Below, piece after piece: positions 1 to 64,000 of a stretch of 64,000 nt of DNA. Location: positions 1 to 64,000 of the forward strand of contig NZ_FOQV01000013.1 of assembly GCF_900113835.1 (NCBI RefSeq), read 5' to 3'. Made by a program: the position numbers and the translations under genes. The DNA is from Allobosea sp. OK403 (GTDB lineage: Bacteria > Pseudomonadota > Alphaproteobacteria > Rhizobiales > Beijerinckiaceae). Under the pieces are notes generated by a model, which saw nothing but the letters and a program-made list of their open reading frames with translations, made no database searches and had not been told where the DNA came from. The number at the start of each line of letters is the position of its first letter. Positions within the stretch are counted from its first letter, which is position 1.

Positions 1-1
1 C

Positions 2-2131
2 TGGACAGCGGTGACAGGCGGCGAGGATGGCCTGGGCGGCATCAAGCGTCCGCTCTTTCTCGGCATCGATTTCGAGGCGGCCCTGCCCTTCTACATGCTC
101 GTCGCCACCATCGGCATGGCGGTGGTCTTCGCGCTCTGGCGCTTCCAGCGCTCGCCGGTCGGCACCGTGCTGGTCGCGATCCGCGAAAACGAGCAGCGAG
201 CCCGCTTCCTCGGCTATGCGACCGACCGCTACAAGCTCGCGGCCTTCACGCTCTCGGCCGGGCTGACCGGGCTTGCCGGCTCGCTCCTGCTGTTCAACAA
301 CCGCATGACCTCGGCCGACCCGATCTCGGTCGCCTTCTCCGGCGAATTGCTGGCCATGGTCGTCATCGGCGGCATGCGCTCCTTCCTCGGGCCGGCGCTG
401 GGCGCGCTCTTCTTCGTCATCTTCCGCGACTACCTCTCGAGCGCGACCGAGAACTGGCTGTTCTGGTTCGGCCTGCTCTTCGTCGCCTTCATCGTCTTCT
501 CCCCGACCGGTCTCGTCGGCGTCGGAGAGCGCCTGCTGCGCCCCTTCCGCAAGCAGCTTGATGGCGACGCGGCGATGTCGGCCCGCCAGGCCGGCGCGGT
601 GACGCTGCCGGCCTTCATGAAACCCGTCGACAGCGTCGATGGGCCGATCCTGCGCGCAACCGGCCTCGCCAAGAGCTTTGGCGGCATCAAGGCCGTCGAG
701 GGCGTCGATATCACGATGCAGGACCGCCGCCTGCATGCGCTGATCGGCCCCAACGGCGCCGGCAAGACCACCGCCTTCAACCTGATCTCGGGCCTGTTCA
801 AGCCCGATCGCGGCGAGGTCCGCTTGCGCGAGCGCCAGATCGCCGGGCTCTCGCCGGAGGCGATCACCCAGGCCGGCATCGGCCGCGCCTTCCAGATCAC
901 CAACCTGTTCCCGACGCTCACGGTCGCGGAGAACGTTCGGCTTGCCGTGCAGGCGCGCTCAGGCGAACGCTTCGCGCCCTGGCGCGCCGCCGCCTCGCTG
1001 GCGCAGGTCAATGACGAGACCAGCCAGGTCATCGACACCATGGGCCTGCGCGGCATCGAGGGCGCGGAAGCAGGTTCGCTCAGCTATGGCGGCCAGCGCC
1101 TGCTCGACATGTCGCTGGCGCTGGCGACCAAGCCGCGCGTGCTACTGCTCGACGAGCCCTTGGCCGGCCTGGCCGCCGCCGAACGCGAACGCGTCGGCAA
1201 TCTGATCAAGTCGATCTCGACCGATTTGCCCGTGCTGCTGGTCGAGCACGATATCGACCGCGTCTTCGCCATTGCCGACCATGTCACGGTGATGAACGAG
1301 GGCTCGGTGCTGGTCGACGGCACCGTCGAGGATGCGCGGTCATCGCCGCGCGTGCAGGAGGTCTATATCGGCTCGGGCGCCCATGCACTCGCCGAAAAGC
1401 CGCGCGAGAGCGCCGCGCGCGAAGCCGTACTGCTCGGGCTCGACGGCGTCGACACCTATTACGGCAAGAGCCATATCCTGCGGCAGGTCGCTCTCGACGT
1501 GCATGAGAACGAAATCGTTGCACTCTTGGGCCGCAACGGCGCCGGCAAATCGACCCTGCTCAAGACCATCACCGGCATCGCCCCGCCCGCGGCCGGCACG
1601 ATCACGCTGGCAGGCTCCGATATCGCCAGGCAGCCGCCAGCCGTGATCGCCCGCGCCGGCATCGCCTATGTACCGCAAGGACGCGGGCTTTTTGCCGGCA
1701 TGAGCGTCAAGGACAATATGGAACTTGGCCGGCTCAAGCGCCTGACCGGCAATGGTTCGCATTGGGACGACGACAAGATCTTCGCCTTCTTCCCGCGCAT
1801 CAAGCAGCGCTGGCATTCCCCGGCCGATTACCTCTCGGGCGGCGAACAGCAGATGGTGGCGGTAGCGCGCGCTCTCTCCGGCGACACCCGCGTGCTGCTG
1901 TTGGACGAGCCCTTCGAGGGCCTGGCGCCGGCCGTCGTCGAGGAATTGTTCGAGGCCTTCGACAAGCTGAGACAGGAGATCGCGATCGTGATCGTCGACC
2001 ATCATCTCGATCTCGCTTTGGCGCTGTCTGACCGCACCGTCGTGCTGGAGCGCGGCACGGTCGTCCACACCGGCCCCTCGCGCGCCCTCAGCCAGGATCT
2101 GGCGCTACGCCGGCAGGTGTTGTGGCTGTGA
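2..2131 (+). CDS. Branched-chain amino acid-type ABC transporter fusion LivM-LivG-LivF (5'-truncated by window edge)
   Basis: The reading frame is open from base 2, so the start lies outside the window; the GTG at 11 is probably internal. The visible protein is one chain with three family regions. Residues about 1-180 are the membrane C-terminal half of a LivM permease (several hydrophobic helices). Residues about 215-455 are a LivG ATPase with Walker A GPNGAGKTT, signature LSYGGQR and Walker B VLLLDEP. Residues about 470-706 are a LivF ATPase with Walker A GRNGAGKST and signature LSGGEQQ. The family normally uses separate proteins for these roles in importing branched-chain amino acids or related small acids. 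Fusing the permease to both ATPases is uncommon. Third codon positions are very GC-rich, like the far right end of the window and unlike the next 10 kb. The substrate is not identifiable. Confidence 0.9.
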   Translation, partial: WTAVTGGEDGLGGIKRPLFLGIDFEAALPFYMLVATIGMAVVFALWRFQRSPVGTVLVAIRENEQRARFLGYATDRYKLAAFTLSAGLTGLAGSLLLFNNRMTSADPISVAFSGELLAMVVIGGMRSFLGPALGALFFVIFRDYLSSATENWLFWFGLLFVAFIVFSPTGLVGVGERLLRPFRKQLDGDAAMSARQAGAVTLPAFMKPVDSVDGPILRATGLAKSFGGIKAVEGVDITMQDRRLHALIGPNGAGKTTAFNLISGLFKPDRGEVRLRERQIAGLSPEAITQAGIGRAFQITNLFPTLTVAENVRLAVQARSGERFAPWRAAASLAQVNDETSQVIDTMGLRGIEGAEAGSLSYGGQRLLDMSLALATKPRVLLLDEPLAGLAAAERERVGNLIKSISTDLPVLLVEHDIDRVFAIADHVTVMNEGSVLVDGTVEDARSSPRVQEVYIGSGAHALAEKPRESAAREAVLLGLDGVDTYYGKSHILRQVALDVHENEIVALLGRNGAGKSTLLKTITGIAPPAAGTITLAGSDIARQPPAVIARAGIAYVPQGRGLFAGMSVKDNMELGRLKRLTGNGSHWDDDKIFAFFPRIKQRWHSPADYLSGGEQQMVAVARALSGDTRVLLLDEPFEGLAPAVVEELFEAFDKLRQEIAIVIVDHHLDLALALSDRTVVLERGTVVHTGPSRALSQDLALRRQVLWL

Positions 2132-2249
2132 TGCCAGCTCCCATCAGCATAGCCGTCCGACCATGTCGTTTACATAGGCCATCCGGCGCGCCGCGCCACT
2201 ATCCTCAACTCGGCAAAGGCCACGGCGACATCGTCGACATGGCGGGATG

Positions 2250-2587
2250 CCCAAGGTTGTCGAGCCGTTGTTCAAGCAGCTTCTTAAGGAGTTTAGCGAC
2301 GGCGAGCGGCTCGACGTGCCGTCGAACTTCACCAGGATGCCGCGATCGGCGCCCATGGCAAGGCTGGTGCGGATAGTCTCGGCGGCCTGGGCCGGGCCTA
2401 TCGAGACCACCACGACCTCGGTCACCTTGCCGGCCTCGCGCAAACGTAGCGCCTCTTCGACCGCGATCTCGTCGAAGGGATTCATCGACATCTCGACGTT
2501 AGCGAGCTCGACGCCCGAACCGTCCGCCTTGACGGGGATCTTCACATTATGGTCGACAACCCGCTTCGCCGGCACCAGGATTCTCAT
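2250..2587 (-). pseudogene. etfB: Truncated, frameshifted electron transfer flavoprotein beta subunit (etfB) fragment
   Basis: From the ATG at 2587 the translation begins [17 protein letters not shown] and runs through [16 protein letters not shown] and [14 protein letters not shown], clear hallmarks of the EtfB N-terminus. After about residue 90 the frame is lost. The expected continuation [12 protein letters not shown] is readable in another frame, after which similarity stops. An intact EtfB has about 250 residues, so more than half is missing and no EtfA gene follows. The piece lies downstream of the ATPase gene that ends at 2661, on the same strand. It probably marks a rearrangement junction or island edge next to the liv genes. 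It should not make a working ETF subunit. Confidence 0.8.
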
Positions 2588-2660
2588 CCTTATTATCAAA
2601 TGCTATGAGGGGTAATAGAGTCCGCCCGGATTGAACGCTGTATTTGTGGCATCGCAATTC

Positions 2661-3767
2661 TCACCGTCCCGGCTGATCTTGGTGCGACGCCAGCGGGAGC
2701 TGGAGTGCGGGTATGACTGTCGCGTCTTCCCGATTCCAACCGAACCAAAAGGTGCCTTCAAACGACGGCATATGGGGCCGATTGAGTGTTTGTATTGTAA
2801 TCTCCTGGGCACGCTCCTCAGACAGCCGAGCCGTCGCGCGAATTTTTACCGTTGAGCCCACCATTGCCAACTCTTTGACGAAGGCTTGGATGAAGCCCCG
2901 CCGTGGATCGTGTGAAACAATGATATTCTCAGGCCTGACGATAAGATCGGCAGGATCGCCATCTTTTAGTGGACCCGGCGACGCAGGAAGCAGGTTTCCA
3001 TCGATATCTACATTTGTTCCTTCGGCAGAGGATTGAACGAAGCCAGAAAATATATTAGCCTCGCCAAGAAATTTTGCGCAAAATAAACTTGTTGGATTGA
3101 AATAAATCTCGCTTGGAGTGCCAATTTGTTGTATACGACCATCGCTTAATATAGCGACCCTGTCCGACATACTCAGCGCTTCTTCCTGGTCGTGCGTAAC
3201 ATATATCATCGTGATACCACGCTCTCTTTGCAATTGTTTAATGTGATACTGCATATCAGCGCGCAGATTCTTATCCAATGCACCGAGAGGTTCATCTAAA
3301 AGGATCAATTTAGGCTGATATACCAACGCGCGAGCCAGAGAAACACGCTGTTGTTGTCCGCCAGAAATATTTGCTGGCTTTCTATCAGCCAGGTGAAGAA
3401 GTTGCACTGCTCCGAGCGCATCATCAACTCGCTTCTTGATCTCCTGAGATGCAAATTTACGTACTTTCAATGGAAAAGAAACATTGGCGCGCACGTCCAT
3501 ATGCGGAAACAACGCATAATTTTGAAAAACCATCCCGAGTCCGCGCTTGTTCATCGCCTCCCTAGTCACGTCTCGGTCATCAATGAGAATCCTGCCAGAA
3601 GATGGGTCTATCAGTCCGCAGATCAGATTCAGCAAAGTCGATTTACCCGACCCGCTAGGCCCGAGAAGCGTAAGAAATTCGCCGGCGTCGACGGACAGTG
3701 ACGTTTCATGAAGCGCAGTCACAGTCCCATATTTTTTTGATACTCGATCAACTAACAAGTTCGACAT
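2661..3767 (-). CDS. PotA-type ABC transporter ATP-binding protein (cassette 1)
   Basis: This is the cytoplasmic ATPase of a spermidine/putrescine-type importer. Visible motifs are Walker A GPSGSGKST, Q-loop FQNYALFPHM, signature ISGGQQQR, Walker B LILLDEPLGALD and the switch His in THDQEEAL, followed by a C-terminal TOBE-like regulatory region (about residue 240 on). The family length is about 350-370 residues; from this start it is 368. A longer open frame to 3947 overlaps the upstream permease, so the start is MSNLLVD at 3767 (ATG at 3782 is an alternative; neither has a strong ribosome site). It is the last gene of the binding protein-permease-permease-ATPase set, after a 148-bp gap. The substrate is unknown; polyamine-type transporters also carry other amines and organic acids. 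Confidence 0.9.
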   Translation of the reverse strand: MSNLLVDRVSKKYGTVTALHETSLSVDAGEFLTLLGPSGSGKSTLLNLICGLIDPSSGRILIDDRDVTREAMNKRGLGMVFQNYALFPHMDVRANVSFPLKVRKFASQEIKKRVDDALGAVQLLHLADRKPANISGGQQQRVSLARALVYQPKLILLDEPLGALDKNLRADMQYHIKQLQRERGITMIYVTHDQEEALSMSDRVAILSDGRIQQIGTPSEIYFNPTSLFCAKFLGEANIFSGFVQSSAEGTNVDIDGNLLPASPGPLKDGDPADLIVRPENIIVSHDPRRGFIQAFVKELAMVGSTVKIRATARLSEERAQEITIQTLNRPHMPSFEGTFWFGWNREDATVIPALQLPLASHQDQPGR

Positions 3768-3915
3768 ATTATGGCGGCCCATCTCTAACATGTACGAAGG
3801 ATACGAAATCTGCCGCAGCTTATGCGCTGTCCGGAGAAGAGCGTGTAAAACGTGACGCTGCCGGAACGTCTGATCATCGTTCAGGCTCATCAGTGTCCAC
3901 CGACGCAATGCGACA

Positions 3916-4713
3916 TCATGACGGTTTGCTTTTTCTAGCAAGGCCAATACCTGCGACCATGCATATGGCGAATGACAAAACTGTCAATAAGGTCGAAACA
4001 GCCGCCAGTATTGGTGTGCTGTCCCAGCGAACGCTCTGGAACATACGAACCGGCAATGTCGTCATCTCAGTGCTTGCGAGAAAATACGCGATCACCGTCT
4101 CGTCAAACGACATCAAGAACGCAAAAAGGGCTCCAGCGGTAATTGAACGAGCAAGCAGGGGCAGAACGATATGAATGAACGCATAGAAGTGACTCGCTCC
4201 CATGACATGCGCAGCTCGTTCCAGATTTTGATCGACGTCTTTCATACCAGAAAGTACTGCGGCAAATACAAACGGAAACGCATAGACCGCGTGAGCGACA
4301 ACAAGTCCAACCTCTCTCCCCACGAGCCCGATGCGGACAAAGTACAGGTAGATTCCGAGTGCCAAAACAACTACCGGGACGACAGCCGGCGTCATGAACA
4401 GCCCATAGACCAGCTGGCGAATGGCAGACGAGGACCGATACAGCCCATAGGCTGCGGGCACTGCGATACAGGTTGCCAAAACCGTGCTCGCTAGGCCGAT
4501 CCGGAGACTTAGCGTGGCTGAATTGAGCCAGGCAGCGTCAGCCCATAGCTGGTTGTATATGCGAACGCTCCAAACAGGTGGAGGGAATACGAGCTCGACT
4601 GGGTCCCCAAAAGATAACGGGATGACGATCAGTGTCGGCAGTAAAAGGAAAGCGAGCACCGACCAAGAGAAGAGCGTTGTGGTCCAACTCGCCTTGAAGA
4701 GCTTTGTTGACAT
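3916..4713 (-). CDS. PotC-type ABC transporter permease (cassette 1)
   Basis: A 265-residue inner-membrane permease with about six hydrophobic helices. The inner-membrane coupling loop ERAAHVMGASHFYAFIHIVLPLL matches the EAA motif of the PotC/YdcV group that contacts the ATPase. The first helix is preceded by a short basic N-terminus, as usual. Its ATG overlaps the stop codon of the partner permease in a TAATG arrangement at 4713-4715, so the two are probably translated together. It forms the membrane channel with the 4713-5597 product. Confidence 0.88.
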   Translation of the reverse strand: MSTKLFKASWTTTLFSWSVLAFLLLPTLIVIPLSFGDPVELVFPPPVWSVRIYNQLWADAAWLNSATLSLRIGLASTVLATCIAVPAAYGLYRSSSAIRQLVYGLFMTPAVVPVVVLALGIYLYFVRIGLVGREVGLVVAHAVYAFPFVFAAVLSGMKDVDQNLERAAHVMGASHFYAFIHIVLPLLARSITAGALFAFLMSFDETVIAYFLASTEMTTLPVRMFQSVRWDSTPILAAVSTLLTVLSFAICMVAGIGLARKSKPS

Positions 4714-5597
4714 TAGCGCCGCTCACGGAGGGGTAAGCTGCCTGCATTGGGAATTAGACTCATTGCAAGGATGCAGATAATTCCAGTCAGCAACAGGACA
4801 ATAGCTGATAAAGAGGCTGCGGACCAATTTAATGTTTCTCGAGTGTAATAATCTATGAGCACACCAAGCGTTATGTCGCTACGCCCTCCGACGAGTTGCG
4901 GCGTTACAAAATAGCCTAACGACAAAATAAAACTCAAAACGATACCTACACAGACACTCGGGAAACTTAGAGGGAAAGTAACGCTCCAGAATGCTCGAAA
5001 TCTGCTCGCGCCCATCGCAAACGCTGCATGGCGAAGGCGCTTGTCCTGGTTTAACAGATTTGCTAGTATAGGGAAGAACAGATAGGGGATGAATGCGTGA
5101 ACCATTGCAATAACGACGCCCACATGGTTCATAATCAGCGTCGGGGCATTTCCTGAACCGACAAGAGCTGAAATAGCGTTGCGGACAATGCCCTGATCGC
5201 CAAGAATAACGATAAGTGAGAAGCTTTTTACCAGAATACTAGTCCAAAATGGCAATAACACAAGAATCATAACGACAGACCTACCGATCTGACCGAGTGT
5301 ACTGGCATATACAGCTAGCGGGTACGCAACAATAGCGGCGATGAATGCGGACTGTAGCCCGAAAATAATTGTATTCCAGAATGCAACTCGAAAAAGCCGG
5401 CTATTCAGAACCGGAGGAATATGATCCACACCGAATTGTCCTTTGAAGGTGAACGCTTGGACGATCGTCGCAACGATTGGCCAGGTCAACACAAGCAATA
5501 TGACAGCGACGGCAGGCCAGATAAACGGCGCGAATGGGCGTGGTTTGGGACTTGATACCACATCTGACGTTCGTTGACCTGTTGCCGTCGTGATCAT
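4713..5597 (-). CDS. PotB-type ABC transporter permease (cassette 1)
   Basis: A 294-residue permease starting MITTATGQRTSD. The open frame extends further upstream but only inside the binding-protein gene. The chosen ATG (5597) overlaps that gene's TGA as ATGA, a classic translational-coupling junction. Six helices are visible, as is the cytoplasmic EAA-like loop AAFAMGASRFRAFWSVTFPLS. It belongs to the PotB/YdcU branch and pairs with the PotC-type permease just downstream. The cargo should match the preceding Tat-exported binding protein. Confidence 0.88.
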   Translation of the reverse strand: MITTATGQRTSDVVSSPKPRPFAPFIWPAVAVILLVLTWPIVATIVQAFTFKGQFGVDHIPPVLNSRLFRVAFWNTIIFGLQSAFIAAIVAYPLAVYASTLGQIGRSVVMILVLLPFWTSILVKSFSLIVILGDQGIVRNAISALVGSGNAPTLIMNHVGVVIAMVHAFIPYLFFPILANLLNQDKRLRHAAFAMGASRFRAFWSVTFPLSFPSVCVGIVLSFILSLGYFVTPQLVGGRSDITLGVLIDYYTRETLNWSAASLSAIVLLLTGIICILAMSLIPNAGSLPLRERR

Positions 5598-6676
5598 GTG
5601 ATAAGCCACTCCTTGAAGCGAGCATTTAGATCGTCCAGGCGCGGCCCCCACCAACTGATATCTGACATGATCGTGTCCGGAGCTGCCGGATCTGGAAGGC
5701 TCTTCATCACATTTGGGTCTACCAAAGGCATGGCAGCGGGCACTGCGGGTACGACCGCCTGAAGCTTGGCCCACTCCGCCTGCCGGTCGGGCCTTAGCAT
5801 GAACGCCAACAGCCGCTGCGCCTCTTCAGGGTTGGGCGATTTGGCCAAGGGTGCCGTCCAAACACGGGCGAGCAGGTTCTGATGGGGAGAGACCGCGATC
5901 TTGGCGCCGGCCGAGACCGCGCTGAATACACGATTGTGGAAAGCATGTGCGAAATCGATATCGTTGGACTGGATCAGTTGAGGAGGCTGCGCACCGGTCG
6001 TGTACCAGGTTTTGATATGTGGCTTGATCTTATCCAGTGATCTGAATGCGCGCTCGACGTCGAGCGGGTAGAGCTCTCTCGGCTTGACTCCGTCAGCCAG
6101 CAACGCGATCTCGAGGGTGTCGACGGGGCGCGCATAGAGGGCTCGTCGACCCGGAAATCTCGAAACATTCCAAAAATCTTCCCAGATAGTTGGCGCTGGC
6201 TTGGACTGACCGTAGCGGTCGGTGCTGAAAGCTAGTCCGCCGCCGCCCGTGAAATAGCTCAGCGCATTTTCCCGGACCGCGTCGGAGGGGAGGCCACTGA
6301 CATCCACGATATTGCGATCTATTTTAGCAAAGAGGCCGGCAGCTTCTGCGGGCCCGATCCAACCGGTCGCGAGATCGGACAGATCTATATCAGTGGTTCC
6401 ACTCGCCAACTGAGCCTTGAATTTAGCTAAATCTGGCGTCCCGCCGATTAAAACCTTAATCCCCGTTTCCTTCTCGAACGGGTCAAAAAACGCCCGCCTC
6501 TGGGCGTCGACGAAGCCTACCCCCCAATTTGCTACAACCACTTTGGCACCGGGTTTCGTCGCACCCATTATAAAAGGGCTAGCTAAGGCCGCTGCCGAAC
6601 CAACTAGGATCTGTCGCCGAGTTGTGGAAAGTCGGCTCCGAGGGGCGCCTAGCAGTTCAAAAGGTCGCGTCGACAT
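5594..6676 (-). CDS. Tat-exported PotD-type periplasmic substrate-binding protein (cassette 1)
   Basis: A 360-residue extracellular solute-binding protein of the spermidine/putrescine type. The N-terminus has a twin-arginine signal (STTRRQIL, then a hydrophobic run ending near ALASPFIMGA), so it is probably exported folded. The mature part begins with the family pattern KVVVANWGVGFVDAQ. The second ATG (6676) is chosen because AAGGA lies eight bases before it; ATG 6682 sits too close to that site. It heads the cassette 6676-2661. It resembles the binding protein at 11174-12241 in layout and in its C-terminal RFKEW ending, so the two cassettes look like paralogues. The ligand cannot be assigned from sequence. 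Confidence 0.87.
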   Translation of the reverse strand: MSTRPFELLGAPRSRLSTTRRQILVGSAAALASPFIMGATKPGAKVVVANWGVGFVDAQRRAFFDPFEKETGIKVLIGGTPDLAKFKAQLASGTTDIDLSDLATGWIGPAEAAGLFAKIDRNIVDVSGLPSDAVRENALSYFTGGGGLAFSTDRYGQSKPAPTIWEDFWNVSRFPGRRALYARPVDTLEIALLADGVKPRELYPLDVERAFRSLDKIKPHIKTWYTTGAQPPQLIQSNDIDFAHAFHNRVFSAVSAGAKIAVSPHQNLLARVWTAPLAKSPNPEEAQRLLAFMLRPDRQAEWAKLQAVVPAVPAAMPLVDPNVMKSLPDPAAPDTIMSDISWWGPRLDDLNARFKEWLIT

Positions 6677-7033
6677 GGCCATTTCCTTTTTGCGTTAGCC
6701 CGTATGGAATATTTGGCTTTCAGATTTTGTCTTACTCACATGCCGCAATCAGGCAGTTGAAGATTGTTGCCGGGGCGCCAAGATTGCGCCGGCCCGGCTC
6801 CTTTCAGGATGATCATCCATCCTGCGAATAGCCTCTCGTGCGGTGATCAGATCCAATGCGCACCAAGCCGCCGATTCAAAAACAGTGCCATCTTGAGCCG
6901 CTCTCACCGGCTCCCTTCGCGCACGATCATCTGGATGTCGCTCAGAATATCGAGTGCGCTGTGCGGGAGAGTCCGTCGGAAATCCGCGGCAGAGATGCTC
7001 ATGCCCCTGCCCCTGCCGCTCGTGCTCGTCGCT
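6677..7033. other. Intergenic stretch between CoA-transferase and cassette 1
   Basis: This 357-bp gap separates the CoA-transferase stop from the next binding protein, both on the minus strand. I see no recognisable gene. A 32-codon minus-strand frame (7002 to 6904, beginning MSISAADFRR, with a GGGG-rich stretch just upstream) has a plausible start but no family I know. The size of the gap suggests a separate promoter for cassette 1, although no convincing -35/-10 pair stood out. Confidence 0.4.
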
Positions 7034-8215
7034 TCATGCGGCGGCCACTCCGATAACGCCATCCCGCACCAACACCGCTATGTCTTCTTCCTTCATCGAT
7101 AGGACGGAACGAAGGATTTCCGCTGTGTTCTCTCCCAGACGCGGAGCGTTTGCAGGCTTTGGCGGCGTGCGGCTCATATGCTGCACCGGATTTGCCAGCG
7201 TATGAAGAGGACCGTTCTCACCCTGGATCGTCCAAACCACGTTCCGGGCTTTTGCCTGCGGATCGTCGAAGGCTTGGGGCACATCGTTCAACGGTCCCGC
7301 CGGAATGGTGTAAGCTAGGAACCGCTCTTGCCACTCCGCGCGCGTGCGTGTCTTGAGAATATCTCGGAGTATTTCCGCTAACGCTTCACGATTTTTATAG
7401 CGCATTTCGTTTCGGCTGAAGCGTCCATCCTTCGCTAGTTCCGGCAAGTCAATCGCCTTGCAGAGACGCTCGAACTGGGCGTCGGTGCCGATCGCAATCA
7501 GCAGTGCTCCATCGGCAGCATCAAATGGTTCGACAGGCGCATGGCTCGGATGCGCGCTGCCGAGACGGGACGGAACGATGCCATCGTTCAGGTAATCGGC
7601 CCCCACCCCGAGGAGCGCCGCCATTCCTACATCAAACAAGGAAACGTCGATATATTGCCCCTTACCACTCCGATGGCGCTCCTGAAGGGCAACCAGCGCC
7701 GCGATCGCCGCATTCAGCCCCAGCATGATATCGTTGACCGGAGCACCAAGTCTAACCGGGGGACGATCAGGATATCCAGTAACGCTCATCAGCCCCGTAG
7801 CGGCCTGCAGGACCATGTCATAGCCCGGCCCGTCCTTGTAAGGACCCGTTTGACCAAAGCCCGTTACGGATACCGCTATGAGACGGTCGTTTAGTTTCAT
7901 AAGCGCAGGAAAATCGATACCGAAGCGAGCGAGATTTCCGACTTTGAAATTCTCGACGGCGATGTCAGCCAGTTTGGCCAAACTGCGGACAATATCCTGG
8001 CCTCGAGGCTCGGCCAGGTTGATCACTACGCTTTTTTTACCACGGTTCACCGTAGCAAAGCCGCCTGAGCCCCAAGTACGCGACTCGTCCCCAGACAGCG
8101 CTTCGATCTTCCAGACTTCCGCACCAAAATCTGCAAAGATCTGAGTGCAGTTTGGGCCCGCCAGTACACGCGACAGGTCCAATACCTTCAATCCGGCCAA
8201 AGCTTCCATTTGCAT
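7034..8215 (-). CDS. CaiB/BaiF family (class III) CoA-transferase
   Basis: A 393-residue class III CoA-transferase, which moves CoA between an acyl-CoA donor and a carboxylic acid acceptor in the cytoplasm. The N-terminal signature GLKVLDLSRVLAGP and the block VSVTGFGQTGPY are typical. The conserved Asp of the family, which forms the acyl-enzyme anhydride, should be Asp162 in GAPVNDIMLG. The length matches formyl-CoA and carnitine CoA-transferases (about 400-430). The ATG at 8215 follows AAGGAATT. It sits between two PotDBCA-type importers on the same strand, suggesting that an imported carboxylate is activated here. The actual acid is unknown. Confidence 0.9.
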   Translation of the reverse strand: MQMEALAGLKVLDLSRVLAGPNCTQIFADFGAEVWKIEALSGDESRTWGSGGFATVNRGKKSVVINLAEPRGQDIVRSLAKLADIAVENFKVGNLARFGIDFPALMKLNDRLIAVSVTGFGQTGPYKDGPGYDMVLQAATGLMSVTGYPDRPPVRLGAPVNDIMLGLNAAIAALVALQERHRSGKGQYIDVSLFDVGMAALLGVGADYLNDGIVPSRLGSAHPSHAPVEPFDAADGALLIAIGTDAQFERLCKAIDLPELAKDGRFSRNEMRYKNREALAEILRDILKTRTRAEWQERFLAYTIPAGPLNDVPQAFDDPQAKARNVVWTIQGENGPLHTLANPVQHMSRTPPKPANAPRLGENTAEILRSVLSMKEEDIAVLVRDGVIGVAAA

Positions 8216-8323
8216 TTGCTTAATTCCTTTAAGACGTAATCAAAACAAGGCGCAGATTGTCGTGCCCTGATGCTGCTCCGACTGAGAGTTGAGCACCGTG
8301 GGACGGCTGCCTGATCGAGATGG

Positions 8324-9391
8324 CTATTCGGGCAGTCCGATTGTGTCGGATGCCTCCCAACGCAGCCGTATCCGCTCGCCCCTTAAAGGGGGAGCTCGAT
8401 CAATCCGCGTCTGTTCCTGTGCGATCAAACGCGTGCCGTCCGCGAGTTCCACATGATGGTTTGTAATGCCGCCCAGCATGACAGACATCACAAGCTCCCC
8501 GACGACCTCGTTGGTATTTGGCTGAGCGTCCGGTCCCGCGAGTTTGACGTTCTCGGGACGGACCATGGCGCAACCAATTTCCCCCGTCATAGGCGTTTCC
8601 GACGACAGACGGATCTCCTCGCCGCCTGGTAGGCAGATTCCACCACCGGAGGCAGTCGTGAAGCGCCCCCGCAAGATGTTCGACATTCCAAGAAAGGTTG
8701 CCGCAAAAAGCGATTTTGGCCGGAAATAAAGATCCGAAGGTGACCCTATCTGCAGGATCTTGCCGTTATCCATCAGCACGATGCGGTCAGACATGCTAAG
8801 CGCTTCCTCCTGATCGTGAGTAACGTAGAGCATAGTAATGCCCGATTCTGTCTGGATTTTCTTTATCTCGACCTGCATTTGCTCTCGGAGCCGTCGATCA
8901 AGTGCCCCCAGAGGTTCGTCCATCAGGATCAAAGAGGGATTGTAAACAATGCAGCGTGCAAGCGACACTCGCTGCTGCTGACCACCGGACAATTCCCGCG
9001 GCTTTCGTTGCGCGATTTGTGGCAGACGAATGATATCCAGAACGTCCATGACACGCTTCCGGATTTCAGCATTGGACACGCCGCGAATACGGAGCGGGAA
9101 GGCGATATTCTCGAAGATGGTCATATGCGGCAGCAAAGCATAATTTTGAAAGACCATGCCGAGATTGCGCCGATTAGGCGGAAGACTCGTAATATCCTCC
9201 CCATCGACCAAAACGCGCCCTGTCGTTGGAGCGATCATACCTGCAATAACATTGAGAAGTGTCGTCTTCCCCGATCCGCTCGAGCCCAAAAGCGTGACAA
9301 ACTCGCCCTTGTCTACGGCAAGGTCGCTCTTGTCGAGCGCCACGACTGCACCGTAACGCTTGGAAACTCCTTCCAGCCGGATCATCGTCAT
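8324..9391 (-). CDS. PotA-type ABC transporter ATP-binding protein (cassette 2)
   Basis: A 355-residue ATPase with Walker A GSSGSGKTT, Q-loop FQNYALLPHM, signature LSGGQQQR, Walker B LILMDEPLGALD and switch region THDQEEAL, followed by a C-terminal TOBE-type domain. The ATG at 9391 has GAGGAAG six bases upstream. It lies 54 bp after the PotC-type permease and 108 bp before the CoA-transferase. It is very similar in motifs to the cassette 1 ATPase, which supports tandem duplication of a whole importer. Confidence 0.9.
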   Translation of the reverse strand: MTMIRLEGVSKRYGAVVALDKSDLAVDKGEFVTLLGSSGSGKTTLLNVIAGMIAPTTGRVLVDGEDITSLPPNRRNLGMVFQNYALLPHMTIFENIAFPLRIRGVSNAEIRKRVMDVLDIIRLPQIAQRKPRELSGGQQQRVSLARCIVYNPSLILMDEPLGALDRRLREQMQVEIKKIQTESGITMLYVTHDQEEALSMSDRIVLMDNGKILQIGSPSDLYFRPKSLFAATFLGMSNILRGRFTTASGGGICLPGGEEIRLSSETPMTGEIGCAMVRPENVKLAGPDAQPNTNEVVGELVMSVMLGGITNHHVELADGTRLIAQEQTRIDRAPPLRGERIRLRWEASDTIGLPE

Positions 9392-9445
9392 ACTGCTTCC
9401 TCTATTGGCACGCGATTGCTTGCGCGCTGGTCGATGCGCGTCATG

Positions 9446-10252
9446 TCACTCGTCTTTCGCGGTAGCAGCGACAAGTAGGCACACACCAAGTGATAGAAGG
9501 GTGAGAAGAGTCGAAATCGCGGCGATAACCGGCGAAATCTCCCATTGAATACTTCCAAACATCTTGACGGGCAATGTCGAAAAACCGGCCCTCCCGACAA
9601 AATAAGCAATTACGACTTCGTCAAACGAGATCAAGAACGAGAATAGAGCGCCTGCAACGATCGCCGGCCGAAGCAGTGGCAGGGTGACCTTGTAGAATAT
9701 AAGCAATCGTCCGGCACCCATGATCTGCGAGGCCACTTCCAGGTTACGGTCTACGTTCTGCATGCCCGCCATGGCGGTGATTACGACGAAAGGCATCGCA
9801 ATTAGCGTGTGCCCAAGCACGATCGGCAATGCGACGCCCTTTATGCCGATAGAAGCGAAATAGAGGTACACCCCTAATGCGACAACGATCACCGGGACGA
9901 GTATTGGACTCAACAAAAATAAAGTCAGAATCTTCTTGCCCGGGAAATCTGCCCGAACGAGCGCATAGGCAGCAGGCACGCCGAGCACAAGCGATAGCAT
10001 CATCGTTGCTATCCCAACCCAGAAGCTTAAGACTGTCGCCTCCCACCAGTTCGACTCGAAGAAGTATGTACGGTACTGCGCAAGTGAGAAGGATGTCGGG
10101 GGAAAGCTTAGCTCCGTCCCGGCATTGAATGACAACGGGACGACAATTAAAGTGGGCAGGATCAAAAAAACGTAGCCCATCCAAGCAAGAAAAGTTGGAA
10201 CACGCTCAGTAATTGAACGCCCCGCCCCGACCTGTGGTTCAATGTGAGCCAT
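9446..10252 (-). CDS. PotC-type ABC transporter permease (cassette 2)
   Basis: A 268-residue inner-membrane permease starting MAHIEPQVGAG. The open frame runs further upstream but only inside the partner permease, whose TAG ends two bases before this ATG. Six helices are visible and the coupling loop VASQIMGAGRLLIFYKVTLPLL follows the EAA pattern. The C-terminal region FDEVVIAYFVG parallels FDETVIAYFLA in cassette 1, again pointing to paralogous systems. Confidence 0.88.
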   Translation of the reverse strand: MAHIEPQVGAGRSITERVPTFLAWMGYVFLILPTLIVVPLSFNAGTELSFPPTSFSLAQYRTYFFESNWWEATVLSFWVGIATMMLSLVLGVPAAYALVRADFPGKKILTLFLLSPILVPVIVVALGVYLYFASIGIKGVALPIVLGHTLIAMPFVVITAMAGMQNVDRNLEVASQIMGAGRLLIFYKVTLPLLRPAIVAGALFSFLISFDEVVIAYFVGRAGFSTLPVKMFGSIQWEISPVIAAISTLLTLLSLGVCLLVAATAKDE

Positions 10253-10254
10253 AG

Positions 10255-11151
10255 CTACGCCGCTTGTCCAAATGCGCTCATGCCGCCGCGGACTCGACCG
10301 AGCGCAAAGATAATGCCGCCCGAGAGAGCAAGAAGCGTGACGGCGACAGCCGAGGCGAGGTTCCAATTCAGGATCTCTCGTGTGTAGAGATCGATGAGGT
10401 TAGCCATCATCAGGTCACCGCGCCCCCCTAGGAGAGCGGTGGTGATGAAGAAGCCAAATGTTTGAACGAGGGCAAGGAGGCCCCCGGCTGCCACTCCTGG
10501 AAGGCTCAGAGGCAAAGTTATTCTAAGAAAAATGCGCAACCGGCTCGCGCCCATGATCTGTGCGGCCCGCGCCAGATCCGGATTCTGCCCTAGTAGGCTT
10601 GTCATGATAGGAAAAAGTACGAAGGGCACTAGAAAATGTACAGTTCCGATGATCACACCGGTCCGATTATAAAGCAACTGAATTTTGGGCAGGCCAACAG
10701 AATATAATACGGTATTGATTATGCCATCTTGACCTAATATAACCATGAATGCGTAGCTTTTTACTAGAATACTTGTCCAAAATGGAAGCATTACGAGTAT
10801 TAACAATAGAGCACGGCGCCGTGGTGACTGCCGTGATAGATGGTATGCTATCGGATATCCAACAATGAGCGTGACAAAGGCCGCTGTTAAGCTAATCTGT
10901 AATGTATTATATAGTATTTTTATGAATAAATGACTCTCAATTATTTCACTATATCCATTCAAGGTGAAATTTGGGTCGAAAAGACTCTGGCGTAGCACGC
11001 TCCACAGAGGCGCGAGAAAAATTGCCATCGTGAAGATTGTGGCCGGGATGACGAATGGCAAAAGAGAACGAGACGGGCCGATGGAGCCAGAAGGCCATGA
11101 GCGGACCGCGATTGCCGGCTCGCCTCGCACATCTCTGTATTGCTCGGTCAT
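10255..11151 (-). CDS. PotB-type ABC transporter permease (cassette 2)
   Basis: A 298-residue permease with six predicted helices and coupling loop AAQIMGASRLRIFLRITLPLS. The start is taken as MTEQYRDV at 11151, with GGGGTGA a few bases upstream. A TTG at 11172 in the same frame lies immediately after the binding-protein stop and lacks a ribosome site. It is the first permease after the cassette 2 binding protein and is followed by its PotC-type partner. Confidence 0.87.
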   Translation of the reverse strand: MTEQYRDVRGEPAIAVRSWPSGSIGPSRSLLPFVIPATIFTMAIFLAPLWSVLRQSLFDPNFTLNGYSEIIESHLFIKILYNTLQISLTAAFVTLIVGYPIAYHLSRQSPRRRALLLILVMLPFWTSILVKSYAFMVILGQDGIINTVLYSVGLPKIQLLYNRTGVIIGTVHFLVPFVLFPIMTSLLGQNPDLARAAQIMGASRLRIFLRITLPLSLPGVAAGGLLALVQTFGFFITTALLGGRGDLMMANLIDLYTREILNWNLASAVAVTLLALSGGIIFALGRVRGGMSAFGQAA

Positions 11152-11173
11152 CCCGGTCACCCCGCGCCGCAAC

Positions 11174-12241
11174 TCAAACGAGCTGCCACTCCTTGAAACG
11201 CTTTGTCAGAGCTAGGAGGTTTGGCTCCCACCAGAACTCGTCGTTCAGAGCGTTTTTGGGACTGGCGGGATCGGGTGACTGACTCTTGAGTTCGGGAGAC
11301 ATTAATCGGATCCCTTCAAGCTTCACGGGAGGATAGCCCGTCAGGGTTGCAAAGTGAGCTTGGCGATCCGGGCGCATCATGAAGGCCAGATGCTTCATTG
11401 CGAGATCCCGCTTCTTCGTCCCCTTGAGCACCGCGACACGCCCCGTCTCGATAAGCACGCCCTCATTCGAATATCCCAGCGGAATTCCTTGTTTTTTGGC
11501 GATGAAAATGCGCCCTGCGGCCGAACTAACGAAATCACACTCGTTATTTTGGAGCAGGCTTACCGTCTGCGGCATCGCTCCGATCCAGTTTGTCACATGG
11601 GGTTTGATTTTATCGAGCGACTTGAAGGCTCTCTCGACATCCAGTGGGTAAAGCTTTTTTGGATCGACGCCGTCCGCCATCAAGGCGAATTCAAGATTGC
11701 TGGTGACGCGAGTAAGCAAACCACGCCGCCCAGGAAAGGCTTTCACATCCCAGAAACCTTGCCAGTCGGTTGGATGTTTGCCGTCGGCGAATTTGGCAGC
11801 ATTCCAAGCCAGGCCGCTCGAGTAAGTGCAATGTCCGATTGCGTTTTCGTGTTGGGTGCCCGGGACAGCATCTGACGTATCGACGATGGTAGGGTCGATC
11901 TTCTCCCAAAGATTTTCTCTCGCGCCAGCGGAAAGCCAGCCGGTAGCGAGTTCGACGATATCCCATTCGATATTGCCAGCATGGACCTGCGCCTTGGCCT
12001 TCGCAAGGTCAGCGCCATCTGTAACGACCACCTTGATGCCCGTTGCTTCAGTGAAAGGCTTGTGAAAAGCCTCGGTCATCGAGGCTGCCCAGCCACCCCC
12101 GAAGCTGGCAACGATGAGCTGGTCATCCGCCGCGCGCGCGCGCTGCGAGCTGATGACCATCGGGCTGACAACGACCGATGCAGCTACTCCAGCCATCAGC
12201 GAGCGGCGCGTTAGCTTCAGTTCAGGCTTTAAGAACGTCAT
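11174..12241 (-). CDS. Tat-exported PotD-type periplasmic substrate-binding protein (cassette 2)
   Basis: A 355-residue periplasmic binding protein. The start MTFLKPEL at 12241 is supported by GGAGGGTG six bases upstream; the open frame further upstream (to 12301) is not needed. The signal is twin-arginine (KLTRRSLMAG) with a likely cut after SQRARA. The mature domain opens DDQLIVASFGGGW, as in spermidine/putrescine-type binders. The PLDVERAFKSLDKIKPH block is nearly identical to the cassette 1 protein, so the two binders share ancestry. It begins the second importer set and lies 138 bp downstream of the NTF2-like gene. Confidence 0.88.
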   Translation of the reverse strand: MTFLKPELKLTRRSLMAGVAASVVVSPMVISSQRARAADDQLIVASFGGGWAASMTEAFHKPFTEATGIKVVVTDGADLAKAKAQVHAGNIEWDIVELATGWLSAGARENLWEKIDPTIVDTSDAVPGTQHENAIGHCTYSSGLAWNAAKFADGKHPTDWQGFWDVKAFPGRRGLLTRVTSNLEFALMADGVDPKKLYPLDVERAFKSLDKIKPHVTNWIGAMPQTVSLLQNNECDFVSSAAGRIFIAKKQGIPLGYSNEGVLIETGRVAVLKGTKKRDLAMKHLAFMMRPDRQAHFATLTGYPPVKLEGIRLMSPELKSQSPDPASPKNALNDEFWWEPNLLALTKRFKEWQLV

Positions 12242-12379
12242 AGCACCCTCCGTTATGTAGATGCAGTTGCAGACACAGCCGTCTATTTTATGGAGATTCA
12301 AGATTTCGTGGCGATAATGGCGCCATCTGCTTAAAATCGTAGCCGAAAGACTGCCAGGCCCGCCCGATTTCGAGCCGCG

Positions 12380-12823
12380 TCAGCCGGCTTTTGCCGCGTC
12401 CGCCGTCATGGCCCAATTGCTGGTATCAAGAAGCTGAATGGCCCACAATTCCGAGGCGTCCCGGGCGATTTCGACTCGTCCAAGAACGATGCCGTAGGCT
12501 TGAAGAGGAGCCGGCCGCCTGACCTCCCCGGGATCGCTCGCGTAGACCTTCAGGTAAAATGACGCCCGCAGACATTCGGACGCGTTCGATTCCACGACAA
12601 CGTTGCTTACGACGTGGATGGTCTCAAGCGTCGCGGAGCGACCCGATACGCGACCAAGAATGGCCGCCCTGCCTTCCAGCAATAAATCGGACTTCAGTTT
12701 CCAGCTACCACCGTCGGTGAAGCAGGCGACCTCGGCTTCAAAGTCCTTGCGGTCGTGAAGCTGGAAAAGCCTAGCGAGCAAATGCGTCGCCAGAAGTGCC
12801 TCGCTTGCCATCATTTCCTGCAT
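12380..12823 (-). CDS. SnoaL/NTF2-like small protein
   Basis: A 147-residue protein with the layout of the SnoaL/NTF2-like alpha+beta cone fold: an N-terminal helix (LLARLFQLHDRKDFEAEVACF), then TDGGSW, GRAAIL and a strand-rich C-terminal half. Family members include small hydrolases, isomerases, dehydratase-like enzymes and ring-hydroxylating dioxygenase beta subunits, so no reaction is claimed. The ATG at 12823 or the ATG at 12814 could be used (AGGAA lies between them). It is the first gene on the minus strand facing away from the XRE-cupin regulator, so it may lead the whole 12823-2661 run. It is probably regulated through the palindrome at 12913-12940. Confidence 0.6.
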   Translation of the reverse strand: MQEMMASEALLATHLLARLFQLHDRKDFEAEVACFTDGGSWKLKSDLLLEGRAAILGRVSGRSATLETIHVVSNVVVESNASECLRASFYLKVYASDPGEVRRPAPLQAYGIVLGRVEIARDASELWAIQLLDTSNWAMTADAAKAG

Positions 12824-12912
12824 TGGCTTGGACCCGATCCTGTCAAGTGGCCCGACCTTGGGTCGGCGGCTGTCGGCTTCAATAGAGGCCAGAACCTTCG
12901 TCGCCTATATGC

Positions 12913-12940
12913 AACATATTTTCCATTCGGAAAATATGTT
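12913..12940. promoter_or_regulatory. Perfect 12-bp inverted repeat, likely operator between NTF2-like gene and XRE regulator
   Basis: AACATATTTTCC at 12913-12924 is repeated in reverse complement at 12929-12940 with four bases between. It lies in the 312-bp space between two divergent genes, one of which encodes an XRE-cupin regulator. The size and symmetry suit a dimeric helix-turn-helix protein. Binding by the neighbouring regulator is an inference. Confidence 0.65.
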
Positions 12941-13135
12941 TCCTATCTTGAACAAATTCCCCGACACGCGCTTGCTGGAATGGTCGCTCGGGATTATCTT
13001 CCGTCGGATTCGCCGAAGCTCTTTTTTGGCTCAATTCCGGGCTGGAGTGGCTGTGAAGACCGGCGGTGTTGGCAAATCCGCGTTCGCGAACCGCCCGTCC
13101 GCGAACGGGGAATTATAAGGACGGCAAATTCCGAC

Positions 13136-13882
13136 ATGACCGATGCTGTAGAAGGCGCCGCCCGAAAGCCGAGGCCCCGGAAATCTGCCACGAGCACTAC
13201 GCCTCTCATAATTCCCGATGGCGAGAGCTTTGAAGCTAAGCCTCCCCAGCAAAACGGTTCGATTTTGCTGCCCGACGCCGGCTCTGGCGACATAGAGCTC
13301 GGACCTAAATTGAAGCAGGTGAGGCTCGCAAAGAGCTGGACTCTTGAACAAGCGAGCAAAGCGACAGGGGTCGCCCGTTCCACGCTCTCGAAAATCGAGA
13401 ATGGGCTTATGTCCCCAACCTTCGATATCCTGCAGAAGGTCGCACGTGGACTTGAACTCGATATTGTCGAGTTTTTCGACAACCGTGGATCGTCGGATGC
13501 GTTCGGTCGCCGTACCATCACCCGTCGTGGAGAAGGGCGCGTGTTTCCTGGCCGCACCTATCAGCATGAGCTTTTGTGTACGGAGCTTGTCCGAAAACGT
13601 TTCCTCCCATTCCGCGCTGAAATAACCGCTCGGACTCTCAGCGAATTTTCGGGCTGGGTCCGACACGAAGGAGAGGAGTTTCTTCTCGTCCTTGCCGGAT
13701 GCGTTGAGGTTCACACTGAATTTTACGAGCCTGCCACGCTCAACGAAGGCGACTGCATCTATTTTGACAGTCGAATGGGCCATGCCGTTGTCAGTACGAG
13801 CAGGGAGAACGCAACGGTGGTATGGATTTGTAGTGACAGCGATCTTGAGATTTCCGTCGGCTCGCGGACTGAGGTCGGTTGA
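13136..13882 (+). CDS. XRE-family transcriptional regulator with C-terminal cupin domain
   Basis: A 248-residue regulator. Residues about 57-112 form the XRE/Cro helix-turn-helix (LKQVRLAKSWTLEQASKATG then RSTLSKIENG). Residues about 160-245 form a small cupin sensor barrel (GEEFLLVLAGCVEVHT and EGDCIYFDS). Such proteins (SutR- and PuuR-like) often sense a small metabolite and control neighbouring transport or catabolic genes. The ATG at 13136 is chosen because the upstream open frame overlaps the divergent gene. AAGGA lies 14 bases upstream, farther than ideal. The N-terminal 50 residues are low in recognisable structure. It probably controls the divergent 12823-2661 cluster and itself. Confidence 0.88.
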   Translation: MTDAVEGAARKPRPRKSATSTTPLIIPDGESFEAKPPQQNGSILLPDAGSGDIELGPKLKQVRLAKSWTLEQASKATGVARSTLSKIENGLMSPTFDILQKVARGLELDIVEFFDNRGSSDAFGRRTITRRGEGRVFPGRTYQHELLCTELVRKRFLPFRAEITARTLSEFSGWVRHEGEEFLLVLAGCVEVHTEFYEPATLNEGDCIYFDSRMGHAVVSTSRENATVVWICSDSDLEISVGSRTEVG

Positions 13883-14220
13883 CATCCGCCTATTTTGGCG
13901 GCGTCCCGTCGAACGTTTCCGTGGCCTCGATCGCAACGTCGTATCGACGGACAAGAGGGGCCTCGCACCATTGAAGTATGAGAGATGTAAGAGTTCTGCC
14001 CGTGCTTGCGGCCAAGAGGCCTTAGTATAGGAACCGGCCGCGTCGGCGTTCCAGTCGGCCAAGCAGGCAACCGCGCAGCGGCGCGATACAGGGTGGAGCC
14101 CAAGGCCCCTCCATCCGCACACTGCGTATAATTGCCGTGAAAAATGCATCCGCTTGCTTGGCAATCTCACTGTCGTGGCCCCTCCGGGCAATCCGCCATC
14201 GGAGATTAGTGACAACCCGG

Positions 14221-14231
14221 TTGCCAGACAA
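14221..14231. promoter_or_regulatory. TTGCCAGACAA operator-like site (copy 1)
   Basis: This copy has the same half-sites as the other copies, with one changed central base. It is embedded in CCCGGTTGCC-A-GACAAGTT, a context almost identical to copy 4 at 49714. No intact gene starts directly downstream on either strand, so it may be a leftover of a rearranged promoter. Confidence 0.5.
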
Positions 14232-14503
14232 GTTATTTTTGGGCTTGGACAAAGCTCGCCTCGGAATCCAAAATGCTCTTGGAAACAGGATGACGGGGGC
14301 CCGGCGGGCTTCGCCCATCTCTCATTTCACTCTTCATTGCAACTCATGGCATTCCTCCAGGCAGGCTGTTGAAGCAGTGTCCTGTTTGGCGTTGAGGATG
14401 CCCTCGTCAGGGTTTCAGTAGGCGAAGTTGATCTGGATTTCGGCATCGTCTGGAGTAGACCCGGTTTCGAAGACACCCTTGACGTCATTCTCTGGATTAG
14501 ACG

Positions 14504-14599
14504 ATGCCGCGTTTTCGAAGTGCTTATCCGCCGGAGTTCCGGCGACAGATGATCGAGTTGGTCGGCGGCTCCGTCGCGCCCTGCGACATTTCTAATTGA
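14504..14599 (+). pseudogene. IS3-family transposase OrfA N-terminal remnant
   Basis: The ATG at 14504 reads MPRFRSAYPPEFRRQMIELV, the usual beginning of IS3-group OrfA proteins. It then continues for 11 unrelated codons to a TGA. OrfA normally has about 90-100 residues, so only the first fifth remains and no OrfB is present. It marks an old insertion and deletion upstream of the 14783 gene. Confidence 0.75.
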
Positions 14600-14694
14600 G
14601 CCAACCCGGGATATCTCCGGGTATCGCAGCTAAAATTTTTTGAACCCCGATTGGGATTTAACCGGGCACCCGTTAGCAAAAAACGCTTCGACAC

Positions 14695-14723
14695 TTGTCA
14701 GGCAACCTGTTAACATCTACACT
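14695..14723 (+). promoter_or_regulatory. Promoter with TTGTCAGGCAA operator (copy 2) over the -35 box
   Basis: TTGTCA (14695-14700) is followed by a 17-bp spacer and TACACT (14718-14723), which matches the sigma-70 -10 at four of six positions. The 11-bp near-palindrome TTGTCAGGCAA begins on the -35 box, so a bound repressor would block polymerase. Predicted transcription would start near 14730, about 50 bases before the 14783 start codon. Confidence 0.6.
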
Positions 14724-14782
14724 CGCGTGTACAGAGATTTTTTTGCCGCGGCCATCAGCCTTTGAACGTGAAGAGCGAACCA

Positions 14783-15199
14783 ATGCAGCCACAAGAGCAA
14801 ACTGAGCCCGAAGCCACACTGCGAGTAAGAATGAGCGCTCAAGATACAACCTATCGCAGCGTCATCATCCCAGCCGCTCGGCTCATGGGCTTTTTCGCCG
14901 ATTGCGTCACGCAGATCACGCTTCGCGAAGATCAAGACGGTAGCCTCTTGGCTGCGTACGAAAACGCGCAGTTCAAAAAATCGGTGCATATCGGGGACTA
15001 TATCGAGTTTCAGGCTCGAGTGGTCTCGCGCGGGACGAGGTCACGCCGCATGGGCGTTGTGGCGTTGCGCCATATCCGGGCGCCGGGGCCAGGCGAGTCC
15101 GACAAGCCGCCTGGTACGATCTGCGCCCCCCCGGAAATCGTTGCGGAGGCGATCATCGTCGTCGTCGTCCGCAAAAAAGAAGATATCGCCGTGGCTTGA
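14783..15199 (+). CDS. Hotdog-fold beta-alanyl-CoA / 3-aminobutyryl-CoA ammonia-lyase-like protein
   Basis: A 138-residue single hotdog-domain protein. The line ATLRVRMSAQD, followed by GFFADCVTQITLREDQDGSLLAAY and GDYIEFQARVVSRGTRSRRM, parallels the beta-alanyl-CoA and 3-aminobutyryl-CoA ammonia-lyases. In those enzymes ammonia is eliminated from a beta-amino-acyl-CoA to give an enoyl-CoA. The usual DAHY after RMS is DTTY here and the GGNLVDGA segment is changed, so the substrate may differ. The ATG at 14783 has GAAGAG upstream; a TTG at 14762 is possible. It lies 45 bp before an acyl-CoA ligase, which could supply its thioester substrate. The pair is probably one transcript from the 14695 promoter. 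Confidence 0.65.
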   Translation: MQPQEQTEPEATLRVRMSAQDTTYRSVIIPAARLMGFFADCVTQITLREDQDGSLLAAYENAQFKKSVHIGDYIEFQARVVSRGTRSRRMGVVALRHIRAPGPGESDKPPGTICAPPEIVAEAIIVVVVRKKEDIAVA

Positions 15200-15244
15200 C
15201 TGCCAATTACTTGCAATCTCCCATCTTCGGAAGTTGTCTTGGCT

Positions 15245-16858
15245 ATGACATCTGCTTCTAATTTCCAAATTCTTTGTAGAGAGATTGAGAGCGAGACGCT
15301 TTCAAGTAATTTTGGTGAGGTGTTCGACAATGCAGTCAGGGCTTATGCGACAAAGCCAGCCTGGATACCTGTGGACAGTCCGTCCAGCGCCCTTACCTAC
15401 GCCGATTTAGCTGACCTCGTCGCGAAATCGGCCAGTGCGTTTGCTCACATGGGTGTCCGTAAAGGCTCGCATGTAGGCTTGATCATGCCGACGGCGCCGG
15501 AGCATCTCGCGGCCTGGGTAGCGCTAGCCAAGCTCGGTGCGGTTTCGATCGGAATCAATCCCAGTTATACTCCGAATGAACTCAAATACACGCTAACAGA
15601 TGGCAAAGCGGATTACGTCCTTGTAGCATCTGATTTTCTGGATAATTTGAAGAGTTCCGGCGTTATTGGTTCGACTGTCGATTCTAAAAACGTAGTTGTT
15701 TGGGAAGAAAACTTAGAGTCGAGCGAAACCTGGAATAAACTGCTCGAATTCGCCAAAGATATTCCCGAGTTTGCGTCAATTGCACTCGAAGATCCCATCA
15801 ACATTCTCTATACGTCGGGATCCACGGGATTTCCCAAGGGGTGCGTCCTTCCCCATTCGTATTGGGTTGTCAAAGGAAAGGTCATGGCCAAGCTGTGGCC
15901 TGACGTAACGCGCATTCAAAGTGACGCCCCGTTCCATTACATGGGCCCGCTCTGGCGGTTCGCGTTCGCCTGCTATTTGGGGGCGGCAGTCTGCGTTTCA
16001 CCGCGCGCGAGCCTCACGCGCTTTATGAAGAGATGGCAGGACAATAACATCGATTTTGGATGGGTTAACAATGCGATGAGCATGACGACGCCCGGTGAAA
16101 CCGATGGGAAAAACAATCTTAAAGTACTCGGTGCCTCGAACATCAATCCGCGGCTTCACCGGGCCGCTGAAGCCCGCTTCAACGCTGTCATTCGCGAGCA
16201 TTACGGGATGACGGAAATCGGACTGGCAATCGTCATGCCGAAAGAAGCGGTCGAAATGGTGGGCAGTGGCTCATGTGGTGTCGTAGCCCCTTTCCGCGAT
16301 TGCATGATCGCGGATGAGAGCGGCAATCCGGTCGCCACTGGCGAGATCGGGGAGCTATACGTCAGCGGAATGGGGATCGTAAAAGAGTATATCGGTCGAC
16401 CGGAGGCCAACAGGGACGCTTTCACGGGAAAGTGGTTCAAAACCGGCGACTTGTTCCGCCAGGATGAGAATGGCTTCTATTACTTTCATAGTCGCATCAA
16501 GGATATCATCCGACGCAGCTCCGAAAACATATCGGCCACTGAGGTCGAGGCTGCGCTCGCAACGATTGCCGAGATCGAAGAAGTTGCTGTTGGTCCTGTG
16601 GCCGATCCTATGAGAGGCGAAGAAGTTAAGGCTTTTATTATTCTAAAAGAAGACGAAAGCCCCGATACCGTGACGCCGGCCAGCATAATTGCACATTGTA
16701 GCCATCTTCTGGCGAGGTATAAGCTTCCCAGATACTTCCAGTTTTTCAGCGAATTTCCGCGGACCAGCTCCAATAAGATTGCCAAGAAACTGTTGCTCGA
16801 CGGCCAGGGGACGTCCGTAACGGGTACTTTCGACGTCACGTCTGGAAAATGGTCTTGA
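15245..16858 (+). CDS. AMP-forming acyl-CoA synthetase (CaiC-like)
   Basis: A 537-residue ANL-superfamily ligase that adenylates a carboxylic acid and transfers it to CoA. Visible motifs are the AMP-binding loop LYTSGSTGFPKG (near residue 195), YGMTEIG, GEIGELYVSG, the hinge region FKTGDLF, RIKDIIRRSSENIS, and the C-terminal catalytic Lys in PRTSSNKIAKK. The usual Gly before that lysine segment is Asn here. ATG 15245 is preferred over TTG 15239. Its closest relative in the window is the ligase at 25133-26758, which shares the RRSSENIS block. Linkage with the ammonia-lyase-like gene suggests a beta-amino or unsaturated acid as substrate, but this is inference. Confidence 0.9.
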   Translation: MTSASNFQILCREIESETLSSNFGEVFDNAVRAYATKPAWIPVDSPSSALTYADLADLVAKSASAFAHMGVRKGSHVGLIMPTAPEHLAAWVALAKLGAVSIGINPSYTPNELKYTLTDGKADYVLVASDFLDNLKSSGVIGSTVDSKNVVVWEENLESSETWNKLLEFAKDIPEFASIALEDPINILYTSGSTGFPKGCVLPHSYWVVKGKVMAKLWPDVTRIQSDAPFHYMGPLWRFAFACYLGAAVCVSPRASLTRFMKRWQDNNIDFGWVNNAMSMTTPGETDGKNNLKVLGASNINPRLHRAAEARFNAVIREHYGMTEIGLAIVMPKEAVEMVGSGSCGVVAPFRDCMIADESGNPVATGEIGELYVSGMGIVKEYIGRPEANRDAFTGKWFKTGDLFRQDENGFYYFHSRIKDIIRRSSENISATEVEAALATIAEIEEVAVGPVADPMRGEEVKAFIILKEDESPDTVTPASIIAHCSHLLARYKLPRYFQFFSEFPRTSSNKIAKKLLLDGQGTSVTGTFDVTSGKWS

Positions 16859-17060
16859 TCCATGATCGTCTGATAGAGGTCTGACTCTCTAAATTCGTTT
16901 GCTTCGCCGGCCAAGCGTAATTCATGGCCCGGAAGGCGGCGCCGATCAATCGGGATCGCTTCTGGGTTAGGGACGGGGAATTCGCGCAGGGCGCTTGTCG
17001 GCGCGCTCCCGACGGTCGGTGCCGTCGTCATGTTCTCGGTAAAATGCGGTGCACTCAGAC

Positions 17061-17089
17061 TTGTCAGGCAACCTGCTTAGTGTTATAAC
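17061..17089 (+). promoter_or_regulatory. Promoter with TTGTCAGGCAA operator (copy 3) over the -35 box
   Basis: TTGTCA (17061-17066), a 17-bp spacer and TATAAC (17084-17089, five of six matches to the sigma-70 -10) form a strong promoter. The operator starts on the -35 box. ACTTGTCAGGCAACCTG is shared base for base with the 14695 promoter apart from the flanks, so both operons are probably controlled by the same protein. It should drive 17254-26758. Confidence 0.68.
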
Positions 17090-17109
17090 CTGTCACCTTT
17101 TTAGAGGCG

Positions 17110-17238
17110 ATGGGGCGGCGGCTTGGCGACGGCACGGAAAACGAGGACATCGGCGTCGATTCAGTGACTGCCCAGGCTTGCGACAGCATGCGTTTCAAGG
17201 GCGCCGTTGTTATTGATGACTTGGTCGATATGCATTGA
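17110..17238 (+). CDS. Possible 42-codon leader ORF, no recognised family
   Basis: An ATG about 15 bases after the predicted transcription start opens a frame MGRRLGDGTENEDIG that ends in DDLVDMH and a TGA 15 bases before the next start codon. TAGAGG lies just upstream as a possible ribosome site. I do not recognise the protein. It could be a translated leader coupled to the weakly ribosome-bound 17254 gene, or chance. Confidence 0.3.
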   Translation: MGRRLGDGTENEDIGVDSVTAQACDSMRFKGAVVIDDLVDMH

Positions 17239-17253
17239 CCGAGCTGGTTTTAC

Positions 17254-19401
17254 ATGGAGACTACCTTGAATTCGTCGCAGAAAAACCTCCACGCCTTGTA
17301 CAATCCAGGTCACATTGTGATCGTGGGATTCTCAAGGGATGAGAGCAAAGAGCCCGCTATTTTTCTCAGGGAGCTGCTCAATCAGGGGTATAAAGGCAAG
17401 ATTTCGCTTCTCGGGCGCGAGCGTGGGCAGTTTCAGGGTTGTGAAATGTATGACAGCGCTGCCGCGCTGCCCGAGGGAATTGATCTCGCTTTTAATATGG
17501 TGGCGGCAGGAAAAACGTTGGATATCCTGCCGCAAGTCGCGGCCCGGGGCGTCCCGGCCGCAGTCATCTTCACCTCGGGCTTTGCGGAGATGGATCCGTC
17601 GGGCGCCGATCTTCAGCGCAAGCTTGTCGAGGCTTGCAATGCAAACGGGATGAGGGTGGTCGGGCCGAACTGTCCAGGGTATTTCTATCTTCCCAACGGC
17701 ATCAATTTGACGGGTATTCCCGACATCCCTCAAGGTCCGATCGGTCTCATCTCACAGAGCGGCAATGTCGGCATAACCCTCTGGGATCAAGCCAAAACGA
17801 TCGATATCGGATTCTCTGCTTTTGTCGGCGTCGGGAACCAGGCCGACATCCCAATCCATGATCATATCGAGTATCTTGGCCAGGACGACAACACGAAAGT
17901 CATCGCGCTCTATCTGGAGGGTCTACCCGACGGTCACGGGCCCCGCTTCGTGTCGGTGTGCCGCGACGTCAGCCGACGGAAACCCATCGTTGCCCTGAAG
18001 GGCGGCCGGACTGTCGGCGGGATGCGCGCAGCGCAGTCGCATACTGCGGCAATGTCTTCGGCGTCGAAGGTCTATTCTGCGCTGTTCAAAGACTGCGGCG
18101 TGATTGAAGTTGCTCACCTTGAGCATCTGCTTCCTATCGCTGAAGTACTTTATCGTTGTCCTCCGATGAAGGGCCGCCGAGTCGCAATCGTCGGGTCAGG
18201 CGGGGGGCATTCCACCGTTTCGACGGACGAGGTGGAGCTCGCCGGCTTGACGGTCCCGGAATTCAACAGCGAGCTTCAGGCAGAGTACGGCAAAAGGTTG
18301 CCGTCCTATGCGCCAAAGCGGAACCCCGTCGATATGACGGGCGGGTTTACGAAGGATCCGACGCGCTTCGCGCAAATGACTGAACTGGTCCTCGCTCACG
18401 ATCCCAACTTCGACGGCTTCATCAACTATGGGCTGTACGGATTTTACCGTAACGGGAAGCCGCCGGCGGATGCTGTGCACACCTATGAGAGTGCCGGGCC
18501 CGTAATCGGACATGTTCAGGCCCGCAGTGGGCTGCCGGTAATCTTTTACACGCCATACGCATACCGGAGAGATCCGGCCTATTCGGCGCTTCGTAATGCC
18601 GGCATCCCTTGCTACCCCAATATCCACCTCGCAGCATTGGGACTGGCCGCGCTTTACGAGCGTAACCAGCTTTTGACGAAGGCTGCCGACACCGATGCCA
18701 AGGTTGACGGCCCTGCGGAGACTTCGGCCAATCCGGCCTTGCACGGCACGGGCATTACCGAGGCGACGGCGGTCGCCTATCTATCCGGTTTCGGCATTCG
18801 CTTCCCCAAACTGGAGCTATGCCAGACCGGGGACGAGGCCGCTGTCGCCGCCAAGCGGATCGGCTTCCCGGTCGTGCTCAAGGCCGTCCTCCCGGGCGTC
18901 ATGCATAAGAGCGATGTCGGAGGCGTTGCGGTTGGCCTCAGCAGTTCGGCTGCGGTCAGCGAAGCTGCGACAACGATGACCGGACATGTAACAGCCGCGC
19001 TCGGCGCAGGCCGTCAGGACGGCTTTTTGGTTTCGGAAGATCTCGGAAAGAGGCGTGAACTCTTCGTCGGCGTGCGCAAGGATTCGCTGATGGGTGCCAT
19101 TGGGTTGGTCGGATTCGGCGGAGTCTATGCTGAAGCTGTCAACGACACCGCCATATGTCTGCTGCCGGCGACGCCGGCGCGTGTCGCGGCCTGTCTGGAG
19201 CGTTTGCAGAGCAAGTCGATGTGGACCGAGTTTCGGGGGGAGCCGGCAGTGGCCCCCGCCAAAATTGCCGCGCTGTTGAACGCGCTGGATCGGGCGCTGG
19301 CCGCAGATCGGCTGACCGCAATCGAATGCAATCCCGTCATGATCGTCGGCGGTGACCTCATCGCGGTGGACGCCGCGATCGAAACCACAGAGGTGGCCTA
19401 A
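17254..19401 (+). CDS. NDP-forming acyl-CoA synthetase (acetate-CoA ligase family)
   Basis: A 715-residue fused-domain ligase that makes acyl-CoA from acid, CoA and a nucleoside triphosphate, releasing NDP and phosphate. The N-terminus is a CoA-binding Rossmann domain (GHIVIVGFSRDESKEP). The middle is a succinyl-CoA-synthetase-like flavodoxin domain (QGPIGLISQSGNVG), with the phospho-accepting His in AAQSHTAAMSS near residue 265. The C-terminal part (about 500-715) is an ATP-grasp domain (FPVVLKAVLPGVMHKSDVGG). It is first in a nine-gene run with a crotonase (overlap TAATG), an importer, a MaoC-like protein and an AMP-forming ligase. The acid is unidentified. The ribosome site is weak. Confidence 0.9.
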   Translation: METTLNSSQKNLHALYNPGHIVIVGFSRDESKEPAIFLRELLNQGYKGKISLLGRERGQFQGCEMYDSAAALPEGIDLAFNMVAAGKTLDILPQVAARGVPAAVIFTSGFAEMDPSGADLQRKLVEACNANGMRVVGPNCPGYFYLPNGINLTGIPDIPQGPIGLISQSGNVGITLWDQAKTIDIGFSAFVGVGNQADIPIHDHIEYLGQDDNTKVIALYLEGLPDGHGPRFVSVCRDVSRRKPIVALKGGRTVGGMRAAQSHTAAMSSASKVYSALFKDCGVIEVAHLEHLLPIAEVLYRCPPMKGRRVAIVGSGGGHSTVSTDEVELAGLTVPEFNSELQAEYGKRLPSYAPKRNPVDMTGGFTKDPTRFAQMTELVLAHDPNFDGFINYGLYGFYRNGKPPADAVHTYESAGPVIGHVQARSGLPVIFYTPYAYRRDPAYSALRNAGIPCYPNIHLAALGLAALYERNQLLTKAADTDAKVDGPAETSANPALHGTGITEATAVAYLSGFGIRFPKLELCQTGDEAAVAAKRIGFPVVLKAVLPGVMHKSDVGGVAVGLSSSAAVSEAATTMTGHVTAALGAGRQDGFLVSEDLGKRRELFVGVRKDSLMGAIGLVGFGGVYAEAVNDTAICLLPATPARVAACLERLQSKSMWTEFRGEPAVAPAKIAALLNALDRALAADRLTAIECNPVMIVGGDLIAVDAAIETTEVA

Positions 19402-20207
19402 TGGATACCGACCTGCCCATTACGACGATCGAGAACGGCGTGCTCACGCTGACATTCAATCGCCCCGAGCGGCTTAATGCCCTGACGACTCCGATCTATC
19501 GCCATATTCGCGATCAGGTGACGGCTGCCAGCACGGATGACGCGGTGTCCGTGGTTCTGATCAAGGGCAATGGCCGAGCCTTTTCGTCTGGCTATGACCT
19601 TAAGGCGCAGATGTCCAACCGGACCATGGAGCAACGCCTCACCAGTCAACACCTCGATGCGAACGGGGCCCGTTGGGCGATCTGGAACTGTCGCAAGCCT
19701 GTAGTCGCAGCCGTTCACGGGTACTGTCTGGGCGGTGCCCTGGAGTTGGTTCTGCCGACCGACATCACGATCGCAACGGAAACCTGCAAATTCGGCGTTC
19801 CCGAAATCTTGTATGGCGGCGGCCCGGCGTTCAACATGTTCCCGTGGATGATGAGCCACAAGAAGGCCAAGCAGATCATACTCTTGGGTGAGCACTTCTC
19901 CGCTCGGGAGGCATATGAGGTCGGGCTGGCGACAAAGGTGGTGCCGGACGATCAGCTTTCCGAGGCGACCGACAGCTGCGTCGAGCGCTTGAGGCGCATG
20001 CCGAAGGGAGCCCTGTGGATCAACAAGCAAGGGCTGAACAGGGCCTATGAGACCCAGGGCATGGTGCCTCACATCAACAGCTGGCCCGACATGCTGACCG
20101 TGCTCACGCAGATGCCCGACCCCACCCGGGATGGCTTCAAGGAAAAAGTTCTTCAGGAAGGACCGAGGGCGGCCATGAAGTTTCGCGACGCGATGTTCGA
20201 CAAGTAG
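19401..20207 (+). CDS. Enoyl-CoA hydratase/isomerase family protein (crotonase fold)
   Basis: A 268-residue crotonase. The oxyanion-hole segment is GRAFSSGYDLKAQM and the second one is GYCLGGALELVLPTDI. Both glutamates used by hydratases are present, in GALEL and in FGVPEIL. It would hydrate or isomerise an enoyl-CoA. The ATG overlaps the upstream stop (TAATG) with AGAGG just before, so it is coupled to the acyl-CoA ligase that may feed it. Hydratase activity is likely, but other crotonase reactions are possible. Confidence 0.88.
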   Translation: MDTDLPITTIENGVLTLTFNRPERLNALTTPIYRHIRDQVTAASTDDAVSVVLIKGNGRAFSSGYDLKAQMSNRTMEQRLTSQHLDANGARWAIWNCRKPVVAAVHGYCLGGALELVLPTDITIATETCKFGVPEILYGGGPAFNMFPWMMSHKKAKQIILLGEHFSAREAYEVGLATKVVPDDQLSEATDSCVERLRRMPKGALWINKQGLNRAYETQGMVPHINSWPDMLTVLTQMPDPTRDGFKEKVLQEGPRAAMKFRDAMFDK

Positions 20208-20315
20208 TTTTCGCAGGGCCCGATTTCGCCAGCTCCGACGTTTTGACCACGCATTTATTCGGGCATCGAAAAGCTGCAGCAGCCGGCCCATCAGGCAACG
20301 CACCATGGAACGACG

Positions 20316-21374
20316 ATGACAAACAGAGCCGCAGTCCGATTCAGCGACGTCTCGAAACAATACGGGTCCACGACCGTACTTTCGGACTTCAATCTCGACG
20401 TCAAGGCCGGCGAGTTCGTGACTCTGCTAGGGCCGAGCGGATCCGGGAAGACGACCGCATTGAATGCGCTTGCCGGTTTTGTCGAGATTTCCAGCGGCGA
20501 TATCGCCATCGACGATAAAAGCGTGGCGAAGCTGGCCCCCGAAGAGCGCGGGATCGGAATGGTCTTCCAAGGCTATTCGCTGTTTCCGCATATGAACGTG
20601 TTCGATAATGTCGCGTTTCCGCTGAAGCTCAGAAAATATAGTCGATCCGAAATAGCAAGGCGCGTCGAAGACGCTTTAGGTATGGTCAGACTTTCTGACT
20701 TCGCCGGCAGAATGCCGAAAGAACTCTCGGGGGGTCAACGTCAGCGTGTCGCGTTCGCCCGCGCGGTCGTGTTCGAACCGCCGGTCTTGTTGATGGATGA
20801 GCCTCTCTCTGCGTTGGATCTCAAGCTACGAGAGGCGATGCGGTTGGAAATCAAGCGCTACCACAGCCAGCTTGGATGCACGATTTTATTCGTGACGCAC
20901 GACCAGGGCGAAGCGTTGGCGATGTCCGATCGTATCGCCGTGATGGGCAATGGCAAAATTGTCCAGATCGATACGCCGCGAAACATCTACGACCGTCCCA
21001 ACAACCGTTACGTCGCGGAGTTTATCGGACAGACCAATTTTATCGACGCCGCGCTTCTGCGGCACGGCGTTCGTGGGGCCGGCCTGCTGCAGCCCTCAGA
21101 TGAAACGGCTGGAAAGGAGCTTCCTCAGCTCTTGAGTGTCAGGCCGGAAAGACTGCGACTGGGAGTGACTGCTGAGCAGGCCGACGTTGTTTTCGATTGC
21201 GAGATCGACCAAGTCTTGTTTCTCGGCGAAAGCACCGAGTTGAGTTTAACGGCAGCAACGGGTCAGCCGCTTGTTGCCAGAACCGCAGGTGCAATTAATG
21301 ATCAGCATACTGAAAGAGGGAGTAAGTTGAAGGTCGGCTTCGATATGAGTGATGCTGTCGTATTGTCCAATTAA
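20316..21374 (+). CDS. PotA-type ABC transporter ATP-binding protein (cassette 3)
   Basis: A 352-residue ATPase with Walker A GPSGSGKTT, Q-loop FQGYSLFPHM, signature LSGGQRQR, Walker B VLLMDEPLSALD and switch THDQGEALAM, plus a C-terminal TOBE-like part. It comes first in this cassette (ATPase, binding protein, two permeases), unlike cassettes 1 and 2 where it is last, so it was probably acquired separately. It lies 108 bp after the crotonase with no obvious terminator between. Confidence 0.9.
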   Translation: MTNRAAVRFSDVSKQYGSTTVLSDFNLDVKAGEFVTLLGPSGSGKTTALNALAGFVEISSGDIAIDDKSVAKLAPEERGIGMVFQGYSLFPHMNVFDNVAFPLKLRKYSRSEIARRVEDALGMVRLSDFAGRMPKELSGGQRQRVAFARAVVFEPPVLLMDEPLSALDLKLREAMRLEIKRYHSQLGCTILFVTHDQGEALAMSDRIAVMGNGKIVQIDTPRNIYDRPNNRYVAEFIGQTNFIDAALLRHGVRGAGLLQPSDETAGKELPQLLSVRPERLRLGVTAEQADVVFDCEIDQVLFLGESTELSLTAATGQPLVARTAGAINDQHTERGSKLKVGFDMSDAVVLSN

Positions 21375-21397
21375 ACTCAAGATAAGGGGAACGTAAA

Positions 21398-22483
21398 ATG
21401 ACTGGTGAAATCGTAACAAGACGTAATGTCGTAGGCATGCTTGGCTCGGCTGCGGCCGCTTCTGCTCTGCCGGGTTCGGTCGCGTATGCCCAGTCCAAGG
21501 GGGAGCTCACGGTTGCGCTGCCCGGGGGCGTCGTAAAGGAGATCGAGACGGAGCTGTATGCGAAGACGCTGACGGCCGAGAAAGGCTATAATATCAAGGT
21601 CGTCGTCGCTGACAGCGGCGTCCTGGAGCAGCTTAGGGCTCAGGTCACGTCCAAGCGTGTGATCTGGGACGTTACGGAAATCAATTCGCAGACCTATCCC
21701 GCAATGGATCTCGATCTTCTGGAGAAGATCGATTACTCGATCGTTGATCCCAAGAATATTCTTCCCGCATACGCCAAGCGCCCCAACGCCGTCCTGGTGC
21801 TGGTTTGGGCTACGGCCCTGACCCAACGCATCGACAAACTGCCGGCTGGCAAAGAAATGACCAGTTGGGCCGATTTCTGGGACGTGAAGACCTTCCCAGG
21901 CCCGCGTGCTATGCGGCGCCAGGCAAATCACAACCTGGAATTCGCCCTTATCGCCGACGGAGCGCCGAAGGATAAGGTCTATGAGCTGCTCGCCACGGAC
22001 GAAGGCGTCAATCGCGCCTTCGCGAAAATGGACAAGATCAAACCGCATATCAACGCCTGGTGGGAAAGCGGAGCCCAGGCTGTCCAGCTCATGTCGGACG
22101 GCGAAGTCTATTATTCGCCGATGTTCAACGGACGCCTTCAGAAGCTGACCGATTCAGGCATTCCCACCAAGATTGCGTGGGCAGGCGGCGCGTTCCACAT
22201 CACCTATCATGGCATCTTGAAGGGGTCGAAGAACGTCAAGGAAGCGCATGAGTGGCTGCGGATCCGCGCGACCAATCCCGAACTTGCCGCGAAATATGTT
22301 GAGACGGTTCCCTATCCCGCGGCCATTCCGGGCGCTTTCGACAAGCTCCCCGCAAAGCTGCAGGCCCTCCTGCCCACCACGCCTCCGAATCCGGAGATCA
22401 TGTATATCGCCGACGAAGGCTTCTGGTACTCCGCCCGGGGCGACAAGATTCGCGAACGCTTCCTTGAATGGGTTATTTCCTGA
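21398..22483 (+). CDS. Tat-exported periplasmic substrate-binding protein (PotD-type, cassette 3)
   Basis: A 361-residue binding protein with a twin-arginine signal (VTRRNVVGML, hydrophobic run, likely cut after SVAYA). The mature domain starts KGELTVALPGG and keeps the family blocks SWADFWDVKTFPGPRAM and NLEFALIADGAPKDK. AAGGGGA lies nine bases before the ATG. It should capture the ligand for the permeases at 22539 and 23362. The C-terminus differs from the cassette 1 and 2 binders, consistent with another ligand. Confidence 0.88.
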   Translation: MTGEIVTRRNVVGMLGSAAAASALPGSVAYAQSKGELTVALPGGVVKEIETELYAKTLTAEKGYNIKVVVADSGVLEQLRAQVTSKRVIWDVTEINSQTYPAMDLDLLEKIDYSIVDPKNILPAYAKRPNAVLVLVWATALTQRIDKLPAGKEMTSWADFWDVKTFPGPRAMRRQANHNLEFALIADGAPKDKVYELLATDEGVNRAFAKMDKIKPHINAWWESGAQAVQLMSDGEVYYSPMFNGRLQKLTDSGIPTKIAWAGGAFHITYHGILKGSKNVKEAHEWLRIRATNPELAAKYVETVPYPAAIPGAFDKLPAKLQALLPTTPPNPEIMYIADEGFWYSARGDKIRERFLEWVIS

Positions 22484-22494
22484 CGTCACCTCAC

Positions 22495-22518
22495 GCGGAG
22501 GGCATTCGTGCCCTCTGC
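22495..22518 (+). other. Intercistronic hairpin with TTCG loop after the binding-protein gene
   Basis: GCGGAGGGCA and TGCCCTCTGC flank TTCG, giving a ten-pair stem with one G-U pair and an extra-stable UUCG loop. There is no T-run, and the next gene starts 21 bases on. Such hairpins often protect the binding-protein mRNA from decay, so that it is made in excess over the permeases. Confidence 0.6.
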
Positions 22519-22538
22519 ACTCCAACTCGAGTGGTGCA

Positions 22539-23357
22539 ATGCAAAGATTCGGTTCTCTTCTTCTACTGCCGGGATTGGCGCTTATTGCAACATTTCTGGT
22601 TGTGCCAAGCGTCGATACGCTTTTAAGCAGCGCGTTCGATCCGGAATTTTCGGCGAAGCATTTTATCGCTCTCTGGGAACGGACCGCTTATTTTCAAGTT
22701 CTGGCCAGGACCATCACCGTTGCGTTGGTCGTCGCATTCCTGTGTGCCCTGATCGGATATCCGATCGCCTACTATATTTCTCAACAGCCCCCGAAGACCC
22801 AGGTCTGGCTTCTGTATCTATTCCTCATCCCGATGTGGATGAGCGCGCTTATCCGTTCCTATGTCTGGATCGTTCTGATTGGTCGAGAGGGTATCGTAAA
22901 CAACGTTCTGATGAGCATCTCTCTCATCGATACGCCTTTGAAAATGATGTATACGACCGGTGCTGTTTACATCGCCATGGTGCAGATCATGCTGCCGATC
23001 CAGGTGTTCAATTCATACAGCGCCATGAAGGACGTCGATCCGGATTTGATCAGGGCTGCTCGTGTCTTGGGTGCGCGGCCCGGGCAGGCCATGCGTCGGG
23101 TGTTCCTCCCCCTCAGCATCCAGGGCACGAGCACTGGAGCCGCCATCGTCTTCATGATGTCCACCGGGTTCTTCGTCACTCCGGCCCTGGTCGGTGGGCG
23201 GCAGGACATCATGCTCGGCAACCTCATCACGTTCCATGTCGAGCGCATGAATCCGGGTTTCGCCGCCGCCCTTGGCATCGCGCTTCTCGCCTCGGCTTTG
23301 ATCGGCGTGATTTTCATCAAGAAGATGGGTTCACTCATCGCCCGAAAATTGGTGTAG
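22539..23357 (+). CDS. PotB-type ABC transporter permease (cassette 3)
   Basis: A 272-residue permease starting MQRFGSLLLLPG. A longer open frame back to 22248 lies wholly inside the binding-protein gene and is rejected. Six helices are visible and the coupling loop AARVLGARPGQAMRRVFLPLS follows the EAA pattern. It is followed after four bases by the PotC-type partner. Confidence 0.88.
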   Translation: MQRFGSLLLLPGLALIATFLVVPSVDTLLSSAFDPEFSAKHFIALWERTAYFQVLARTITVALVVAFLCALIGYPIAYYISQQPPKTQVWLLYLFLIPMWMSALIRSYVWIVLIGREGIVNNVLMSISLIDTPLKMMYTTGAVYIAMVQIMLPIQVFNSYSAMKDVDPDLIRAARVLGARPGQAMRRVFLPLSIQGTSTGAAIVFMMSTGFFVTPALVGGRQDIMLGNLITFHVERMNPGFAAALGIALLASALIGVIFIKKMGSLIARKLV

Positions 23358-23361
23358 AGAC

Positions 23362-24159
23362 ATGAAAACCAGCAAGGCGTTGAGCATATTTTTTTGGGTG
23401 GCCGCCGCTTTCCTGATTCTGCCGCTCTTTATCGCAGTTCCGATATCTTTTTCGAATAACGAATTCCTGCGCTTTCCTCCGACCAATCTGGGGTTGAGGT
23501 GGTACTGGGCCTATCTGCTTGACGAGCAGTGGCGAGACGCGACGCTGCTGTCGCTGCGTGTCGCTCTCTTTTCATCGCTGCTGGCAACGTCAGTGGGCAC
23601 GATCACGGCACTCGCCATCGACCGTGGGGTTGCTCACCTGAAGGGCCCGCTGCTGACGATCATAGGCTCACCGGTCGTCATACCCCATATCTTCATGGCG
23701 CTTGGTATCTTCGTGATCGCGCTCAGGTTCAACATATTGGGAAATGAGGCTGTTCTGATCGGTGCGCACGCAACGATGGGCCTGCCTTTCGTCGTCCTGA
23801 TCGTTCTTGCTCAGGTTCAGCAACTCGATATTGCGATCGAGCGTGCCGCCCGGATTCATGGCGCAACGCCGGTGCGGACGTTTTTCTCCATCACCCTGCC
23901 CTCGCTTCGTCCCAGCATCATCGCGGGCGCCATCATCGCCTTCTTCACGTCTTTCGATGAACTGACGGTGGCGCTGTTTTTGATGAGCGGCAATGAAACC
24001 CTCCCGATGCGGCTGTGGGCGAACATGCGCCTGGATATCAGTCCCGTGATTGCTTCCGTTGCCACGGTGCTGATCGTCGCGACAACGGCTGGAATGCTCG
24101 TTGCGGAGTTCTTACGCCAAAGGGCGAGTGACCGGGAACTTGGTGGTCTTGGTCACTGA
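23362..24159 (+). CDS. PotC-type ABC transporter permease (cassette 3)
   Basis: A 265-residue inner-membrane permease with six helices and coupling loop ERAARIHGATPVRTFFSITLPSL. The conserved FFTSFDELTVALFLMS segment near the C-terminus is typical of PotC-type subunits. Four bases separate it from the preceding permease. It completes the third polyamine-type importer in the window. Confidence 0.88.
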   Translation: MKTSKALSIFFWVAAAFLILPLFIAVPISFSNNEFLRFPPTNLGLRWYWAYLLDEQWRDATLLSLRVALFSSLLATSVGTITALAIDRGVAHLKGPLLTIIGSPVVIPHIFMALGIFVIALRFNILGNEAVLIGAHATMGLPFVVLIVLAQVQQLDIAIERAARIHGATPVRTFFSITLPSLRPSIIAGAIIAFFTSFDELTVALFLMSGNETLPMRLWANMRLDISPVIASVATVLIVATTAGMLVAEFLRQRASDRELGGLGH

Positions 24160-24198
24160 GCTCAGGTCACGGCACCCAAGGGTCCATTTAGATAGGGA

Positions 24199-25026
24199 AT
24201 GTACGTGTCGCTGACGTTTCCACTCCAAAGACACTTCAAAGCTGTTCTTAGGCAGTCGCCAAGGTATCAAGGCTCGATACACGACGATGCAACCGCAAAC
24301 AGATATGGGTTCGAGTCGGCACTGATACCGGGCGACCACCTGTATGGGTTCATGAGCCAGATCGCGTTAGAGCAATGGGGAGAAGATTGGCTGATCGCCG
24401 GCACGATATCCTCCCGTAGCAGGCGCCCGGTATATCACGGACAGACACTCCTGCTCTCGGCATCTGGCATGATCGACGATGATGTCGGAGCGCGGGTGGA
24501 TATCGCCATCGCAAACGAAGCCGGAGATGTCGTCGCTAAGGGTTCAATTGGCTTGCCAAAATGCGTCAGCCCGCCGCCTGATGTAGTCGAATTCCCGGTT
24601 ATCCCGCTGCCCGGCGCAAAGCCAATTATCGCGCGAGGGGAAATGACTGTTGGGAAGCGACTTTTCACGCTTGGCCTCGTCCTCGATGATGAAGAGCATC
24701 AGGAGGCGGTGGCGCAGTTCCAAGAAGTCTGGCCAGGCTACGCATCCAGAAAGATCGTGCCTGCCGCACGGCTCTTGCGGGTAGCGCTTCGCGATGAGGT
24801 GGCGAGCTACACGTATCCGACGCCGTCGATCTATGTCGCGGCGCGCGCTCAGCACCTTTCCTTGGCTTATGCCGGCGACGTGCTTTCGACGTCGTCGATC
24901 GTGACTAATTCCTATGAACGAAATGGCGGAGAGTATTTTGACTGCGATACGGCCTTGATTGCCAACGGAAGCAGGTTGGTCGCTCTTTTCCAGCGAACGA
25001 CACTTTACGCAGCAAGGCAACAATAG
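24199..25026 (+). CDS. MaoC-like (hotdog) acyl-CoA dehydratase-type protein
   Basis: A 275-residue cytoplasmic protein that reads as two hotdog halves. The N-terminal half has the segment ANRYGFESALIPGDHLYGFM, in the position where MaoC hydratases carry their Asp-His pair (D..A...G...I.PG...YG). The C-terminal half (about 150-270) is a second hotdog-like region without the motif. By family it would act on an enoyl- or hydroxyacyl-CoA thioester. Its start has GGGA directly upstream. It is placed between the importer and an acyl-CoA ligase, supporting a CoA-thioester role. Family assignment is moderate, because the catalytic pair is not in its standard spacing. Confidence 0.55.
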   Translation: MYVSLTFPLQRHFKAVLRQSPRYQGSIHDDATANRYGFESALIPGDHLYGFMSQIALEQWGEDWLIAGTISSRSRRPVYHGQTLLLSASGMIDDDVGARVDIAIANEAGDVVAKGSIGLPKCVSPPPDVVEFPVIPLPGAKPIIARGEMTVGKRLFTLGLVLDDEEHQEAVAQFQEVWPGYASRKIVPAARLLRVALRDEVASYTYPTPSIYVAARAQHLSLAYAGDVLSTSSIVTNSYERNGGEYFDCDTALIANGSRLVALFQRTTLYAARQQ

Positions 25027-25103
25027 CCTCAATCGAGGAAGATTATGCGTCCAGAATCGCGATGTACGCTATCTCCGACTGAGTGGAATGTCGATCCAAT
25101 GCA

Positions 25104-25109
25104 TATAAT
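25104..25109 (+). promoter_or_regulatory. Possible internal -10 box (TATAAT)
   Basis: A perfect TATAAT lies 24 bases before the 25133 start codon, in the 106-bp gap after the MaoC-like gene. No good -35 is found 16-18 bases upstream, so it may be weak, activator-dependent or chance. Confidence 0.25.
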
Positions 25110-25132
25110 GTGCGCAAATACAGGAACATCCG

Positions 25133-26758
25133 ATGTCTGACGCCGTATTGACACGATGGCAGGAGCGCATGCGCCTGGTCGAGCAATGTACGTTACCTGA
25201 GACGGTGCCTGTGCTCCTGGACGACGCGGCCGATCGCTATGCCGAGCGCCCGGCTCTTGTGTTCTTCGATGACGACGTGACCTTGACGTATGCGACCCTT
25301 CGAGATCTGACATGCCAGCTCGCCAACAGTCTTGAACGACTTGGCATCCGGAAAGGCGATCGCATCGGCGTGATGCTCGGGAATCGGGCGGAGTTTCCTA
25401 TCAGTTGGGTTGCCATCGCTCGTATAGGCGCGGTGATCGTGCCGATCAACCCGAGCTATACCGCGAGGGAATTGAGCTATGTTCTCAACGACTCCGGCGC
25501 ATCAACCTTGATCATTGAGGACGAATTTCTACCTATTCTGGGGCAGTGCACGGAACGGCCCGCAGATCTGGGCGACGACAGGATTATCGTGCTCGGCCCA
25601 TCAGCCCCACAAGGCATGCGACGCTGGAATGATCTCGTTTCGGCAGGCAGCTCGGTTCACAGACCGGTAGAGCCCGTAAAGCGGGACGATCTGTTGAACA
25701 TTCAATATACGTCCGGAACGACAGGCTTTCCGAAAGGATGCATGCTGACTCACGATTATTGGCTCGTGATTTCCCGAACGGCCCTCGCCGTGGACAACCA
25801 GGCATCGTCGCGTTTGCTGACGGCCCAGCCTTGGTTTTACATGGATCCACAATGGCACTTTCTTAAGGCTCTGTGGTCCGGTGCGGTCGTATATTGCGCC
25901 AAGAAGCCGTCATTGTCGAAATACATTCCGTGGCTGAAGACCTACCGGATCGAGTGGTGCCAATTTCCAAAGCTGGCGATGCAACAGCCGGAAGCCGCCG
26001 ATGATGGAGCGACGCATCTGAAGCATGCTTTCATATCCGGATGGCGGGGTGATGCGGAGCTTGCCTTTCAGACGCGCTTTAATGTGATCGGCCGTGACAT
26101 CTTCGGAATGACCGAAATTGGGATGGGAACGGCCATGCCGTTCGATGCCTTCGATATGATCGGCAAGGGTTCCTGCGGCGTTCCCACGCCATGGCGAGGC
26201 GCCCGGATCTGCGGCGCGGACGGGCAGGAAATGGCGCACGACGAAGTCGGCGAGCTCGAGATTTCCGGTCGTTCAATCCTTAAAGGATATTGGAACAAGG
26301 CGGAGGCGACCGAGAAAGCCTTCAATCAAGAATGGTTCCGCACTGGCGATCTGTTTCGGCGGGACGAGCACGGTTATTACTATATTGTTGGGCGCATCAA
26401 GGAAATGATCCGCCGCAGCAGCGAAAATATCTCCGCGCGTGAAGTTGAAAGCGTGGTGCAGATGCTTCCGGAGGTTGCGGATGTAGCGGCTGTACCCGTT
26501 CCCGACGCGCGTCGTGGGGAGGAGGTGAAGATCGTCGTTCAGCTGAAGCCCGGTTTTTCGCAGAATGATTGTTCGATAGAGCGAATTGAAGCGCATTGTC
26601 GCGGCATGCTCGCTCCTTTCAAGGTGCCGAGGTATTACGCGTATGTGACGGATTTCCCGCGAACATCGTCCGGCAAAATCTCGAAATCACTTCTGAATTC
26701 GGCTGAAAACGATTCGCTGATGGGAGCGTTCGACAGGGTGGATGCTGTCTGGCGATGA
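25133..26758 (+). CDS. AMP-forming acyl-CoA synthetase (CaiC-like), second copy
   Basis: A 541-residue ANL ligase with AMP-binding loop QYTSGTTGFPKG, FGMTEIGMG, hinge FRTGDLF, RIKEMIRRSSENIS and the C-terminal catalytic lysine segment PRTSSGKISKS. AGGAA lies seven bases before the ATG. It is clearly related to the ligase at 15245-16858 (same GSCGV and RRSSENIS blocks), so the region holds a duplicated activation step. It ends the run that begins at 17254. The acyl substrate is unknown. Confidence 0.9.
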   Translation: MSDAVLTRWQERMRLVEQCTLPETVPVLLDDAADRYAERPALVFFDDDVTLTYATLRDLTCQLANSLERLGIRKGDRIGVMLGNRAEFPISWVAIARIGAVIVPINPSYTARELSYVLNDSGASTLIIEDEFLPILGQCTERPADLGDDRIIVLGPSAPQGMRRWNDLVSAGSSVHRPVEPVKRDDLLNIQYTSGTTGFPKGCMLTHDYWLVISRTALAVDNQASSRLLTAQPWFYMDPQWHFLKALWSGAVVYCAKKPSLSKYIPWLKTYRIEWCQFPKLAMQQPEAADDGATHLKHAFISGWRGDAELAFQTRFNVIGRDIFGMTEIGMGTAMPFDAFDMIGKGSCGVPTPWRGARICGADGQEMAHDEVGELEISGRSILKGYWNKAEATEKAFNQEWFRTGDLFRRDEHGYYYIVGRIKEMIRRSSENISAREVESVVQMLPEVADVAAVPVPDARRGEEVKIVVQLKPGFSQNDCSIERIEAHCRGMLAPFKVPRYYAYVTDFPRTSSGKISKSLLNSAENDSLMGAFDRVDAVWR

Positions 26759-26898
26759 ATACAGCTTCGATGATCACCCGGCCCCCATTTCGAGTTCGGT
26801 GGTCTACACGATGCTTAGTGTTCGAGTATCGCATTTCGGGCACTGCATGGCCTAGCCAGAGTTATGGAATTCGCTTCGCGCGCTAATTGGGACAGCCT

Positions 26899-28344
26899 AT
26901 GACATCGATTTTCAAGAACTTGATCGCCGGCGAGTGGGCCGCTTCGGGTAACGCCTCGCGGAACATCAACCCGTCGAACACCAACGACGTCGTCGGCGAG
27001 TACGCGCAAGGCTCGGTCGACCAGCTCAACGATGCGGTCGCTGCCGCGAAGGCCGCTTTCCCGGCCTGGAGCCGGTCCGGCCCTCAGGACCGCTACGAGA
27101 TCCTGAAGAAGGCCTCCGACGAGCTTCTCGCTCGCAAGGAAGAACTCGGCCGCCTGCTCTCGCGCGAGGAGGGCAAGACCCTGGCCGAGGGCATCGGCGA
27201 GGCCGGCCGCGCCGGCCAGGTCTTCGCTTTCTTCGCCGGCGAGTGCCTTCGCCTGACCGGAGAGATGCTGCCCTCCGTGCGCCCGGGCGTCGGGGTGGGG
27301 ATCACCCGCGAGCCGGTCGGCATCTTCGGCATGATCACGCCTTGGAACTTCCCGATCGCGATCCCGGCCTGGAAGATCGCGCCGGCACTGGCCTTTGGCA
27401 ATTGCGTCGTTATCAAGCCGGCCGATCTGGTGCCGGGCTCGGCCTGGGCGCTGGTCGACATTCTCCAGCGTGCCGGCCTGCCCAAAGGCGTGCTCAACCT
27501 CGTCATGGGGCGCGGCTCGGTCGTCGGCCAGGCGCTGCTGCAGCACAAGGACGTCCACGCGATCTCTTTCACCGGTTCGGTCTCGACCGGCCGCAAGGTC
27601 GCAGAGGCCTGCATCGCCTCCTCGCCGATGAAAAAGGTCCAGCTCGAGATGGGCGGCAAGAACCCGCTCGTCGTGCTGGACGACGCCGATCTCAAGATCG
27701 CCGTCGAGGCCGCCGTCACCGGCGCCTTCTTCTCGGCCGGCCAGCGCTGCACGGCCTCCTCGCGCTTGATCGTCCAGGCCGGCATCCATGACCGCTTCGT
27801 CGAGGCCTGCATCGAGCGCCTGAAGGGGCTCACGATTGACGACGCTTTGAAGGCGGGCACCCATATCGGCCCGGTCGTCGATCAGAGCCAGCTCGACCAG
27901 GATCTGAAATACATCCAGATCGCCAAGGATGAGGGCGGCAAGCTCGCCTTCGGCGGCGAACTCCTGAACCGCGAGACCCCCGGCTTCTATCTTCAGCCCG
28001 CACTCTTCACCGAGACAACGAACGCCATGCGCATCTCGCGCGAGGAGGTCTTCGGTCCCGTCGCTAACATCATCCGCGTCAAGGACTACGAGGAGGCGCT
28101 CAGCGTCGCCAACGACACCGATTTCGGACTGTCCTCAGGCATCTGCACGACCTCGCTGAAGCATGCGACGCATTTTAAGCGCAATGCCGAGGCCGGCATG
28201 GTGATGGTCAACCTCGCAACCGCAGGTGTCGATTACCACGTGCCCTTCGGCGGCCGGAAGGGCTCGAGCTACGGCCCCCGCGAGCAGGGCGCCTACGCCA
28301 GGGAGATGTATACGACGGTCAAGACGGCCTACACGCTGGCTTGA
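26899..28344 (+). CDS. NAD(P)-dependent aldehyde dehydrogenase (semialdehyde dehydrogenase type)
   Basis: A 481-residue aldehyde dehydrogenase that oxidises an aldehyde to an acid. Visible are the cofactor/active-site segments MITPWNFPIAIPAWK and FTGSVSTGRKVAEA, the general-base Glu in LEMGGKNPLVV, and the catalytic Cys in FFSAGQRCTASS. It resembles 2-oxoglutarate-semialdehyde and succinate-semialdehyde dehydrogenases. ATG 26899 is preferred over TTG 26887. Third codon positions are far more GC-rich than those of its neighbours, so it may be an old chromosomal gene between acquired blocks. It lies 140 bp after the ligase, with no clear promoter. Confidence 0.9.
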   Translation: MTSIFKNLIAGEWAASGNASRNINPSNTNDVVGEYAQGSVDQLNDAVAAAKAAFPAWSRSGPQDRYEILKKASDELLARKEELGRLLSREEGKTLAEGIGEAGRAGQVFAFFAGECLRLTGEMLPSVRPGVGVGITREPVGIFGMITPWNFPIAIPAWKIAPALAFGNCVVIKPADLVPGSAWALVDILQRAGLPKGVLNLVMGRGSVVGQALLQHKDVHAISFTGSVSTGRKVAEACIASSPMKKVQLEMGGKNPLVVLDDADLKIAVEAAVTGAFFSAGQRCTASSRLIVQAGIHDRFVEACIERLKGLTIDDALKAGTHIGPVVDQSQLDQDLKYIQIAKDEGGKLAFGGELLNRETPGFYLQPALFTETTNAMRISREEVFGPVANIIRVKDYEEALSVANDTDFGLSSGICTTSLKHATHFKRNAEAGMVMVNLATAGVDYHVPFGGRKGSSYGPREQGAYAREMYTTVKTAYTLA

Positions 28345-28678
28345 GTTTGTTGCATTGTGCATAATCTTCGCGCCGGCCTCCTCGTTCACGCGCTCGAAGC
28401 TCTAACGAGTAGCGAATGGGCATCGGATATGCTCAGATCAGTAATGCGGGGCCATTGGTTTACCTGACCACAGATTCTAAAATTTCATCAATTTTGCAAG
28501 TATCTTGTCAGACCGCCATCGCAATCTAGTGCTTTCCCGCTAAGATTTGGCGAGATTAGCTTGTTTGAGGCACGTTTTTTCAAAGCGGCAACACTCATCT
28601 ATCATCTTTTCCGAGATAAGATGACTCAATATAGTTAGTCAATAGACTTAAATTCTCTTCGCAGCGATTGGATTATTT
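28345..28678. other. AT-rich 334-bp upstream region of amidohydrolase 1
   Basis: The region becomes strongly AT-rich after about 28450. It holds a partial TTGTCAGGCAA-like site (TTGTCAGACCG at 28505, nine of eleven) and an inverted repeat TCATCTT (28602-28608) / AAGATGA (28618-28624). No gene is seen. It probably contains the promoter of the 28679 gene. Confidence 0.4.
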
Positions 28679-29740
28679 ATGACGGCCGAAACAATTGTCC
28701 CGACAGTGCCGCGATATCCGGTTGTCAGGCCGGAGTGGCTCTCCCTCATCAAGGAAGCGCCGCTCGAGCCCGATCTGCCGATCATCGATCCGCATCACCA
28801 TCTATGGGATCTTGCAGGGGCCCGGTACATGTTCGACGAACTCATGGCCGATCTGAACACGGGACACAACATCGTGGCGACCGTCTATGCCCAAGCCTAC
28901 GCGATGTACCGGAGTGACGGTCCCCAGGCGCTTCGTCCGATCGGGGAGATCGAGTTCGTCAATGGTGTCAGCGCGATGAGCGCAAGCGGAATTTATGGCC
29001 CCGCGCGTGTCTGCGCAGGCATCACCGGCTTCGTGGATCTGCGCCTTGGCAGCGATGTCGAGGACGTCCTCAAAGCAGCGGTCGCCGCGGGGAACGGCAG
29101 GCTCAAAGCAATTCGGCACATTACAGCATGGGACGAAGATGTATCCATACGTGGCATCGCCAGCCAGGCCACTCCGAACATGATGGCCGATCCAGCATTT
29201 CGACAAGGCTTTTCACATCTCGCCCAACATGATCTCACGTTCGAGGCCTTCCTTTATCATCCGCAACTGGACGAACTGACGGATTTGGCCGAGGCGTTTC
29301 CCGACACCCCTATCGTTCTCAATCACGCTGGAACACCGCTGGGTGTCGGCCGCTTCAAACATAAGAGAGCAGAAGTCCTGGCCGACTGGAAGAGGTCGAT
29401 CGACCGCTTGGCCGCATGCCCCAACGTGTCGGTCAAACTCGGAGGGTTGGCGATGCGGAACTGTGGGTTTGAACTCGATCAGCGACCATTGCCACCGTCT
29501 TCTGAATACCTGGCCGAGATCTGGTCGCCGTTCGTAGATCACTGCATCGGCAGATTTGGCCCCGCGAAATGCATGTTCGAAAGCAATTTTCCCGTCGACA
29601 AAGGCTTCGTCAGCTATCCCGTTCTCTGGAATGCGTTCAAGCGATTGGCGAAAGATTACAGTCAGGAAGACAAGCATAGGCTCTTTAGTCGAACAGCCAA
29701 TGAGATATATCGACTTGGCCTAGACAGATACTCTTTGTAG
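28679..29740 (+). CDS. TIM-barrel amidohydrolase family 2 protein
   Basis: A 353-residue protein of the amidohydrolase_2 (LigI / lactonase-like) group. The metal-site segment IIDPHHHLWDL is near residue 35. IVLNHAGTPLG and the late segment CMFESNFPVDKG fill the later active-site strands, with Asn where many relatives have Asp (SDWP). Members hydrolyse lactones or C-N/C-C bonds of small acids. It has a close paralogue in the window at 57596-58663 (same LFHRTA/YRL ending). It is followed by an IS5 scrap joined to a GMC oxidoreductase tail, so its original partner gene is destroyed. Confidence 0.85.
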   Translation: MTAETIVPTVPRYPVVRPEWLSLIKEAPLEPDLPIIDPHHHLWDLAGARYMFDELMADLNTGHNIVATVYAQAYAMYRSDGPQALRPIGEIEFVNGVSAMSASGIYGPARVCAGITGFVDLRLGSDVEDVLKAAVAAGNGRLKAIRHITAWDEDVSIRGIASQATPNMMADPAFRQGFSHLAQHDLTFEAFLYHPQLDELTDLAEAFPDTPIVLNHAGTPLGVGRFKHKRAEVLADWKRSIDRLAACPNVSVKLGGLAMRNCGFELDQRPLPPSSEYLAEIWSPFVDHCIGRFGPAKCMFESNFPVDKGFVSYPVLWNAFKRLAKDYSQEDKHRLFSRTANEIYRLGLDRYSL

Positions 29741-29800
29741 TGGGGTGGTTGAGATGAATGCCGCCGCAGGCTCGTCATGTGAGCGATTTCAGATCATCGC

Positions 29801-30054
29801 TTAGAGCCCATTTGGAAATTCACGGATGAGCGTTTCTGCGGGTGAGATTTCCGCCCATGGCGACGAGGATCATGGCCTTTGAGACGTCAGCCGCGCACGA
29901 GCCGGCGCCGGCGTGTCATCCATCCGAAGGTCCGCTCAATGACCCAACGGCGCGGCAGCACCTCGAAGCCCTGGGGACCGTCGCGGCGACGGATGATCTC
30001 GACGACGAAGTCGAGATAGGCCGCCTTGTCCATCAGCTTGAGGCGGTCATATCG
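29801..30054 (-). mobile_element. IS5-family transposase 3' remnant
   Basis: On the minus strand the translation reads [19 protein letters not shown], then [20 protein letters not shown], the C-terminal DDE-transposase region of IS5-group elements. A small frame change follows, then [13 protein letters not shown] and a stop at 29820. GAGCCCATTTGGAAAT near 29803 looks like the outer end of the element. The 5' part of the element is missing and the right side joins directly to a GMC oxidoreductase fragment. Confidence 0.8.
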
Positions 30055-30279
30055 TTCACCCGGTCCAACGGGCAGACCATTTACCACCCGGTTGGTACTC
30101 GCCGAATGGGCAGTCGGGCGGATGCGGTTGTCGACAGTCGCCTAAAGGTTCGTGGGATTACAGGGGTTCGTGTTGTCGACGCGTCTATCATGCCAACTCA
30201 AATCTCCGGAAACACCATGGCAGCCGTGCTGATGATTGCGGAGAAAGCTTCCGACCTTATACGTGAGGATCAAAAGTAG
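30055..30279 (+). pseudogene. C-terminal fragment of a GMC (choline dehydrogenase-like) oxidoreductase
   Basis: About 74 residues remain, from [16 protein letters not shown] through [20 protein letters not shown] and [12 protein letters not shown] to the stop, matching the C-terminal block of GMC flavoenzymes (about 530 residues). The same block occurs in the intact gene at 46824-48422. The N-terminal FAD domain is gone, cut at the IS5 junction. It is not functional. Confidence 0.85.
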
Positions 30280-30463
30280 AATTGCTCTGTTTGGTACCGT
30301 CGTTCCCTTGGCTTGAGCCCCTTTTCTCTGCCGGCCTCACGGAGAACCTTGAGTTTCGTTTGTGACCTTCGGTGGCATGTTTTCCAGCGTGGATTTGAGG
30401 CGAATTCGACGGGCGTCATATTGCCAGCGCCCGAGTGGAGTCGATGTCGATGGTTCCCGACAA

Positions 30464-31351
30464 CTAGAGCCGACTGGCAAGCAGATCTATGAACTGCCGC
30501 ACCTTTGGTGCTAGGTGCCGACGGGTGGGATACAACGCAGTGATGGGTACCGGGTCCGCCGCATACTCCTCGAGTAAAGGTATAAGGCGGCCTTCCTCGA
30601 TGTCTTTTCTAACAGCGTAGCCTGGGAGAAACGCGAGACCTGCTCCCGATATCGCGGCATCTCGCAACGCCTCTCCACCATCAAGCGACAGGCGCGCATG
30701 CGGTCTTACAAGGATCGGCTCCCCATCGACAATGAAGCGCCAAGGACGTGATTGCCCGGCACTGACGTATCCTAGGCAGCTATGACCCACTAAGTCGTCA
30801 GGGTGCTGAGGCCGTGGTCTGTCCGAAAGGTAAACCGGACTAGCCACCACGACATCATGCTGCTTGGCGATTGCACGTGCGATCAGACTGCCGTTCTCGC
30901 GAACATCACCAATCCGGATCGCCAAATCATACCCGTCTTCAATAATATCATTGATTCTGTCTGTAAGGCTGACCTCCGCTCGAAGTTTCGGTGCAGAATT
31001 CAGAAACTCACTAAGCAGCGGGAGGATAATGACACGCCCGAACGTCGCCGGCGCCGTTAAACGGAACATGCCCTGTGGCTCCCCGCCGCCAAGAGAGAGT
31101 GATTGCTCGGCCTCCTCAAGATCGCTCAGGATGCGGGTGCAGCGATCTAGAAAAATGCGGCCATCATCCGTTAGCCCCAGGCTTCGCGTGGTGCGATTGA
31201 AGAGGCGAACTCCTAGGCGGTCCTCAAGCCGAGCAACGCTTTTGGCAATTCCTGAGCGAGTCATTGAACGAAGGCGAGCTGCTCCGACAAAGCTCCCCGC
31301 CTCAGCGGCCGCTACGAATGTCACGATATCGCTAAAGTTATTTGGTGCCAC
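30464..31351 (-). CDS. LysR-family transcriptional regulator
   Basis: A 295-residue LysR protein. The winged helix-turn-helix is in the first 65 residues (SFVGAARLRSMTRSGIAKSV, then LGVRLFNRTTRSLGLTDDG) and a periplasmic-binding-like effector domain follows. The GTG at 31351 is chosen: it follows GAGAGG and the predicted protein starts APNNFSDIVTF. The longer open frame overlaps the divergent esterase. Divergent placement 94 bp from that esterase suggests control of 31446-33514 through the site at 31381-31401. Confidence 0.9.
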   Translation of the reverse strand: MAPNNFSDIVTFVAAAEAGSFVGAARLRSMTRSGIAKSVARLEDRLGVRLFNRTTRSLGLTDDGRIFLDRCTRILSDLEEAEQSLSLGGGEPQGMFRLTAPATFGRVIILPLLSEFLNSAPKLRAEVSLTDRINDIIEDGYDLAIRIGDVRENGSLIARAIAKQHDVVVASPVYLSDRPRPQHPDDLVGHSCLGYVSAGQSRPWRFIVDGEPILVRPHARLSLDGGEALRDAAISGAGLAFLPGYAVRKDIEEGRLIPLLEEYAADPVPITALYPTRRHLAPKVRQFIDLLASRL

Positions 31352-31374
31352 CCGCCGCGTCCCTCTCCGCAGTG

Positions 31375-31407
31375 TTGACGCGCTGTCGCCAATCGGCAGC
31401 GTATATT
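31375..31407. promoter_or_regulatory. LysR-type operator/promoter region
   Basis: CGCTG (31381-31385) and CAGCG (31397-31401) form an inverted repeat with 11 bases between, the usual LysR box geometry. TATATT (31402-31407) follows as a possible -10 for the esterase. TTGACG at 31375 lies too far (21 bp) for a strong constitutive promoter, as expected if activation is needed. Confidence 0.5.
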
Positions 31408-31445
31408 GACGGCCTGAGCACATCAACGGCATCAGGAGTGAGATC

Positions 31446-32384
31446 ATGGCCTTCAACGACATCGTGACGCATCGCCTCGCCCAATGGGCTGAAAGCCTCC
31501 AGGACCTTGGTCCTGTCATTCTTGGCGAGAACAAGGATGTAACGATTGGCCAAATCCGGAAATCCTACATCACCAAGATGGCCGAGCATCCGACACCGGC
31601 GGATGTGCGGATCGAGCAGATTGACATGGGTGGAGTTCCCGCGACGCTGATTACCCCGCGGGATATCGATGGCGACCGCGTGCTGTTTTATATCCATGGC
31701 GGGGCGTACATCGTGGGCGGACCCGAGGGGTATCACGGACTAGCGGCCGCATTCGCAAAGGCTTTGAAAGCGCGGGTTTACCTGCCGGATTATAGGCTCG
31801 CTCCGGAGCATACATTCCCAATTCCGATCGAGGACACGTTTGCTGCCTACCGTTGGCTGATCGAGCAGGGGCAGAACCCAAAATCGGTGACGTTCGCCGG
31901 GGACTCTGCTGGCGGGGCGATGGTCGTTTCGGTGATGGTCATGGCCCGAGATGCCGGCATACCACTACCGGCTGGTGGAGCCGCACTATCCCCTTGGGCG
32001 AACCTTGAGCACACCGGTGCTTCGATGTTCAACCGAGAGGGCCTGGACAAGTTGAACACCAAGGCGGGTCTAGACTTGATGGCTAGGACCTTCCTTGGTG
32101 GCGCGCTCCGGAACAGCCCCGAGGCGTCCCCCGTCTTCGCCGATGTGCGCGGTCTACCGCCGATCTTAGTACAGATCGGCGAGGGCGAGCTGATGCTGAG
32201 CGACGCCATTCGTCTCGCGTCGCACTTGGGTGAAAACCGGGTTCGCGTCTCGTTGGAGGTGTGGCCGGGCATGTTCCACGTTTGGCACATGTTCCACGCC
32301 GAGCTTCCTGAGGGCCGTGAGGCCATCGCAAATGCGGTGACCTTCCTTAGAGAGGCTGTCGCCTCGGCAACGATCGACATCTGA
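31446..32384 (+). CDS. Alpha/beta hydrolase, hormone-sensitive-lipase-type esterase
   Basis: A 312-residue esterase. The oxyanion-hole motif is FYIHGGAYIVGG (about residue 80), the nucleophile motif is GDSAGG (about residue 155), and the late His probably lies in MFHVWHMF. It would hydrolyse short-chain carboxyl esters or lactones in the cytoplasm. AGGAG precedes the ATG by eight bases. It overlaps the flavin oxidoreductase gene (TGATG), so the two form an operon opposite a LysR gene. Confidence 0.9.
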   Translation: MAFNDIVTHRLAQWAESLQDLGPVILGENKDVTIGQIRKSYITKMAEHPTPADVRIEQIDMGGVPATLITPRDIDGDRVLFYIHGGAYIVGGPEGYHGLAAAFAKALKARVYLPDYRLAPEHTFPIPIEDTFAAYRWLIEQGQNPKSVTFAGDSAGGAMVVSVMVMARDAGIPLPAGGAALSPWANLEHTGASMFNREGLDKLNTKAGLDLMARTFLGGALRNSPEASPVFADVRGLPPILVQIGEGELMLSDAIRLASHLGENRVRVSLEVWPGMFHVWHMFHAELPEGREAIANAVTFLREAVASATIDI

Positions 32385-32401
32385 TGACGGGTAGAGGCCA
32401 A

Positions 32402-33514
32402 ATGAATCGTGAGATCCTTTTCGAGCCGCTGGCCATTGGCTCGATGACGCTTCCCAATCGCATCGTCATGGCCCCCATGACCCGCGCTCTTGCGCAAGAT
32501 GGTGTCCCAGATGACATCAACGCGAATTACTATCGCAGGCGGGCAGAAGGCGGCGTAGGCTTGATAATTTCCGAGGGCACGGTCGTCGATCGACCCGCGT
32601 CTCGCAATGATCCTGGAGTTCCCTTTTTTCACGGAGAGGGACCGCTTTCGGGATGGAAGAAGGTGATCGATGCGGTTCACGCTGGAGGGGGCCGGATGGG
32701 GCCCCAGCTTTGGCATACGGGAGCGAGCACAACCTCGCTAACCGATTGGCAGCCGGATGGACCAATAGAAAGCCCGTCCGGCCTGGAGGCGCCCGGCCGC
32801 GCCCGCGGCGAACAAATGAGTGAGGAGGCCATCGCCGACACGATTGAGGCGTATGTCAAGGCTGCCATGGCGGCCAAAAACTTGGGCTTCGACACGCTGG
32901 AATTGCATGGTGCCCATGGCTATCTCATTGATCAGTTCTTCTGGGCCGGCACCAATCAGCGCACGGACCGATATGGTGGCACAACAACAGCTGAGCGCTC
33001 TCGCTTTGCGCGGGAAGTGATAGCAGCGGTTCGTGCCGCGGTCGGACAAGACTTTCCTATCATTCTTCGTGTTAGCCAATGGAAACAACAAGACTTCAAC
33101 GCGCGCCTCGTCTCCACCCCGAATGAAATGTCCAAATGGCTCCAGCCGCTTGTAGAGTCCGGGGTCAATATTTTGCATTGCTCTCAACGGCGTTTCTGGG
33201 AGCCGGAATTTCCGGAGGTCGATGGGCGAAACGGCCTAAATTTTGCTGGATGGGCAAAGAAGTTGACTGGCGCCACAACCATCAGCGTTGGATCAGTGGG
33301 GCTGTCGGGCGAATTTGTCGCCGCATTTGCAGGAGAGAGTTCGATTAGTGTCGGTATCGATAGGTTGATTCAGCGTATGGAACGCAATGAATTCGACCTC
33401 ATCGCCGTTGGGCGCGCACTGATAAGTGATCCAGGTTGGGTAATGAAAATACGTCAAAGAGATGACGCTAGTTTGAAAGGCTTTGATTCAAAAGATCTTA
33501 AAACGCTGTTATAA
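32402..33514 (+). CDS. NADH:flavin oxidoreductase / Old Yellow Enzyme family
   Basis: A 370-residue FMN-dependent TIM-barrel ene-reductase type enzyme. Visible segments are LPNRIVMAPMTRALA, GPQLWHTGAS, FDTLELHGAHGYLIDQFF, TNQRTDRYGG and FDLIAVGRALISDPGW, in the standard order of the family. ATG 32402 is preferred, with AGAGG six bases upstream; ATG 32384 overlaps the esterase stop. It probably reduces an activated C=C bond, with the esterase acting on the same compound. Confidence 0.9.
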   Translation: MNREILFEPLAIGSMTLPNRIVMAPMTRALAQDGVPDDINANYYRRRAEGGVGLIISEGTVVDRPASRNDPGVPFFHGEGPLSGWKKVIDAVHAGGGRMGPQLWHTGASTTSLTDWQPDGPIESPSGLEAPGRARGEQMSEEAIADTIEAYVKAAMAAKNLGFDTLELHGAHGYLIDQFFWAGTNQRTDRYGGTTTAERSRFAREVIAAVRAAVGQDFPIILRVSQWKQQDFNARLVSTPNEMSKWLQPLVESGVNILHCSQRRFWEPEFPEVDGRNGLNFAGWAKKLTGATTISVGSVGLSGEFVAAFAGESSISVGIDRLIQRMERNEFDLIAVGRALISDPGWVMKIRQRDDASLKGFDSKDLKTLL

Positions 33515-33537
33515 ATGGCGGCAGAAACTTGCAAATC

Positions 33538-33552
33538 GGCCTGAAATAGGCC
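33538..33552. terminator. Small hairpin between convergent genes
   Basis: GGCCT and AGGCC flank GAAAT, 24 bases after the oxidoreductase stop and in the 149-bp space shared with the convergent ligase gene. There is no T-run, so termination is only possible. Confidence 0.25.
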
Positions 33553-33663
33553 CCGCACTTCCCTACGCCTGGGAGATACAATAGCGTCCGATTGTTGCAA
33601 TCCAGCGACGCGGGTTGAGGCCGGCGCTGTAGAGTCGACGGATCGGGAGGAAACCGCTTTTCC

Positions 33664-35784
33664 CTATCTTGCGCAGACGAAGAGTGCATCGACGACGCGA
33701 ACGTCCCCAGAGCCCTTGCGGATGAGCACGGGGTTGAGATCGCAGGCGGCCAGAACGCCGTCGAAATCGCTTGCGAGCTGCGACAGCTTCACCGCGAGCT
33801 CAATCAATTGGCTCGTGTCGGTGCGGGGCATCAGGTTGCGATAGCCGGCCAGCATCCGGTCGAGCTTTGTCTGGCGCAGCATCGCCCCTGCCTGCTCATG
33901 GGTGAGCGGCGCAAGGGCTGCCGCGCGGTCGGCCATCAACTCGACCAGCGTGCCGCCACTTCCCAGAACGATCATCGGGCCGAACGGCGGCGCTGCCGTG
34001 AACCCCGCCATGGCCTCGACGCCGTCGACAAGCTCCTCCTGCAACTCGTAGCCATCGATCGTGGCCTCGGGGCGAGCCGCGGCAATGTTGCCTGCGATGC
34101 TTTTGATCGCGTCGCCCAAAGATGTCTCGTCGCGGACGCCGAGCACCACCCCGCCCACGTCGGAACGGTGCTGGACATCGCGCGACGCGACCTTGACCAC
34201 CATCGGAAATCCGATCTCGCTCATGCGGGCGACGGCCTCGCCGGCATCCTTGACGACAATCGACTTCACCAGCGGGATTCCGTAAGCGCGCAGAAGCCGG
34301 AAAGACAGTTCTGGCTCGAGTGCACCCGAGCAGAGCTCGATATCGCGCCTCAACGCCACGACCACCTCGTCGAGGGGCGCGGACGCATCGCGGCGCTGGC
34401 GCGCCCAGGCACCCGCCGGGCCAGGCTTGCCGAGGGCAAGGTTGCCGACCGCACGAAGCCCGGCATGAAGTCCCCGGATCAGCGGAACGCCATGGTCGGC
34501 GAGCATGGCGCGAACACCGGGATCGACGTTTTCGGAGGTCGGCGAGATCACGATCAGAGGCTTCTCGCTCGCCTTGCCCGCTGCCGCATAGACGTCCAGC
34601 ACGCTCATATAGTTCTTGAGGGTCGCGGGATTCAGGCTTTCCTGCATGTCCTGAAGAACGACGACGGCACCCACGGCCTCGTCGGCGATGACCGCCTGCA
34701 TCGCTTCGGGCATATTGCGATCCTCCACGATGACCGTGGCCCCGAAATCAACCGGATTGTTTCCGTCGATCCCAGGCAGCGCAGCACGCAGGCGCGACCT
34801 GGTATCGTCGGCAAACGCTGCGACGGCTACGCCTTGCGCCTCCGCGATGTCGCATGCGAGTGCGGTCTGGCCGCCGGAGATGCCGACGATTCCCAAGCTT
34901 GCTCCCTGCACCATCCGGCCTGCGGAGGCGGAGCATTCGAGCGCGGCGATGAGCTCGTCATAGTCCGACACCGTCGCGATATTGGTCTCCCGAAAGAAGC
35001 TGTCATATGCGTCGCGATCGCTGACCAATGCACCTGTATGGGCCTGCGTCGCGGCGACCCCGACCGCCGAGCGCCCCACTTTCAGCATCACAAGCGACTT
35101 ACCCGCCGCGTGGACGCACTCCGCAGCCTCCGCCAATGCCAGGGGCGATTTGATCGATTCCGCGACGACGCCGATCACCGTCGTTTCATCGTCATCCGCC
35201 AGCCAGCGGATGTAGTCGGCGGCTGCGACATGAAACTCGCTGCCAACCGTCACGACCTTGGAAAGGCCGATGACGGTGGAGTTCATGACCGAAATCGCCG
35301 CAGACCCCGACTGGGCGATCAGCGCGACCTTGCCGGGCTTGAGCCGCAACGACGGCCGCGACGGATAAAGCGGAATGGAGTCGGTGAAATTGACCAGGCC
35401 CATGCAGTTGGGGCCGTGCACTATGAGGCGGCTATCGGCGCCGAACGCGCGCAGCGCCCGCTCCTCCTCATCGGAAAACCCGTTCGAGAACACGATCGCC
35501 GAGCGCACGGAACTCGCCTCGAGATCGCGAAGCACACCGGACACCTGCGCAGCCGGAATCGCGACGATCGCGAGGTCGGTGTCGCCGCGGATGTCCGCAG
35601 CCGAATTGAAAGCCGGTAGCCCATCGATCTGGTCGGCCTGCGGATGGATCGGCAGGATCGCGCCCTTGTAGCCCCATGACTTCAGGTTGCTGATGACGAC
35701 ATTGCCCTGCGTGATGCGCTTGGCGGACGCGCCGACAACTGCCACCGAACGGGGCTGGACCATGGGAGTGACGTTGATATGCAA
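33664..35784 (-). CDS. NDP-forming acyl-CoA synthetase, second type
   Basis: A roughly 706-residue NDP-forming acyl-CoA ligase. CoA-binding domain: PRSVAVVGASAKRITQGN. Middle domain: PGKVALIAQSGSAA, with the active-site His in AATQAHTGALVSD. ATP-grasp domain: FPMVVKVASRDVQHRSDVGG. The start is uncertain. The TTG at 35784 has GAAGGA nearby, while the ATG at 35763 gives MVQPRSVAVVGAS; the frame upstream runs through a hairpin and is rejected. It is the last gene of the dipeptide-type operon 42243-33664. It differs enough from the 17254 enzyme to be a separate lineage, not a recent duplicate. Confidence 0.87.
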   Translation of the reverse strand: MHINVTPMVQPRSVAVVGASAKRITQGNVVISNLKSWGYKGAILPIHPQADQIDGLPAFNSAADIRGDTDLAIVAIPAAQVSGVLRDLEASSVRSAIVFSNGFSDEEERALRAFGADSRLIVHGPNCMGLVNFTDSIPLYPSRPSLRLKPGKVALIAQSGSAAISVMNSTVIGLSKVVTVGSEFHVAAADYIRWLADDDETTVIGVVAESIKSPLALAEAAECVHAAGKSLVMLKVGRSAVGVAATQAHTGALVSDRDAYDSFFRETNIATVSDYDELIAALECSASAGRMVQGASLGIVGISGGQTALACDIAEAQGVAVAAFADDTRSRLRAALPGIDGNNPVDFGATVIVEDRNMPEAMQAVIADEAVGAVVVLQDMQESLNPATLKNYMSVLDVYAAAGKASEKPLIVISPTSENVDPGVRAMLADHGVPLIRGLHAGLRAVGNLALGKPGPAGAWARQRRDASAPLDEVVVALRRDIELCSGALEPELSFRLLRAYGIPLVKSIVVKDAGEAVARMSEIGFPMVVKVASRDVQHRSDVGGVVLGVRDETSLGDAIKSIAGNIAAARPEATIDGYELQEELVDGVEAMAGFTAAPPFGPMIVLGSGGTLVELMADRAAALAPLTHEQAGAMLRQTKLDRMLAGYRNLMPRTDTSQLIELAVKLSQLASDFDGVLAACDLNPVLIRKGSGDVRVVDALFVCAR

Positions 35785-35812
35785 GGCCTTGTCCTTCGAA
35801 AATAGGAGGGGC

Positions 35813-35839
35813 CGTGCAGCCGCCTTGGGCGGCTGCACG
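35813..35839 (-). other. 12-bp hairpin after the binding-protein gene
   Basis: CGTGCAGCCGCC at 35813-35824 pairs perfectly with 35828-35839 around a three-base loop, 23 bases past the binding-protein stop on the minus strand. It is not followed by a T-run. It probably stabilises or partly terminates the transcript before the ligase gene, in the same place as the hairpins at 22495 and 62416. Confidence 0.6.
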
Positions 35840-35861
35840 CGCTCATGTCTGCTCTGAAAGC

Positions 35862-37499
35862 TTACTGCTTGTCTTTCGGGAGCCAGGCTTCCGCCCAGTT
35901 CGGATGCGTGTTGAACGAGAAATTGAACTGCGCGTCCAAGTTCTTGAAGTTGGTCGTCACAGCCTCGAACGCTTGCGCGTTCGTCAGCGCGATCTGGTTC
36001 AGATCGCGGGCGATGATCTCGGCATAGGTCTTGTAGTGGGCCTTCTGCTGGTCCAGGGGCACCGCCGAAGCCAGGCTCGCCACCTTGTCGAACTCAGGAT
36101 TGCAGTAGCCGGTCGGGTTCGCATAGGGGACGCTGGACTGGTTGCAGACAAAACTGCGATCGACGCCCAGCACGGGATTGGAGCGCCCCGTCAGCGCAAT
36201 GATCGATGCGTCGAAATCATGTTGGGTATAGACCTTGTTGATCCAGATCTGCTGGTCGAGCGCGCTCAGCTTCACATCGATGCCGAGCGCGGTCCATTGC
36301 GCCTGCACGACCTGCGCTAGGGCGTCGTAGGGAGCGACCGCGGGCAAGGCGAGCTCGATCTGGAAGCGCTTGCCATCCTTGAGAGGATAGCCGGCTTCGT
36401 CAAGGAGCGTGCCCGCACGCTTGATGTCATATCCATACATCGTGTCGTAGTTGATCGATGTGTCGTGCAGGTTCTTGAATTGCGTCGGGATGGCGCTCTT
36501 GGCGGTTTCGGCGAGCCCTTGATAGACGTCCCGGACGATCCGCTGACGATCGATGGCATGGAAGAGCGCCTGCCGCACCTTCACATTGTTCATCGGCGCG
36601 CGTCGCAGGTTGAAGTCGATGACCGCGGTCTCGGGCGCATTGGTCATGATCTGCACCACGCGGATCGTGCCTTTCTTCGCCGCTTGCTGGGTCGCAGGCA
36701 CCTGCACCACTTCTGGACGGAACCAGTTGACCTCGCCGTTGATGAGAGCATTGAGGCGCTGCTGAGCATTCGGAATCAACGCGAAGACCACGGAGTCGAG
36801 ATAGGGTTTGGGCGCTTCCCAATAATAGGGATTGCGGACGAAGGTGATCGACTGGCCGCTCACCCACTTGTCGAATTTAAAGGGCCCAAGACCTACGGGC
36901 GCCAGATTGGCGGGGTGCGTGGCTACGTCCTTGCCTTCGTAGATGTGCTTCGGCATGAGCGGAAACACCTCCTTGTCGAAGAGGTCGAGCGTAGCGGTCA
37001 GCGGCTGCTTGAGCTGAAGGACGAAAGTTTTTTCGTCTGGTGCTGACACCTTCTCGATAAGCGGGATCAGCTTTGTCAGATAAGTATTGAACTTTCCGAA
37101 AGCCTCGAGCGTGAAGGCCACATCGACTGCGCTGAACGGCTTGCCGTCCGACCATTTGACGCCTTCGCGGATGTGAAAGGTGTAGGTCTTGCCGTCGTCG
37201 GAGATCTCCCAACGCGTCGCGAGACGCGGCAGGCGGTTGCCTCCGCTATCATAAGTCATCAGGCCGTCGGCCCAGACATCGGCAGCGTGGAGCGGTGGAA
37301 CGGCCGAGGTCATCTGCGTATTCAGGTTGGGTATCGTCGTCGCATTCAGCGTCGCGATGACCGTGCCGCCCTTGACTGGCGTCCCGTCGTCAGCAAGCGC
37401 GGCCGATATGGCGCACAAGCTGATCGTACCCGCCAGGAGTGAAAGCGCGCTCGTCTTCAGGGTCGTCCGCGCATGATTGAGTTTATTCGTGTAGGCCAC
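35862..37499 (-). CDS. Family 5 extracellular solute-binding protein (peptide/nickel/opine type)
   Basis: A 545-residue periplasmic protein of the DppA/OppA family. It has a Sec-type signal (basic start, LSLLAGTISLCAISAALA) and the family blocks AGTLIATL-like GGTVIATLNATTIPN, YTFHIREGVKWSDGKPFSA and GLGPFKF. The GTG at 37499 is preferred because AGGGAG lies eight bases before it; an ATG at 37532 overlaps the upstream stop as ATGA. The gene comes after both ATPases, whereas most dipeptide operons start with it. The ligand is unknown. Confidence 0.9.
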   Translation of the reverse strand: MAYTNKLNHARTTLKTSALSLLAGTISLCAISAALADDGTPVKGGTVIATLNATTIPNLNTQMTSAVPPLHAADVWADGLMTYDSGGNRLPRLATRWEISDDGKTYTFHIREGVKWSDGKPFSAVDVAFTLEAFGKFNTYLTKLIPLIEKVSAPDEKTFVLQLKQPLTATLDLFDKEVFPLMPKHIYEGKDVATHPANLAPVGLGPFKFDKWVSGQSITFVRNPYYWEAPKPYLDSVVFALIPNAQQRLNALINGEVNWFRPEVVQVPATQQAAKKGTIRVVQIMTNAPETAVIDFNLRRAPMNNVKVRQALFHAIDRQRIVRDVYQGLAETAKSAIPTQFKNLHDTSINYDTMYGYDIKRAGTLLDEAGYPLKDGKRFQIELALPAVAPYDALAQVVQAQWTALGIDVKLSALDQQIWINKVYTQHDFDASIIALTGRSNPVLGVDRSFVCNQSSVPYANPTGYCNPEFDKVASLASAVPLDQQKAHYKTYAEIIARDLNQIALTNAQAFEAVTTNFKNLDAQFNFSFNTHPNWAEAWLPKDKQ

Positions 37500-37528
37500 G
37501 TTCAATCTCCCTTTGGTTTCAGATCGGT

Positions 37529-38575
37529 TCATATCGCCGCCCGCCCGGCAGCATTCGCGCCAGCCGCATGGGACGCCTTGGCATTGACCTCTTCGGCGCG
37601 GTGACAGGCAGCCTGGGCGCCGCGCGGTCCCACCGGCCTCAGCGTCGGCTCGCGCGTGGCGCAGATATCGACCGAGTCGGCGCAGCGGTGTCGGAAGCGA
37701 CAGCCGCCCTTCAAAGCCTCGGGCGGAGTGGCTCGCGGCAGCGTCGTATCGAGACGTCGAATGCGACTGCGACGGGGGTCGAGTGAAAGCCGGGCGTCGA
37801 GCAGCAACTTCGTATAGGGGTGGAAAGGCTCGGTGTAGATCGATGGCCCGATCTCCACGACGCGGCCGCGATACATGACCGCGGTCCGGTCGGCGATCGC
37901 CTGCATGGCGCCGAGATCATGACTGATCACCACGAAGCCGACATTCGTCGCTTCGTGCAGGGTCTTCATCAGCTCGAGAACCTGCGCCTGTACGGAGACG
38001 TCGAGGCTCGACAGCGGCTCGTCTGCGATAATGATCTTCGGCCGTAGCATCATTGCGCGGGCGATCGCGACGCGTTGCTGCTGGCCGCCGGAGAGCTGAT
38101 GCGGATAGCGCTCCAGATATTGCTCCGGCGGAGCAAGGCCTACAGATGCAAGTTGCGCGGCGAGAAAGGCGCGTGTCTCCCCGGCGGGACACAAAGCATG
38201 ACGCCGGACGATATAGCCCAGAATGCGCTCGATCGTCATGCGCGGGTTCAGGGATGAGGCCGGATCCTGGAAGACGGCCTGGATCTCGCGCCGGAACTGC
38301 TGCCTGCGGTCGCGTCCGAGCGATCCCAGCTCCGTTCCGCGGAATTGCACTTTGCCGGCCGTCGGCTTGTTCAGCATCAGCATCAGCTTCGCCAGCGTGC
38401 TCTTGCCAGACCCGGACTCGCCCACGATCGCGAGCGTCTCGCCTTCGTTGACATCGAGATCGACGGAATCGACGGCGCGGACGGTGGTCCATCCCGGGCC
38501 ATTGGCGTTGCGGCTGGTGTAAACCTGTTCGGCGCCGAGCAGACGCAAGATCGGCGCGGTCACGGGAGCGGTCAT
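37529..38575 (-). CDS. DppF/OppF-type ABC transporter ATP-binding protein
   Basis: A 348-residue ATPase with Walker A GESGSGKST, Q-loop FQDPASSLNPRM, signature LSGGQQQR, Walker B IIIADEPLSSLD and the C-terminal oligopeptide-transporter extension with Cys residues (GCRFRHRCADSVDICATREP). That extension is typical of Dpp/Opp ATPases and may bind an Fe-S cluster. The ATG at 38575 overlaps the preceding stop (ATGA); the longer open frame is an artefact. Confidence 0.9.
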   Translation of the reverse strand: MTAPVTAPILRLLGAEQVYTSRNANGPGWTTVRAVDSVDLDVNEGETLAIVGESGSGKSTLAKLMLMLNKPTAGKVQFRGTELGSLGRDRRQQFRREIQAVFQDPASSLNPRMTIERILGYIVRRHALCPAGETRAFLAAQLASVGLAPPEQYLERYPHQLSGGQQQRVAIARAMMLRPKIIIADEPLSSLDVSVQAQVLELMKTLHEATNVGFVVISHDLGAMQAIADRTAVMYRGRVVEIGPSIYTEPFHPYTKLLLDARLSLDPRRSRIRRLDTTLPRATPPEALKGGCRFRHRCADSVDICATREPTLRPVGPRGAQAACHRAEEVNAKASHAAGANAAGRAAI

Positions 38576-39447
38576 GACCTGTGCTCCTGCGAAATCCGGC
38601 GCGTGCTCAAATCGATCAACCGCGCCGAATAGGGATGCTGGGGGTTCTCGAACAGCTCGACCGTCGTAGCGCTCTCGACGACCTTGCCGGTGTGCATCAC
38701 ATAGACGCGGTCGCAGAGTTCGGCGACGACTCCGAGATCGTGCGTGATGATCGCCATCGCCATGTTGCGTTCGCGGTGCAGGCGATGAAGCGTCTGCAGA
38801 ACCTGCAGCTGCACCGTCGCGTCGAGCGCCGTGGTCGGCTCGTCGGCGAAGAGAAGCTTGGGGTCGCTGGCCAGCGCGATTGCGATCATCACGCGCTGCC
38901 GCATGCCGCCCGACAATTCGTGGGGATAGCGCCGGGCGATGTTCTTCGGGTCCGGGAGCCCGACCTCGTCGAGCAGGGCCCACACGCGGCTCTCGTACGA
39001 GCCGGTCGTCGCATCCTGCGAGAGCGCTTCCCCGATCTGGCGGCCGACGCGCTGCGTCGGGTTGAGATAGCCGAGCGGATCCTGGAAGATCATGGAGAAG
39101 CCGCGCCCTCGCCTCAGCGTCCGTAGCTCCCTGTCGCCCATATTCAGAATGTCGCGCCCTTCGAAGCGCAGATTGCCGCTGAGCTCGGCAATCTTCACAT
39201 TCGGCATCAGCCGCGTGATGCCACGTGCCAGCGTGCTTTTTCCCGATCCCGACTCGCCGACGATCCCGACGCATTCGCCTTGTCGAACCTGGAAATCGAC
39301 GCCGTCGACGGCACGTATGACCGCGTGGCCCAGACGCAGATGAACCTTCAGGCAGCCGACATCGAGCAGCACCGGAGCAGCGGCGTCGGGCGCTTCCGGC
39401 GCGTCGGTCGTCCCGGCCTCGGATCGATCCCGCTGCACGCCGCTCAT
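38572..39447 (-). CDS. DppD/OppD-type ABC transporter ATP-binding protein
   Basis: A 291-residue ATPase with Walker A GESGSGKST, FQDPLGYLNPTQ, signature LSGGMRQR, Walker B LLFADEPTTALD and switch THDLGVVAEL. The C-terminal Cys-rich extension of many DppD proteins is absent, so this copy is shorter than usual (about 325-340). The ATG at 39447 overlaps the permease TGA as ATGA. It pairs with the DppF-type ATPase. Confidence 0.9.
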   Translation of the reverse strand: MSGVQRDRSEAGTTDAPEAPDAAAPVLLDVGCLKVHLRLGHAVIRAVDGVDFQVRQGECVGIVGESGSGKSTLARGITRLMPNVKIAELSGNLRFEGRDILNMGDRELRTLRRGRGFSMIFQDPLGYLNPTQRVGRQIGEALSQDATTGSYESRVWALLDEVGLPDPKNIARRYPHELSGGMRQRVMIAIALASDPKLLFADEPTTALDATVQLQVLQTLHRLHRERNMAMAIITHDLGVVAELCDRVYVMHTGKVVESATTVELFENPQHPYSARLIDLSTRRISQEHRS

Positions 39448-40346
39448 TGCAATCCGCCCATGCCGCTCGTGCTGCGGGGATCGATGATCTCGTTGAGGCC
39501 ATCGGCGAAAAGATTGAGCCCGACGACGGTGATGCAGATGGCGGCGCCCGGAAACAGGCTCATCCACCAGGCACTGTCCATGTAGTCCTGGGCAACGAAC
39601 AACAGCCGCCCCCAGCTGACCCTGCTGGGGTCCGACAGGCCGAGAAAGCCCAGTCCGGCCTCGATCAGGATGGCGATGCTCGCGTCGAGCGCCACCTGCA
39701 CGATGATGGGCTGGATCGCGTTGGGAAGGATCTCGCGAAACATGATGTGCGCGGTCGAAAGATCGGCGACGCGGGCCGCGGCAATGAACTCCCGCTCGCG
39801 CAGCTTGATGTACTGCCCATAGACGAGGCGCGCCTCCATAGGCCAGATCGCCAGCGCAACGGCGGCGATCAGCAGCCAGAAGTTCGAGCCGAACAACGCG
39901 ACGGCGCACAGAACGAGAATGATGACGGGAAGCGTCTGGAAGAGCTCGATGAGCCGCATCAGCACGGCCTCGACAGGACCTTGGAAGTACCCAGCCAGGA
40001 TACCCAGCGTCCCGCCCACCAGCAGCGCGGCCAATGCGGCTCCCAGCCCGACCAGCAGGGATGATTGGCTCCCGTACAAGATCAGCGAGAACAGGTCGCG
40101 GCCGGTATTGTCGGTGCCGAACGGGAATGGCCACGAGGGAGGCGCAAGGCTGACCGGCGTCTGCTCCAGCGGAGGGTACGGTGCGATGAGGGGCGCGGTG
40201 ATCGCCATGACCACCAGAACGAGCAGGATGCCCGCGCCCAGAGCGCCATGGCGCGTGCCCACGATATTGGCGAAATGAGCTTGCCAGCTTCCCGGAACGA
40301 TGCCTTTGCCGGCGACTGCTGGTGCTGTTGCTTTTGAATCCGACAT
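39444..40346 (-). CDS. DppC/OppC-type ABC transporter permease
   Basis: A 300-residue permease with six helices after a 30-residue cytoplasmic N-terminus. The conserved segment PFPFGTDNTGRDLFSLILYG and the coupling loop AARVADLSTAHIMFREILPN are typical of DppC. It lies 10 bp after DppB and overlaps DppD. It forms the membrane channel of the dipeptide-type importer. Confidence 0.9.
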   Translation of the reverse strand: MSDSKATAPAVAGKGIVPGSWQAHFANIVGTRHGALGAGILLVLVVMAITAPLIAPYPPLEQTPVSLAPPSWPFPFGTDNTGRDLFSLILYGSQSSLLVGLGAALAALLVGGTLGILAGYFQGPVEAVLMRLIELFQTLPVIILVLCAVALFGSNFWLLIAAVALAIWPMEARLVYGQYIKLREREFIAAARVADLSTAHIMFREILPNAIQPIIVQVALDASIAILIEAGLGFLGLSDPSRVSWGRLLFVAQDYMDSAWWMSLFPGAAICITVVGLNLFADGLNEIIDPRSTSGMGGLQ

Positions 40347-40356
40347 GACCGCGACC

Positions 40357-41325
40357 TCAGCGCACTGTTCTGATGCGCGGGTCGAGCGCCGCGTAGAGGA
40401 GATCGACGATCAAATTCATCGCGACGACGGCCAGCGCGGAAAAGATGACGACGCCGATCACCATCATGTTGTCCCGCAGCCTGATCGAATCGACCAGCAG
40501 CAAACCCAGCCCAGGCCACGTGAAAACAGTTTCAAGGAAAACCGCCCCGCCGAGCGCGGAGCCGAAGGCATAGCCGGCGATGGTGACCAATGGCAGGCTC
40601 GAATTGCGCAGCACATGCCTGCGAATGATCTGGCCGCGGGTCAGGCCCTTGGCGCGCGCGGTAATGATGTAGCCCTGCGAGATCGTGTCGATGACGCTGG
40701 CGCGCATGATCCGCGCGACGCGCATGCCTTCGTGGATGCCGAAGGCCAGGACCGGCAATGCCAGATAACGCAGCTTTTCCAAAAGCCACGCGAACCCCTG
40801 TGCGCGGCTGACCATCGGACCGATCCCCTGGGTCGGCAACCAGCCCAGATGCAGCGCAAAAAACATGACGAGCAGCTGGCCGAGCCAGAATGTCGGGACC
40901 GCGTAGACGATCAGCGTGGTCGTGGTCCAGAACTTGTCCGTACCGGCGCTGCGCGTCGTTCCGGCCGCGACGCCGATCGCCATGCCGAGCGGGATCGCAA
41001 GGGCGAAGCTGACCGAGGCCAACAGGATCGTCCGCGGCGCCCGCTCGAGAATGAGGTCGAGAACTGCGCGTTGGTTCTGATAGGAAAAGCCGAAATCGCC
41101 TTTTGCGACATTGATCAGATAGTTCGAAACTTGGACAAGGAACGGATCGTTGAGCCGATATTTCTCTTCGATCGCCTGCCGATAGGCCGGAGGCACAGGG
41201 TAATCGCCGACCAGCGCCTGCACCGGATCGCCGGGAATCAGATGAAGCATGGAGAACATCAGAATGATGACCACCAGGATCAGGGGCACTGCGTAGAGCG
41301 CCCGCCGGCCGACGAACCTCAGCAT
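40357..41325 (-). CDS. DppB/OppB-type ABC transporter permease
   Basis: A 322-residue permease beginning MLRFVGRRALYAVPLI, with the usual PGDPV segment (HLIPGDPVQALVG) in the first periplasmic region and coupling loop ARAKGLTRGQIIRRHVLRNS. It lies 12 bp after the amidohydrolase stop, so both are on one transcript. The family imports dipeptides, opines, nickel and related compounds. Confidence 0.9.
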   Translation of the reverse strand: MLRFVGRRALYAVPLILVVIILMFSMLHLIPGDPVQALVGDYPVPPAYRQAIEEKYRLNDPFLVQVSNYLINVAKGDFGFSYQNQRAVLDLILERAPRTILLASVSFALAIPLGMAIGVAAGTTRSAGTDKFWTTTTLIVYAVPTFWLGQLLVMFFALHLGWLPTQGIGPMVSRAQGFAWLLEKLRYLALPVLAFGIHEGMRVARIMRASVIDTISQGYIITARAKGLTRGQIIRRHVLRNSSLPLVTIAGYAFGSALGGAVFLETVFTWPGLGLLLVDSIRLRDNMMVIGVVIFSALAVVAMNLIVDLLYAALDPRIRTVR

Positions 41326-41337
41326 CGGACCGCGTCC

Positions 41338-42243
41338 CTAGTTCAGTCGGAAGAACTCGGATGCGTTACCCGAAAGCCACTTCTCGATGACCTTCTCCTT
41401 GAGGGGCAGTCGCTTGTAGTCGTCGATGATGCTCTCGAACGACGTGGCGAAGAGATAGCGCGACAGCCCAACCATCACCTTGTCCTGCAGCAGCGTGTTG
41501 CCGAACTGCAGGAACTGCTCCCATCCGGAACCCGGCTGACCGAAGTAACGCGGGTGGTGAGCGGCCGTATCGACATAAAGGCGCGGATGGCGTCGAAGCA
41601 GCCCGACCATGTCGTTCACCCAGGGCCATCCGGCGAGTCCCGCCACGATCCTCAATTCGGGAAAGTCCACCGCGACGTCATCGAGATAACGGGGGTGACC
41701 AAGGTCGTAGGGCCGATCGTTTGCGTAGTTCATCGAAGTGTAGATGCGGACCGGGACGTCCAGTTCGACGCATTTGGCATAGAGCGGGTAATAGCGCCGG
41801 TCATTGGCAGGCACGCCATTATATAACGCCGACAGGCGCAGACCATTTGCACCCTCTTCCTTGACCAGGCGCTCGAACTCGCGGACGGCGCGCATGCCGT
41901 CCAGGGGATTGAAGGTCGTGAACAGGAAGAAACGGCCGGGATGCGCGCTGTGGATCTTGCCTGTCGCGCTGTTCTCCGCACCGACGAGCAGGCCCTTGGA
42001 TATGCCTGCGCGGTCCATGTCTTCCACCAGCCGCGCCAAGCCGCCATCGTCAGCCACGCTCGGCTCAGCAGCCGCGGCCGCCTTGCCCTTAAAAACGTTG
42101 ATGTAGTTGTCGAAGCCATAGCCCTCGGGCCTCGGCAGGGACTGCGCGAAAGGCGTCCCGGGGCGGCCGTTCGAGATGCGTTCAAGATCTGGATTAGCCT
42201 CGCTGCGCGGCAGGCTGATCTCCATGTCGATCACGTTGCTCAT
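41338..42243 (-). CDS. Amidohydrolase_2 family protein lacking the HxH metal motif
   Basis: A 301-residue TIM-barrel protein of the amidohydrolase_2 group (LFTTFNPLDGMRAVREFERL, NGLRLSALYNG, AGLAGWPWVNDM, ATSFESIIDDYKRLPL). Where relatives have IDxHxH near the start, this one reads VIDMEISLP, and AGLAGWPW replaces the usual H-containing strand. The usual metal ligands therefore seem lost, and it may be metal-free or non-catalytic. The ATG at 42243 (GGAGA upstream) is preferred over 42294. It leads the operon 42243-33664, opposite the IclR gene. Presumably it works on, or senses, the imported compound. Confidence 0.75.
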   Translation of the reverse strand: MSNVIDMEISLPRSEANPDLERISNGRPGTPFAQSLPRPEGYGFDNYINVFKGKAAAAAEPSVADDGGLARLVEDMDRAGISKGLLVGAENSATGKIHSAHPGRFFLFTTFNPLDGMRAVREFERLVKEEGANGLRLSALYNGVPANDRRYYPLYAKCVELDVPVRIYTSMNYANDRPYDLGHPRYLDDVAVDFPELRIVAGLAGWPWVNDMVGLLRRHPRLYVDTAAHHPRYFGQPGSGWEQFLQFGNTLLQDKVMVGLSRYLFATSFESIIDDYKRLPLKEKVIEKWLSGNASEFFRLN

Positions 42244-42331
42244 CGGGATCGTCTCCGTGATGTGATGTGGGCGTAGGGGAAACGCCAGTTCCACATGATA
42301 AGCGCGGAGGAGCGGCAGGAGTCAACCAAAT

Positions 42332-42361
42332 GATCATCGACTAATACTTTTGTTGATTATC
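42332..42361. promoter_or_regulatory. Imperfect inverted repeat between amidohydrolase and IclR gene
   Basis: GATCATCGAC (42332-42341) and GTTGATTATC (42352-42361) match as inverted repeats at eight of ten positions with a ten-base spacer. The site lies in the AT-rich 266-bp divergent region and is a good candidate IclR operator for both directions. Confidence 0.5.
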
Positions 42362-42439
42362 TTGACATTTTGATGGGAGTGAGACAAGCCTCGAGCTGCG
42401 GCGGAGCCGTTATGTTAGGGGCCTTGATATTGGATGCGA

Positions 42440-42468
42440 TTGTCGGAAACAGTATAAATCTATATGAA
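42440..42468 (+). promoter_or_regulatory. Possible promoter of the IclR gene
   Basis: TTGTCG (42440-42445), a 17-bp spacer and TATGAA (42463-42468) form a moderate sigma-70 promoter about 42 bases before the start codon. Confidence 0.35.
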
Positions 42469-42509
42469 TCGGCGCTACTAAAATAAAGATTCTAAATAAG
42501 GAGGATGTC

Positions 42510-43289
42510 TTGGAGGAATTCGCTCATGACCCGGATATCGCGACGACTCTTGTCAAAGGGCTTTCTGTCCTGGAGTCGTTTCGTCCCAACCGACCATCCA
42601 TGAGCAACGGTGAAATCGCGATTCAATCAGGCATTAATCGCTCGACGGTCGCCAGATTGACTTACACACTGGCAAAAATGGGCTACCTGAAGCAGGAGAA
42701 ATCCAAGTTCAGGCTGAGCTGGCGGGCACTGGTGCTGATCAATCCGCTGCTGGCGAATCTGAAGTTGCTGCAGATCGCGCGCCCCTCGATGCAGAAGCTG
42801 GCGCAGGATCTCGGCTGCACGGTCTCGATCGGCACGATCGATCGCACCAATCTCGTCTATCTTGAAACCTCGCGCGTGAACGAGAACATCTGGGGCTCTC
42901 CCGATCTCGGAACGATAGGCCCTCTCGTGCCGACGACCATCGGCCATGCACTTTGCTCCCAGCTGACCGATGAGGAACTGAAAGCGAAGATCCACGAGAT
43001 GAAGCGCCATTCTCCCGACCTCTGGGCGAAATACTCTGACGCCTTCATGCAAGGCGTCGCGGATTGCCGTAGCCGCGGCTTTTCCATCGCGAAGGGTACC
43101 TGGACCCCTGGCACGCATTCCGTTGGCGTCCCGCTGGTGCGCAACGCCAATGGAGATTGCTTCGGCATGAACTGCCGCGTCCCTGTCTTCCGTTTAAGTC
43201 CCAACCAGATTGAAGATGAAGTTGCGCCACGGCTGATGTCGTTGGCCGCCAATCTCCGCAACCAGTTGAGCGCCATTATGCCGGTGTAA
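42510..43289 (+). CDS. IclR-family transcriptional regulator
   Basis: A 259-residue regulator. The N-terminal winged helix (about 10-70) contains TLVKGLSVLESF and GINRSTVARLTYTLAKMGYL. The C-terminal effector domain (about 80-255) ends with SVGVPLVRNANGDCFGMNC. The start is a TTG at 42510, six bases after a near-perfect AAGGAGG; no in-frame ATG fits. Divergent from the 42243-33664 operon, it most likely controls amidohydrolase, importer and ligase in response to their substrate. Confidence 0.9.
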   Translation: MEEFAHDPDIATTLVKGLSVLESFRPNRPSMSNGEIAIQSGINRSTVARLTYTLAKMGYLKQEKSKFRLSWRALVLINPLLANLKLLQIARPSMQKLAQDLGCTVSIGTIDRTNLVYLETSRVNENIWGSPDLGTIGPLVPTTIGHALCSQLTDEELKAKIHEMKRHSPDLWAKYSDAFMQGVADCRSRGFSIAKGTWTPGTHSVGVPLVRNANGDCFGMNCRVPVFRLSPNQIEDEVAPRLMSLAANLRNQLSAIMPV

Positions 43290-43385
43290 ATCGGTTTCCT
43301 GCATCCAAACCGCACCGGACGCGGCGTCCACATTACCGGCAGCAGGCCGGACAGATTGGACGACCGCAAACGCCCAAGGCCGAGC

Positions 43386-46300
43386 TCAGGATGGGGTAGC
43401 ACGTCCGTCCTGCCCGGCTGTGAGCTTTGCCAGGAGAACCTGCACGGGATGCGGGAGCCGAGCACCGTCGATGAGCGCCGCTTGTGAGCGGCACGAGTAA
43501 CCATCGGCCATGAGGCGCCCGCTCGCAACGGCTCCAGCAACGTGACGTGCCCAGCTTTGGGCATAGATGCGCGTCGAGGCATCCCGGTGCTCGGCTTCGT
43601 GCCCCCAGGTTCCTGCCATCCCACAACAGCCCGACGGTGCGATTCGCAATCTCAGTCCAAGCTTGGCAAAAACGGTCTCCCAGTCTCTCAATGCGACAGG
43701 CGCGTTGGTCCTCTCCGTACAATGCGGGAGCAAAAGATACTCTTCGCCATCGACGGCGGCACGCGCGTTCAGACGCCCTGCCAGCCACTCCTGCACGAGC
43801 AGCACGCGCGGGCGTTCTGCATCGTTCACCACCCCTGCATACTCGGAGCGGTAGGTGAGCGTGATCGAAGGATCTAGCCCGACGAGCGCCACGCCGCCGG
43901 CAGACAGCTCGGCCAACATGGCCGAATTGGCCATGGCCACGTCCCCGAACGCTTTCAGAAAGCCATGCACGTAAAGCGCCTTGCCGTTGGGACGATAAGG
44001 GGCAAGGAAAGGCCGATAACCGAGTGCCTGAATGAAGTCGATCAGATCCAGGAGCAGCGGTGTCTCGTAGAAGCTCGTGAATGCGTCCTGCACGATGACG
44101 ACGCTCCCGGCCTTCTCGTCCGCCGTCAGGGCAGACAGGGCCTCGGACGTGGCAAATGCGACGCCCCGGGCTCTGATTTCGGCTTTGATGTCGAGTTTGG
44201 ACAATGACGGGGTGGCGACAAGCCCAATCGTGCGCAACAGGGCTCGGCCCGGCCTGCTGTGCGTGACCGCATTATAGAGGCCTGGCGTTCGCGCGGCCCA
44301 GGGCACGAGATGTTCGATCGAACCTACAAGATAATCCCGCGCGGGACGCAAGTATCGACCGTAGTATAGTTGCAGGAATTTTGACCGGAACGCCGGCACG
44401 TTGACCTTGACCGGACACTGGCCAACGCAGGATTTGCACGCAAGGCAACCGTCCATCGCCTCCTTCACGTCATGCGAGAAGTCGGCCTCCCCGCCGCGCC
44501 GCGCCCAGCTGTTGCGAATCCGGTTCGGCAGTCTGTGCCATTGTCCGCGGCGCAGTCGTTTGGCTTCATCGACAGGATCGACGCCTGCCATGGCGAGCTG
44601 CCGAAGCCATTCGCGCATGAGCTGAGCGCGCCCTTTGGGCGAATGCCGACGCTCTCTGGTCTCCTTCCAGGAAGGACACATCGCATCGTCGGGATCCCAG
44701 TTGTAGCAGGCGCCGTTTCCGTTGCAGTAAAGCGCGTTGTCATAGGCCTCGGCGATGGCCGGCGCGATGACGCGCTCGCGAGCGCCACGGGTTGGAACCT
44801 CGTCGATCCGCAGAAGCGCGCCGCCCGCCGGCGCCGCGATCTTGCCGGGGTTGAGCTGATTGCGAGGATCGAAAGCGGCTTTGATCTCTTGCAGGCATGG
44901 ATAGAGCGGCCCGAAAAAAGCCGGCGCATATTCAGAACGCACGCCCTTCCCATGTTCTCCCCAAAGCACGCCCCCGTATTTTCGGGTCAGCGCAGCGACT
45001 TCATCGGTGATGTCGCGAATGAGGAATTCCTGCTTCGGATCGGTCATGTCGATCGCCGGGCGAACATGGAGAACGCCGGCGTCGACATGGCCGAACATGC
45101 CATAAGCAAGCCCCCGCCGATCCAGCGCCGCGCGAAATTCCGCGATGTAGTCGGCAAGGTGCTCAGGCGGCACCGCCGTATCCTCGACGAACGGAATCGG
45201 CCGGCGCCTGCCCTGCATGTTCCCGAGCAGGCCGACGGCCTTCTTCCGCATGGACCAGATGCGCTCCACGGCCCGTGCGGAACCTGACGGAACCTCGATT
45301 GCCCTTCCTTGGGAGCCGTTGCCATCTTCAGCGGGGCGCAGGTCGTCTTGGGAGCGCCCGCTTATAGAGGAAGGCAACAGCGGCCTTCCTTCTGCAGGAA
45401 GCCGGCGATCCCCTTCATTGCGGGCCACGGTAAAGCCGCGACGGCCGTTGATGCGGCCTTCTCTTTCGAGCTTCGCCAGCGCTCGCTGGATCTGGCTTTC
45501 CAGGGCGGCCAAATCGTCGGCGAGAAATTCGACGAGATTGATGCCTTCGGCTGGGCCTTCCGGATCGTCGGGAAAGAACTCCTGGACATCCTGCCAGACG
45601 ATGTCGTTGCGGGCGAGTGCCAAGACCTTCGAATCGACCGTCTCGATAGAGGCAGGCTGAAAATCGATGATTCCCCGCGCATCCCGCAGTGCGGAATCGA
45701 AGCTTCCGTAGCGAATCGTGATCAGCGCCGCGTAATTCGGGATCGGCAGCACATTCAGCTCGGCCTCCGCCACAAAGCCAAGCGTGCCCTCTGCGCCGCA
45801 GAGGATGGCGTTCAAATCGAACCGCCCGTCGGCAGTTCGAATGTTGGCGAGGTCATATCCGGTCAGACTGCGGTTCAGCCGTGGGAAGCGCGCAGAGATA
45901 AGCAATCGCTTCTCGCGCTGAATCCGGTCGATGAGTTCGTGAATGGCTCCGATGCGATCCGGACGTGCCGCCACCACGGAAAGTTGTTCGTCGGTCATCG
46001 GTCGCGACGTCCAGACCGTGCCATCGAGCAGCACAGTCGTGAGGGCCAGCACATGGTCGCGCGTTTTGCCGTAAAGGCAGGACCCCTGGCCGCACGCATC
46101 CGTGTTGATCATACCGCCGATGGTTGCGCGGTTCGACGTCGACAGTTCCGGTGCGAAGAACAAGCCGTAGGGCTTGAGTGCGGCGTTGAGCTGATCCTTG
46201 ACGACACCCGCCTGAACACGAACCCGCCGATTGTCGATGTCGATGTCGAGAATGCGGGTCATATGTCGAGAGACGTCTACGACCAGGCCATCCGTCAGGG

Positions 46301-46580
46301 ATTGAGCATTGGTGCCTGTGCCCCCGCCGCGGGGCGCGAGCCTGATGTCCCGGAACCTTTCCTCCCCAGCCACGCAAACAATGCGCAGCAGGTCGTCGGT
46401 GCCGCACGGGAATGCGATGGCCTCTGGCGTGACATGGTAGATCGAGTTGTCGGTAGCCAGGACCGTTCGATCAGCGATGCCATCGGAAAGCTCGCCTTGG
46501 AAGCCGCGCGCCCGAAGCTCTGCCAGAAATGCTGCATAGAGGGGAGCGGAAGCCGGCGCGCCCGCAAGGCGCGGGATCAC
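43386..46580 (-). CDS. FAD-linked oxidase / Fe-S fusion dehydrogenase (YdiJ / D-2-hydroxyacid dehydrogenase type)
   Basis: A 1064-residue two-part enzyme. The N-terminal half is a PCMH-type FAD domain (APRGGGTGTNAQSLTDG, GGMINTDACGQGS, CGAEGTLGFVAEAEL). Next comes a cap domain, a Cys-containing segment near residue 620 (CNGNGACYNWDPDDAMCPSW) and a ferredoxin-like cluster near 709 (CLACKSCVGQCP). The C-terminus is a CCG-type domain (LLPHCTERTN, SGCCGMAG). YdiJ relatives oxidise D-2-hydroxyglutarate or D-lactate. It is slightly longer than YdiJ (about 1018) because of a 35-40 residue low-complexity stretch near 390-430. It lies 243 bp downstream of the GMC gene on the same strand. Confidence 0.88.
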   Translation of the reverse strand: MIPRLAGAPASAPLYAAFLAELRARGFQGELSDGIADRTVLATDNSIYHVTPEAIAFPCGTDDLLRIVCVAGEERFRDIRLAPRGGGTGTNAQSLTDGLVVDVSRHMTRILDIDIDNRRVRVQAGVVKDQLNAALKPYGLFFAPELSTSNRATIGGMINTDACGQGSCLYGKTRDHVLALTTVLLDGTVWTSRPMTDEQLSVVAARPDRIGAIHELIDRIQREKRLLISARFPRLNRSLTGYDLANIRTADGRFDLNAILCGAEGTLGFVAEAELNVLPIPNYAALITIRYGSFDSALRDARGIIDFQPASIETVDSKVLALARNDIVWQDVQEFFPDDPEGPAEGINLVEFLADDLAALESQIQRALAKLEREGRINGRRGFTVARNEGDRRLPAEGRPLLPSSISGRSQDDLRPAEDGNGSQGRAIEVPSGSARAVERIWSMRKKAVGLLGNMQGRRRPIPFVEDTAVPPEHLADYIAEFRAALDRRGLAYGMFGHVDAGVLHVRPAIDMTDPKQEFLIRDITDEVAALTRKYGGVLWGEHGKGVRSEYAPAFFGPLYPCLQEIKAAFDPRNQLNPGKIAAPAGGALLRIDEVPTRGARERVIAPAIAEAYDNALYCNGNGACYNWDPDDAMCPSWKETRERRHSPKGRAQLMREWLRQLAMAGVDPVDEAKRLRRGQWHRLPNRIRNSWARRGGEADFSHDVKEAMDGCLACKSCVGQCPVKVNVPAFRSKFLQLYYGRYLRPARDYLVGSIEHLVPWAARTPGLYNAVTHSRPGRALLRTIGLVATPSLSKLDIKAEIRARGVAFATSEALSALTADEKAGSVVIVQDAFTSFYETPLLLDLIDFIQALGYRPFLAPYRPNGKALYVHGFLKAFGDVAMANSAMLAELSAGGVALVGLDPSITLTYRSEYAGVVNDAERPRVLLVQEWLAGRLNARAAVDGEEYLLLPHCTERTNAPVALRDWETVFAKLGLRLRIAPSGCCGMAGTWGHEAEHRDASTRIYAQSWARHVAGAVASGRLMADGYSCRSQAALIDGARLPHPVQVLLAKLTAGQDGRATPS

Positions 46581-46823
46581 GCTGGGATTCCTTTGAGAAC
46601 CGCGGCCAACTGGGTTTTCGGACAGGAGAGATCGCGCTGTTTCATGGATATCAGATTTACCGTGTCGTGGACGCGTGCAGGCGGTTTACCGACGTGGGTG
46701 ACTACAATCTCATGATCCCAGCTATCGGGCCGACGAACGATGATTTTCCGTGCCGATAAAGCTGGAATGAACAGCCATGAACTGACGCGATATCGATAGA
46801 ACTATGAGCTGGCAGCATTCGAT

Positions 46824-48422
46824 TTACGCGCGATGATCGGCAAGGACGAGATCGGCGCCCTTCTCGGCAATCATCATGACCGCTGCTTGAGTATTGCCTG
46901 AGACCTCAGTGGGCATTATAGCGGCATCGATCACCCGCAATCCGTCAAGACCGCGCACGCGCAGCCGCTCATCGACGACTGCTTCGGGACCTTGCCCCAT
47001 GCTGCAGGTTCCAACCGGATGGTAGATCGTCTGGCCCGTCCGTCGAGCAAAATCCAGCCATTCTTCCCGACTGCGAACATGCTCGCCGGGATTGAGCTCG
47101 AACGCCCTGAAGCGATCCATCGCTGGCTGTTCCAGGACGCATCGCGCAATCCTCATTCCGTCGACGATAGCGTCCTGGTCGGTGCCGACGTCCAGAAAGT
47201 TCGGACTGATGGATGGAGCCACCATGGGATCCTGCGATTTCACATGGATGAAGCCGCGCGACTCCGGCCGCAACTGCGTGACGCCGACGGTCATCCCCGG
47301 CTCTCGGTCAAGAGAGCGATCCGCCGCATTGGCGTAACTCGCATGCATAAAGAAATACTGGACATCGGGTTCGAGAAGTTCGGGGCGCGTTTTGACGAAG
47401 CCGTGAGCAAGCCCGGTCCCAAGTGTCAGGATTCCCGTCCGTCTTGCGAAGTACTGCGCGACCGCCAACCCTAGCCGCCATCCGCGCGTCTGCTCGTTGA
47501 GGGTTATGGGAAGCTTGACGCGCCAATTCATACGCGTCGCGAAATGATCGCGGTAGTTCCTGCCGACCCCCGGCAGAGCGTGCCTGACGTCGATCCCGAC
47601 ACCTTGGAGAATATCGGGCCGCCCGATTCCGGACAGCTCGAGAAGATGTGGGGACTGGACCGCGCCGGCCGCCACGATGACCTCGGCACGCGCACCGACA
47701 TAGCTTTCCACACCCGCCCGGCGAACCCAGACGCCCGCTGCCCTTTTGTCCTTGAGTTCGATGCGCAGAACATGCGCTTCAGTCCAGACAGCGAGGTTTT
47801 TCCTGCCGAGCGCCGGCTTCAGATAGGCGTCGGCCGCGCTCCAGCGCCGCCCGTTCTTCTGATTGACCTGGTAGAAGCCGAAGCCTTCCTGTGTCGCTCC
47901 GTTGTAGTCTGGGTTTTCCGGATACCCGGCCTGCTTACCAGCTTCGATGAAGGCGTCCGCCAAAGGATGACGTTCGGCAACGCGCGTGATGTGCACAGGA
48001 CCGTCGCGCCCGCGCAAACGATCCTCGCCACCCTCGAATGTTTCGAGTTTACGAAAATAGGGAAGAACGTCGTCCCAGCCCCAGCCGCGATTCCCGCTTT
48101 GTGCCCAGGTATCGAAATCCTGCGGCTGGCCACGAACGAAGATCATGCCGTTGATCAGTGTCGAACCGCCCAGCCCCTTGCCGCGAGGAACGACGATCTC
48201 CCGGTCGTAGGTGCCTTTTTCGGGCTCGGTGTGAAAACGCCAATTGTAGCGGTGGCCGGCCAGCAATTTGCTGAACCCGGCGGGGATCGAGATCCAGAAG
48301 CCGTTGTCGCGCCCACCCGCCTCGATCAGAAGGACGGTATGGCGACCATCCTCGCTGAGACGGTTAGCAAGGGCGCAGCCTGCAGTCCCGCCCCCAACGA
48401 TCACGAAATCAAATTCCATCAT
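46824..48422 (-). CDS. GMC-family FAD-dependent oxidoreductase (choline dehydrogenase-like)
   Basis: A 532-residue flavoenzyme. The FAD-binding Rossmann motif is FVIVGGGTAGCALANRLSED at the N-terminus, followed by VPRGKGLGGSTLINGMIFVRG. The C-terminal catalytic block has [16 protein letters not shown], the His and the SGNT Asn used for alcohol oxidation. It would oxidise an alcohol to an aldehyde or ketone. It starts two bases after the AroE-like gene stop, so they are co-translated. A broken relative remains at 30055-30279. Confidence 0.9.
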   Translation of the reverse strand: MMEFDFVIVGGGTAGCALANRLSEDGRHTVLLIEAGGRDNGFWISIPAGFSKLLAGHRYNWRFHTEPEKGTYDREIVVPRGKGLGGSTLINGMIFVRGQPQDFDTWAQSGNRGWGWDDVLPYFRKLETFEGGEDRLRGRDGPVHITRVAERHPLADAFIEAGKQAGYPENPDYNGATQEGFGFYQVNQKNGRRWSAADAYLKPALGRKNLAVWTEAHVLRIELKDKRAAGVWVRRAGVESYVGARAEVIVAAGAVQSPHLLELSGIGRPDILQGVGIDVRHALPGVGRNYRDHFATRMNWRVKLPITLNEQTRGWRLGLAVAQYFARRTGILTLGTGLAHGFVKTRPELLEPDVQYFFMHASYANAADRSLDREPGMTVGVTQLRPESRGFIHVKSQDPMVAPSISPNFLDVGTDQDAIVDGMRIARCVLEQPAMDRFRAFELNPGEHVRSREEWLDFARRTGQTIYHPVGTCSMGQGPEAVVDERLRVRGLDGLRVIDAAIMPTEVSGNTQAAVMMIAEKGADLVLADHRA

Positions 48423-48424
48423 GT

Positions 48425-49279
48425 TCAGATATTCTCGCGCTTCCGGCTCGCCGGAACCGCGCTATCATCGACGCGCTCGGGGTTCGCCCCCATCCAGTCG
48501 GCCATGAGTTTCAATTGGCATTGCAGCATCGGCCAGCCCGGATGGGTGCGGCAGCCAGCTTTTGCCGCGGCAGCCAGCAGGGGCGTTACCTCCGGCTGCA
48601 TGATGATCTCGGCTACGATCTGGTTAGGCATCAAACGGGCGACGTCCAAGGGGAACGGATCGTTCTCTTTGAGCCCCATCGACGTGGCGTTGACGACGAT
48701 ATCGTGCCCTGCCGGGTCGATCGAGCCGACCTCAGAGCGAACGTCGTGATGAACCTGGCGCAATCGCGCGACAAGGTCACTGCAGCGCTCCAGGGTTCGA
48801 TTGGCGATCGTCAGCCGAGCAACGCCCGCCTGCGCCAACGCGAAGGCGATCGCGCTCGCTGCTCCCCCCGCGCCAGCCAGGTAGACGCTGCGGCCCTCGA
48901 TGCTGATGCCCTCCTGTCGAAGGCCAGCCACAAACCCTGCACCATCGAGTATATGTCCAATGAGGCGCCCCCCGTCATCGCGGCGGACCGCATTGACCGC
49001 TCCTACGATGCGCGCCGCTTCGGTGACCTCGTCCAGCAGCGGGATGATCGACGTTTTGTGCGGCACGGTCACGATGAACCCAGCCAGGTTTTTCCAGTTT
49101 CGGATCCCGTCGAGCACCGTCGACAGGTCACGAGACTGCACGTGAATGGGTATCATGACGCCGTCATATCCACGCCGCCTCAGCAGGTCGTTGATACCCT
49201 GGGGAGTTTTGACATGAATGACAGGATCCGCCAATATTGCGAATATTTTCGTACTTCCGGTTATAACAACCTTGCTCAC
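48425..49279 (-). CDS. Shikimate/quinate dehydrogenase family protein (AroE-like)
   Basis: A 284-residue NAD(P)-dependent dehydrogenase. The substrate domain has ITGSTKIFAILADPVIHVKTP and the catalytic Lys in FIVTVPHKTSI. The active Asp is in ILDGAGFVAGL. The cofactor loop is YLAGAGGAASAIAF and a second block reads NATSMGLK. The order is standard for AroE, but two features (VIHVKTP in place of hSxSP, and linkage to GMC and YdiJ-type oxidases) suggest a catabolic paralogue, perhaps for quinate-like acids. The GTG at 49279 is preferred over TTG 49294; neither has a good ribosome site. Confidence 0.85.
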   Translation of the reverse strand: MSKVVITGSTKIFAILADPVIHVKTPQGINDLLRRRGYDGVMIPIHVQSRDLSTVLDGIRNWKNLAGFIVTVPHKTSIIPLLDEVTEAARIVGAVNAVRRDDGGRLIGHILDGAGFVAGLRQEGISIEGRSVYLAGAGGAASAIAFALAQAGVARLTIANRTLERCSDLVARLRQVHHDVRSEVGSIDPAGHDIVVNATSMGLKENDPFPLDVARLMPNQIVAEIIMQPEVTPLLAAAAKAGCRTHPGWPMLQCQLKLMADWMGANPERVDDSAVPASRKRENI

Positions 49280-49713
49280 TGTATTATAGTCCAAAGCAAT
49301 TTATTCGTGTGTCTGCAAAATATTTCAACATATTGATTGCATCCCAATGAGATCTTGCTCTAGCTGAATTCTCTCATCTCCCGGCGACCACTCATGAAAA
49401 TTCGTTGGCTTGTTGAGATGAATAGCCCTTTGCGCCCCCAAAGACGCCGCCGACGGAACCGCATCTTTCGAACATAGCCATGTCGAACTCACAGGCGCCC
49501 GAGACCGAGCATCTTATCGGAGATGGCTGCGCCACATGATTTCGCTCCATGCCTTACGACACGCAGCCAAGTTGCCGCGTCGAACGGGATCGATATGAGC
49601 GCGCGCCCGGCGACGGATCCTATCCAGAATTGCACGACTGGCCCTCCCCGGCGGTTCCCGCTGTCGCCCCTGATCGGGTCAACGCATTTCGGAAATCTCT
49701 ACTGCAAACCCGG

Positions 49714-49742
49714 TTGCCTGACAAGTTGGCTTGCGCTAAATT
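49714..49742 (+). promoter_or_regulatory. TTGCCTGACAA operator-like site (copy 4) in a possible promoter
   Basis: The exact reverse complement of copies 2, 3 and 5. TTGCCT, a 17-bp spacer and TAAATT (49737-49742) could form a plus-strand promoter for the thioesterase at 50048. The 19-base flank CCCGGTTGCC-T-GACAAGTT is shared with copy 1. Confidence 0.5.
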
Positions 49743-49881
49743 GTTGCGATGATCCTCGATTGAATGGCCGACGATGGGGCTCTAGGTAAGCGCGGCAACG
49801 GACGATATATCGACGATCCGGGCCTTTGAGGCGGCTCGTGAAGAGGTAGCGGCTACATGCCGTTTCCAAAAATCGGTCGCT

Positions 49882-49932
49882 GCCGCGCTTATTACAGGCC
49901 GAGTCATCGATGTTGCGGGCGGCTGGCTCTGA
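49882..49932 (+). pseudogene. Possible C-terminal remnant of a short-chain dehydrogenase
   Basis: The frame reads AALITGRVIDVAGGWL and then stops, resembling the ITGxxIxVdGGW end of SDR enzymes. Only about 16 residues are convincing, and no upstream SDR sequence is visible in this frame. Confidence 0.35.
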
Positions 49933-50047
49933 ATTTGAAACACATGAAGCACGATTGAATACGAATCGTTGCTTCAGACCGAAACATCACGAGTATGCAA
50001 TTTATATTCATAATAGATGGCTGCCCGAATGAATAGAAGGCTCTCAT

Positions 50048-50503
50048 ATGCCGCTTATACCTAATGAGTTGTTCGAAACACACGCGATTGAAACCGGTTG
50101 GCGCTTCGGCGTGATCATGACCGCTCAGTGGCGTGATCTCGATGCATTTGGCCACGTCAATCACCGAACCCATCTCGCATGGTGTGAAGAGGCACGGAAC
50201 AGATACCTGGAAGCCGTAGGCTTGCCGCCCCTCGCGTTCGACTCGCCCGGCCCGGTCTTGAAAAGCATAAGCTTCAACTACGACAGGGCGCTTGGCTATG
50301 GCGACGAGATCGTTGCGACTGCCGCAGTTGTCAGCATGCGACGCACCAGTTTTCGCATGCGATATGCAGTCTGGCACCATGGTTGCGTCGGCAGGGGCGA
50401 TGCTCTTGCCGTGCTTATGCTGAATTCAACGGGCGAGAAGATTGCCATCCCGCCCGAAGTTAGATCGCGCATTCTCGAAATGGACCAACCACAGGAGGAT
50501 TAG
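50048..50503 (+). CDS. Hotdog-fold acyl-CoA thioesterase (YbgC/4HBT type)
   Basis: A 151-residue single hotdog protein with the 4-hydroxybenzoyl-CoA thioesterase signature DLDAFGHVNHRTHLAWCEEAR, holding the catalytic Asp, plus SISFNYDRALGYGDEI. It would hydrolyse an acyl-CoA to acid and CoA. GAAGG lies eight bases before the ATG. It lies between two TTGTCAGGCAA-type sites and just upstream of the GntR gene, consistent with membership of the same regulon. Confidence 0.85.
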   Translation: MPLIPNELFETHAIETGWRFGVIMTAQWRDLDAFGHVNHRTHLAWCEEARNRYLEAVGLPPLAFDSPGPVLKSISFNYDRALGYGDEIVATAAVVSMRRTSFRMRYAVWHHGCVGRGDALAVLMLNSTGEKIAIPPEVRSRILEMDQPQED

Positions 50504-50591
50504 CCGGCGACCGGACTCAACCCGTTAAACGTAGTGATTCAGTTCAAATCGAAGCCTGATCCGTCACGCAAGGATGATGACATTCGAGCGC

Positions 50592-50618
50592 TTGTCAGGC
50601 AAATTGGTTGTCTGAGTA
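50592..50618. promoter_or_regulatory. TTGTCAGGCAA operator (copy 5) with a second imperfect copy, upstream of GntR gene
   Basis: TTGTCAGGCAA at 50592-50602 is followed 16 bases later by TTGTCTGAGTA (50608-50618), which matches the symmetric form at eight of eleven positions. The doubled site lies about 140 bp before the GntR start, where an autoregulatory operator is expected. Confidence 0.6.
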
Positions 50619-50742
50619 ATTGATTCTGTCAAATTTGGTGGGCAGAGTCAGAGAAGATTCATCGTGCCATCTCGGATGGACATCCTCGGCTACGCATTTT
50701 GGCAATCCGTCATTCAACCGAAGCTCTAGCGGAACCCGTTCA

Positions 50743-51480
50743 TTGACCGCAACCAAGATTCAGTCAGAGCCGGCCCGGGATGTCCTCAACCGATCGCCTT
50801 CGCTCGCGGACACGTTGGCCTCACGCCTGCGCGAAGAGATCGCCTCCGGACGCCTCCAGCCGGGAGACCGCCTGCCAACGGAACAGCAGATCGCCATTAC
50901 CTATGGCGTCAGCCGATCGATCGTAAGAGAGGCCGTGGGGCGCCTGAAGCATGACGGGTTGGTGATATCGCGCCAGGGCGCCGGCGCCTTCGTCGCCGAA
51001 CCGGGGGCGAGCCCGGTCTTCCGGCTCGATGGGGCGGACTTCTCGAACAAGGACGAGTTGCGCAACATCATCGAATTGCTGATGGCAGTCGAGGCTTCCG
51101 CTACCGAGCACGCGGCCGAGCGGCGCAGCGAGGCGGACCTGCTCGTGATCGAGGCGACTGTCGCTGCCATGCAGGCAGCCATTGATCGCGGTGAGTCGGG
51201 CGTTGATGACGACGTCGCGTTCCACCGCGCCATTATCGATGCTGCGGGAAACCCATTTTTCCGTGACTTGTCGGAATTTCTTGACCGCCGGGTGCGGAAA
51301 TTCATCCGGGCCGCCCGTGCCAACACCGCCCGCCTGGCGGGAATGGCCCAGATGGTGCAGGGCGAGCACAGGGCGATTTTCGATGCCATCGCCAACCGGG
51401 ACAAAAAAGCCGCCCGAGACGCAGCCGAGACGCATCTGAAGAACGCGGCCAAGCGGCTCGCACTCTATCTTGGTGATTGA
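50743..51480 (+). CDS. GntR-family transcriptional regulator, FCD (FadR-like) subgroup
   Basis: A 245-residue regulator. The winged helix-turn-helix (about 15-85) reads LASRLREEIASGRLQPGDRL then YGVSRSIVREAVGRLKHDGL. The C-terminal FCD domain keeps metal/effector residues in DVAFHRAIIDAAGNPFF and GEHRAIFDAI. The start is taken as TTG 50743; the open frame reaches TTG 50620, but that lies at the predicted promoter. FCD proteins bind short palindromes and are released by small acids or acyl compounds. It is the best candidate reader of the TTGTCAGGCAA sites. Confidence 0.88.
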   Translation: MTATKIQSEPARDVLNRSPSLADTLASRLREEIASGRLQPGDRLPTEQQIAITYGVSRSIVREAVGRLKHDGLVISRQGAGAFVAEPGASPVFRLDGADFSNKDELRNIIELLMAVEASATEHAAERRSEADLLVIEATVAAMQAAIDRGESGVDDDVAFHRAIIDAAGNPFFRDLSEFLDRRVRKFIRAARANTARLAGMAQMVQGEHRAIFDAIANRDKKAARDAAETHLKNAAKRLALYLGD

Positions 51481-51888
51481 GCGGCCTCCTCGGGCCACGT
51501 CAAAAATGGCTTGAGCGACCGGATAAGGCTCCTAAGGCAGGGCACCGCCGCGCCGGATGTTCGGCGAAAACGTCCTTTTCGGACGGATGATCCGGCGTAG
51601 AATCCCAGGGTGATAGGCGATAGTGCTTGACAACCACGTGCGGCGAAAGACCGACGGCGGCGTGGTGTAGAAGGCGGCCTAGCAGCGCTGTGGCGACGAC
51701 GGGATCGCCGAAGACGTTTCTCGTTCGGCAGAGCCGCGGTTGGACGTGAAGCTATCTGGCACTATTCAGGCTGTTATTATGATGCTCGCACTTAAAAGTG
51801 CCGATCTGATTCTCGAAGATGCGATACTTTCAATGAATGTTTAGCCAGATATACATTTGTGCACCAACCCAACATTGTCTGGAGCAAC
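51481..51888. other. 408-bp intergenic region upstream of LacI gene
   Basis: No gene is visible. It contains a small stem CGTCC-TTTTC-GGACG (51571-51585), possibly an end signal for the GntR transcript, and an inverted repeat GCACTT-AA-AAGTGC (51788-51801) about 90 bp before the LacI start, a candidate operator. Confidence 0.4.
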
Positions 51889-52902
51889 ATGCCGCCTACA
51901 AGCCGTCCCACTCTTGAGGATGTTGCCCGCCTTGCCGGAGTTTCTCTAGGCAGCGCATCCAGGGCGTTGTCGATCCCCGCCCAAGTTAAACCGGGTACGC
52001 TCGAACGCGTGCGTCGCGCCGTGGAGCAGTTGGGATATATCAGGAGCGGCGCAGCTCAAGCATTGGCGTCCCGTCGAACAAGGACTGTGGCAGCCATTTA
52101 TCCGACGCTCGACAACCCGATCTTCGCGGTCTCCATTCATGCCCTGCAGCGAACCCTTTGGGAATTGGGCTATCAATTGTTGATCGCCAGCCACGATTAC
52201 AAACCGGAACGGGAAGGCGATGTGCTGCGGGCAATCGTGGAGCGTGGAGTCGATGCGATCGTACTGGTCGGCAGCGAGCACTCCGATGAGGTGTTTGAAT
52301 TAGCAAGGAAATACGAACTCCCCTATGTGCTCACCTGGTCGTTCAACGAGAGCAAACGCGCACAAAGCATTGGCTTTTCGTACTATGAAGCGGCCTACGA
52401 GATGGCTAGCCTAGTGGCGAGTTATGGGCACACTCGGATAGCGTTGTGCAGCGGTATCGCCAATGGGAACGACCGCGTGCGCGCGCGAATCGCTGGGACG
52501 CGTGCGGCTCTGAAAGTTGCGGGTTTGGAATTGCGATCCGAATGGATCGTTGAGCAGCCGTTTAATTTCGAAGGGGGCCGGCAAGCCGTCCGCCACATCC
52601 TGAGCGGCAAGGATCGCCCAACAGTACTGATTTGCGGCACTGACCTGAATGCCGTGGGTGCTATCGATGAATGTCGGTCGCAAGGTATTCGAGTGCCTGA
52701 AGACTTGTCGATAACCGGGACAGACGATATTGAGCTGGCCGGTCTGGTGGAGCCAAAGCTCACGACGATACACGTGCCCACCGTCGAAATTGGCGTACGC
52801 GCGGCACGCAAGGTTGTCGCCATGATTGAAGGCGCGGAACTCGCCGACGAGCTACCCATGGAAACCCGACTGGTCGTGCGTGCTAGCCTGGGCAGGCTCT
52901 AA
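51889..52902 (+). CDS. LacI-family transcriptional regulator
   Basis: A 337-residue repressor-type protein. The N-terminal LacI helix-turn-helix is PTLEDVARLAGVSLGSASRA, followed by the hinge helix (AAQALASRRTRTVAAIYPT). The periplasmic-binding-like sensor runs to the C-terminus (GTDDIELAGLVEPKLTTIHVP). The ATG at 51889 follows GGAGCA; GTG 51859 is less likely. Two copies of a LacI-type palindrome lie downstream at 53046 and 55058, near the sulfurtransferase and the amino-acid binding protein, which are therefore its likely targets. Confidence 0.9.
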   Translation: MPPTSRPTLEDVARLAGVSLGSASRALSIPAQVKPGTLERVRRAVEQLGYIRSGAAQALASRRTRTVAAIYPTLDNPIFAVSIHALQRTLWELGYQLLIASHDYKPEREGDVLRAIVERGVDAIVLVGSEHSDEVFELARKYELPYVLTWSFNESKRAQSIGFSYYEAAYEMASLVASYGHTRIALCSGIANGNDRVRARIAGTRAALKVAGLELRSEWIVEQPFNFEGGRQAVRHILSGKDRPTVLICGTDLNAVGAIDECRSQGIRVPEDLSITGTDDIELAGLVEPKLTTIHVPTVEIGVRAARKVVAMIEGAELADELPMETRLVVRASLGRL

Positions 52903-53554
52903 AGACGGCTTTGTCGAAGCATCGAACGCCATACGATGCCATCTGAACAACCCGCTGCGCTTACCTCGCCGACGAAATGCCCCCCCCCCCCGCGTTCGCC
53001 ATCGGCCAAGGCGATTAGACTGGGCTATTCTCAGCCTGATGGAATTGAAGCGCTTCATTTTTCGCTTGCCCGTGACGGCGCTGGGTTATAGTCATAAATC
53101 AAGTTTTCTGAGGATCTTTCAACTAAGGGGTATCTCGGTGAAATACGGTACGCGCGCCTGACGTTGGAGGCGCGCCTTGAATGCCGTAAGGTCGATTCTG
53201 TGTTTATATCTACGCGATTTGGACTATGTGCCGTAACTGCCCTGCGACGCGCCTATCAATGATTTTGACTACCGATAATATTTTGAGTTGAAATCATGGT
53301 GGAACCGCTTGTTCCGACGTTATAGATACGCTTTCGGCCGACAAAGCCAAGCATACTAATTTTCATACTATTGACTTCTTCCCCATGATTCCGGCGATGG
53401 GCATACGGAGACTGTCAGGGCGAACAATCCCAGCGCCGGCTTTTCGAACTTCGAATCTGTTATCAGATCCCAAAATGACGGCGTTATCGGTTCGGAGTTG
53501 TAAAAGCGGGCAACGTGAATCCCATAGCGGAACAACCACAAGGAAGCTTCCAGA
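52903..53554. other. 652-bp intergenic region with poly-C tract and LacI-type palindrome
   Basis: No gene is recognised. A run of 12 C residues occupies 52980-52991 and the 17-bp palindrome repeat lies at 53046. The part after 53160 shows nothing I can name. The sulfurtransferase promoter must be here but no clear -35/-10 pair was found. Confidence 0.5.
53046..53062. promoter_or_regulatory. LacI-type operator, copy 1 (TGAAGCGCTTCATTTTT)
   Basis: TGAAGCGCTTCA is a perfect 12-bp palindrome with a central CG, the usual form of LacI-family operators. With the trailing TTTTT it is identical over 17 bases to 55058-55074. Confidence 0.6.
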
Positions 53555-54424
53555 ATGCAGGACTTGCCTCAACCCATCGTTTCCACTGATTGGCTTATGC
53601 GCCATAGCGGCGATCAGGACCTCCAGATCATCGATACGTCCTGGGAGATGACCGATCGTCAGCGTCCGCATTATGAAGTCTTCTTGGAAGAGCATATCCC
53701 CGGCGCAATCCACTTCGATGCCGAGAAAATAGCAGCGCCGAGCTTCGCGCCGCCGCATCGCATGGTCCCCGAGCCAGCACTTTTTGCAAAGCTCTGTGGG
53801 GACTTAGGTATTCGGCAGGATGCCATGCTCGTGATTTACGATAATGCTGGCCTCTATACTGCCGCCCGAGCTTGGTGGATGTTCAAGGGATTTGGGCATA
53901 AAGGGGTGGCGGTACTTGATGGCGGGCTACCCGCTTGGAAGGCCGCCAATGGACCAATTGAAAGCGGAACTGCAAAAGCGAGACAGCGTCAAAATTGGAG
54001 ACTGCCGACTTCGCAGCCGGCGACCGTTGACAGCAGCGAAGTGGCTATGGCGCTTCGGATGGGAACGGCGCAGGTAGTAGATGCCCGCCCGCCAGAGCAA
54101 TTCAACGGCGATACGTCGTTCCGCTATCCCAATGTGCGCCCCGGACATATTCCAGGGTCTATAAATCTTTCGCAGCGGCTTTTACGCGACGAGAATAATT
54201 TTTTTCGAAACCCCGCCGATATGCGCGCAGTATTCACCCGCCATGGAATTGACTTCTCTAAACCCGTTATAGCCACATGTGGGTCGGGTATTACGGCTTG
54301 CATTATCGATCTTGCTTGCGAGATTATGGGTGGTGAAAGAGTTGCAATCTATGATGGTTCCTGGGAAGAGTGGGGAGGCCGCAGCGATCTCCCGGCAAAA
54401 CTTGATGCTGCGAACTGTGTTTAG
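53555..54424 (+). CDS. sseA: 3-mercaptopyruvate sulfurtransferase (rhodanese family)
   Basis: A 289-residue two-domain rhodanese. The inactive N-terminal domain includes HIPGAIHFDAEKIAAP and VIYDNAGLYTAARAWWMF. The catalytic domain ends in the loop CGSGITAC with the sulfur-carrying Cys at residue 242; CGSG is the mark of mercaptopyruvate rather than thiosulfate enzymes. It moves sulfur from 3-mercaptopyruvate to an acceptor. It sits between a LacI gene and an amino-acid binding protein, suggesting use of a sulfur amino acid, though this is inference. Confidence 0.9.
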   Translation: MQDLPQPIVSTDWLMRHSGDQDLQIIDTSWEMTDRQRPHYEVFLEEHIPGAIHFDAEKIAAPSFAPPHRMVPEPALFAKLCGDLGIRQDAMLVIYDNAGLYTAARAWWMFKGFGHKGVAVLDGGLPAWKAANGPIESGTAKARQRQNWRLPTSQPATVDSSEVAMALRMGTAQVVDARPPEQFNGDTSFRYPNVRPGHIPGSINLSQRLLRDENNFFRNPADMRAVFTRHGIDFSKPVIATCGSGITACIIDLACEIMGGERVAIYDGSWEEWGGRSDLPAKLDAANCV

Positions 54425-54479
54425 AAATTATTGCGTCACTGTTTGAAATCAGACAAATGCCGGGTCTACGCTCGAAATG

Positions 54480-54923
54480 ACTGATACTGCATGATTTCTC
54501 AGACAGCACTGGCGCGACCGATTTGGTGGTTGCTATCGGTGACGAGCGCACATTCACCCGCTGCCGCTCCGCTTGGCTTGGGCTAGTACACAGGCAGGCG
54601 ACAACAAGCGGCAAACCGAAGTCGCTTGGGATCATCAAGCGCTGCAGCAAATAGCTGTGTTAGCTGGTCACGCAAGGCGCCCGAGCGGCGTTGCCGGCGG
54701 TCGCCAAAACCGCAACGCCACTCAGCGTCTGGTTTCACCGCCTGCTAGCGCTCGCCCATAGTCAGGCGCTCATCGACCCAGCGCCCGCCCGATTTCAGGA
54801 CATGCGCGATGCGCTGATCACGCGGCGGTCAACGACACGCGGCATGCCGCGCGCGTCCGTCGGCAGATGCGACTCTATCCGCGCGAATTGCGTGCCCGTG
54901 AGCCAGAATTGATCTCGATTCAT
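54480..54923 (-). mobile_element. Degraded IS5-family (ISL2-like) transposase
   Basis: From the ATG at 54923 the translation reads MNRDQFWLTGTQFARIESHL and PTDARGMPRVVDRRVIS, the start of IS5-group transposases. The frame then breaks, and IAHVLKSGGRWVDER is readable one frame over before another break. Further on only scattered short matches remain. The element is inactive and older than the other IS pieces in the window. Confidence 0.75.
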
Positions 54924-55057
54924 TCGCGCTTCTTCCCGGAAGTCGCAAACCACCAGACTGGCGATCCCGATCATTTTATAGGCCCGACACCTAGATCGCC
55001 TACTCTGATCGACGCACAGGCCCCATTCCCTTCTGAAAGCCGGCGCCATCATTAATA

Positions 55058-55074
55058 TGAAGCGCTTCATTTTT
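55058..55074. promoter_or_regulatory. LacI-type operator, copy 2 (TGAAGCGCTTCATTTTT)
   Basis: Identical over 17 bases to 53046-53062. It lies about 180 bp before the start of the AapJ-like binding-protein gene, a position where a repressor could act. Confidence 0.6.
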
Positions 55075-55256
55075 ATGATTGACCCAAGCGGCTCTTTGCC
55101 TACAAAGAGGGCAGTGAAATCGCTGGTGCAATTTTCATGAGCTTTAGAGACCAGCGCGCGCCCTCAATAGGGCGTGTCGCATTTCTGAGTTTCGTCCGGA
55201 CCTCCATGTCTTGAGCAATCACTGAAAACCTTAGTAACGAAAAGCGGAGAAACGTC

Positions 55257-56279
55257 TTGCGAAAGTACAAAGCTGCGCTTCTATCGATTGGGCTCCTGCT
55301 CGGACCACTTGTTGGCACGGCGCAAGCCGGCACACTCGAAAACATTCAGCAGCGCGGACATTTGAATTGCGGGGTCTCGACAAGCCAGCCTGGCTTCAGC
55401 ATTACTAATGCTGAAGGTCGCTGGACGGGCTTCGATGTCGATTTTTGCCGGGCGATCGCTGCTGCGATTTTCGATGATCCCGAGAAGGTCAAATTTACGC
55501 CGCTGACGGCTGCGCAGCGCTTCACAGCCCTGCAATCCGGTGAGATCGATGTTCTCAGCAGGACGACAACCTGGACGATGTCACGCGACATCAGCATTGG
55601 CATTATTTTCACAGACATCAACTACTATGACGGCCAAGCGTTCATGGTCGCTAAAAAGCTTAATATCAATTCAATCGGAGCGCTAAACGGCGCGAGCATT
55701 TGTGTGAGTCAAGGAACAACAACAGAGCTCAATGTGGCTGACTACTTTAGAGCTCACAATATGAAATATGACATAATCGCATATTCGACACCAGCCGAGG
55801 CCATCGCCGCATATGAGTCTGGCAGATGCGATGCCTTTACGACAGAAAACGCAGGCCTGTACGGCGCGCGCCTGCAACTCTCTAAGCCCGACGATCACGT
55901 GATCTTGCCTGGCATCATTTCCCGGGAGCCCTTTGCCCCAGCCGTTAGGCGAGGTGACTCCGGATGGTTCGACGTCGTCCGCTGGGTTGGCTATGCGCTT
56001 GTCAACGCGGAGATACTCAGCGTGTCGCAAAGCAATGTCACAGCGATGGAAAAGACCGACAATCCAGAAATTAAACGTCTGCTTGGCATCGAAGGGAAAT
56101 TCGGAGAATCTATCGGAATTAGCAACGGCTGGGTTAAACGGATCGTCACCAAGGTCGGGAACTATGGCGACATCTACTCTAGGAATTTGGGAGAAAATTC
56201 GGCCAAACTCAATATTCCTCGCGGTTTGAACGCGCTTTGGAGTAATGGCGGACTCCAATACGCTCCTCCCATTCGCTGA
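55257..56279 (+). CDS. General L-amino acid ABC transporter substrate-binding protein (AapJ-like), orphan
   Basis: A 340-residue periplasmic binding protein with a Sec signal (LLSIGLLLGPLVGTAQA). The mature part reads GTLENIQQRGHLNCGVSTSQ and GFDVDFCRAIAAAIF, then WTMSRDISIGIIFTDINYYD, the AapJ/BztA pattern. The start is TTG 55257 with GGAGAAA upstream. No AapQ, AapM or AapP gene follows, so it must borrow a permease encoded elsewhere or act in sensing. An SDR gene comes next. Confidence 0.9.
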   Translation: MRKYKAALLSIGLLLGPLVGTAQAGTLENIQQRGHLNCGVSTSQPGFSITNAEGRWTGFDVDFCRAIAAAIFDDPEKVKFTPLTAAQRFTALQSGEIDVLSRTTTWTMSRDISIGIIFTDINYYDGQAFMVAKKLNINSIGALNGASICVSQGTTTELNVADYFRAHNMKYDIIAYSTPAEAIAAYESGRCDAFTTENAGLYGARLQLSKPDDHVILPGIISREPFAPAVRRGDSGWFDVVRWVGYALVNAEILSVSQSNVTAMEKTDNPEIKRLLGIEGKFGESIGISNGWVKRIVTKVGNYGDIYSRNLGENSAKLNIPRGLNALWSNGGLQYAPPIR

Positions 56280-56300
56280 GATTTGACACAGCAAACGCAT

Positions 56301-56312
56301 GGGCCCGGGCCC
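56301..56312. other. GC-only 12-bp palindrome
   Basis: GGGCCCGGGCCC, perfectly self-complementary, lies 22 bases after the binding-protein stop and 20 before the SDR start. It could fold as part of a small hairpin in the mRNA. No function is claimed. Confidence 0.3.
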
Positions 56313-56334
56313 GCCGACAACTTAGGTAACGATG

Positions 56335-57102
56335 ATGTCTAACGCAAATCTGGAAGATAAGGTCGCGGTTGTTACCGGGGCTGCTGGCGCAATCGGCATA
56401 GCCACAGTCCAAAAAATGCTAGAGCGAGGCGCCAAAGTAGTCGCCGTTGATCAAAAAAACGTAGACTATTCCAGGCTATTAGATCCAGAGATGCTAGATC
56501 GATTGGTCATTCTGGAAGCCGACGTATCAGATGATATTTCAGTGCGCACTTACGTCAATAATGCGCTGGATGCATTTGGAGGCAAGATTGATATATTTTT
56601 CAATAACGCGGGTATCGAAGGCCCCGTTAAGCCACTCCATGAAGTGACTATCGAAGAATTTCGTAAAGTTCTTTCGGTGAATTTAGAAGGTGTCTTCCTA
56701 GGTCTTAAGTACGTTCTGCCGGTTATGATCGGACAGGGCGCAGGAAGCATCATCAATACGTCCAGCAGTGGTGGCGGGCTGATGGGCTCGCCCGGACTTG
56801 GGGCTTATTGCGCCTCCAAGCATGGGGTCATCGGGCTGACGCGTGTTGCAGCAGTAGAAAGCGGCCCGTCTGGAGTTCGCGTAAACTGCGTCAATCCCGG
56901 GCCCATCCGCAGTCCTATGATCGATAGACAGGATGCCGAACAGGGCCTTAGCGAAGCCACACGGACACAAACGCTGCCCGCTCGACGCTATGGTCGGCCC
57001 GAAGAGGTAGCAGCTGTCGTGTGCTTTCTAGCCTCGGATGAGGCAAGTTACGTCAATGGAACGTTCTATACGGTCGACGGCGGCCGGCACGCTCGGGCTT
57101 AG
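56335..57102 (+). CDS. Short-chain dehydrogenase/reductase (SDR)
   Basis: A 255-residue classical SDR. The cofactor loop is VTGAAGAIGIATV, then IFFNNAGIEGP, the catalytic Ser in INTSSSGGGL, the Tyr-Lys pair in YCASKHG, and NPGPIRSPM after it. It would oxidise or reduce an alcohol/ketone with NAD(P). ATG 56332 or 56335 are equally possible. The stop codon is the last base before an IS5 end, so the insertion spared the gene but probably cut its downstream partners. Confidence 0.9.
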   Translation: MSNANLEDKVAVVTGAAGAIGIATVQKMLERGAKVVAVDQKNVDYSRLLDPEMLDRLVILEADVSDDISVRTYVNNALDAFGGKIDIFFNNAGIEGPVKPLHEVTIEEFRKVLSVNLEGVFLGLKYVLPVMIGQGAGSIINTSSSGGGLMGSPGLGAYCASKHGVIGLTRVAAVESGPSGVRVNCVNPGPIRSPMIDRQDAEQGLSEATRTQTLPARRYGRPEEVAAVVCFLASDEASYVNGTFYTVDGGRHARA

Positions 57103-57529
57103 AGCCCGTCCCGAAAGAGTTGAGTGGTTGAGGATCGCGCGATTCCAAGGGGTTGTTCAGGCCAACTTGGAACAAGCGATGTAGACCCCAACCACTCGCC
57201 GACAGCATAGTCGCGCGGGGCTTCGATACGAAACCGATCTAACGGATGCGGAGTGGCGGCTTGTCGAGTCGCACCTGCCGGCAGCAAGAACGACGGGCCG
57301 GCCACGGACCTGGCCGCTGGGCGAGATCGTCAACGCCATCTTCTATGTGATGCGCGGGGGCATTTCCTGGCGGCTTCGGCCAAACGACCTGCCACCGCGC
57401 GGCACGGTCTATCGCTGGTTCACCGATTTGTGCGTTGCTGGTGTCTTCATATCGCTATTCTTTATCGACACATCATCATTCCAAGTCCGCCAAGCAAAAA
57501 TTCCGGGCGGGCATTTGTTGAAATTTTGA
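57103..57529 (+). mobile_element. IS5-family transposase 5' remnant with early stop codon
   Basis: GAGCCCGTCCCGAAAG at 57103 looks like the terminal inverted repeat. The orfA-type reading YETDLTDAEWRLVESHL, GRPRTWPLGEIVNAIFYVMR and GGISWRLRPNDLPPRGTVYR follows, ending near 57440 without the rest of the transposase. The expected start ATG (57179) is followed at once by TAG, probably a changed TGG. The element is both truncated and mutated. Confidence 0.8.
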
Positions 57530-57595
57530 ATGAAGAGCCGACCAGCCATCGGCTTGCCGCTGCGGGCGATCATGTGACGGCAGGAGCGGCTCGAT

Positions 57596-58663
57596 TTACG
57601 CGAAACCCTCCAGGCGATAGACGCGGGCAGCCGTCCGACGGAAAAGATCCGCGCGTTCATCCTCCGACAGCGATGCTGTGGCGCGCTTGAATGCGTTCCA
57701 CAGCATCCGATAGCTGCACCCGCCCTTGTCGACCGGGAAGTTGCTGGCGAACATGCTCCGCCCAGGCCCAAACACGTCAATCGCAACATCGATGAAAGGC
57801 CCCCACAGGTCGGCCAGCGTCGCCGATGGGACTGGGGCCGGATGATCGCGCAAGCCGAAGCCGCCATAACGCATACCAAGACCGCTGATCTTCATGAAAA
57901 TATTGGGACGCCGCGCCAAATCGCGCATGCTTGCGGACCATTGTCTGAATACCTCATCCTTGCGCAGGGCGTACTGCTCGATCATCAATGGTGCGCCCAG
58001 ATGATCGACGATGATCGTCGTTTCCGGAAAGGTGTCAGCCAGGTCAGCCAATTCGTCCAGCTGAGGGTGATAGAGCCAGGCATCGTAGGACAGACCGTAG
58101 GCCGCAAGACGGCTGAAGCCCTCGCGGAAGCGGTCGGTCCCGAGCAGTCCGCGAGGCGACAGGCATCTGGTGTCCTGGAGGTTTGGATTCTCGTCCCAGA
58201 TCGATGTATTGCGGATCCCGCGCATCCGCCCCCGCCCGGCCTCGATATGCGCCTGGAGCACCTCGTCGACGACATCACCCTTTGTCAAATCCGTGAAAGC
58301 GACGATGCCCGCGCCCACCTCGGGGCCGGCCGGGTTGCTTCGCTTCAAGCTCTCACCGATTTCGGCCACGAACTGCGTTTCGCCCACAGGGCGGAGATGG
58401 GGCGGGCCGCTCCTCGTGAAATGCGATGAGGCCTCGACATGAACTGTGGCCCTGACCCGGTGGCCATCCGCGAGATCGCGCCGAAATTCTTCGGCGAGAT
58501 AGCGATTTTTCGAGTGGTTCCACAGATGATGATGGGGATCGATGATGGTGAGGCCCGGATCGATAGGCGCCTCCTGGGTTCGTCGCAGCCATGAATCGTC
58601 GACCTGTGTCCTTCCTTCCCATTCCGGATCGATCCCAATCAAGTCAAGCATCGACATAGTCAT
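57596..58663 (-). CDS. TIM-barrel amidohydrolase family 2 protein, second copy
   Basis: A 355-residue paralogue of the protein at 28679-29740. It shares the metal segment TIIDPHHHLWN, HLRPVGETQFVAEI, IIVDHLGAPL, MFASNFPVDKGG and the final LFRRTAARVYRL. By family it would open a lactone or hydrolyse a similar bond. ATG 58663 or the later ATGs at 58657 and 58654 are possible starts. It stands alone on the minus strand, between an IS5 scrap and a broken peptide-transporter ATPase. Confidence 0.87.
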   Translation of the reverse strand: MTMSMLDLIGIDPEWEGRTQVDDSWLRRTQEAPIDPGLTIIDPHHHLWNHSKNRYLAEEFRRDLADGHRVRATVHVEASSHFTRSGPPHLRPVGETQFVAEIGESLKRSNPAGPEVGAGIVAFTDLTKGDVVDEVLQAHIEAGRGRMRGIRNTSIWDENPNLQDTRCLSPRGLLGTDRFREGFSRLAAYGLSYDAWLYHPQLDELADLADTFPETTIIVDHLGAPLMIEQYALRKDEVFRQWSASMRDLARRPNIFMKISGLGMRYGGFGLRDHPAPVPSATLADLWGPFIDVAIDVFGPGRSMFASNFPVDKGGCSYRMLWNAFKRATASLSEDERADLFRRTAARVYRLEGFA

Positions 58664-58699
58664 TTTCTTGTCCTCATTTTTAAGGTTGCCGCCTGGCCG

Positions 58700-58890
58700 T
58701 TCGAAATAGGTTTATGCTCTGGGCGTGAACGAGAACGGCCAGCGCGGACGCAGCCTCGTCAGAGATGACGAACCGGCGGTTCGTTGCCGACGCCCGCGCT
58801 ATCCCGATACGCTGCTGCTGCCGACCGGATAGTTCATGGCGAACCTTTCAAGATGAGCGTCGCCGAGACCAATCCGTCCCATCACCAGTA
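58700..58890 (-). pseudogene. Fragment of an oligopeptide ABC transporter ATPase (OppF/DppF type)
   Basis: On the minus strand [14 protein letters not shown] is followed, after a one-base frame change, by [16 protein letters not shown] and [19 protein letters not shown]. These are the ABC signature and Walker B of Opp/Dpp ATPases, with key residues already altered (the Walker B region has DEAASALA for DEPVSALD). Nothing remains of the Walker A half. It is a decayed piece of another peptide importer. Confidence 0.75.
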
Positions 58891-59213
58891 GGAGCGCAGA
58901 CCGCTTAAGAATGCGGCGGCGCGAATTCAGGTCACCATGTTGCCTGACAAGATTGAATAATGCTAGGGTGAAAAATGACTGGCTGGGGCGACGAGACCTC
59001 GTCACCAAAGGACGGGATATGGATAGATCTCGTATAGGTCATTACGAGAAATCGAGCGCTGCCGTATAGTACACATTGTTTTATTGTCAGTTTTTAGTTT
59101 AAGTTATTAGACAGCCTTTTGTTTAATATAATTTATCACAACCCAATATTATTGGAAGATAAATTTCAGAAATAATATTCAAGAATTATACACAGATCAA
59201 GAGAAAACAGACC
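58891..59213. other. AT-rich upstream region of the 59214 gene
   Basis: It holds the sixth TTGTCAGGCAA-type site (58940) and then about 150 bases of strongly AT-rich DNA before the start codon, including a perfect TATAAT at 59127-59132 with no good -35. No gene is seen. Confidence 0.45.
58940..58950. promoter_or_regulatory. TTGCCTGACAA operator-like site (copy 6)
   Basis: The exact reverse complement of copies 2, 3 and 5, lying 264 bp before the 59214 start and about 280 bp from the divergent amidohydrolase start. Reversed, its flank CTTGTCAGGCAACATG agrees with the other copies over the first 13 bases. Confidence 0.5.
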
Positions 59214-60230
59214 ATGAAAGAAAATGGAACCATGAGAGCCGTAATCAGCCGAACTGCCGGCGGCCCTGAAACTCTGACACTTGAAGAGATGCCAAGGCCG
59301 ATACCGAAAACAGGAGAAGTTCTGATCGACGTCAGGGCCTGCGGGCTCAATTATCCTGATACTTTGATCATTCAGGATTTGTACCAGTTCAAGCCGGAGC
59401 GCCCCTTCTCTCCAGGCTCAGAGGTTTCGGGCACAGTTGAAGCTTTGGGCGATGGCGTCGCCGATTTCCGCATTGGCGACCGGGTCATCGGCTTCACGAC
59501 TCATGGAGGAATGGCAGAGAAGCTCGCCTTGCCTGCCAAGAGTTGCGTGCGAATCCCCGACACCATGCCCTTCGACGAGGCGGCGTCCTTCCTGATGACC
59601 TATGGGACATCATATCATGCATTGAAGGACCGGGCGGTATTGCGCGCCGGCGAAACACTGCTGGTTCTCGGAGCCTCGGGCGGAACCGGGATTGCCGCGG
59701 TGGAACTGGGAAAGGCGATGGGCGCGCGCGTCATAGGCGCCGTCTCGTCACCAGAGAAAGCCGCCTTCGTCATCTCCCACGGCGCGGACAATTGCATCGT
59801 CTATCCGAGAGGCCCCTTCGACAGCGCCGGCTCGAAGGCAATGGCCAATCTTTTCAAACAGGCCTGCGGGCCGAACGGAGCTGACATCATATACGATCCG
59901 GTCGGAGGCGATTACACCGAAGCGGCCCTCCGCGCGATCTCCTGGGGCGGGCGCTTTTTGATAGTCGGGTTCCCTGCGGGCATCGCGAAGATTCCGATGA
60001 ACCTACCTCTCCTAAAATCGTGTCAGCTGGTCGGCGTTTTCTACGGATCTTTCACGACGCGCGATCCGGAAGGGAACAACGTCAATACCCGAGAACTTGT
60101 CGATTTCTACATCGCAGGCACCATCAAGCCGGCCATCTCAAACCGCTTGACTTTGGAGGAGGCTCCGCAGGCTCTGCAAATGCTGGCGGCGCGTGAGGCT
60201 CTCGGCAAAATCGTGGTTGTCATGGATTGA
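59214..60230 (+). CDS. Zinc-free medium-chain reductase (NADPH:quinone oxidoreductase-like)
   Basis: A 338-residue MDR-family enzyme. The N-terminal domain reads MRAVISRTAGGPETLTLEEM and RPFSPGSEVSGTVEALG; no zinc-binding Cys cluster is present. The cofactor motif is LVLGASGGTGIAAVELGKAMG. The usual QOR segment DPVGGDYTEAALR and a C-terminal EAPQALQMLAAREALGKIVV follow. Relatives reduce quinones or enoyl thioesters with NADPH, so an enoyl-CoA reductase role within the regulon is possible. ATG 59214 or 59232 could be used. Confidence 0.88.
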   Translation: MKENGTMRAVISRTAGGPETLTLEEMPRPIPKTGEVLIDVRACGLNYPDTLIIQDLYQFKPERPFSPGSEVSGTVEALGDGVADFRIGDRVIGFTTHGGMAEKLALPAKSCVRIPDTMPFDEAASFLMTYGTSYHALKDRAVLRAGETLLVLGASGGTGIAAVELGKAMGARVIGAVSSPEKAAFVISHGADNCIVYPRGPFDSAGSKAMANLFKQACGPNGADIIYDPVGGDYTEAALRAISWGGRFLIVGFPAGIAKIPMNLPLLKSCQLVGVFYGSFTTRDPEGNNVNTRELVDFYIAGTIKPAISNRLTLEEAPQALQMLAAREALGKIVVVMD

Positions 60231-60384
60231 CCCCCGTCGGCTGCGCATCGCCGCAGGCATTCGGTCAGCAGCTTCATGCCGGCGACCCTTGCGCTATTGC
60301 GCGAAGGCTTGAGACGCGGATAGTCCGGCGTTCGCTCTCGATCGCGCTGTTCGATGTGCCGACACCGCGTACCGATCAGCGCTC

Positions 60385-61122
60385 TCAGCCTCCGCGCCGA
60401 CCGCGGCGGCTCCCCCGGGACACCTCCGTCGCAAGCAATCCAAGAAGTGCCGTGGCGGCTCCGTCGATGTCGGCCTGCAAGGCATCGCGAGCCGCGACGC
60501 CATCCTTGCGCGCCAGCGCCTTATGCATCGCCTTATGATGGCGATTGGAGCTCCACCAATCGTCTGTCGCCTTGAGCAAATTGAAATAAGGTCCGATCTG
60601 CAGCCACAGCGATCCGATGATCCCCAGCAGCGCCTCGGAGCCAGCGGCTCGGTAAACCGTGAAATGGAAATCGCGATTGGCGGGCATGTACCGCGCCCTG
60701 TCACGCTCCAACCTCGCTGCGTCCATTTGCGCGATCAACTCTGACAGATGAGAAAGATCAGCGGGGGACATCAATTGCGTCGCCCATTGCGTCGCCGTGC
60801 CCTCGACCTCGCTCCTGACACGGCGCAGATCCTCGAGACGTTCGGCTGTTAGCGGCGGAATGCCAACGGAGCGCCCGGCCACAACTGTCAACGCCTTCTC
60901 GGCAACCAGCCGGTGAAGAGCTTCGCGCACCGGCATGGCGCTGACGCCGAAAGCTTCCGACAGGCTGCTGACCGTCACCGTCCGCCCCGGCTCGATCCCA
61001 CCACTAACAATCAGATCGCGCAGCCTGGCATAGACATGCTCCTGGATCGTCGCCCGCGACACGGGCGAGTAGGGTAGGTCCTGATGGGTGCGCTCCAGGC
61101 TCATCGATCTCATTCCATACAT
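60385..61122 (-). CDS. GntR-family regulator, FCD subgroup (divergent from ribose-type importer)
   Basis: A 245-residue regulator with a winged helix-turn-helix (VYARLRDLIVSGGIEPGRTV, AFGVSAMPVREALHRL) and a C-terminal FCD domain (NRDFHFTVYRAAGSEALL, HHKAMHKALARKDG). It faces away from the sugar-type importer starting at 61287, which it probably controls. It belongs to a different branch from the GntR protein at 50743 (different recognition-helix sequence), so it need not read the TTGTCAGGCAA sites. Confidence 0.88.
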   Translation of the reverse strand: MYGMRSMSLERTHQDLPYSPVSRATIQEHVYARLRDLIVSGGIEPGRTVTVSSLSEAFGVSAMPVREALHRLVAEKALTVVAGRSVGIPPLTAERLEDLRRVRSEVEGTATQWATQLMSPADLSHLSELIAQMDAARLERDRARYMPANRDFHFTVYRAAGSEALLGIIGSLWLQIGPYFNLLKATDDWWSSNRHHKAMHKALARKDGVAARDALQADIDGAATALLGLLATEVSRGSRRGRRGG

Positions 61123-61196
61123 GGCGTCGGTGCGATCCTATACCGGTTCGCCACGCGATATGAAATCATAGTTGCGTCGATCTACGATTTATGATC

Positions 61197-61206
61197 TTTG
61201 ATCAAA
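61197..61206. promoter_or_regulatory. TTTGATCAAA palindrome in GntR/importer divergent region
   Basis: A perfect 10-bp palindrome lies 75 bases before the GntR start and 81 before the binding-protein start, a good position for a GntR operator. A second small inverted repeat, TGCCCG-7-CGGGCA, lies at about 61228-61246. Confidence 0.45.
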
Positions 61207-61286
61207 TTAACGCACCAGAGAGGTGCTGCCCGTCTAGAGCGGGCAACAACGAGCCATAAGGCCGTCGTCCTAGGGAGGGATACAAT

Positions 61287-62408
61287 ATGTTCAGCAGGAA
61301 GCTGTTTTTCGGCGCAGCTGCGGGCCTCGCTCTGTGCGCGGCACTGACGCCAGGCGCCCAGGCCCAATCCAAGCACAAGATCTATCTGTCGATGAGCTAT
61401 ATCGGCAATGACTGGCAGGGCGAGGCTGCCAACATGATCAAAGCCATGGCGGCGTCGAAGACGCTGGCCGACAAGGTCGATCTCCAGGTCCAGGTCGCGG
61501 GCCCCAATGCGCAGAGGCAGATCCAGCAGATCAACGCCATGGTCCAGGCAGGCGCCAAGGCAATCGTGATCTACCCGATCTCGCCGACAGCGCTCAACGC
61601 GGCGGTCAAGAACGCCTGCGAAAAGGGGGTGATCGTCATCGCCTATGATGGCGAGATCACCGAGCCCTGCGCCTACAACATCGCGATCGACCAGGAAGAG
61701 GCCGGCCGGATCACCGCCGAATGGCTGGTGAAGAAACTTAACGGCAAGGGCAACATCATCGCGATCACCGGCGTGCCCGGCACCTCGGTCGATACGCTGA
61801 GAACAAAGGCGGCCAAGGAGGTCTTCGCCAAGAACCCCGGCATCAAGATCGTCAACGAGGCCGTCGGCATGTGGAGCCAGGCGGTTGCACGCACCGAGTT
61901 GTCCAAAATCCTGGCCACCCGCAAATGGGACCAGATCGACGGGCTATGGATGCAGGTCGGTTGTTACACCGCCAATGCCATGCAACTCGAAGCCGCGATC
62001 GCCGAGGAGAAGCTGAAGCCCTGCGCCGGCGAAGGCTCCAATGGCGGGCGCATTCAGATGCTGCCGGTGGGCACCGAGGTCGAGGGTGCAAACGGCGCGT
62101 ATAAGCCGATGGCGGCGCCACGCATTTCCTATGCCTCCCCGCCCTATTCCGGCGCGCTGGCGCTCAAGCTCGCTGTGCAGAAGCTTGAGGGCAAGGACGT
62201 TCCCAAGAAGATCGTCCTGCCGCTGCCGGTCGTCACCAACGAGACGATCAAGCTGTGCCAGGAAGGCACCTGGGCGGAAATGAAGGCCGGCTGCAACGCC
62301 TTCAAGCCCTCGATCGTCACCAATCCGGGCTGGTTCGCCTCGATCTTCTCCAACGACACGCCCGAGATCGGCCTCGACGCCGCTCTCGTCGGCCAACCCG
62401 AGAACTGA
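61287..62408 (+). CDS. Ribose-type (RbsB family) periplasmic sugar-binding protein
   Basis: A 373-residue binding protein with a Sec signal (KLFFGAAAGLALCAALTPGAQA). The mature part follows the RbsB pattern: DWQGEAANMIKAMAASK, INAMVQAGAKAIVIYPISPT, VIVIAYDGEI and IIAITGVPGTSVDTLR. GGAGGGA lies seven bases before the ATG. It leads an importer whose ATPase follows after a hairpin. The ligand could be a sugar, sugar alcohol or other small polar compound. Codon use is strongly GC-rich. Confidence 0.9.
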   Translation: MFSRKLFFGAAAGLALCAALTPGAQAQSKHKIYLSMSYIGNDWQGEAANMIKAMAASKTLADKVDLQVQVAGPNAQRQIQQINAMVQAGAKAIVIYPISPTALNAAVKNACEKGVIVIAYDGEITEPCAYNIAIDQEEAGRITAEWLVKKLNGKGNIIAITGVPGTSVDTLRTKAAKEVFAKNPGIKIVNEAVGMWSQAVARTELSKILATRKWDQIDGLWMQVGCYTANAMQLEAAIAEEKLKPCAGEGSNGGRIQMLPVGTEVEGANGAYKPMAAPRISYASPPYSGALALKLAVQKLEGKDVPKKIVLPLPVVTNETIKLCQEGTWAEMKAGCNAFKPSIVTNPGWFASIFSNDTPEIGLDAALVGQPEN

Positions 62409-62415
62409 TTGCGCC

Positions 62416-62451
62416 CACAGGGCCGCCGTCCTTGCGGATAGCGGCCCTGTG
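62416..62451 (+). other. 11-bp hairpin between binding-protein and ATPase genes
   Basis: CACAGGGCCGC (62416-62426) pairs perfectly with GCGGCCCTGTG (62441-62451) around a 14-base loop, seven bases after the stop codon. There is no T-run and the ATPase follows, so it probably protects the binding-protein mRNA. Confidence 0.6.
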
Positions 62452-62481
62452 TTGCGTGCCCGGCCAGCGAAGGACGAAGCT

Positions 62482-64000
62482 GTGCTTCATCAGGACACGA
62501 TCGGCGACGGCGCGAAGGTGGCTATCTCCGCGCGAGGTATCCGCAAGATCTATGGCCCCACCATAGCCGTGAACGATGTCGGCTTCGACATCCTGGCCGG
62601 CAACACCCATGCCCTGCTTGGCGAGAATGGCGCCGGCAAGTCTACGCTGGTCAAGCTGCTTTCGGGGCTGATCCTGCCGACGACGGGCGGCATCTCGATT
62701 TTTGGCAAGCCTGCGCATCTCGATTCGCCGCGCGCCGCCCATGCCTGCGGCATTCGCACCGCCTTCCAAGAGATGAGCCTCGTCGGCGACCTGACAGTCC
62801 TCGACAACATGCTGCTGCCCAATCCGCCGCACGGCGCGCTCGGCCTCATCCGCCGCCATGAAGCCCGGCATCGGGTTGAAGCCCATCTGCAGGCGCTGGA
62901 TCTCGCCGCGATCCATCCAAATTCCGAGATACGCGACCTCGACCTCAACGAACGCCAGAAGATCGAGATCGCCCGCGCGCTCTTCCGGGAGCCGCGCATC
63001 CTGCTGCTGGACGAGCCGACCTCGACCTTGTCGGGGCGCGACATCGACTGGCTCGGCGAGATCATCGCACGCCAGAAGGCCAAGGGCGTGACGACCGTCT
63101 TCATCTCGCACCGGATGCGCGAGGTGCGGGCCTTCTGCGACCGTGTCACCGTGCTACGCGGCGGCCGTCATGTGGCGACGCAGCCGCTCTCGCAGGTCAG
63201 CGACGAGGCGTTGATCGGCCTTATTGCGGGCGGAGCAGGCGGCCATTCCTTCCCGCCGCGCCCGCCGCGCACCACCCTCTCCGAGAAGCCGGTGCTGGCC
63301 GTGGAGAAGCTGTCGGCCGGCACGCGCTTGGCCGACGTGTCCTTCGGGCTCAGGCGCGGCGAGATCCTCGGCGTGGCCGGGTTGCAGGGCATGGGCCAGC
63401 TCGATCTCTTCTCGGCCCTGTTCGGCATGGCACAAAGCAGCGGCGACATCAGGATCGACGGCAAACCCGTCACCTTCGCCTCGCCGCGCGACGCATTGGA
63501 CGCGCGCATCGGCATCGGCCTCGTCCCGGAAGACCGCAAGACAGAGGCGCTGTTCCTGAAGCTCGACGGTCGCCAGAACGTCTCGCTGCCGGTGATCGAT
63601 CGCTACACCCGTTTCGGCCTTGTCGAGAGCGGTCGCGAGACGCGAGACGTCGCGCGCAGCTTTGCCCGCCTCGGTGTGCAGATGCGCGCGCTCTGGACGC
63701 CGGTGAAGGCGTTTTCGGGCGGCAACCAGCAGAAGATCGCCGTGGCGAAATGGCTCGTCGCCGAAAGCCGCATCCTGCTCCTGTTCGACCCCACGCGCGG
63801 CATCGATGTTGGAACCAAAAACGAGATCTACGCATTGATGCGCGAATTCACGGCCGCCGGCGGCTCCATCCTGTTCCACTCGACCGAAATCCCCGAGCTC
63901 GACCACCTCTGCGACCGCGTGCTTGTGCTCTACGAGGGCAAGGTCGCCGCCGCGCTCGATGGCGAAGCCATCACGGAAGACGCCATTCTGCGCGCGACTC
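62482..64000 (+). CDS. Ribose-type ABC transporter double ATPase (RbsA/MglA family), 3'-truncated by window edge
   Basis: An open frame of more than 500 codons runs off the window. The GTG at 62482 follows GAAGGA. The first ATPase half has Walker A GENGAGKST and Walker B ILLLDEPTSTL, but its signature region reads LDLNERQKIEIARAL. The second half has a worn Walker A (GLQGMGQ), signature FSGGNQQKIAVAKW and Walker B ILLLFDPTRGID, as usual for RbsA-type proteins where one site is inactive. It powers the importer of the 61287 binding protein; the permease gene should lie beyond 64000. Confidence 0.92.
   Translation, partial: MLHQDTIGDGAKVAISARGIRKIYGPTIAVNDVGFDILAGNTHALLGENGAGKSTLVKLLSGLILPTTGGISIFGKPAHLDSPRAAHACGIRTAFQEMSLVGDLTVLDNMLLPNPPHGALGLIRRHEARHRVEAHLQALDLAAIHPNSEIRDLDLNERQKIEIARALFREPRILLLDEPTSTLSGRDIDWLGEIIARQKAKGVTTVFISHRMREVRAFCDRVTVLRGGRHVATQPLSQVSDEALIGLIAGGAGGHSFPPRPPRTTLSEKPVLAVEKLSAGTRLADVSFGLRRGEILGVAGLQGMGQLDLFSALFGMAQSSGDIRIDGKPVTFASPRDALDARIGIGLVPEDRKTEALFLKLDGRQNVSLPVIDRYTRFGLVESGRETRDVARSFARLGVQMRALWTPVKAFSGGNQQKIAVAKWLVAESRILLLFDPTRGIDVGTKNEIYALMREFTAAGGSILFHSTEIPELDHLCDRVLVLYEGKVAAALDGEAITEDAILRAT

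Follow-up and report, generated by a model that had tools for sequence, protein, structure and literature searches.

Six short palindrome-like sites, spread over 45 kb of the window (the whole 64,000-nucleotide stretch analysed), are very likely operators of a GntR regulator of the FadR subfamily (gene at 50743-51480), which would control a plasmid-borne acyl-CoA pathway; we put the probability of this reading at about 0.88. It was built from sequence comparison: the sites themselves, their concentration in the window, the finding that they accompany the 50743 regulator in relatives, and the fact that the target genes occur together. The exact sequence TTGTCAGGCAA was found at 14695, 17061 and 50592 on the plus strand and at 49714 and 58940 on the minus strand, and the sixth site, at 14221, was the variant TTGCCAGACAA (TTGTCTGGCAA on the minus strand). 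The first-pass annotation had reported six copies of one motif; all were recovered, strictly as five exact copies and one variant. The putative operators, in a 17-bp extended form, and the regulator are as follows.

14215..14231, minus strand: operator variant TTGTCTGGCAACCGGGT (21.4 of 31.2 bits), the 14221 site of the first-pass annotation
14695..14711, plus strand: operator TTGTCAGGCAACCTGTT (24.8 bits); TTGTCA as -35, TACACT as -10, 17-bp spacing
17061..17077, plus strand: operator TTGTCAGGCAACCTGCT (24.8 bits); TTGTCA as -35, TATAAC as -10, 17-bp spacing
49708..49724, minus strand: operator TTGTCAGGCAACCGGGT (24.6 bits), between the AroE-like/GMC genes and the SDR remnant
50592..50608, plus strand: operator TTGTCAGGCAAATTGGT (28.6 bits); 141 bp from the end of the 11-mer to the regulator start
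50743..51480, plus strand: FadR-type (FCD) GntR regulator, proposed binder (PF00392 and PF07729, footprinting, HTH alignment)
58934..58950, minus strand: operator TTGTCAGGCAACATGGT (28.4 bits), between an amidohydrolase gene (57596-58663, minus strand) and the MDR reductase gene

The self-palindromic class TTGYCWGRCAA had ten sites in the 6,639,129-bp genome, six of them in the window, and its reversed-pattern control had five genome sites. Taking the rate outside the window, the Poisson probability of at least six sites in 64 kb was 4.7e-12; with the control rate it was 1.7e-11. Both values are optimistic because the class was defined after the six sites had been seen. Listed open reading frames (ORFs) of at least 150 aa contained three of the four outside sites and none of the six window sites, which agrees with the earlier placing of the latter between genes. 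The exact TTGTCAGGCAA occurred five times genome-wide, always in the window. The 17-bp extended pattern, also picked with the six sites in view, gave seven genome matches with at most one mismatch, six being the window sites, and 14 matches with at most two mismatches vs. seven in the reversed control. The genome-wide count suggested by the first-pass annotation was thus concentrated in the window for both patterns. With a matrix trained without the window sites, the six scored 21.4–28.6 bits; the next best score was 10.0 bits, and the best on 30 simulated windows was 17.5 bits. Matching of the motif with two mismatches (21 matches vs. 13.5 ± 4.1 after shuffling, with 21 reached in 6 of 100 shuffles) was near background and was dropped as evidence. 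The mere presence of the 11-mer in a genome was also dropped, as at least one copy is found in 163 of 296 family genomes. TTGYCWGRCAA was absent from the remainder of the 140-kb contig. The same contig encodes a plasmid-type repABC RepA.

The 50743 protein has an N-terminal GntR winged-helix (wHTH) domain (PF00392, 75.9 bits; cut-off 27) and a C-terminal FCD domain (PF07729, 81.5 bits; cut-off 24.3). GVSR, D-x3-H, EH and the last His were present in this protein and in 24 of 24 aligned motif-bearing homologues; we take them to represent the recognition-helix Arg and the Asp/His/His/His composition of an FCD metal site. Homologues numbered 821 at E ≤ 1e-30, query included, and the closest solved sequences were PdhR entries (9jpj etc., E 1.7e-39). 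Identification with PdhR, LldR or NanR as such was rejected, since all three curated NCBIfam cut-offs were missed (NanR 109.7 of 260, LldR 96.2 of 311, PdhR 91.2 of 330); among the 25 NCBIfam matches listed, of 28, none was above its own cut-off. In common with the FadR subfamily (PdhR, LldR, NanR, FadR), the system has a GntR wHTH plus FCD architecture and divergent sites, and its palindromic operator comes close to the TKGT-N3-ACMA type; it differs in one operator half, GCAA instead of ACAA, perhaps with an additional CYTGGT box, and in its putative targets, plasmid acyl-CoA genes. The site had been regarded as a palindrome of the FCD-GntR form; compared with the FadR-subfamily consensus TKGT/ACMA with 3-nt spacing, as given in the main text of PMC4494728, the left half and the spacing of TTGT-CAG-GCAA fit, and the right half GCAA is one base off ACMA. 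The same main text ties HTH position 28 to the operator base that is T here. By our own alignment to the PMC4494728 numbering, this position is Arg in two homologues (L149 and L150) keeping the same site; therefore, the position-28 code does not explain specificity and was ruled out as proof of it.

Site and regulator also occurred together in relatives, so that the tracking considered in the first-pass annotation was borne out. A site was located 2.6–2.8 kb upstream of the regulator in 21 of 21 assessable 50743 orthologues (63–81% identical), comprising 19 of 19 from the family sample and two of two further named ones (L047 and L049). For the 19th family orthologue (G141) the site position was derived from coordinates, and a 20th (G053) was left out because its 3-kb contig was too short. 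Each of 18 orthologue stretches (14.8–20 kb) contained exactly one TTGYCWGRCAA, always TTGCCTGACAA and in one orientation, 2639–2767 bp upstream of the regulator, with a divergent importer binding-protein gene on one side and an MDR-SDR-SDR-regulator unit on the other. At two Aquabacter loci the distances were 2824 and 2846 bp. An apparent refutation, the lack of a site in the 1.5-kb flanks of 20 of 20 orthologue loci, was set aside, as longer stretches put the site 2.7 kb upstream. Plasmid homologues (55–59%) had it 101–178 bp upstream of the annotated start in five of five examined, two of which were from one species. At 42–43% identity, two of three homologues had a site (at -90 and -37), and the third (G027) had none within 1.5 kb. 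No site was detected within 1.5 kb at 11 own-genome paralogue loci or in the stretches scanned at eight loci of 26–36% homologues. The family loci resemble the window in the orthologous regulator, the identical 11-bp operator and, in the two loci compared (L059 and L074), an AroE-like homologue near the regulator, 56–57% identical; they differ in having one operator per stretch and an MDR 32–34% identical to that of the window.

Binding of the sites by some other regulator is improbable. The window genes for a GntR protein (60385-61122), an XRE-cupin protein (ending at 13882) and a LacI-type protein (51859) are all near sites, and a second GntR gene, of which the window could have a counterpart, is divergent from the Kal-like run on the Rhizobium plasmid pRlX3 described below. 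However, homologues of the 60385 protein had a site within 1.5 kb at 0 of 13 loci (12 genomes), a figure to be read with the 2.7-kb distance of the site from 50743 orthologues in mind, and the HTH of the 60385 protein has Ala in place of the recognition-helix Arg of the 24 aligned motif-bearing homologues.

With the 50743 protein as the probable binder, the genes around the sites are listed below (percentages are identities, to pRlX3 unless stated).

14762..15199, plus strand: hotdog protein, 3-aminobutyryl-CoA ammonia-lyase-like (Kal-like) (NCBIfam NF052388, 1.2e-23; 79.5%)
15239..16858, plus strand: acyl-CoA ligase, AMP-forming (PF00501; 65%)
17254..19401, plus strand: ADP-forming acyl-CoA ligase (PF13607, PF13549; 67%)
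19401..20207, plus strand: enoyl-CoA hydratase, crotonase (PF00378; 75%)
20316..24159, plus strand: ABC importer with TOBE-type ATPase, binding protein and two permeases (69–74%; one permease, without a Pfam match, was named from its pRlX3 homologue)
46824..48422, minus strand: GMC oxidoreductase (NF002550 above cut-off; 66%)
48425..49294, minus strand: shikimate-dehydrogenase-like (AroE-like) protein (56–57% to homologues in L059 and L074)
49840..49932, plus strand: 3' remnant like the first SDR of the relatives' MDR-SDR-SDR-GntR unit (63% over 30 aa, E 3e-9; found by search of short subsequences)
50048..50503, plus strand: 4HBT thioesterase (PF13279)
59214..60230, plus strand: medium-chain (quinone-oxidoreductase-like) reductase, MDR (61%; TIGR02824 211 bits, below the cut-off of 296.8)

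The Kal-like protein scored 83.8 bits against NF052388, below the curated cut-off of 160, and is therefore named Kal-like only. Since its database copy (P0121) is 122 aa long, translation may really begin at 14831. In a word-based search of 5.8 billion proteins, 16 entries matched it at E ≤ 1e-25 (the query among them), and at E ≤ 1e-12 matches came from only one other family genome among 296 searched. Searches with the Kal-like protein and the ADP-ligase (296–397 genomes) gave no additional close cluster, and TTGYCWGRCAA was absent from the 3.3–3.4-kb stretches of three remoter Kal-like loci (38–52%).

The first-pass annotation had placed the Kal-like protein and ligase, the ligase/crotonase/importer operon, the thioesterase, the regulator and the medium-chain reductase downstream of sites. 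These genes are indeed there; for 14221 alone none is convincing, and 49714 also faces the AroE-like/GMC pair (minus strand). The 14221 site, with no clear gene of its own, might act as a second, more distant site for the Kal-like/ligase pair. The GMC gene is downstream of the AroE-like gene and reads away from 49714, as its pRlX3 homologue does from the site at L147:12192. As for the regulator's own locus, 49714 is probably its old site, and the 50592 site would probably serve autoregulation. The 58940 site is 264 bp from the MDR gene, and the -10 match is weak there and at 14221. The assignment of genes to the divergent sites 49714 and 58940 is ambiguous.

On plasmid pRlX3 of Rhizobium ruizarguesonis TP15 (about 293–329 kb, CP140871.1), homologues of the operator-bearing genes form two same-strand runs near a 59%-identical regulator. 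A site precedes the regulator/GMC pair and the ADP-ligase run; the operator of the Kal-like run has one substitution, TTGTAAGGCAA. The genes for the Kal-like protein, ligase, thioesterase and MDR, the fourth of the run, are contiguous there, whereas in the window the reductase has a site of its own at a distance of 42 kb; the thioesterases of the window and pRlX3 share only 26% identity. The pattern that marks a regulon, one site before several co-functional units and kept in relatives, was found on pRlX3. Conservation of the Kal-like and ADP-ligase sites rests on this one other record, with a substituted Kal site, because these genes are so rare. The proposal of a single GntR regulon under the 50743 protein is supported by these comparisons, as the site tracks the regulator and pRlX3 homologues of the target genes carry sites.

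There is a small chance that control by the 50743 regulator is confined to its own locus (49714 and 50592) and that the other four sites are functionless residues of copied promoter DNA, as the one site per stretch in the 18 family loci and the absence of a target for 14221 might suggest. Yet on pRlX3 the ADP-ligase and Kal-like runs are preceded by sites as well, the sites at 14695 and 17061 can serve as the -35 of a plausible promoter, and the flanks of the six sites differ by eye beyond the extended motif, so these are not one recent copy. Hardly credible is the explanation that -35 promoter elements or chance matches account for the sites: TTGTCA is near the -35 consensus, relaxed motif matching barely exceeds chance, and conservation in the 18 family loci runs past the site (positions 19, 22 and 25, for example, are invariant), as expected of a promoter, but none of the 11 bases varies among the 18 family loci, most plasmid and window sites retain all 11 although their flanks differ, and the sites are concentrated in the window genome-wide.

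For the operators of the 50743 regulator, we infer the steps of binding, repression, autoregulation, ligand and pathway chemistry as follows. The protein very probably binds TTGTCAGGCAA, the near-palindrome TTGYC-W-GRCAA, perhaps together with the neighbouring CYTGGT box. On the -35 region it would repress its own gene and the other transcription units of the pathway, namely Kal-like/ligase; ADP-forming ligase/crotonase/importer; AroE-like/GMC and/or thioesterase; and MDR reductase. Release would come from a small acid or CoA ester derived from the pathway and bound in the FCD domain.

A more tentative, rather unlikely extension is that a four-gene operon was split on the plasmid and each piece acquired or kept an operator, so that one regulator coordinates genes 45 kb apart, and that the operator is asymmetric, with CYTGGT as a third half-site whose centre is ~9 nt from that of the palindrome. 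Such a third half-site would suggest more than one dimer bound; within the family the CYTGGT box is indistinguishable from promoter conservation.

The separation of the genes by later insertions, proposed earlier, finds partial support in the contiguous order elsewhere and in the decayed SDR remnant between 49714 and the thioesterase, but two genomes cannot fix the direction of the change.

Dispersed operators under one regulator would add a further instance to a well-known type of control system. Among the matches listed for papers containing TTGTCAGGCAA or TTGCCTGACAA, no title concerned a bacterial transcription regulator, and the main text of PMC4494728 contains neither 'TTGTC' nor 'Rhizob' (word start). 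For an FCD-GntR clade named by no listed NCBIfam model above cut-off, the results supply a probable operator together with its regulator and gene set, and they would open a rare acid-degradation pathway, borne on a plasmid, to testing. How operators travel with their genes when operons break up could be studied by means of the pRlX3 comparison.

GntR genes beside other motif copies (L078-L115, L001-L004) gave one weak match within 1.5 kb (L080), with the site inside an ORF. Extra sites in relatives were mostly dropped as a wider regulon, 18 of 21 sites (19 chosen stretches) being in ORFs of at least 150 aa; those remaining outside this ORF filter were L128 (G141), L131 and L145.

The six scattered palindromes that the first-pass annotation had ascribed to one GntR regulon were present at their places, five as exact TTGTCAGGCAA (in either orientation) and one as a variant.

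14221, minus strand: variant site, TTGTCTGGCAA
14695, 17061, 49714, 50592, and 58940: exact sites
14762–15199: 3-aminobutyryl-CoA ammonia-lyase-like (Kal-like) protein
50743–51480, plus strand: FadR-type regulator (GntR wHTH and FCD domains), the proposed binder
59214–60230: medium-chain reductase (MDR)
60385–61122: a second GntR protein, the rival binder

Loose motif matching gave 21 hits in the window vs. a background of 13.5, i.e., near background, and the case therefore rests on the exact palindromic class TTGYCWGRCAA. Counted genome-wide, this class was concentrated in the window, with 6 of its 10 copies in the whole 6.64-Mb genome (P about 5e-12, for a class defined after the sites were seen); every exact copy of TTGTCAGGCAA was inside the window. 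The four outside copies were all TTGCCAGGCAA, and ORFs of at least 150 aa contained three of them vs. none of the six window sites.

Among the 298 genomes of the family searched, 23 besides that of the window contained homologues of the 50743 protein at E ≤ 1e-45 (20 at 63–81% identity, three at 42–43%). The site was found in none of the orthologue loci with 1.5-kb flanks, which first seemed to be evidence against the regulon. In longer stretches, all 18 fetched orthologue loci contained exactly one TTGYCWGRCAA, always TTGCCTGACAA in constant orientation, 2,639–2,767 bp upstream of the regulator. It was flanked in 18/18 by a divergent importer binding-protein gene (71–100% identity to its counterpart in L059, an orthologue locus whose gene names were assigned by eye) and by homologues of the L059 genes MDR, SDR1, and SDR2, in this order, followed by the regulator. 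A 19th orthologue genome (G141) has the site as judged from coordinates; the contig of the 20th (G053) was too short for assessment. In two Aquabacter loci (regulator 71% identical) the site lay 2,824 and 2,846 bp upstream. Two of the three 42–43% homologues had it 90 and 37 bp upstream, and the third had none within 1.5 kb. Plasmid homologues at 55–59% identity carried it 101–178 bp upstream of the annotated start in 5/5 examined among the matches listed (15 of 2,013 matching records), from Rhizobium ruizarguesonis, Agrobacterium tumefaciens, R. bangladeshense (two), and Shinella. No site was detected within 1.5 kb in 11 further GntR loci from the genome of the window, two of which had looser TTGNCNGNCAA matches, within 1.5 kb in 13 loci of homologues of the rival 60385 protein, or in eight loci of 26–36% homologues. 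The motif thus tracks orthologues of the 50743 protein, and assignment of the six sites to this protein is strongly indicated. The postulated regulon is well supported at the sequence level and, so judged, adds a new, unnamed case to the familiar class of FadR-type regulons.

A matrix trained on the other loci alone scored the six window sites at 21.4–28.6 bits; the next window position reached 10.0 bits, and the maximum over 30 first-order simulated windows was 17.5. In the TTGTCAGGCAA orientation, C-T-T-G-G-T follows in the 18 family sites, with five of its six positions invariant and the remaining one 17/18. Other flank positions, e.g., 19, 22, 25, -10, and -13, were invariant too, so the CTTGGT box is inseparable from promoter conservation within the family. 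Six plasmid sites had 12C and 16G in 6/6 each, and the six window sites had 12C in 5/6, 15G in 6/6, 16G in 4/6, and 17T in 6/6. For several FadR-subfamily groups, PMC4494728 reports a weaker half-site 7–12 nt from the center. TTGTCA is a fair -35 element, spaced 17 bp from a -10, at site 17061 (TATAAC, 5/6) and at sites 14695 and 50592 (4/6 each); site 49714 has TTGCCT/TAAATT on the plus strand (-10 match 4/6), and promoter matches at 14221 and 58940 were weak. Repression is proposed because the regulator, when occupying the site, would block RNA polymerase.

In the 50 kb fetched of the R. ruizarguesonis TP15 plasmid pRlX3 (CP140871.1), the window genes that bear an operator, as well as several of their neighbors, have homologues, judged by identity and position rather than by a tree. 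Kal-like (79.5% to the window), ligase (65%), thioesterase, and MDR (61%) genes form a same-strand run preceded by TTGTAAGGCAACTTGGT, a one-substitution site. ADP-forming ligase (67%), crotonase (75%), and importer (69–74%) genes form a run on the opposite strand with two sites, the distal being the TTGTCTGGCAA variant, as at 14221, which could also serve a divergent chemotaxis gene. The regulator (59%) adjoins a GMC oxidoreductase (66%), with one site before the pair. All these sites are in the matrix; another one-substitution site, TTGTAAGGCAACCTGGT (L147:19928), left out of it, marks a sugar ABC importer as a candidate further target. In the window, 42 kb separate the MDR, which has a site to itself, from the Kal-like/ligase pair, whereas the pRlX3 MDR shares a run with the Kal-like gene. 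The window thioesterase is only 26% identical to that of pRlX3 and may be a replacement. On the two genomes compared, the pRlX3 order is one candidate for the ancestral arrangement.

Between 49714 and the thioesterase, a 30-residue remnant (63% to the relatives' first SDR, E 3e-9) was found; 49714 therefore probably belonged originally to the operon of the regulator itself, from which MDR and SDR genes would have been lost. Between sites 14221 and 14695, a stretch (14440–14580) translates to RFRSAYPPEFRRQMIELVGG, which resembles an insertion-sequence transposase remnant. An operator at every displaced piece of a putative former operon would be the more unusual point. The Kal-like protein scores below the curated cut-off, and the CoA ligases, crotonase, reductase, and thioesterase indicate only that the pathway processes an acid as CoA esters.

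A repABC-type RepA (597 bits, above the cut-off) is encoded outside the window on the same contig (107666–108826); the window is therefore probably part of a repABC plasmid, 140 kb or more in size. The GC content of the window is 58.3% vs. 62.6–68.5% in 15 loci of other contigs. At 30464–33514, a LysR regulator, an alpha/beta hydrolase, and an FMN oxidoreductase are 71–86% identical to pRlX3 genes and, in the window, without an operator; they form a neighboring unit common to both plasmids. A second GMC oxidoreductase is represented by a C-terminal fragment (29842–30279, 64% over 89 aa to that of pRlX3), apparently a truncated duplicate. In G141, an intergenic TTGCCTGACAA (L128:5120) between genes for a solute-binding protein (TRAP-type) and an enolase-superfamily-like protein, both named by eye, is a possible second target. 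Three homologous TOBE-type ABC importers occur in the window (2661–6682, 8324–12301, and 20316–24159), only one of them near an operator.
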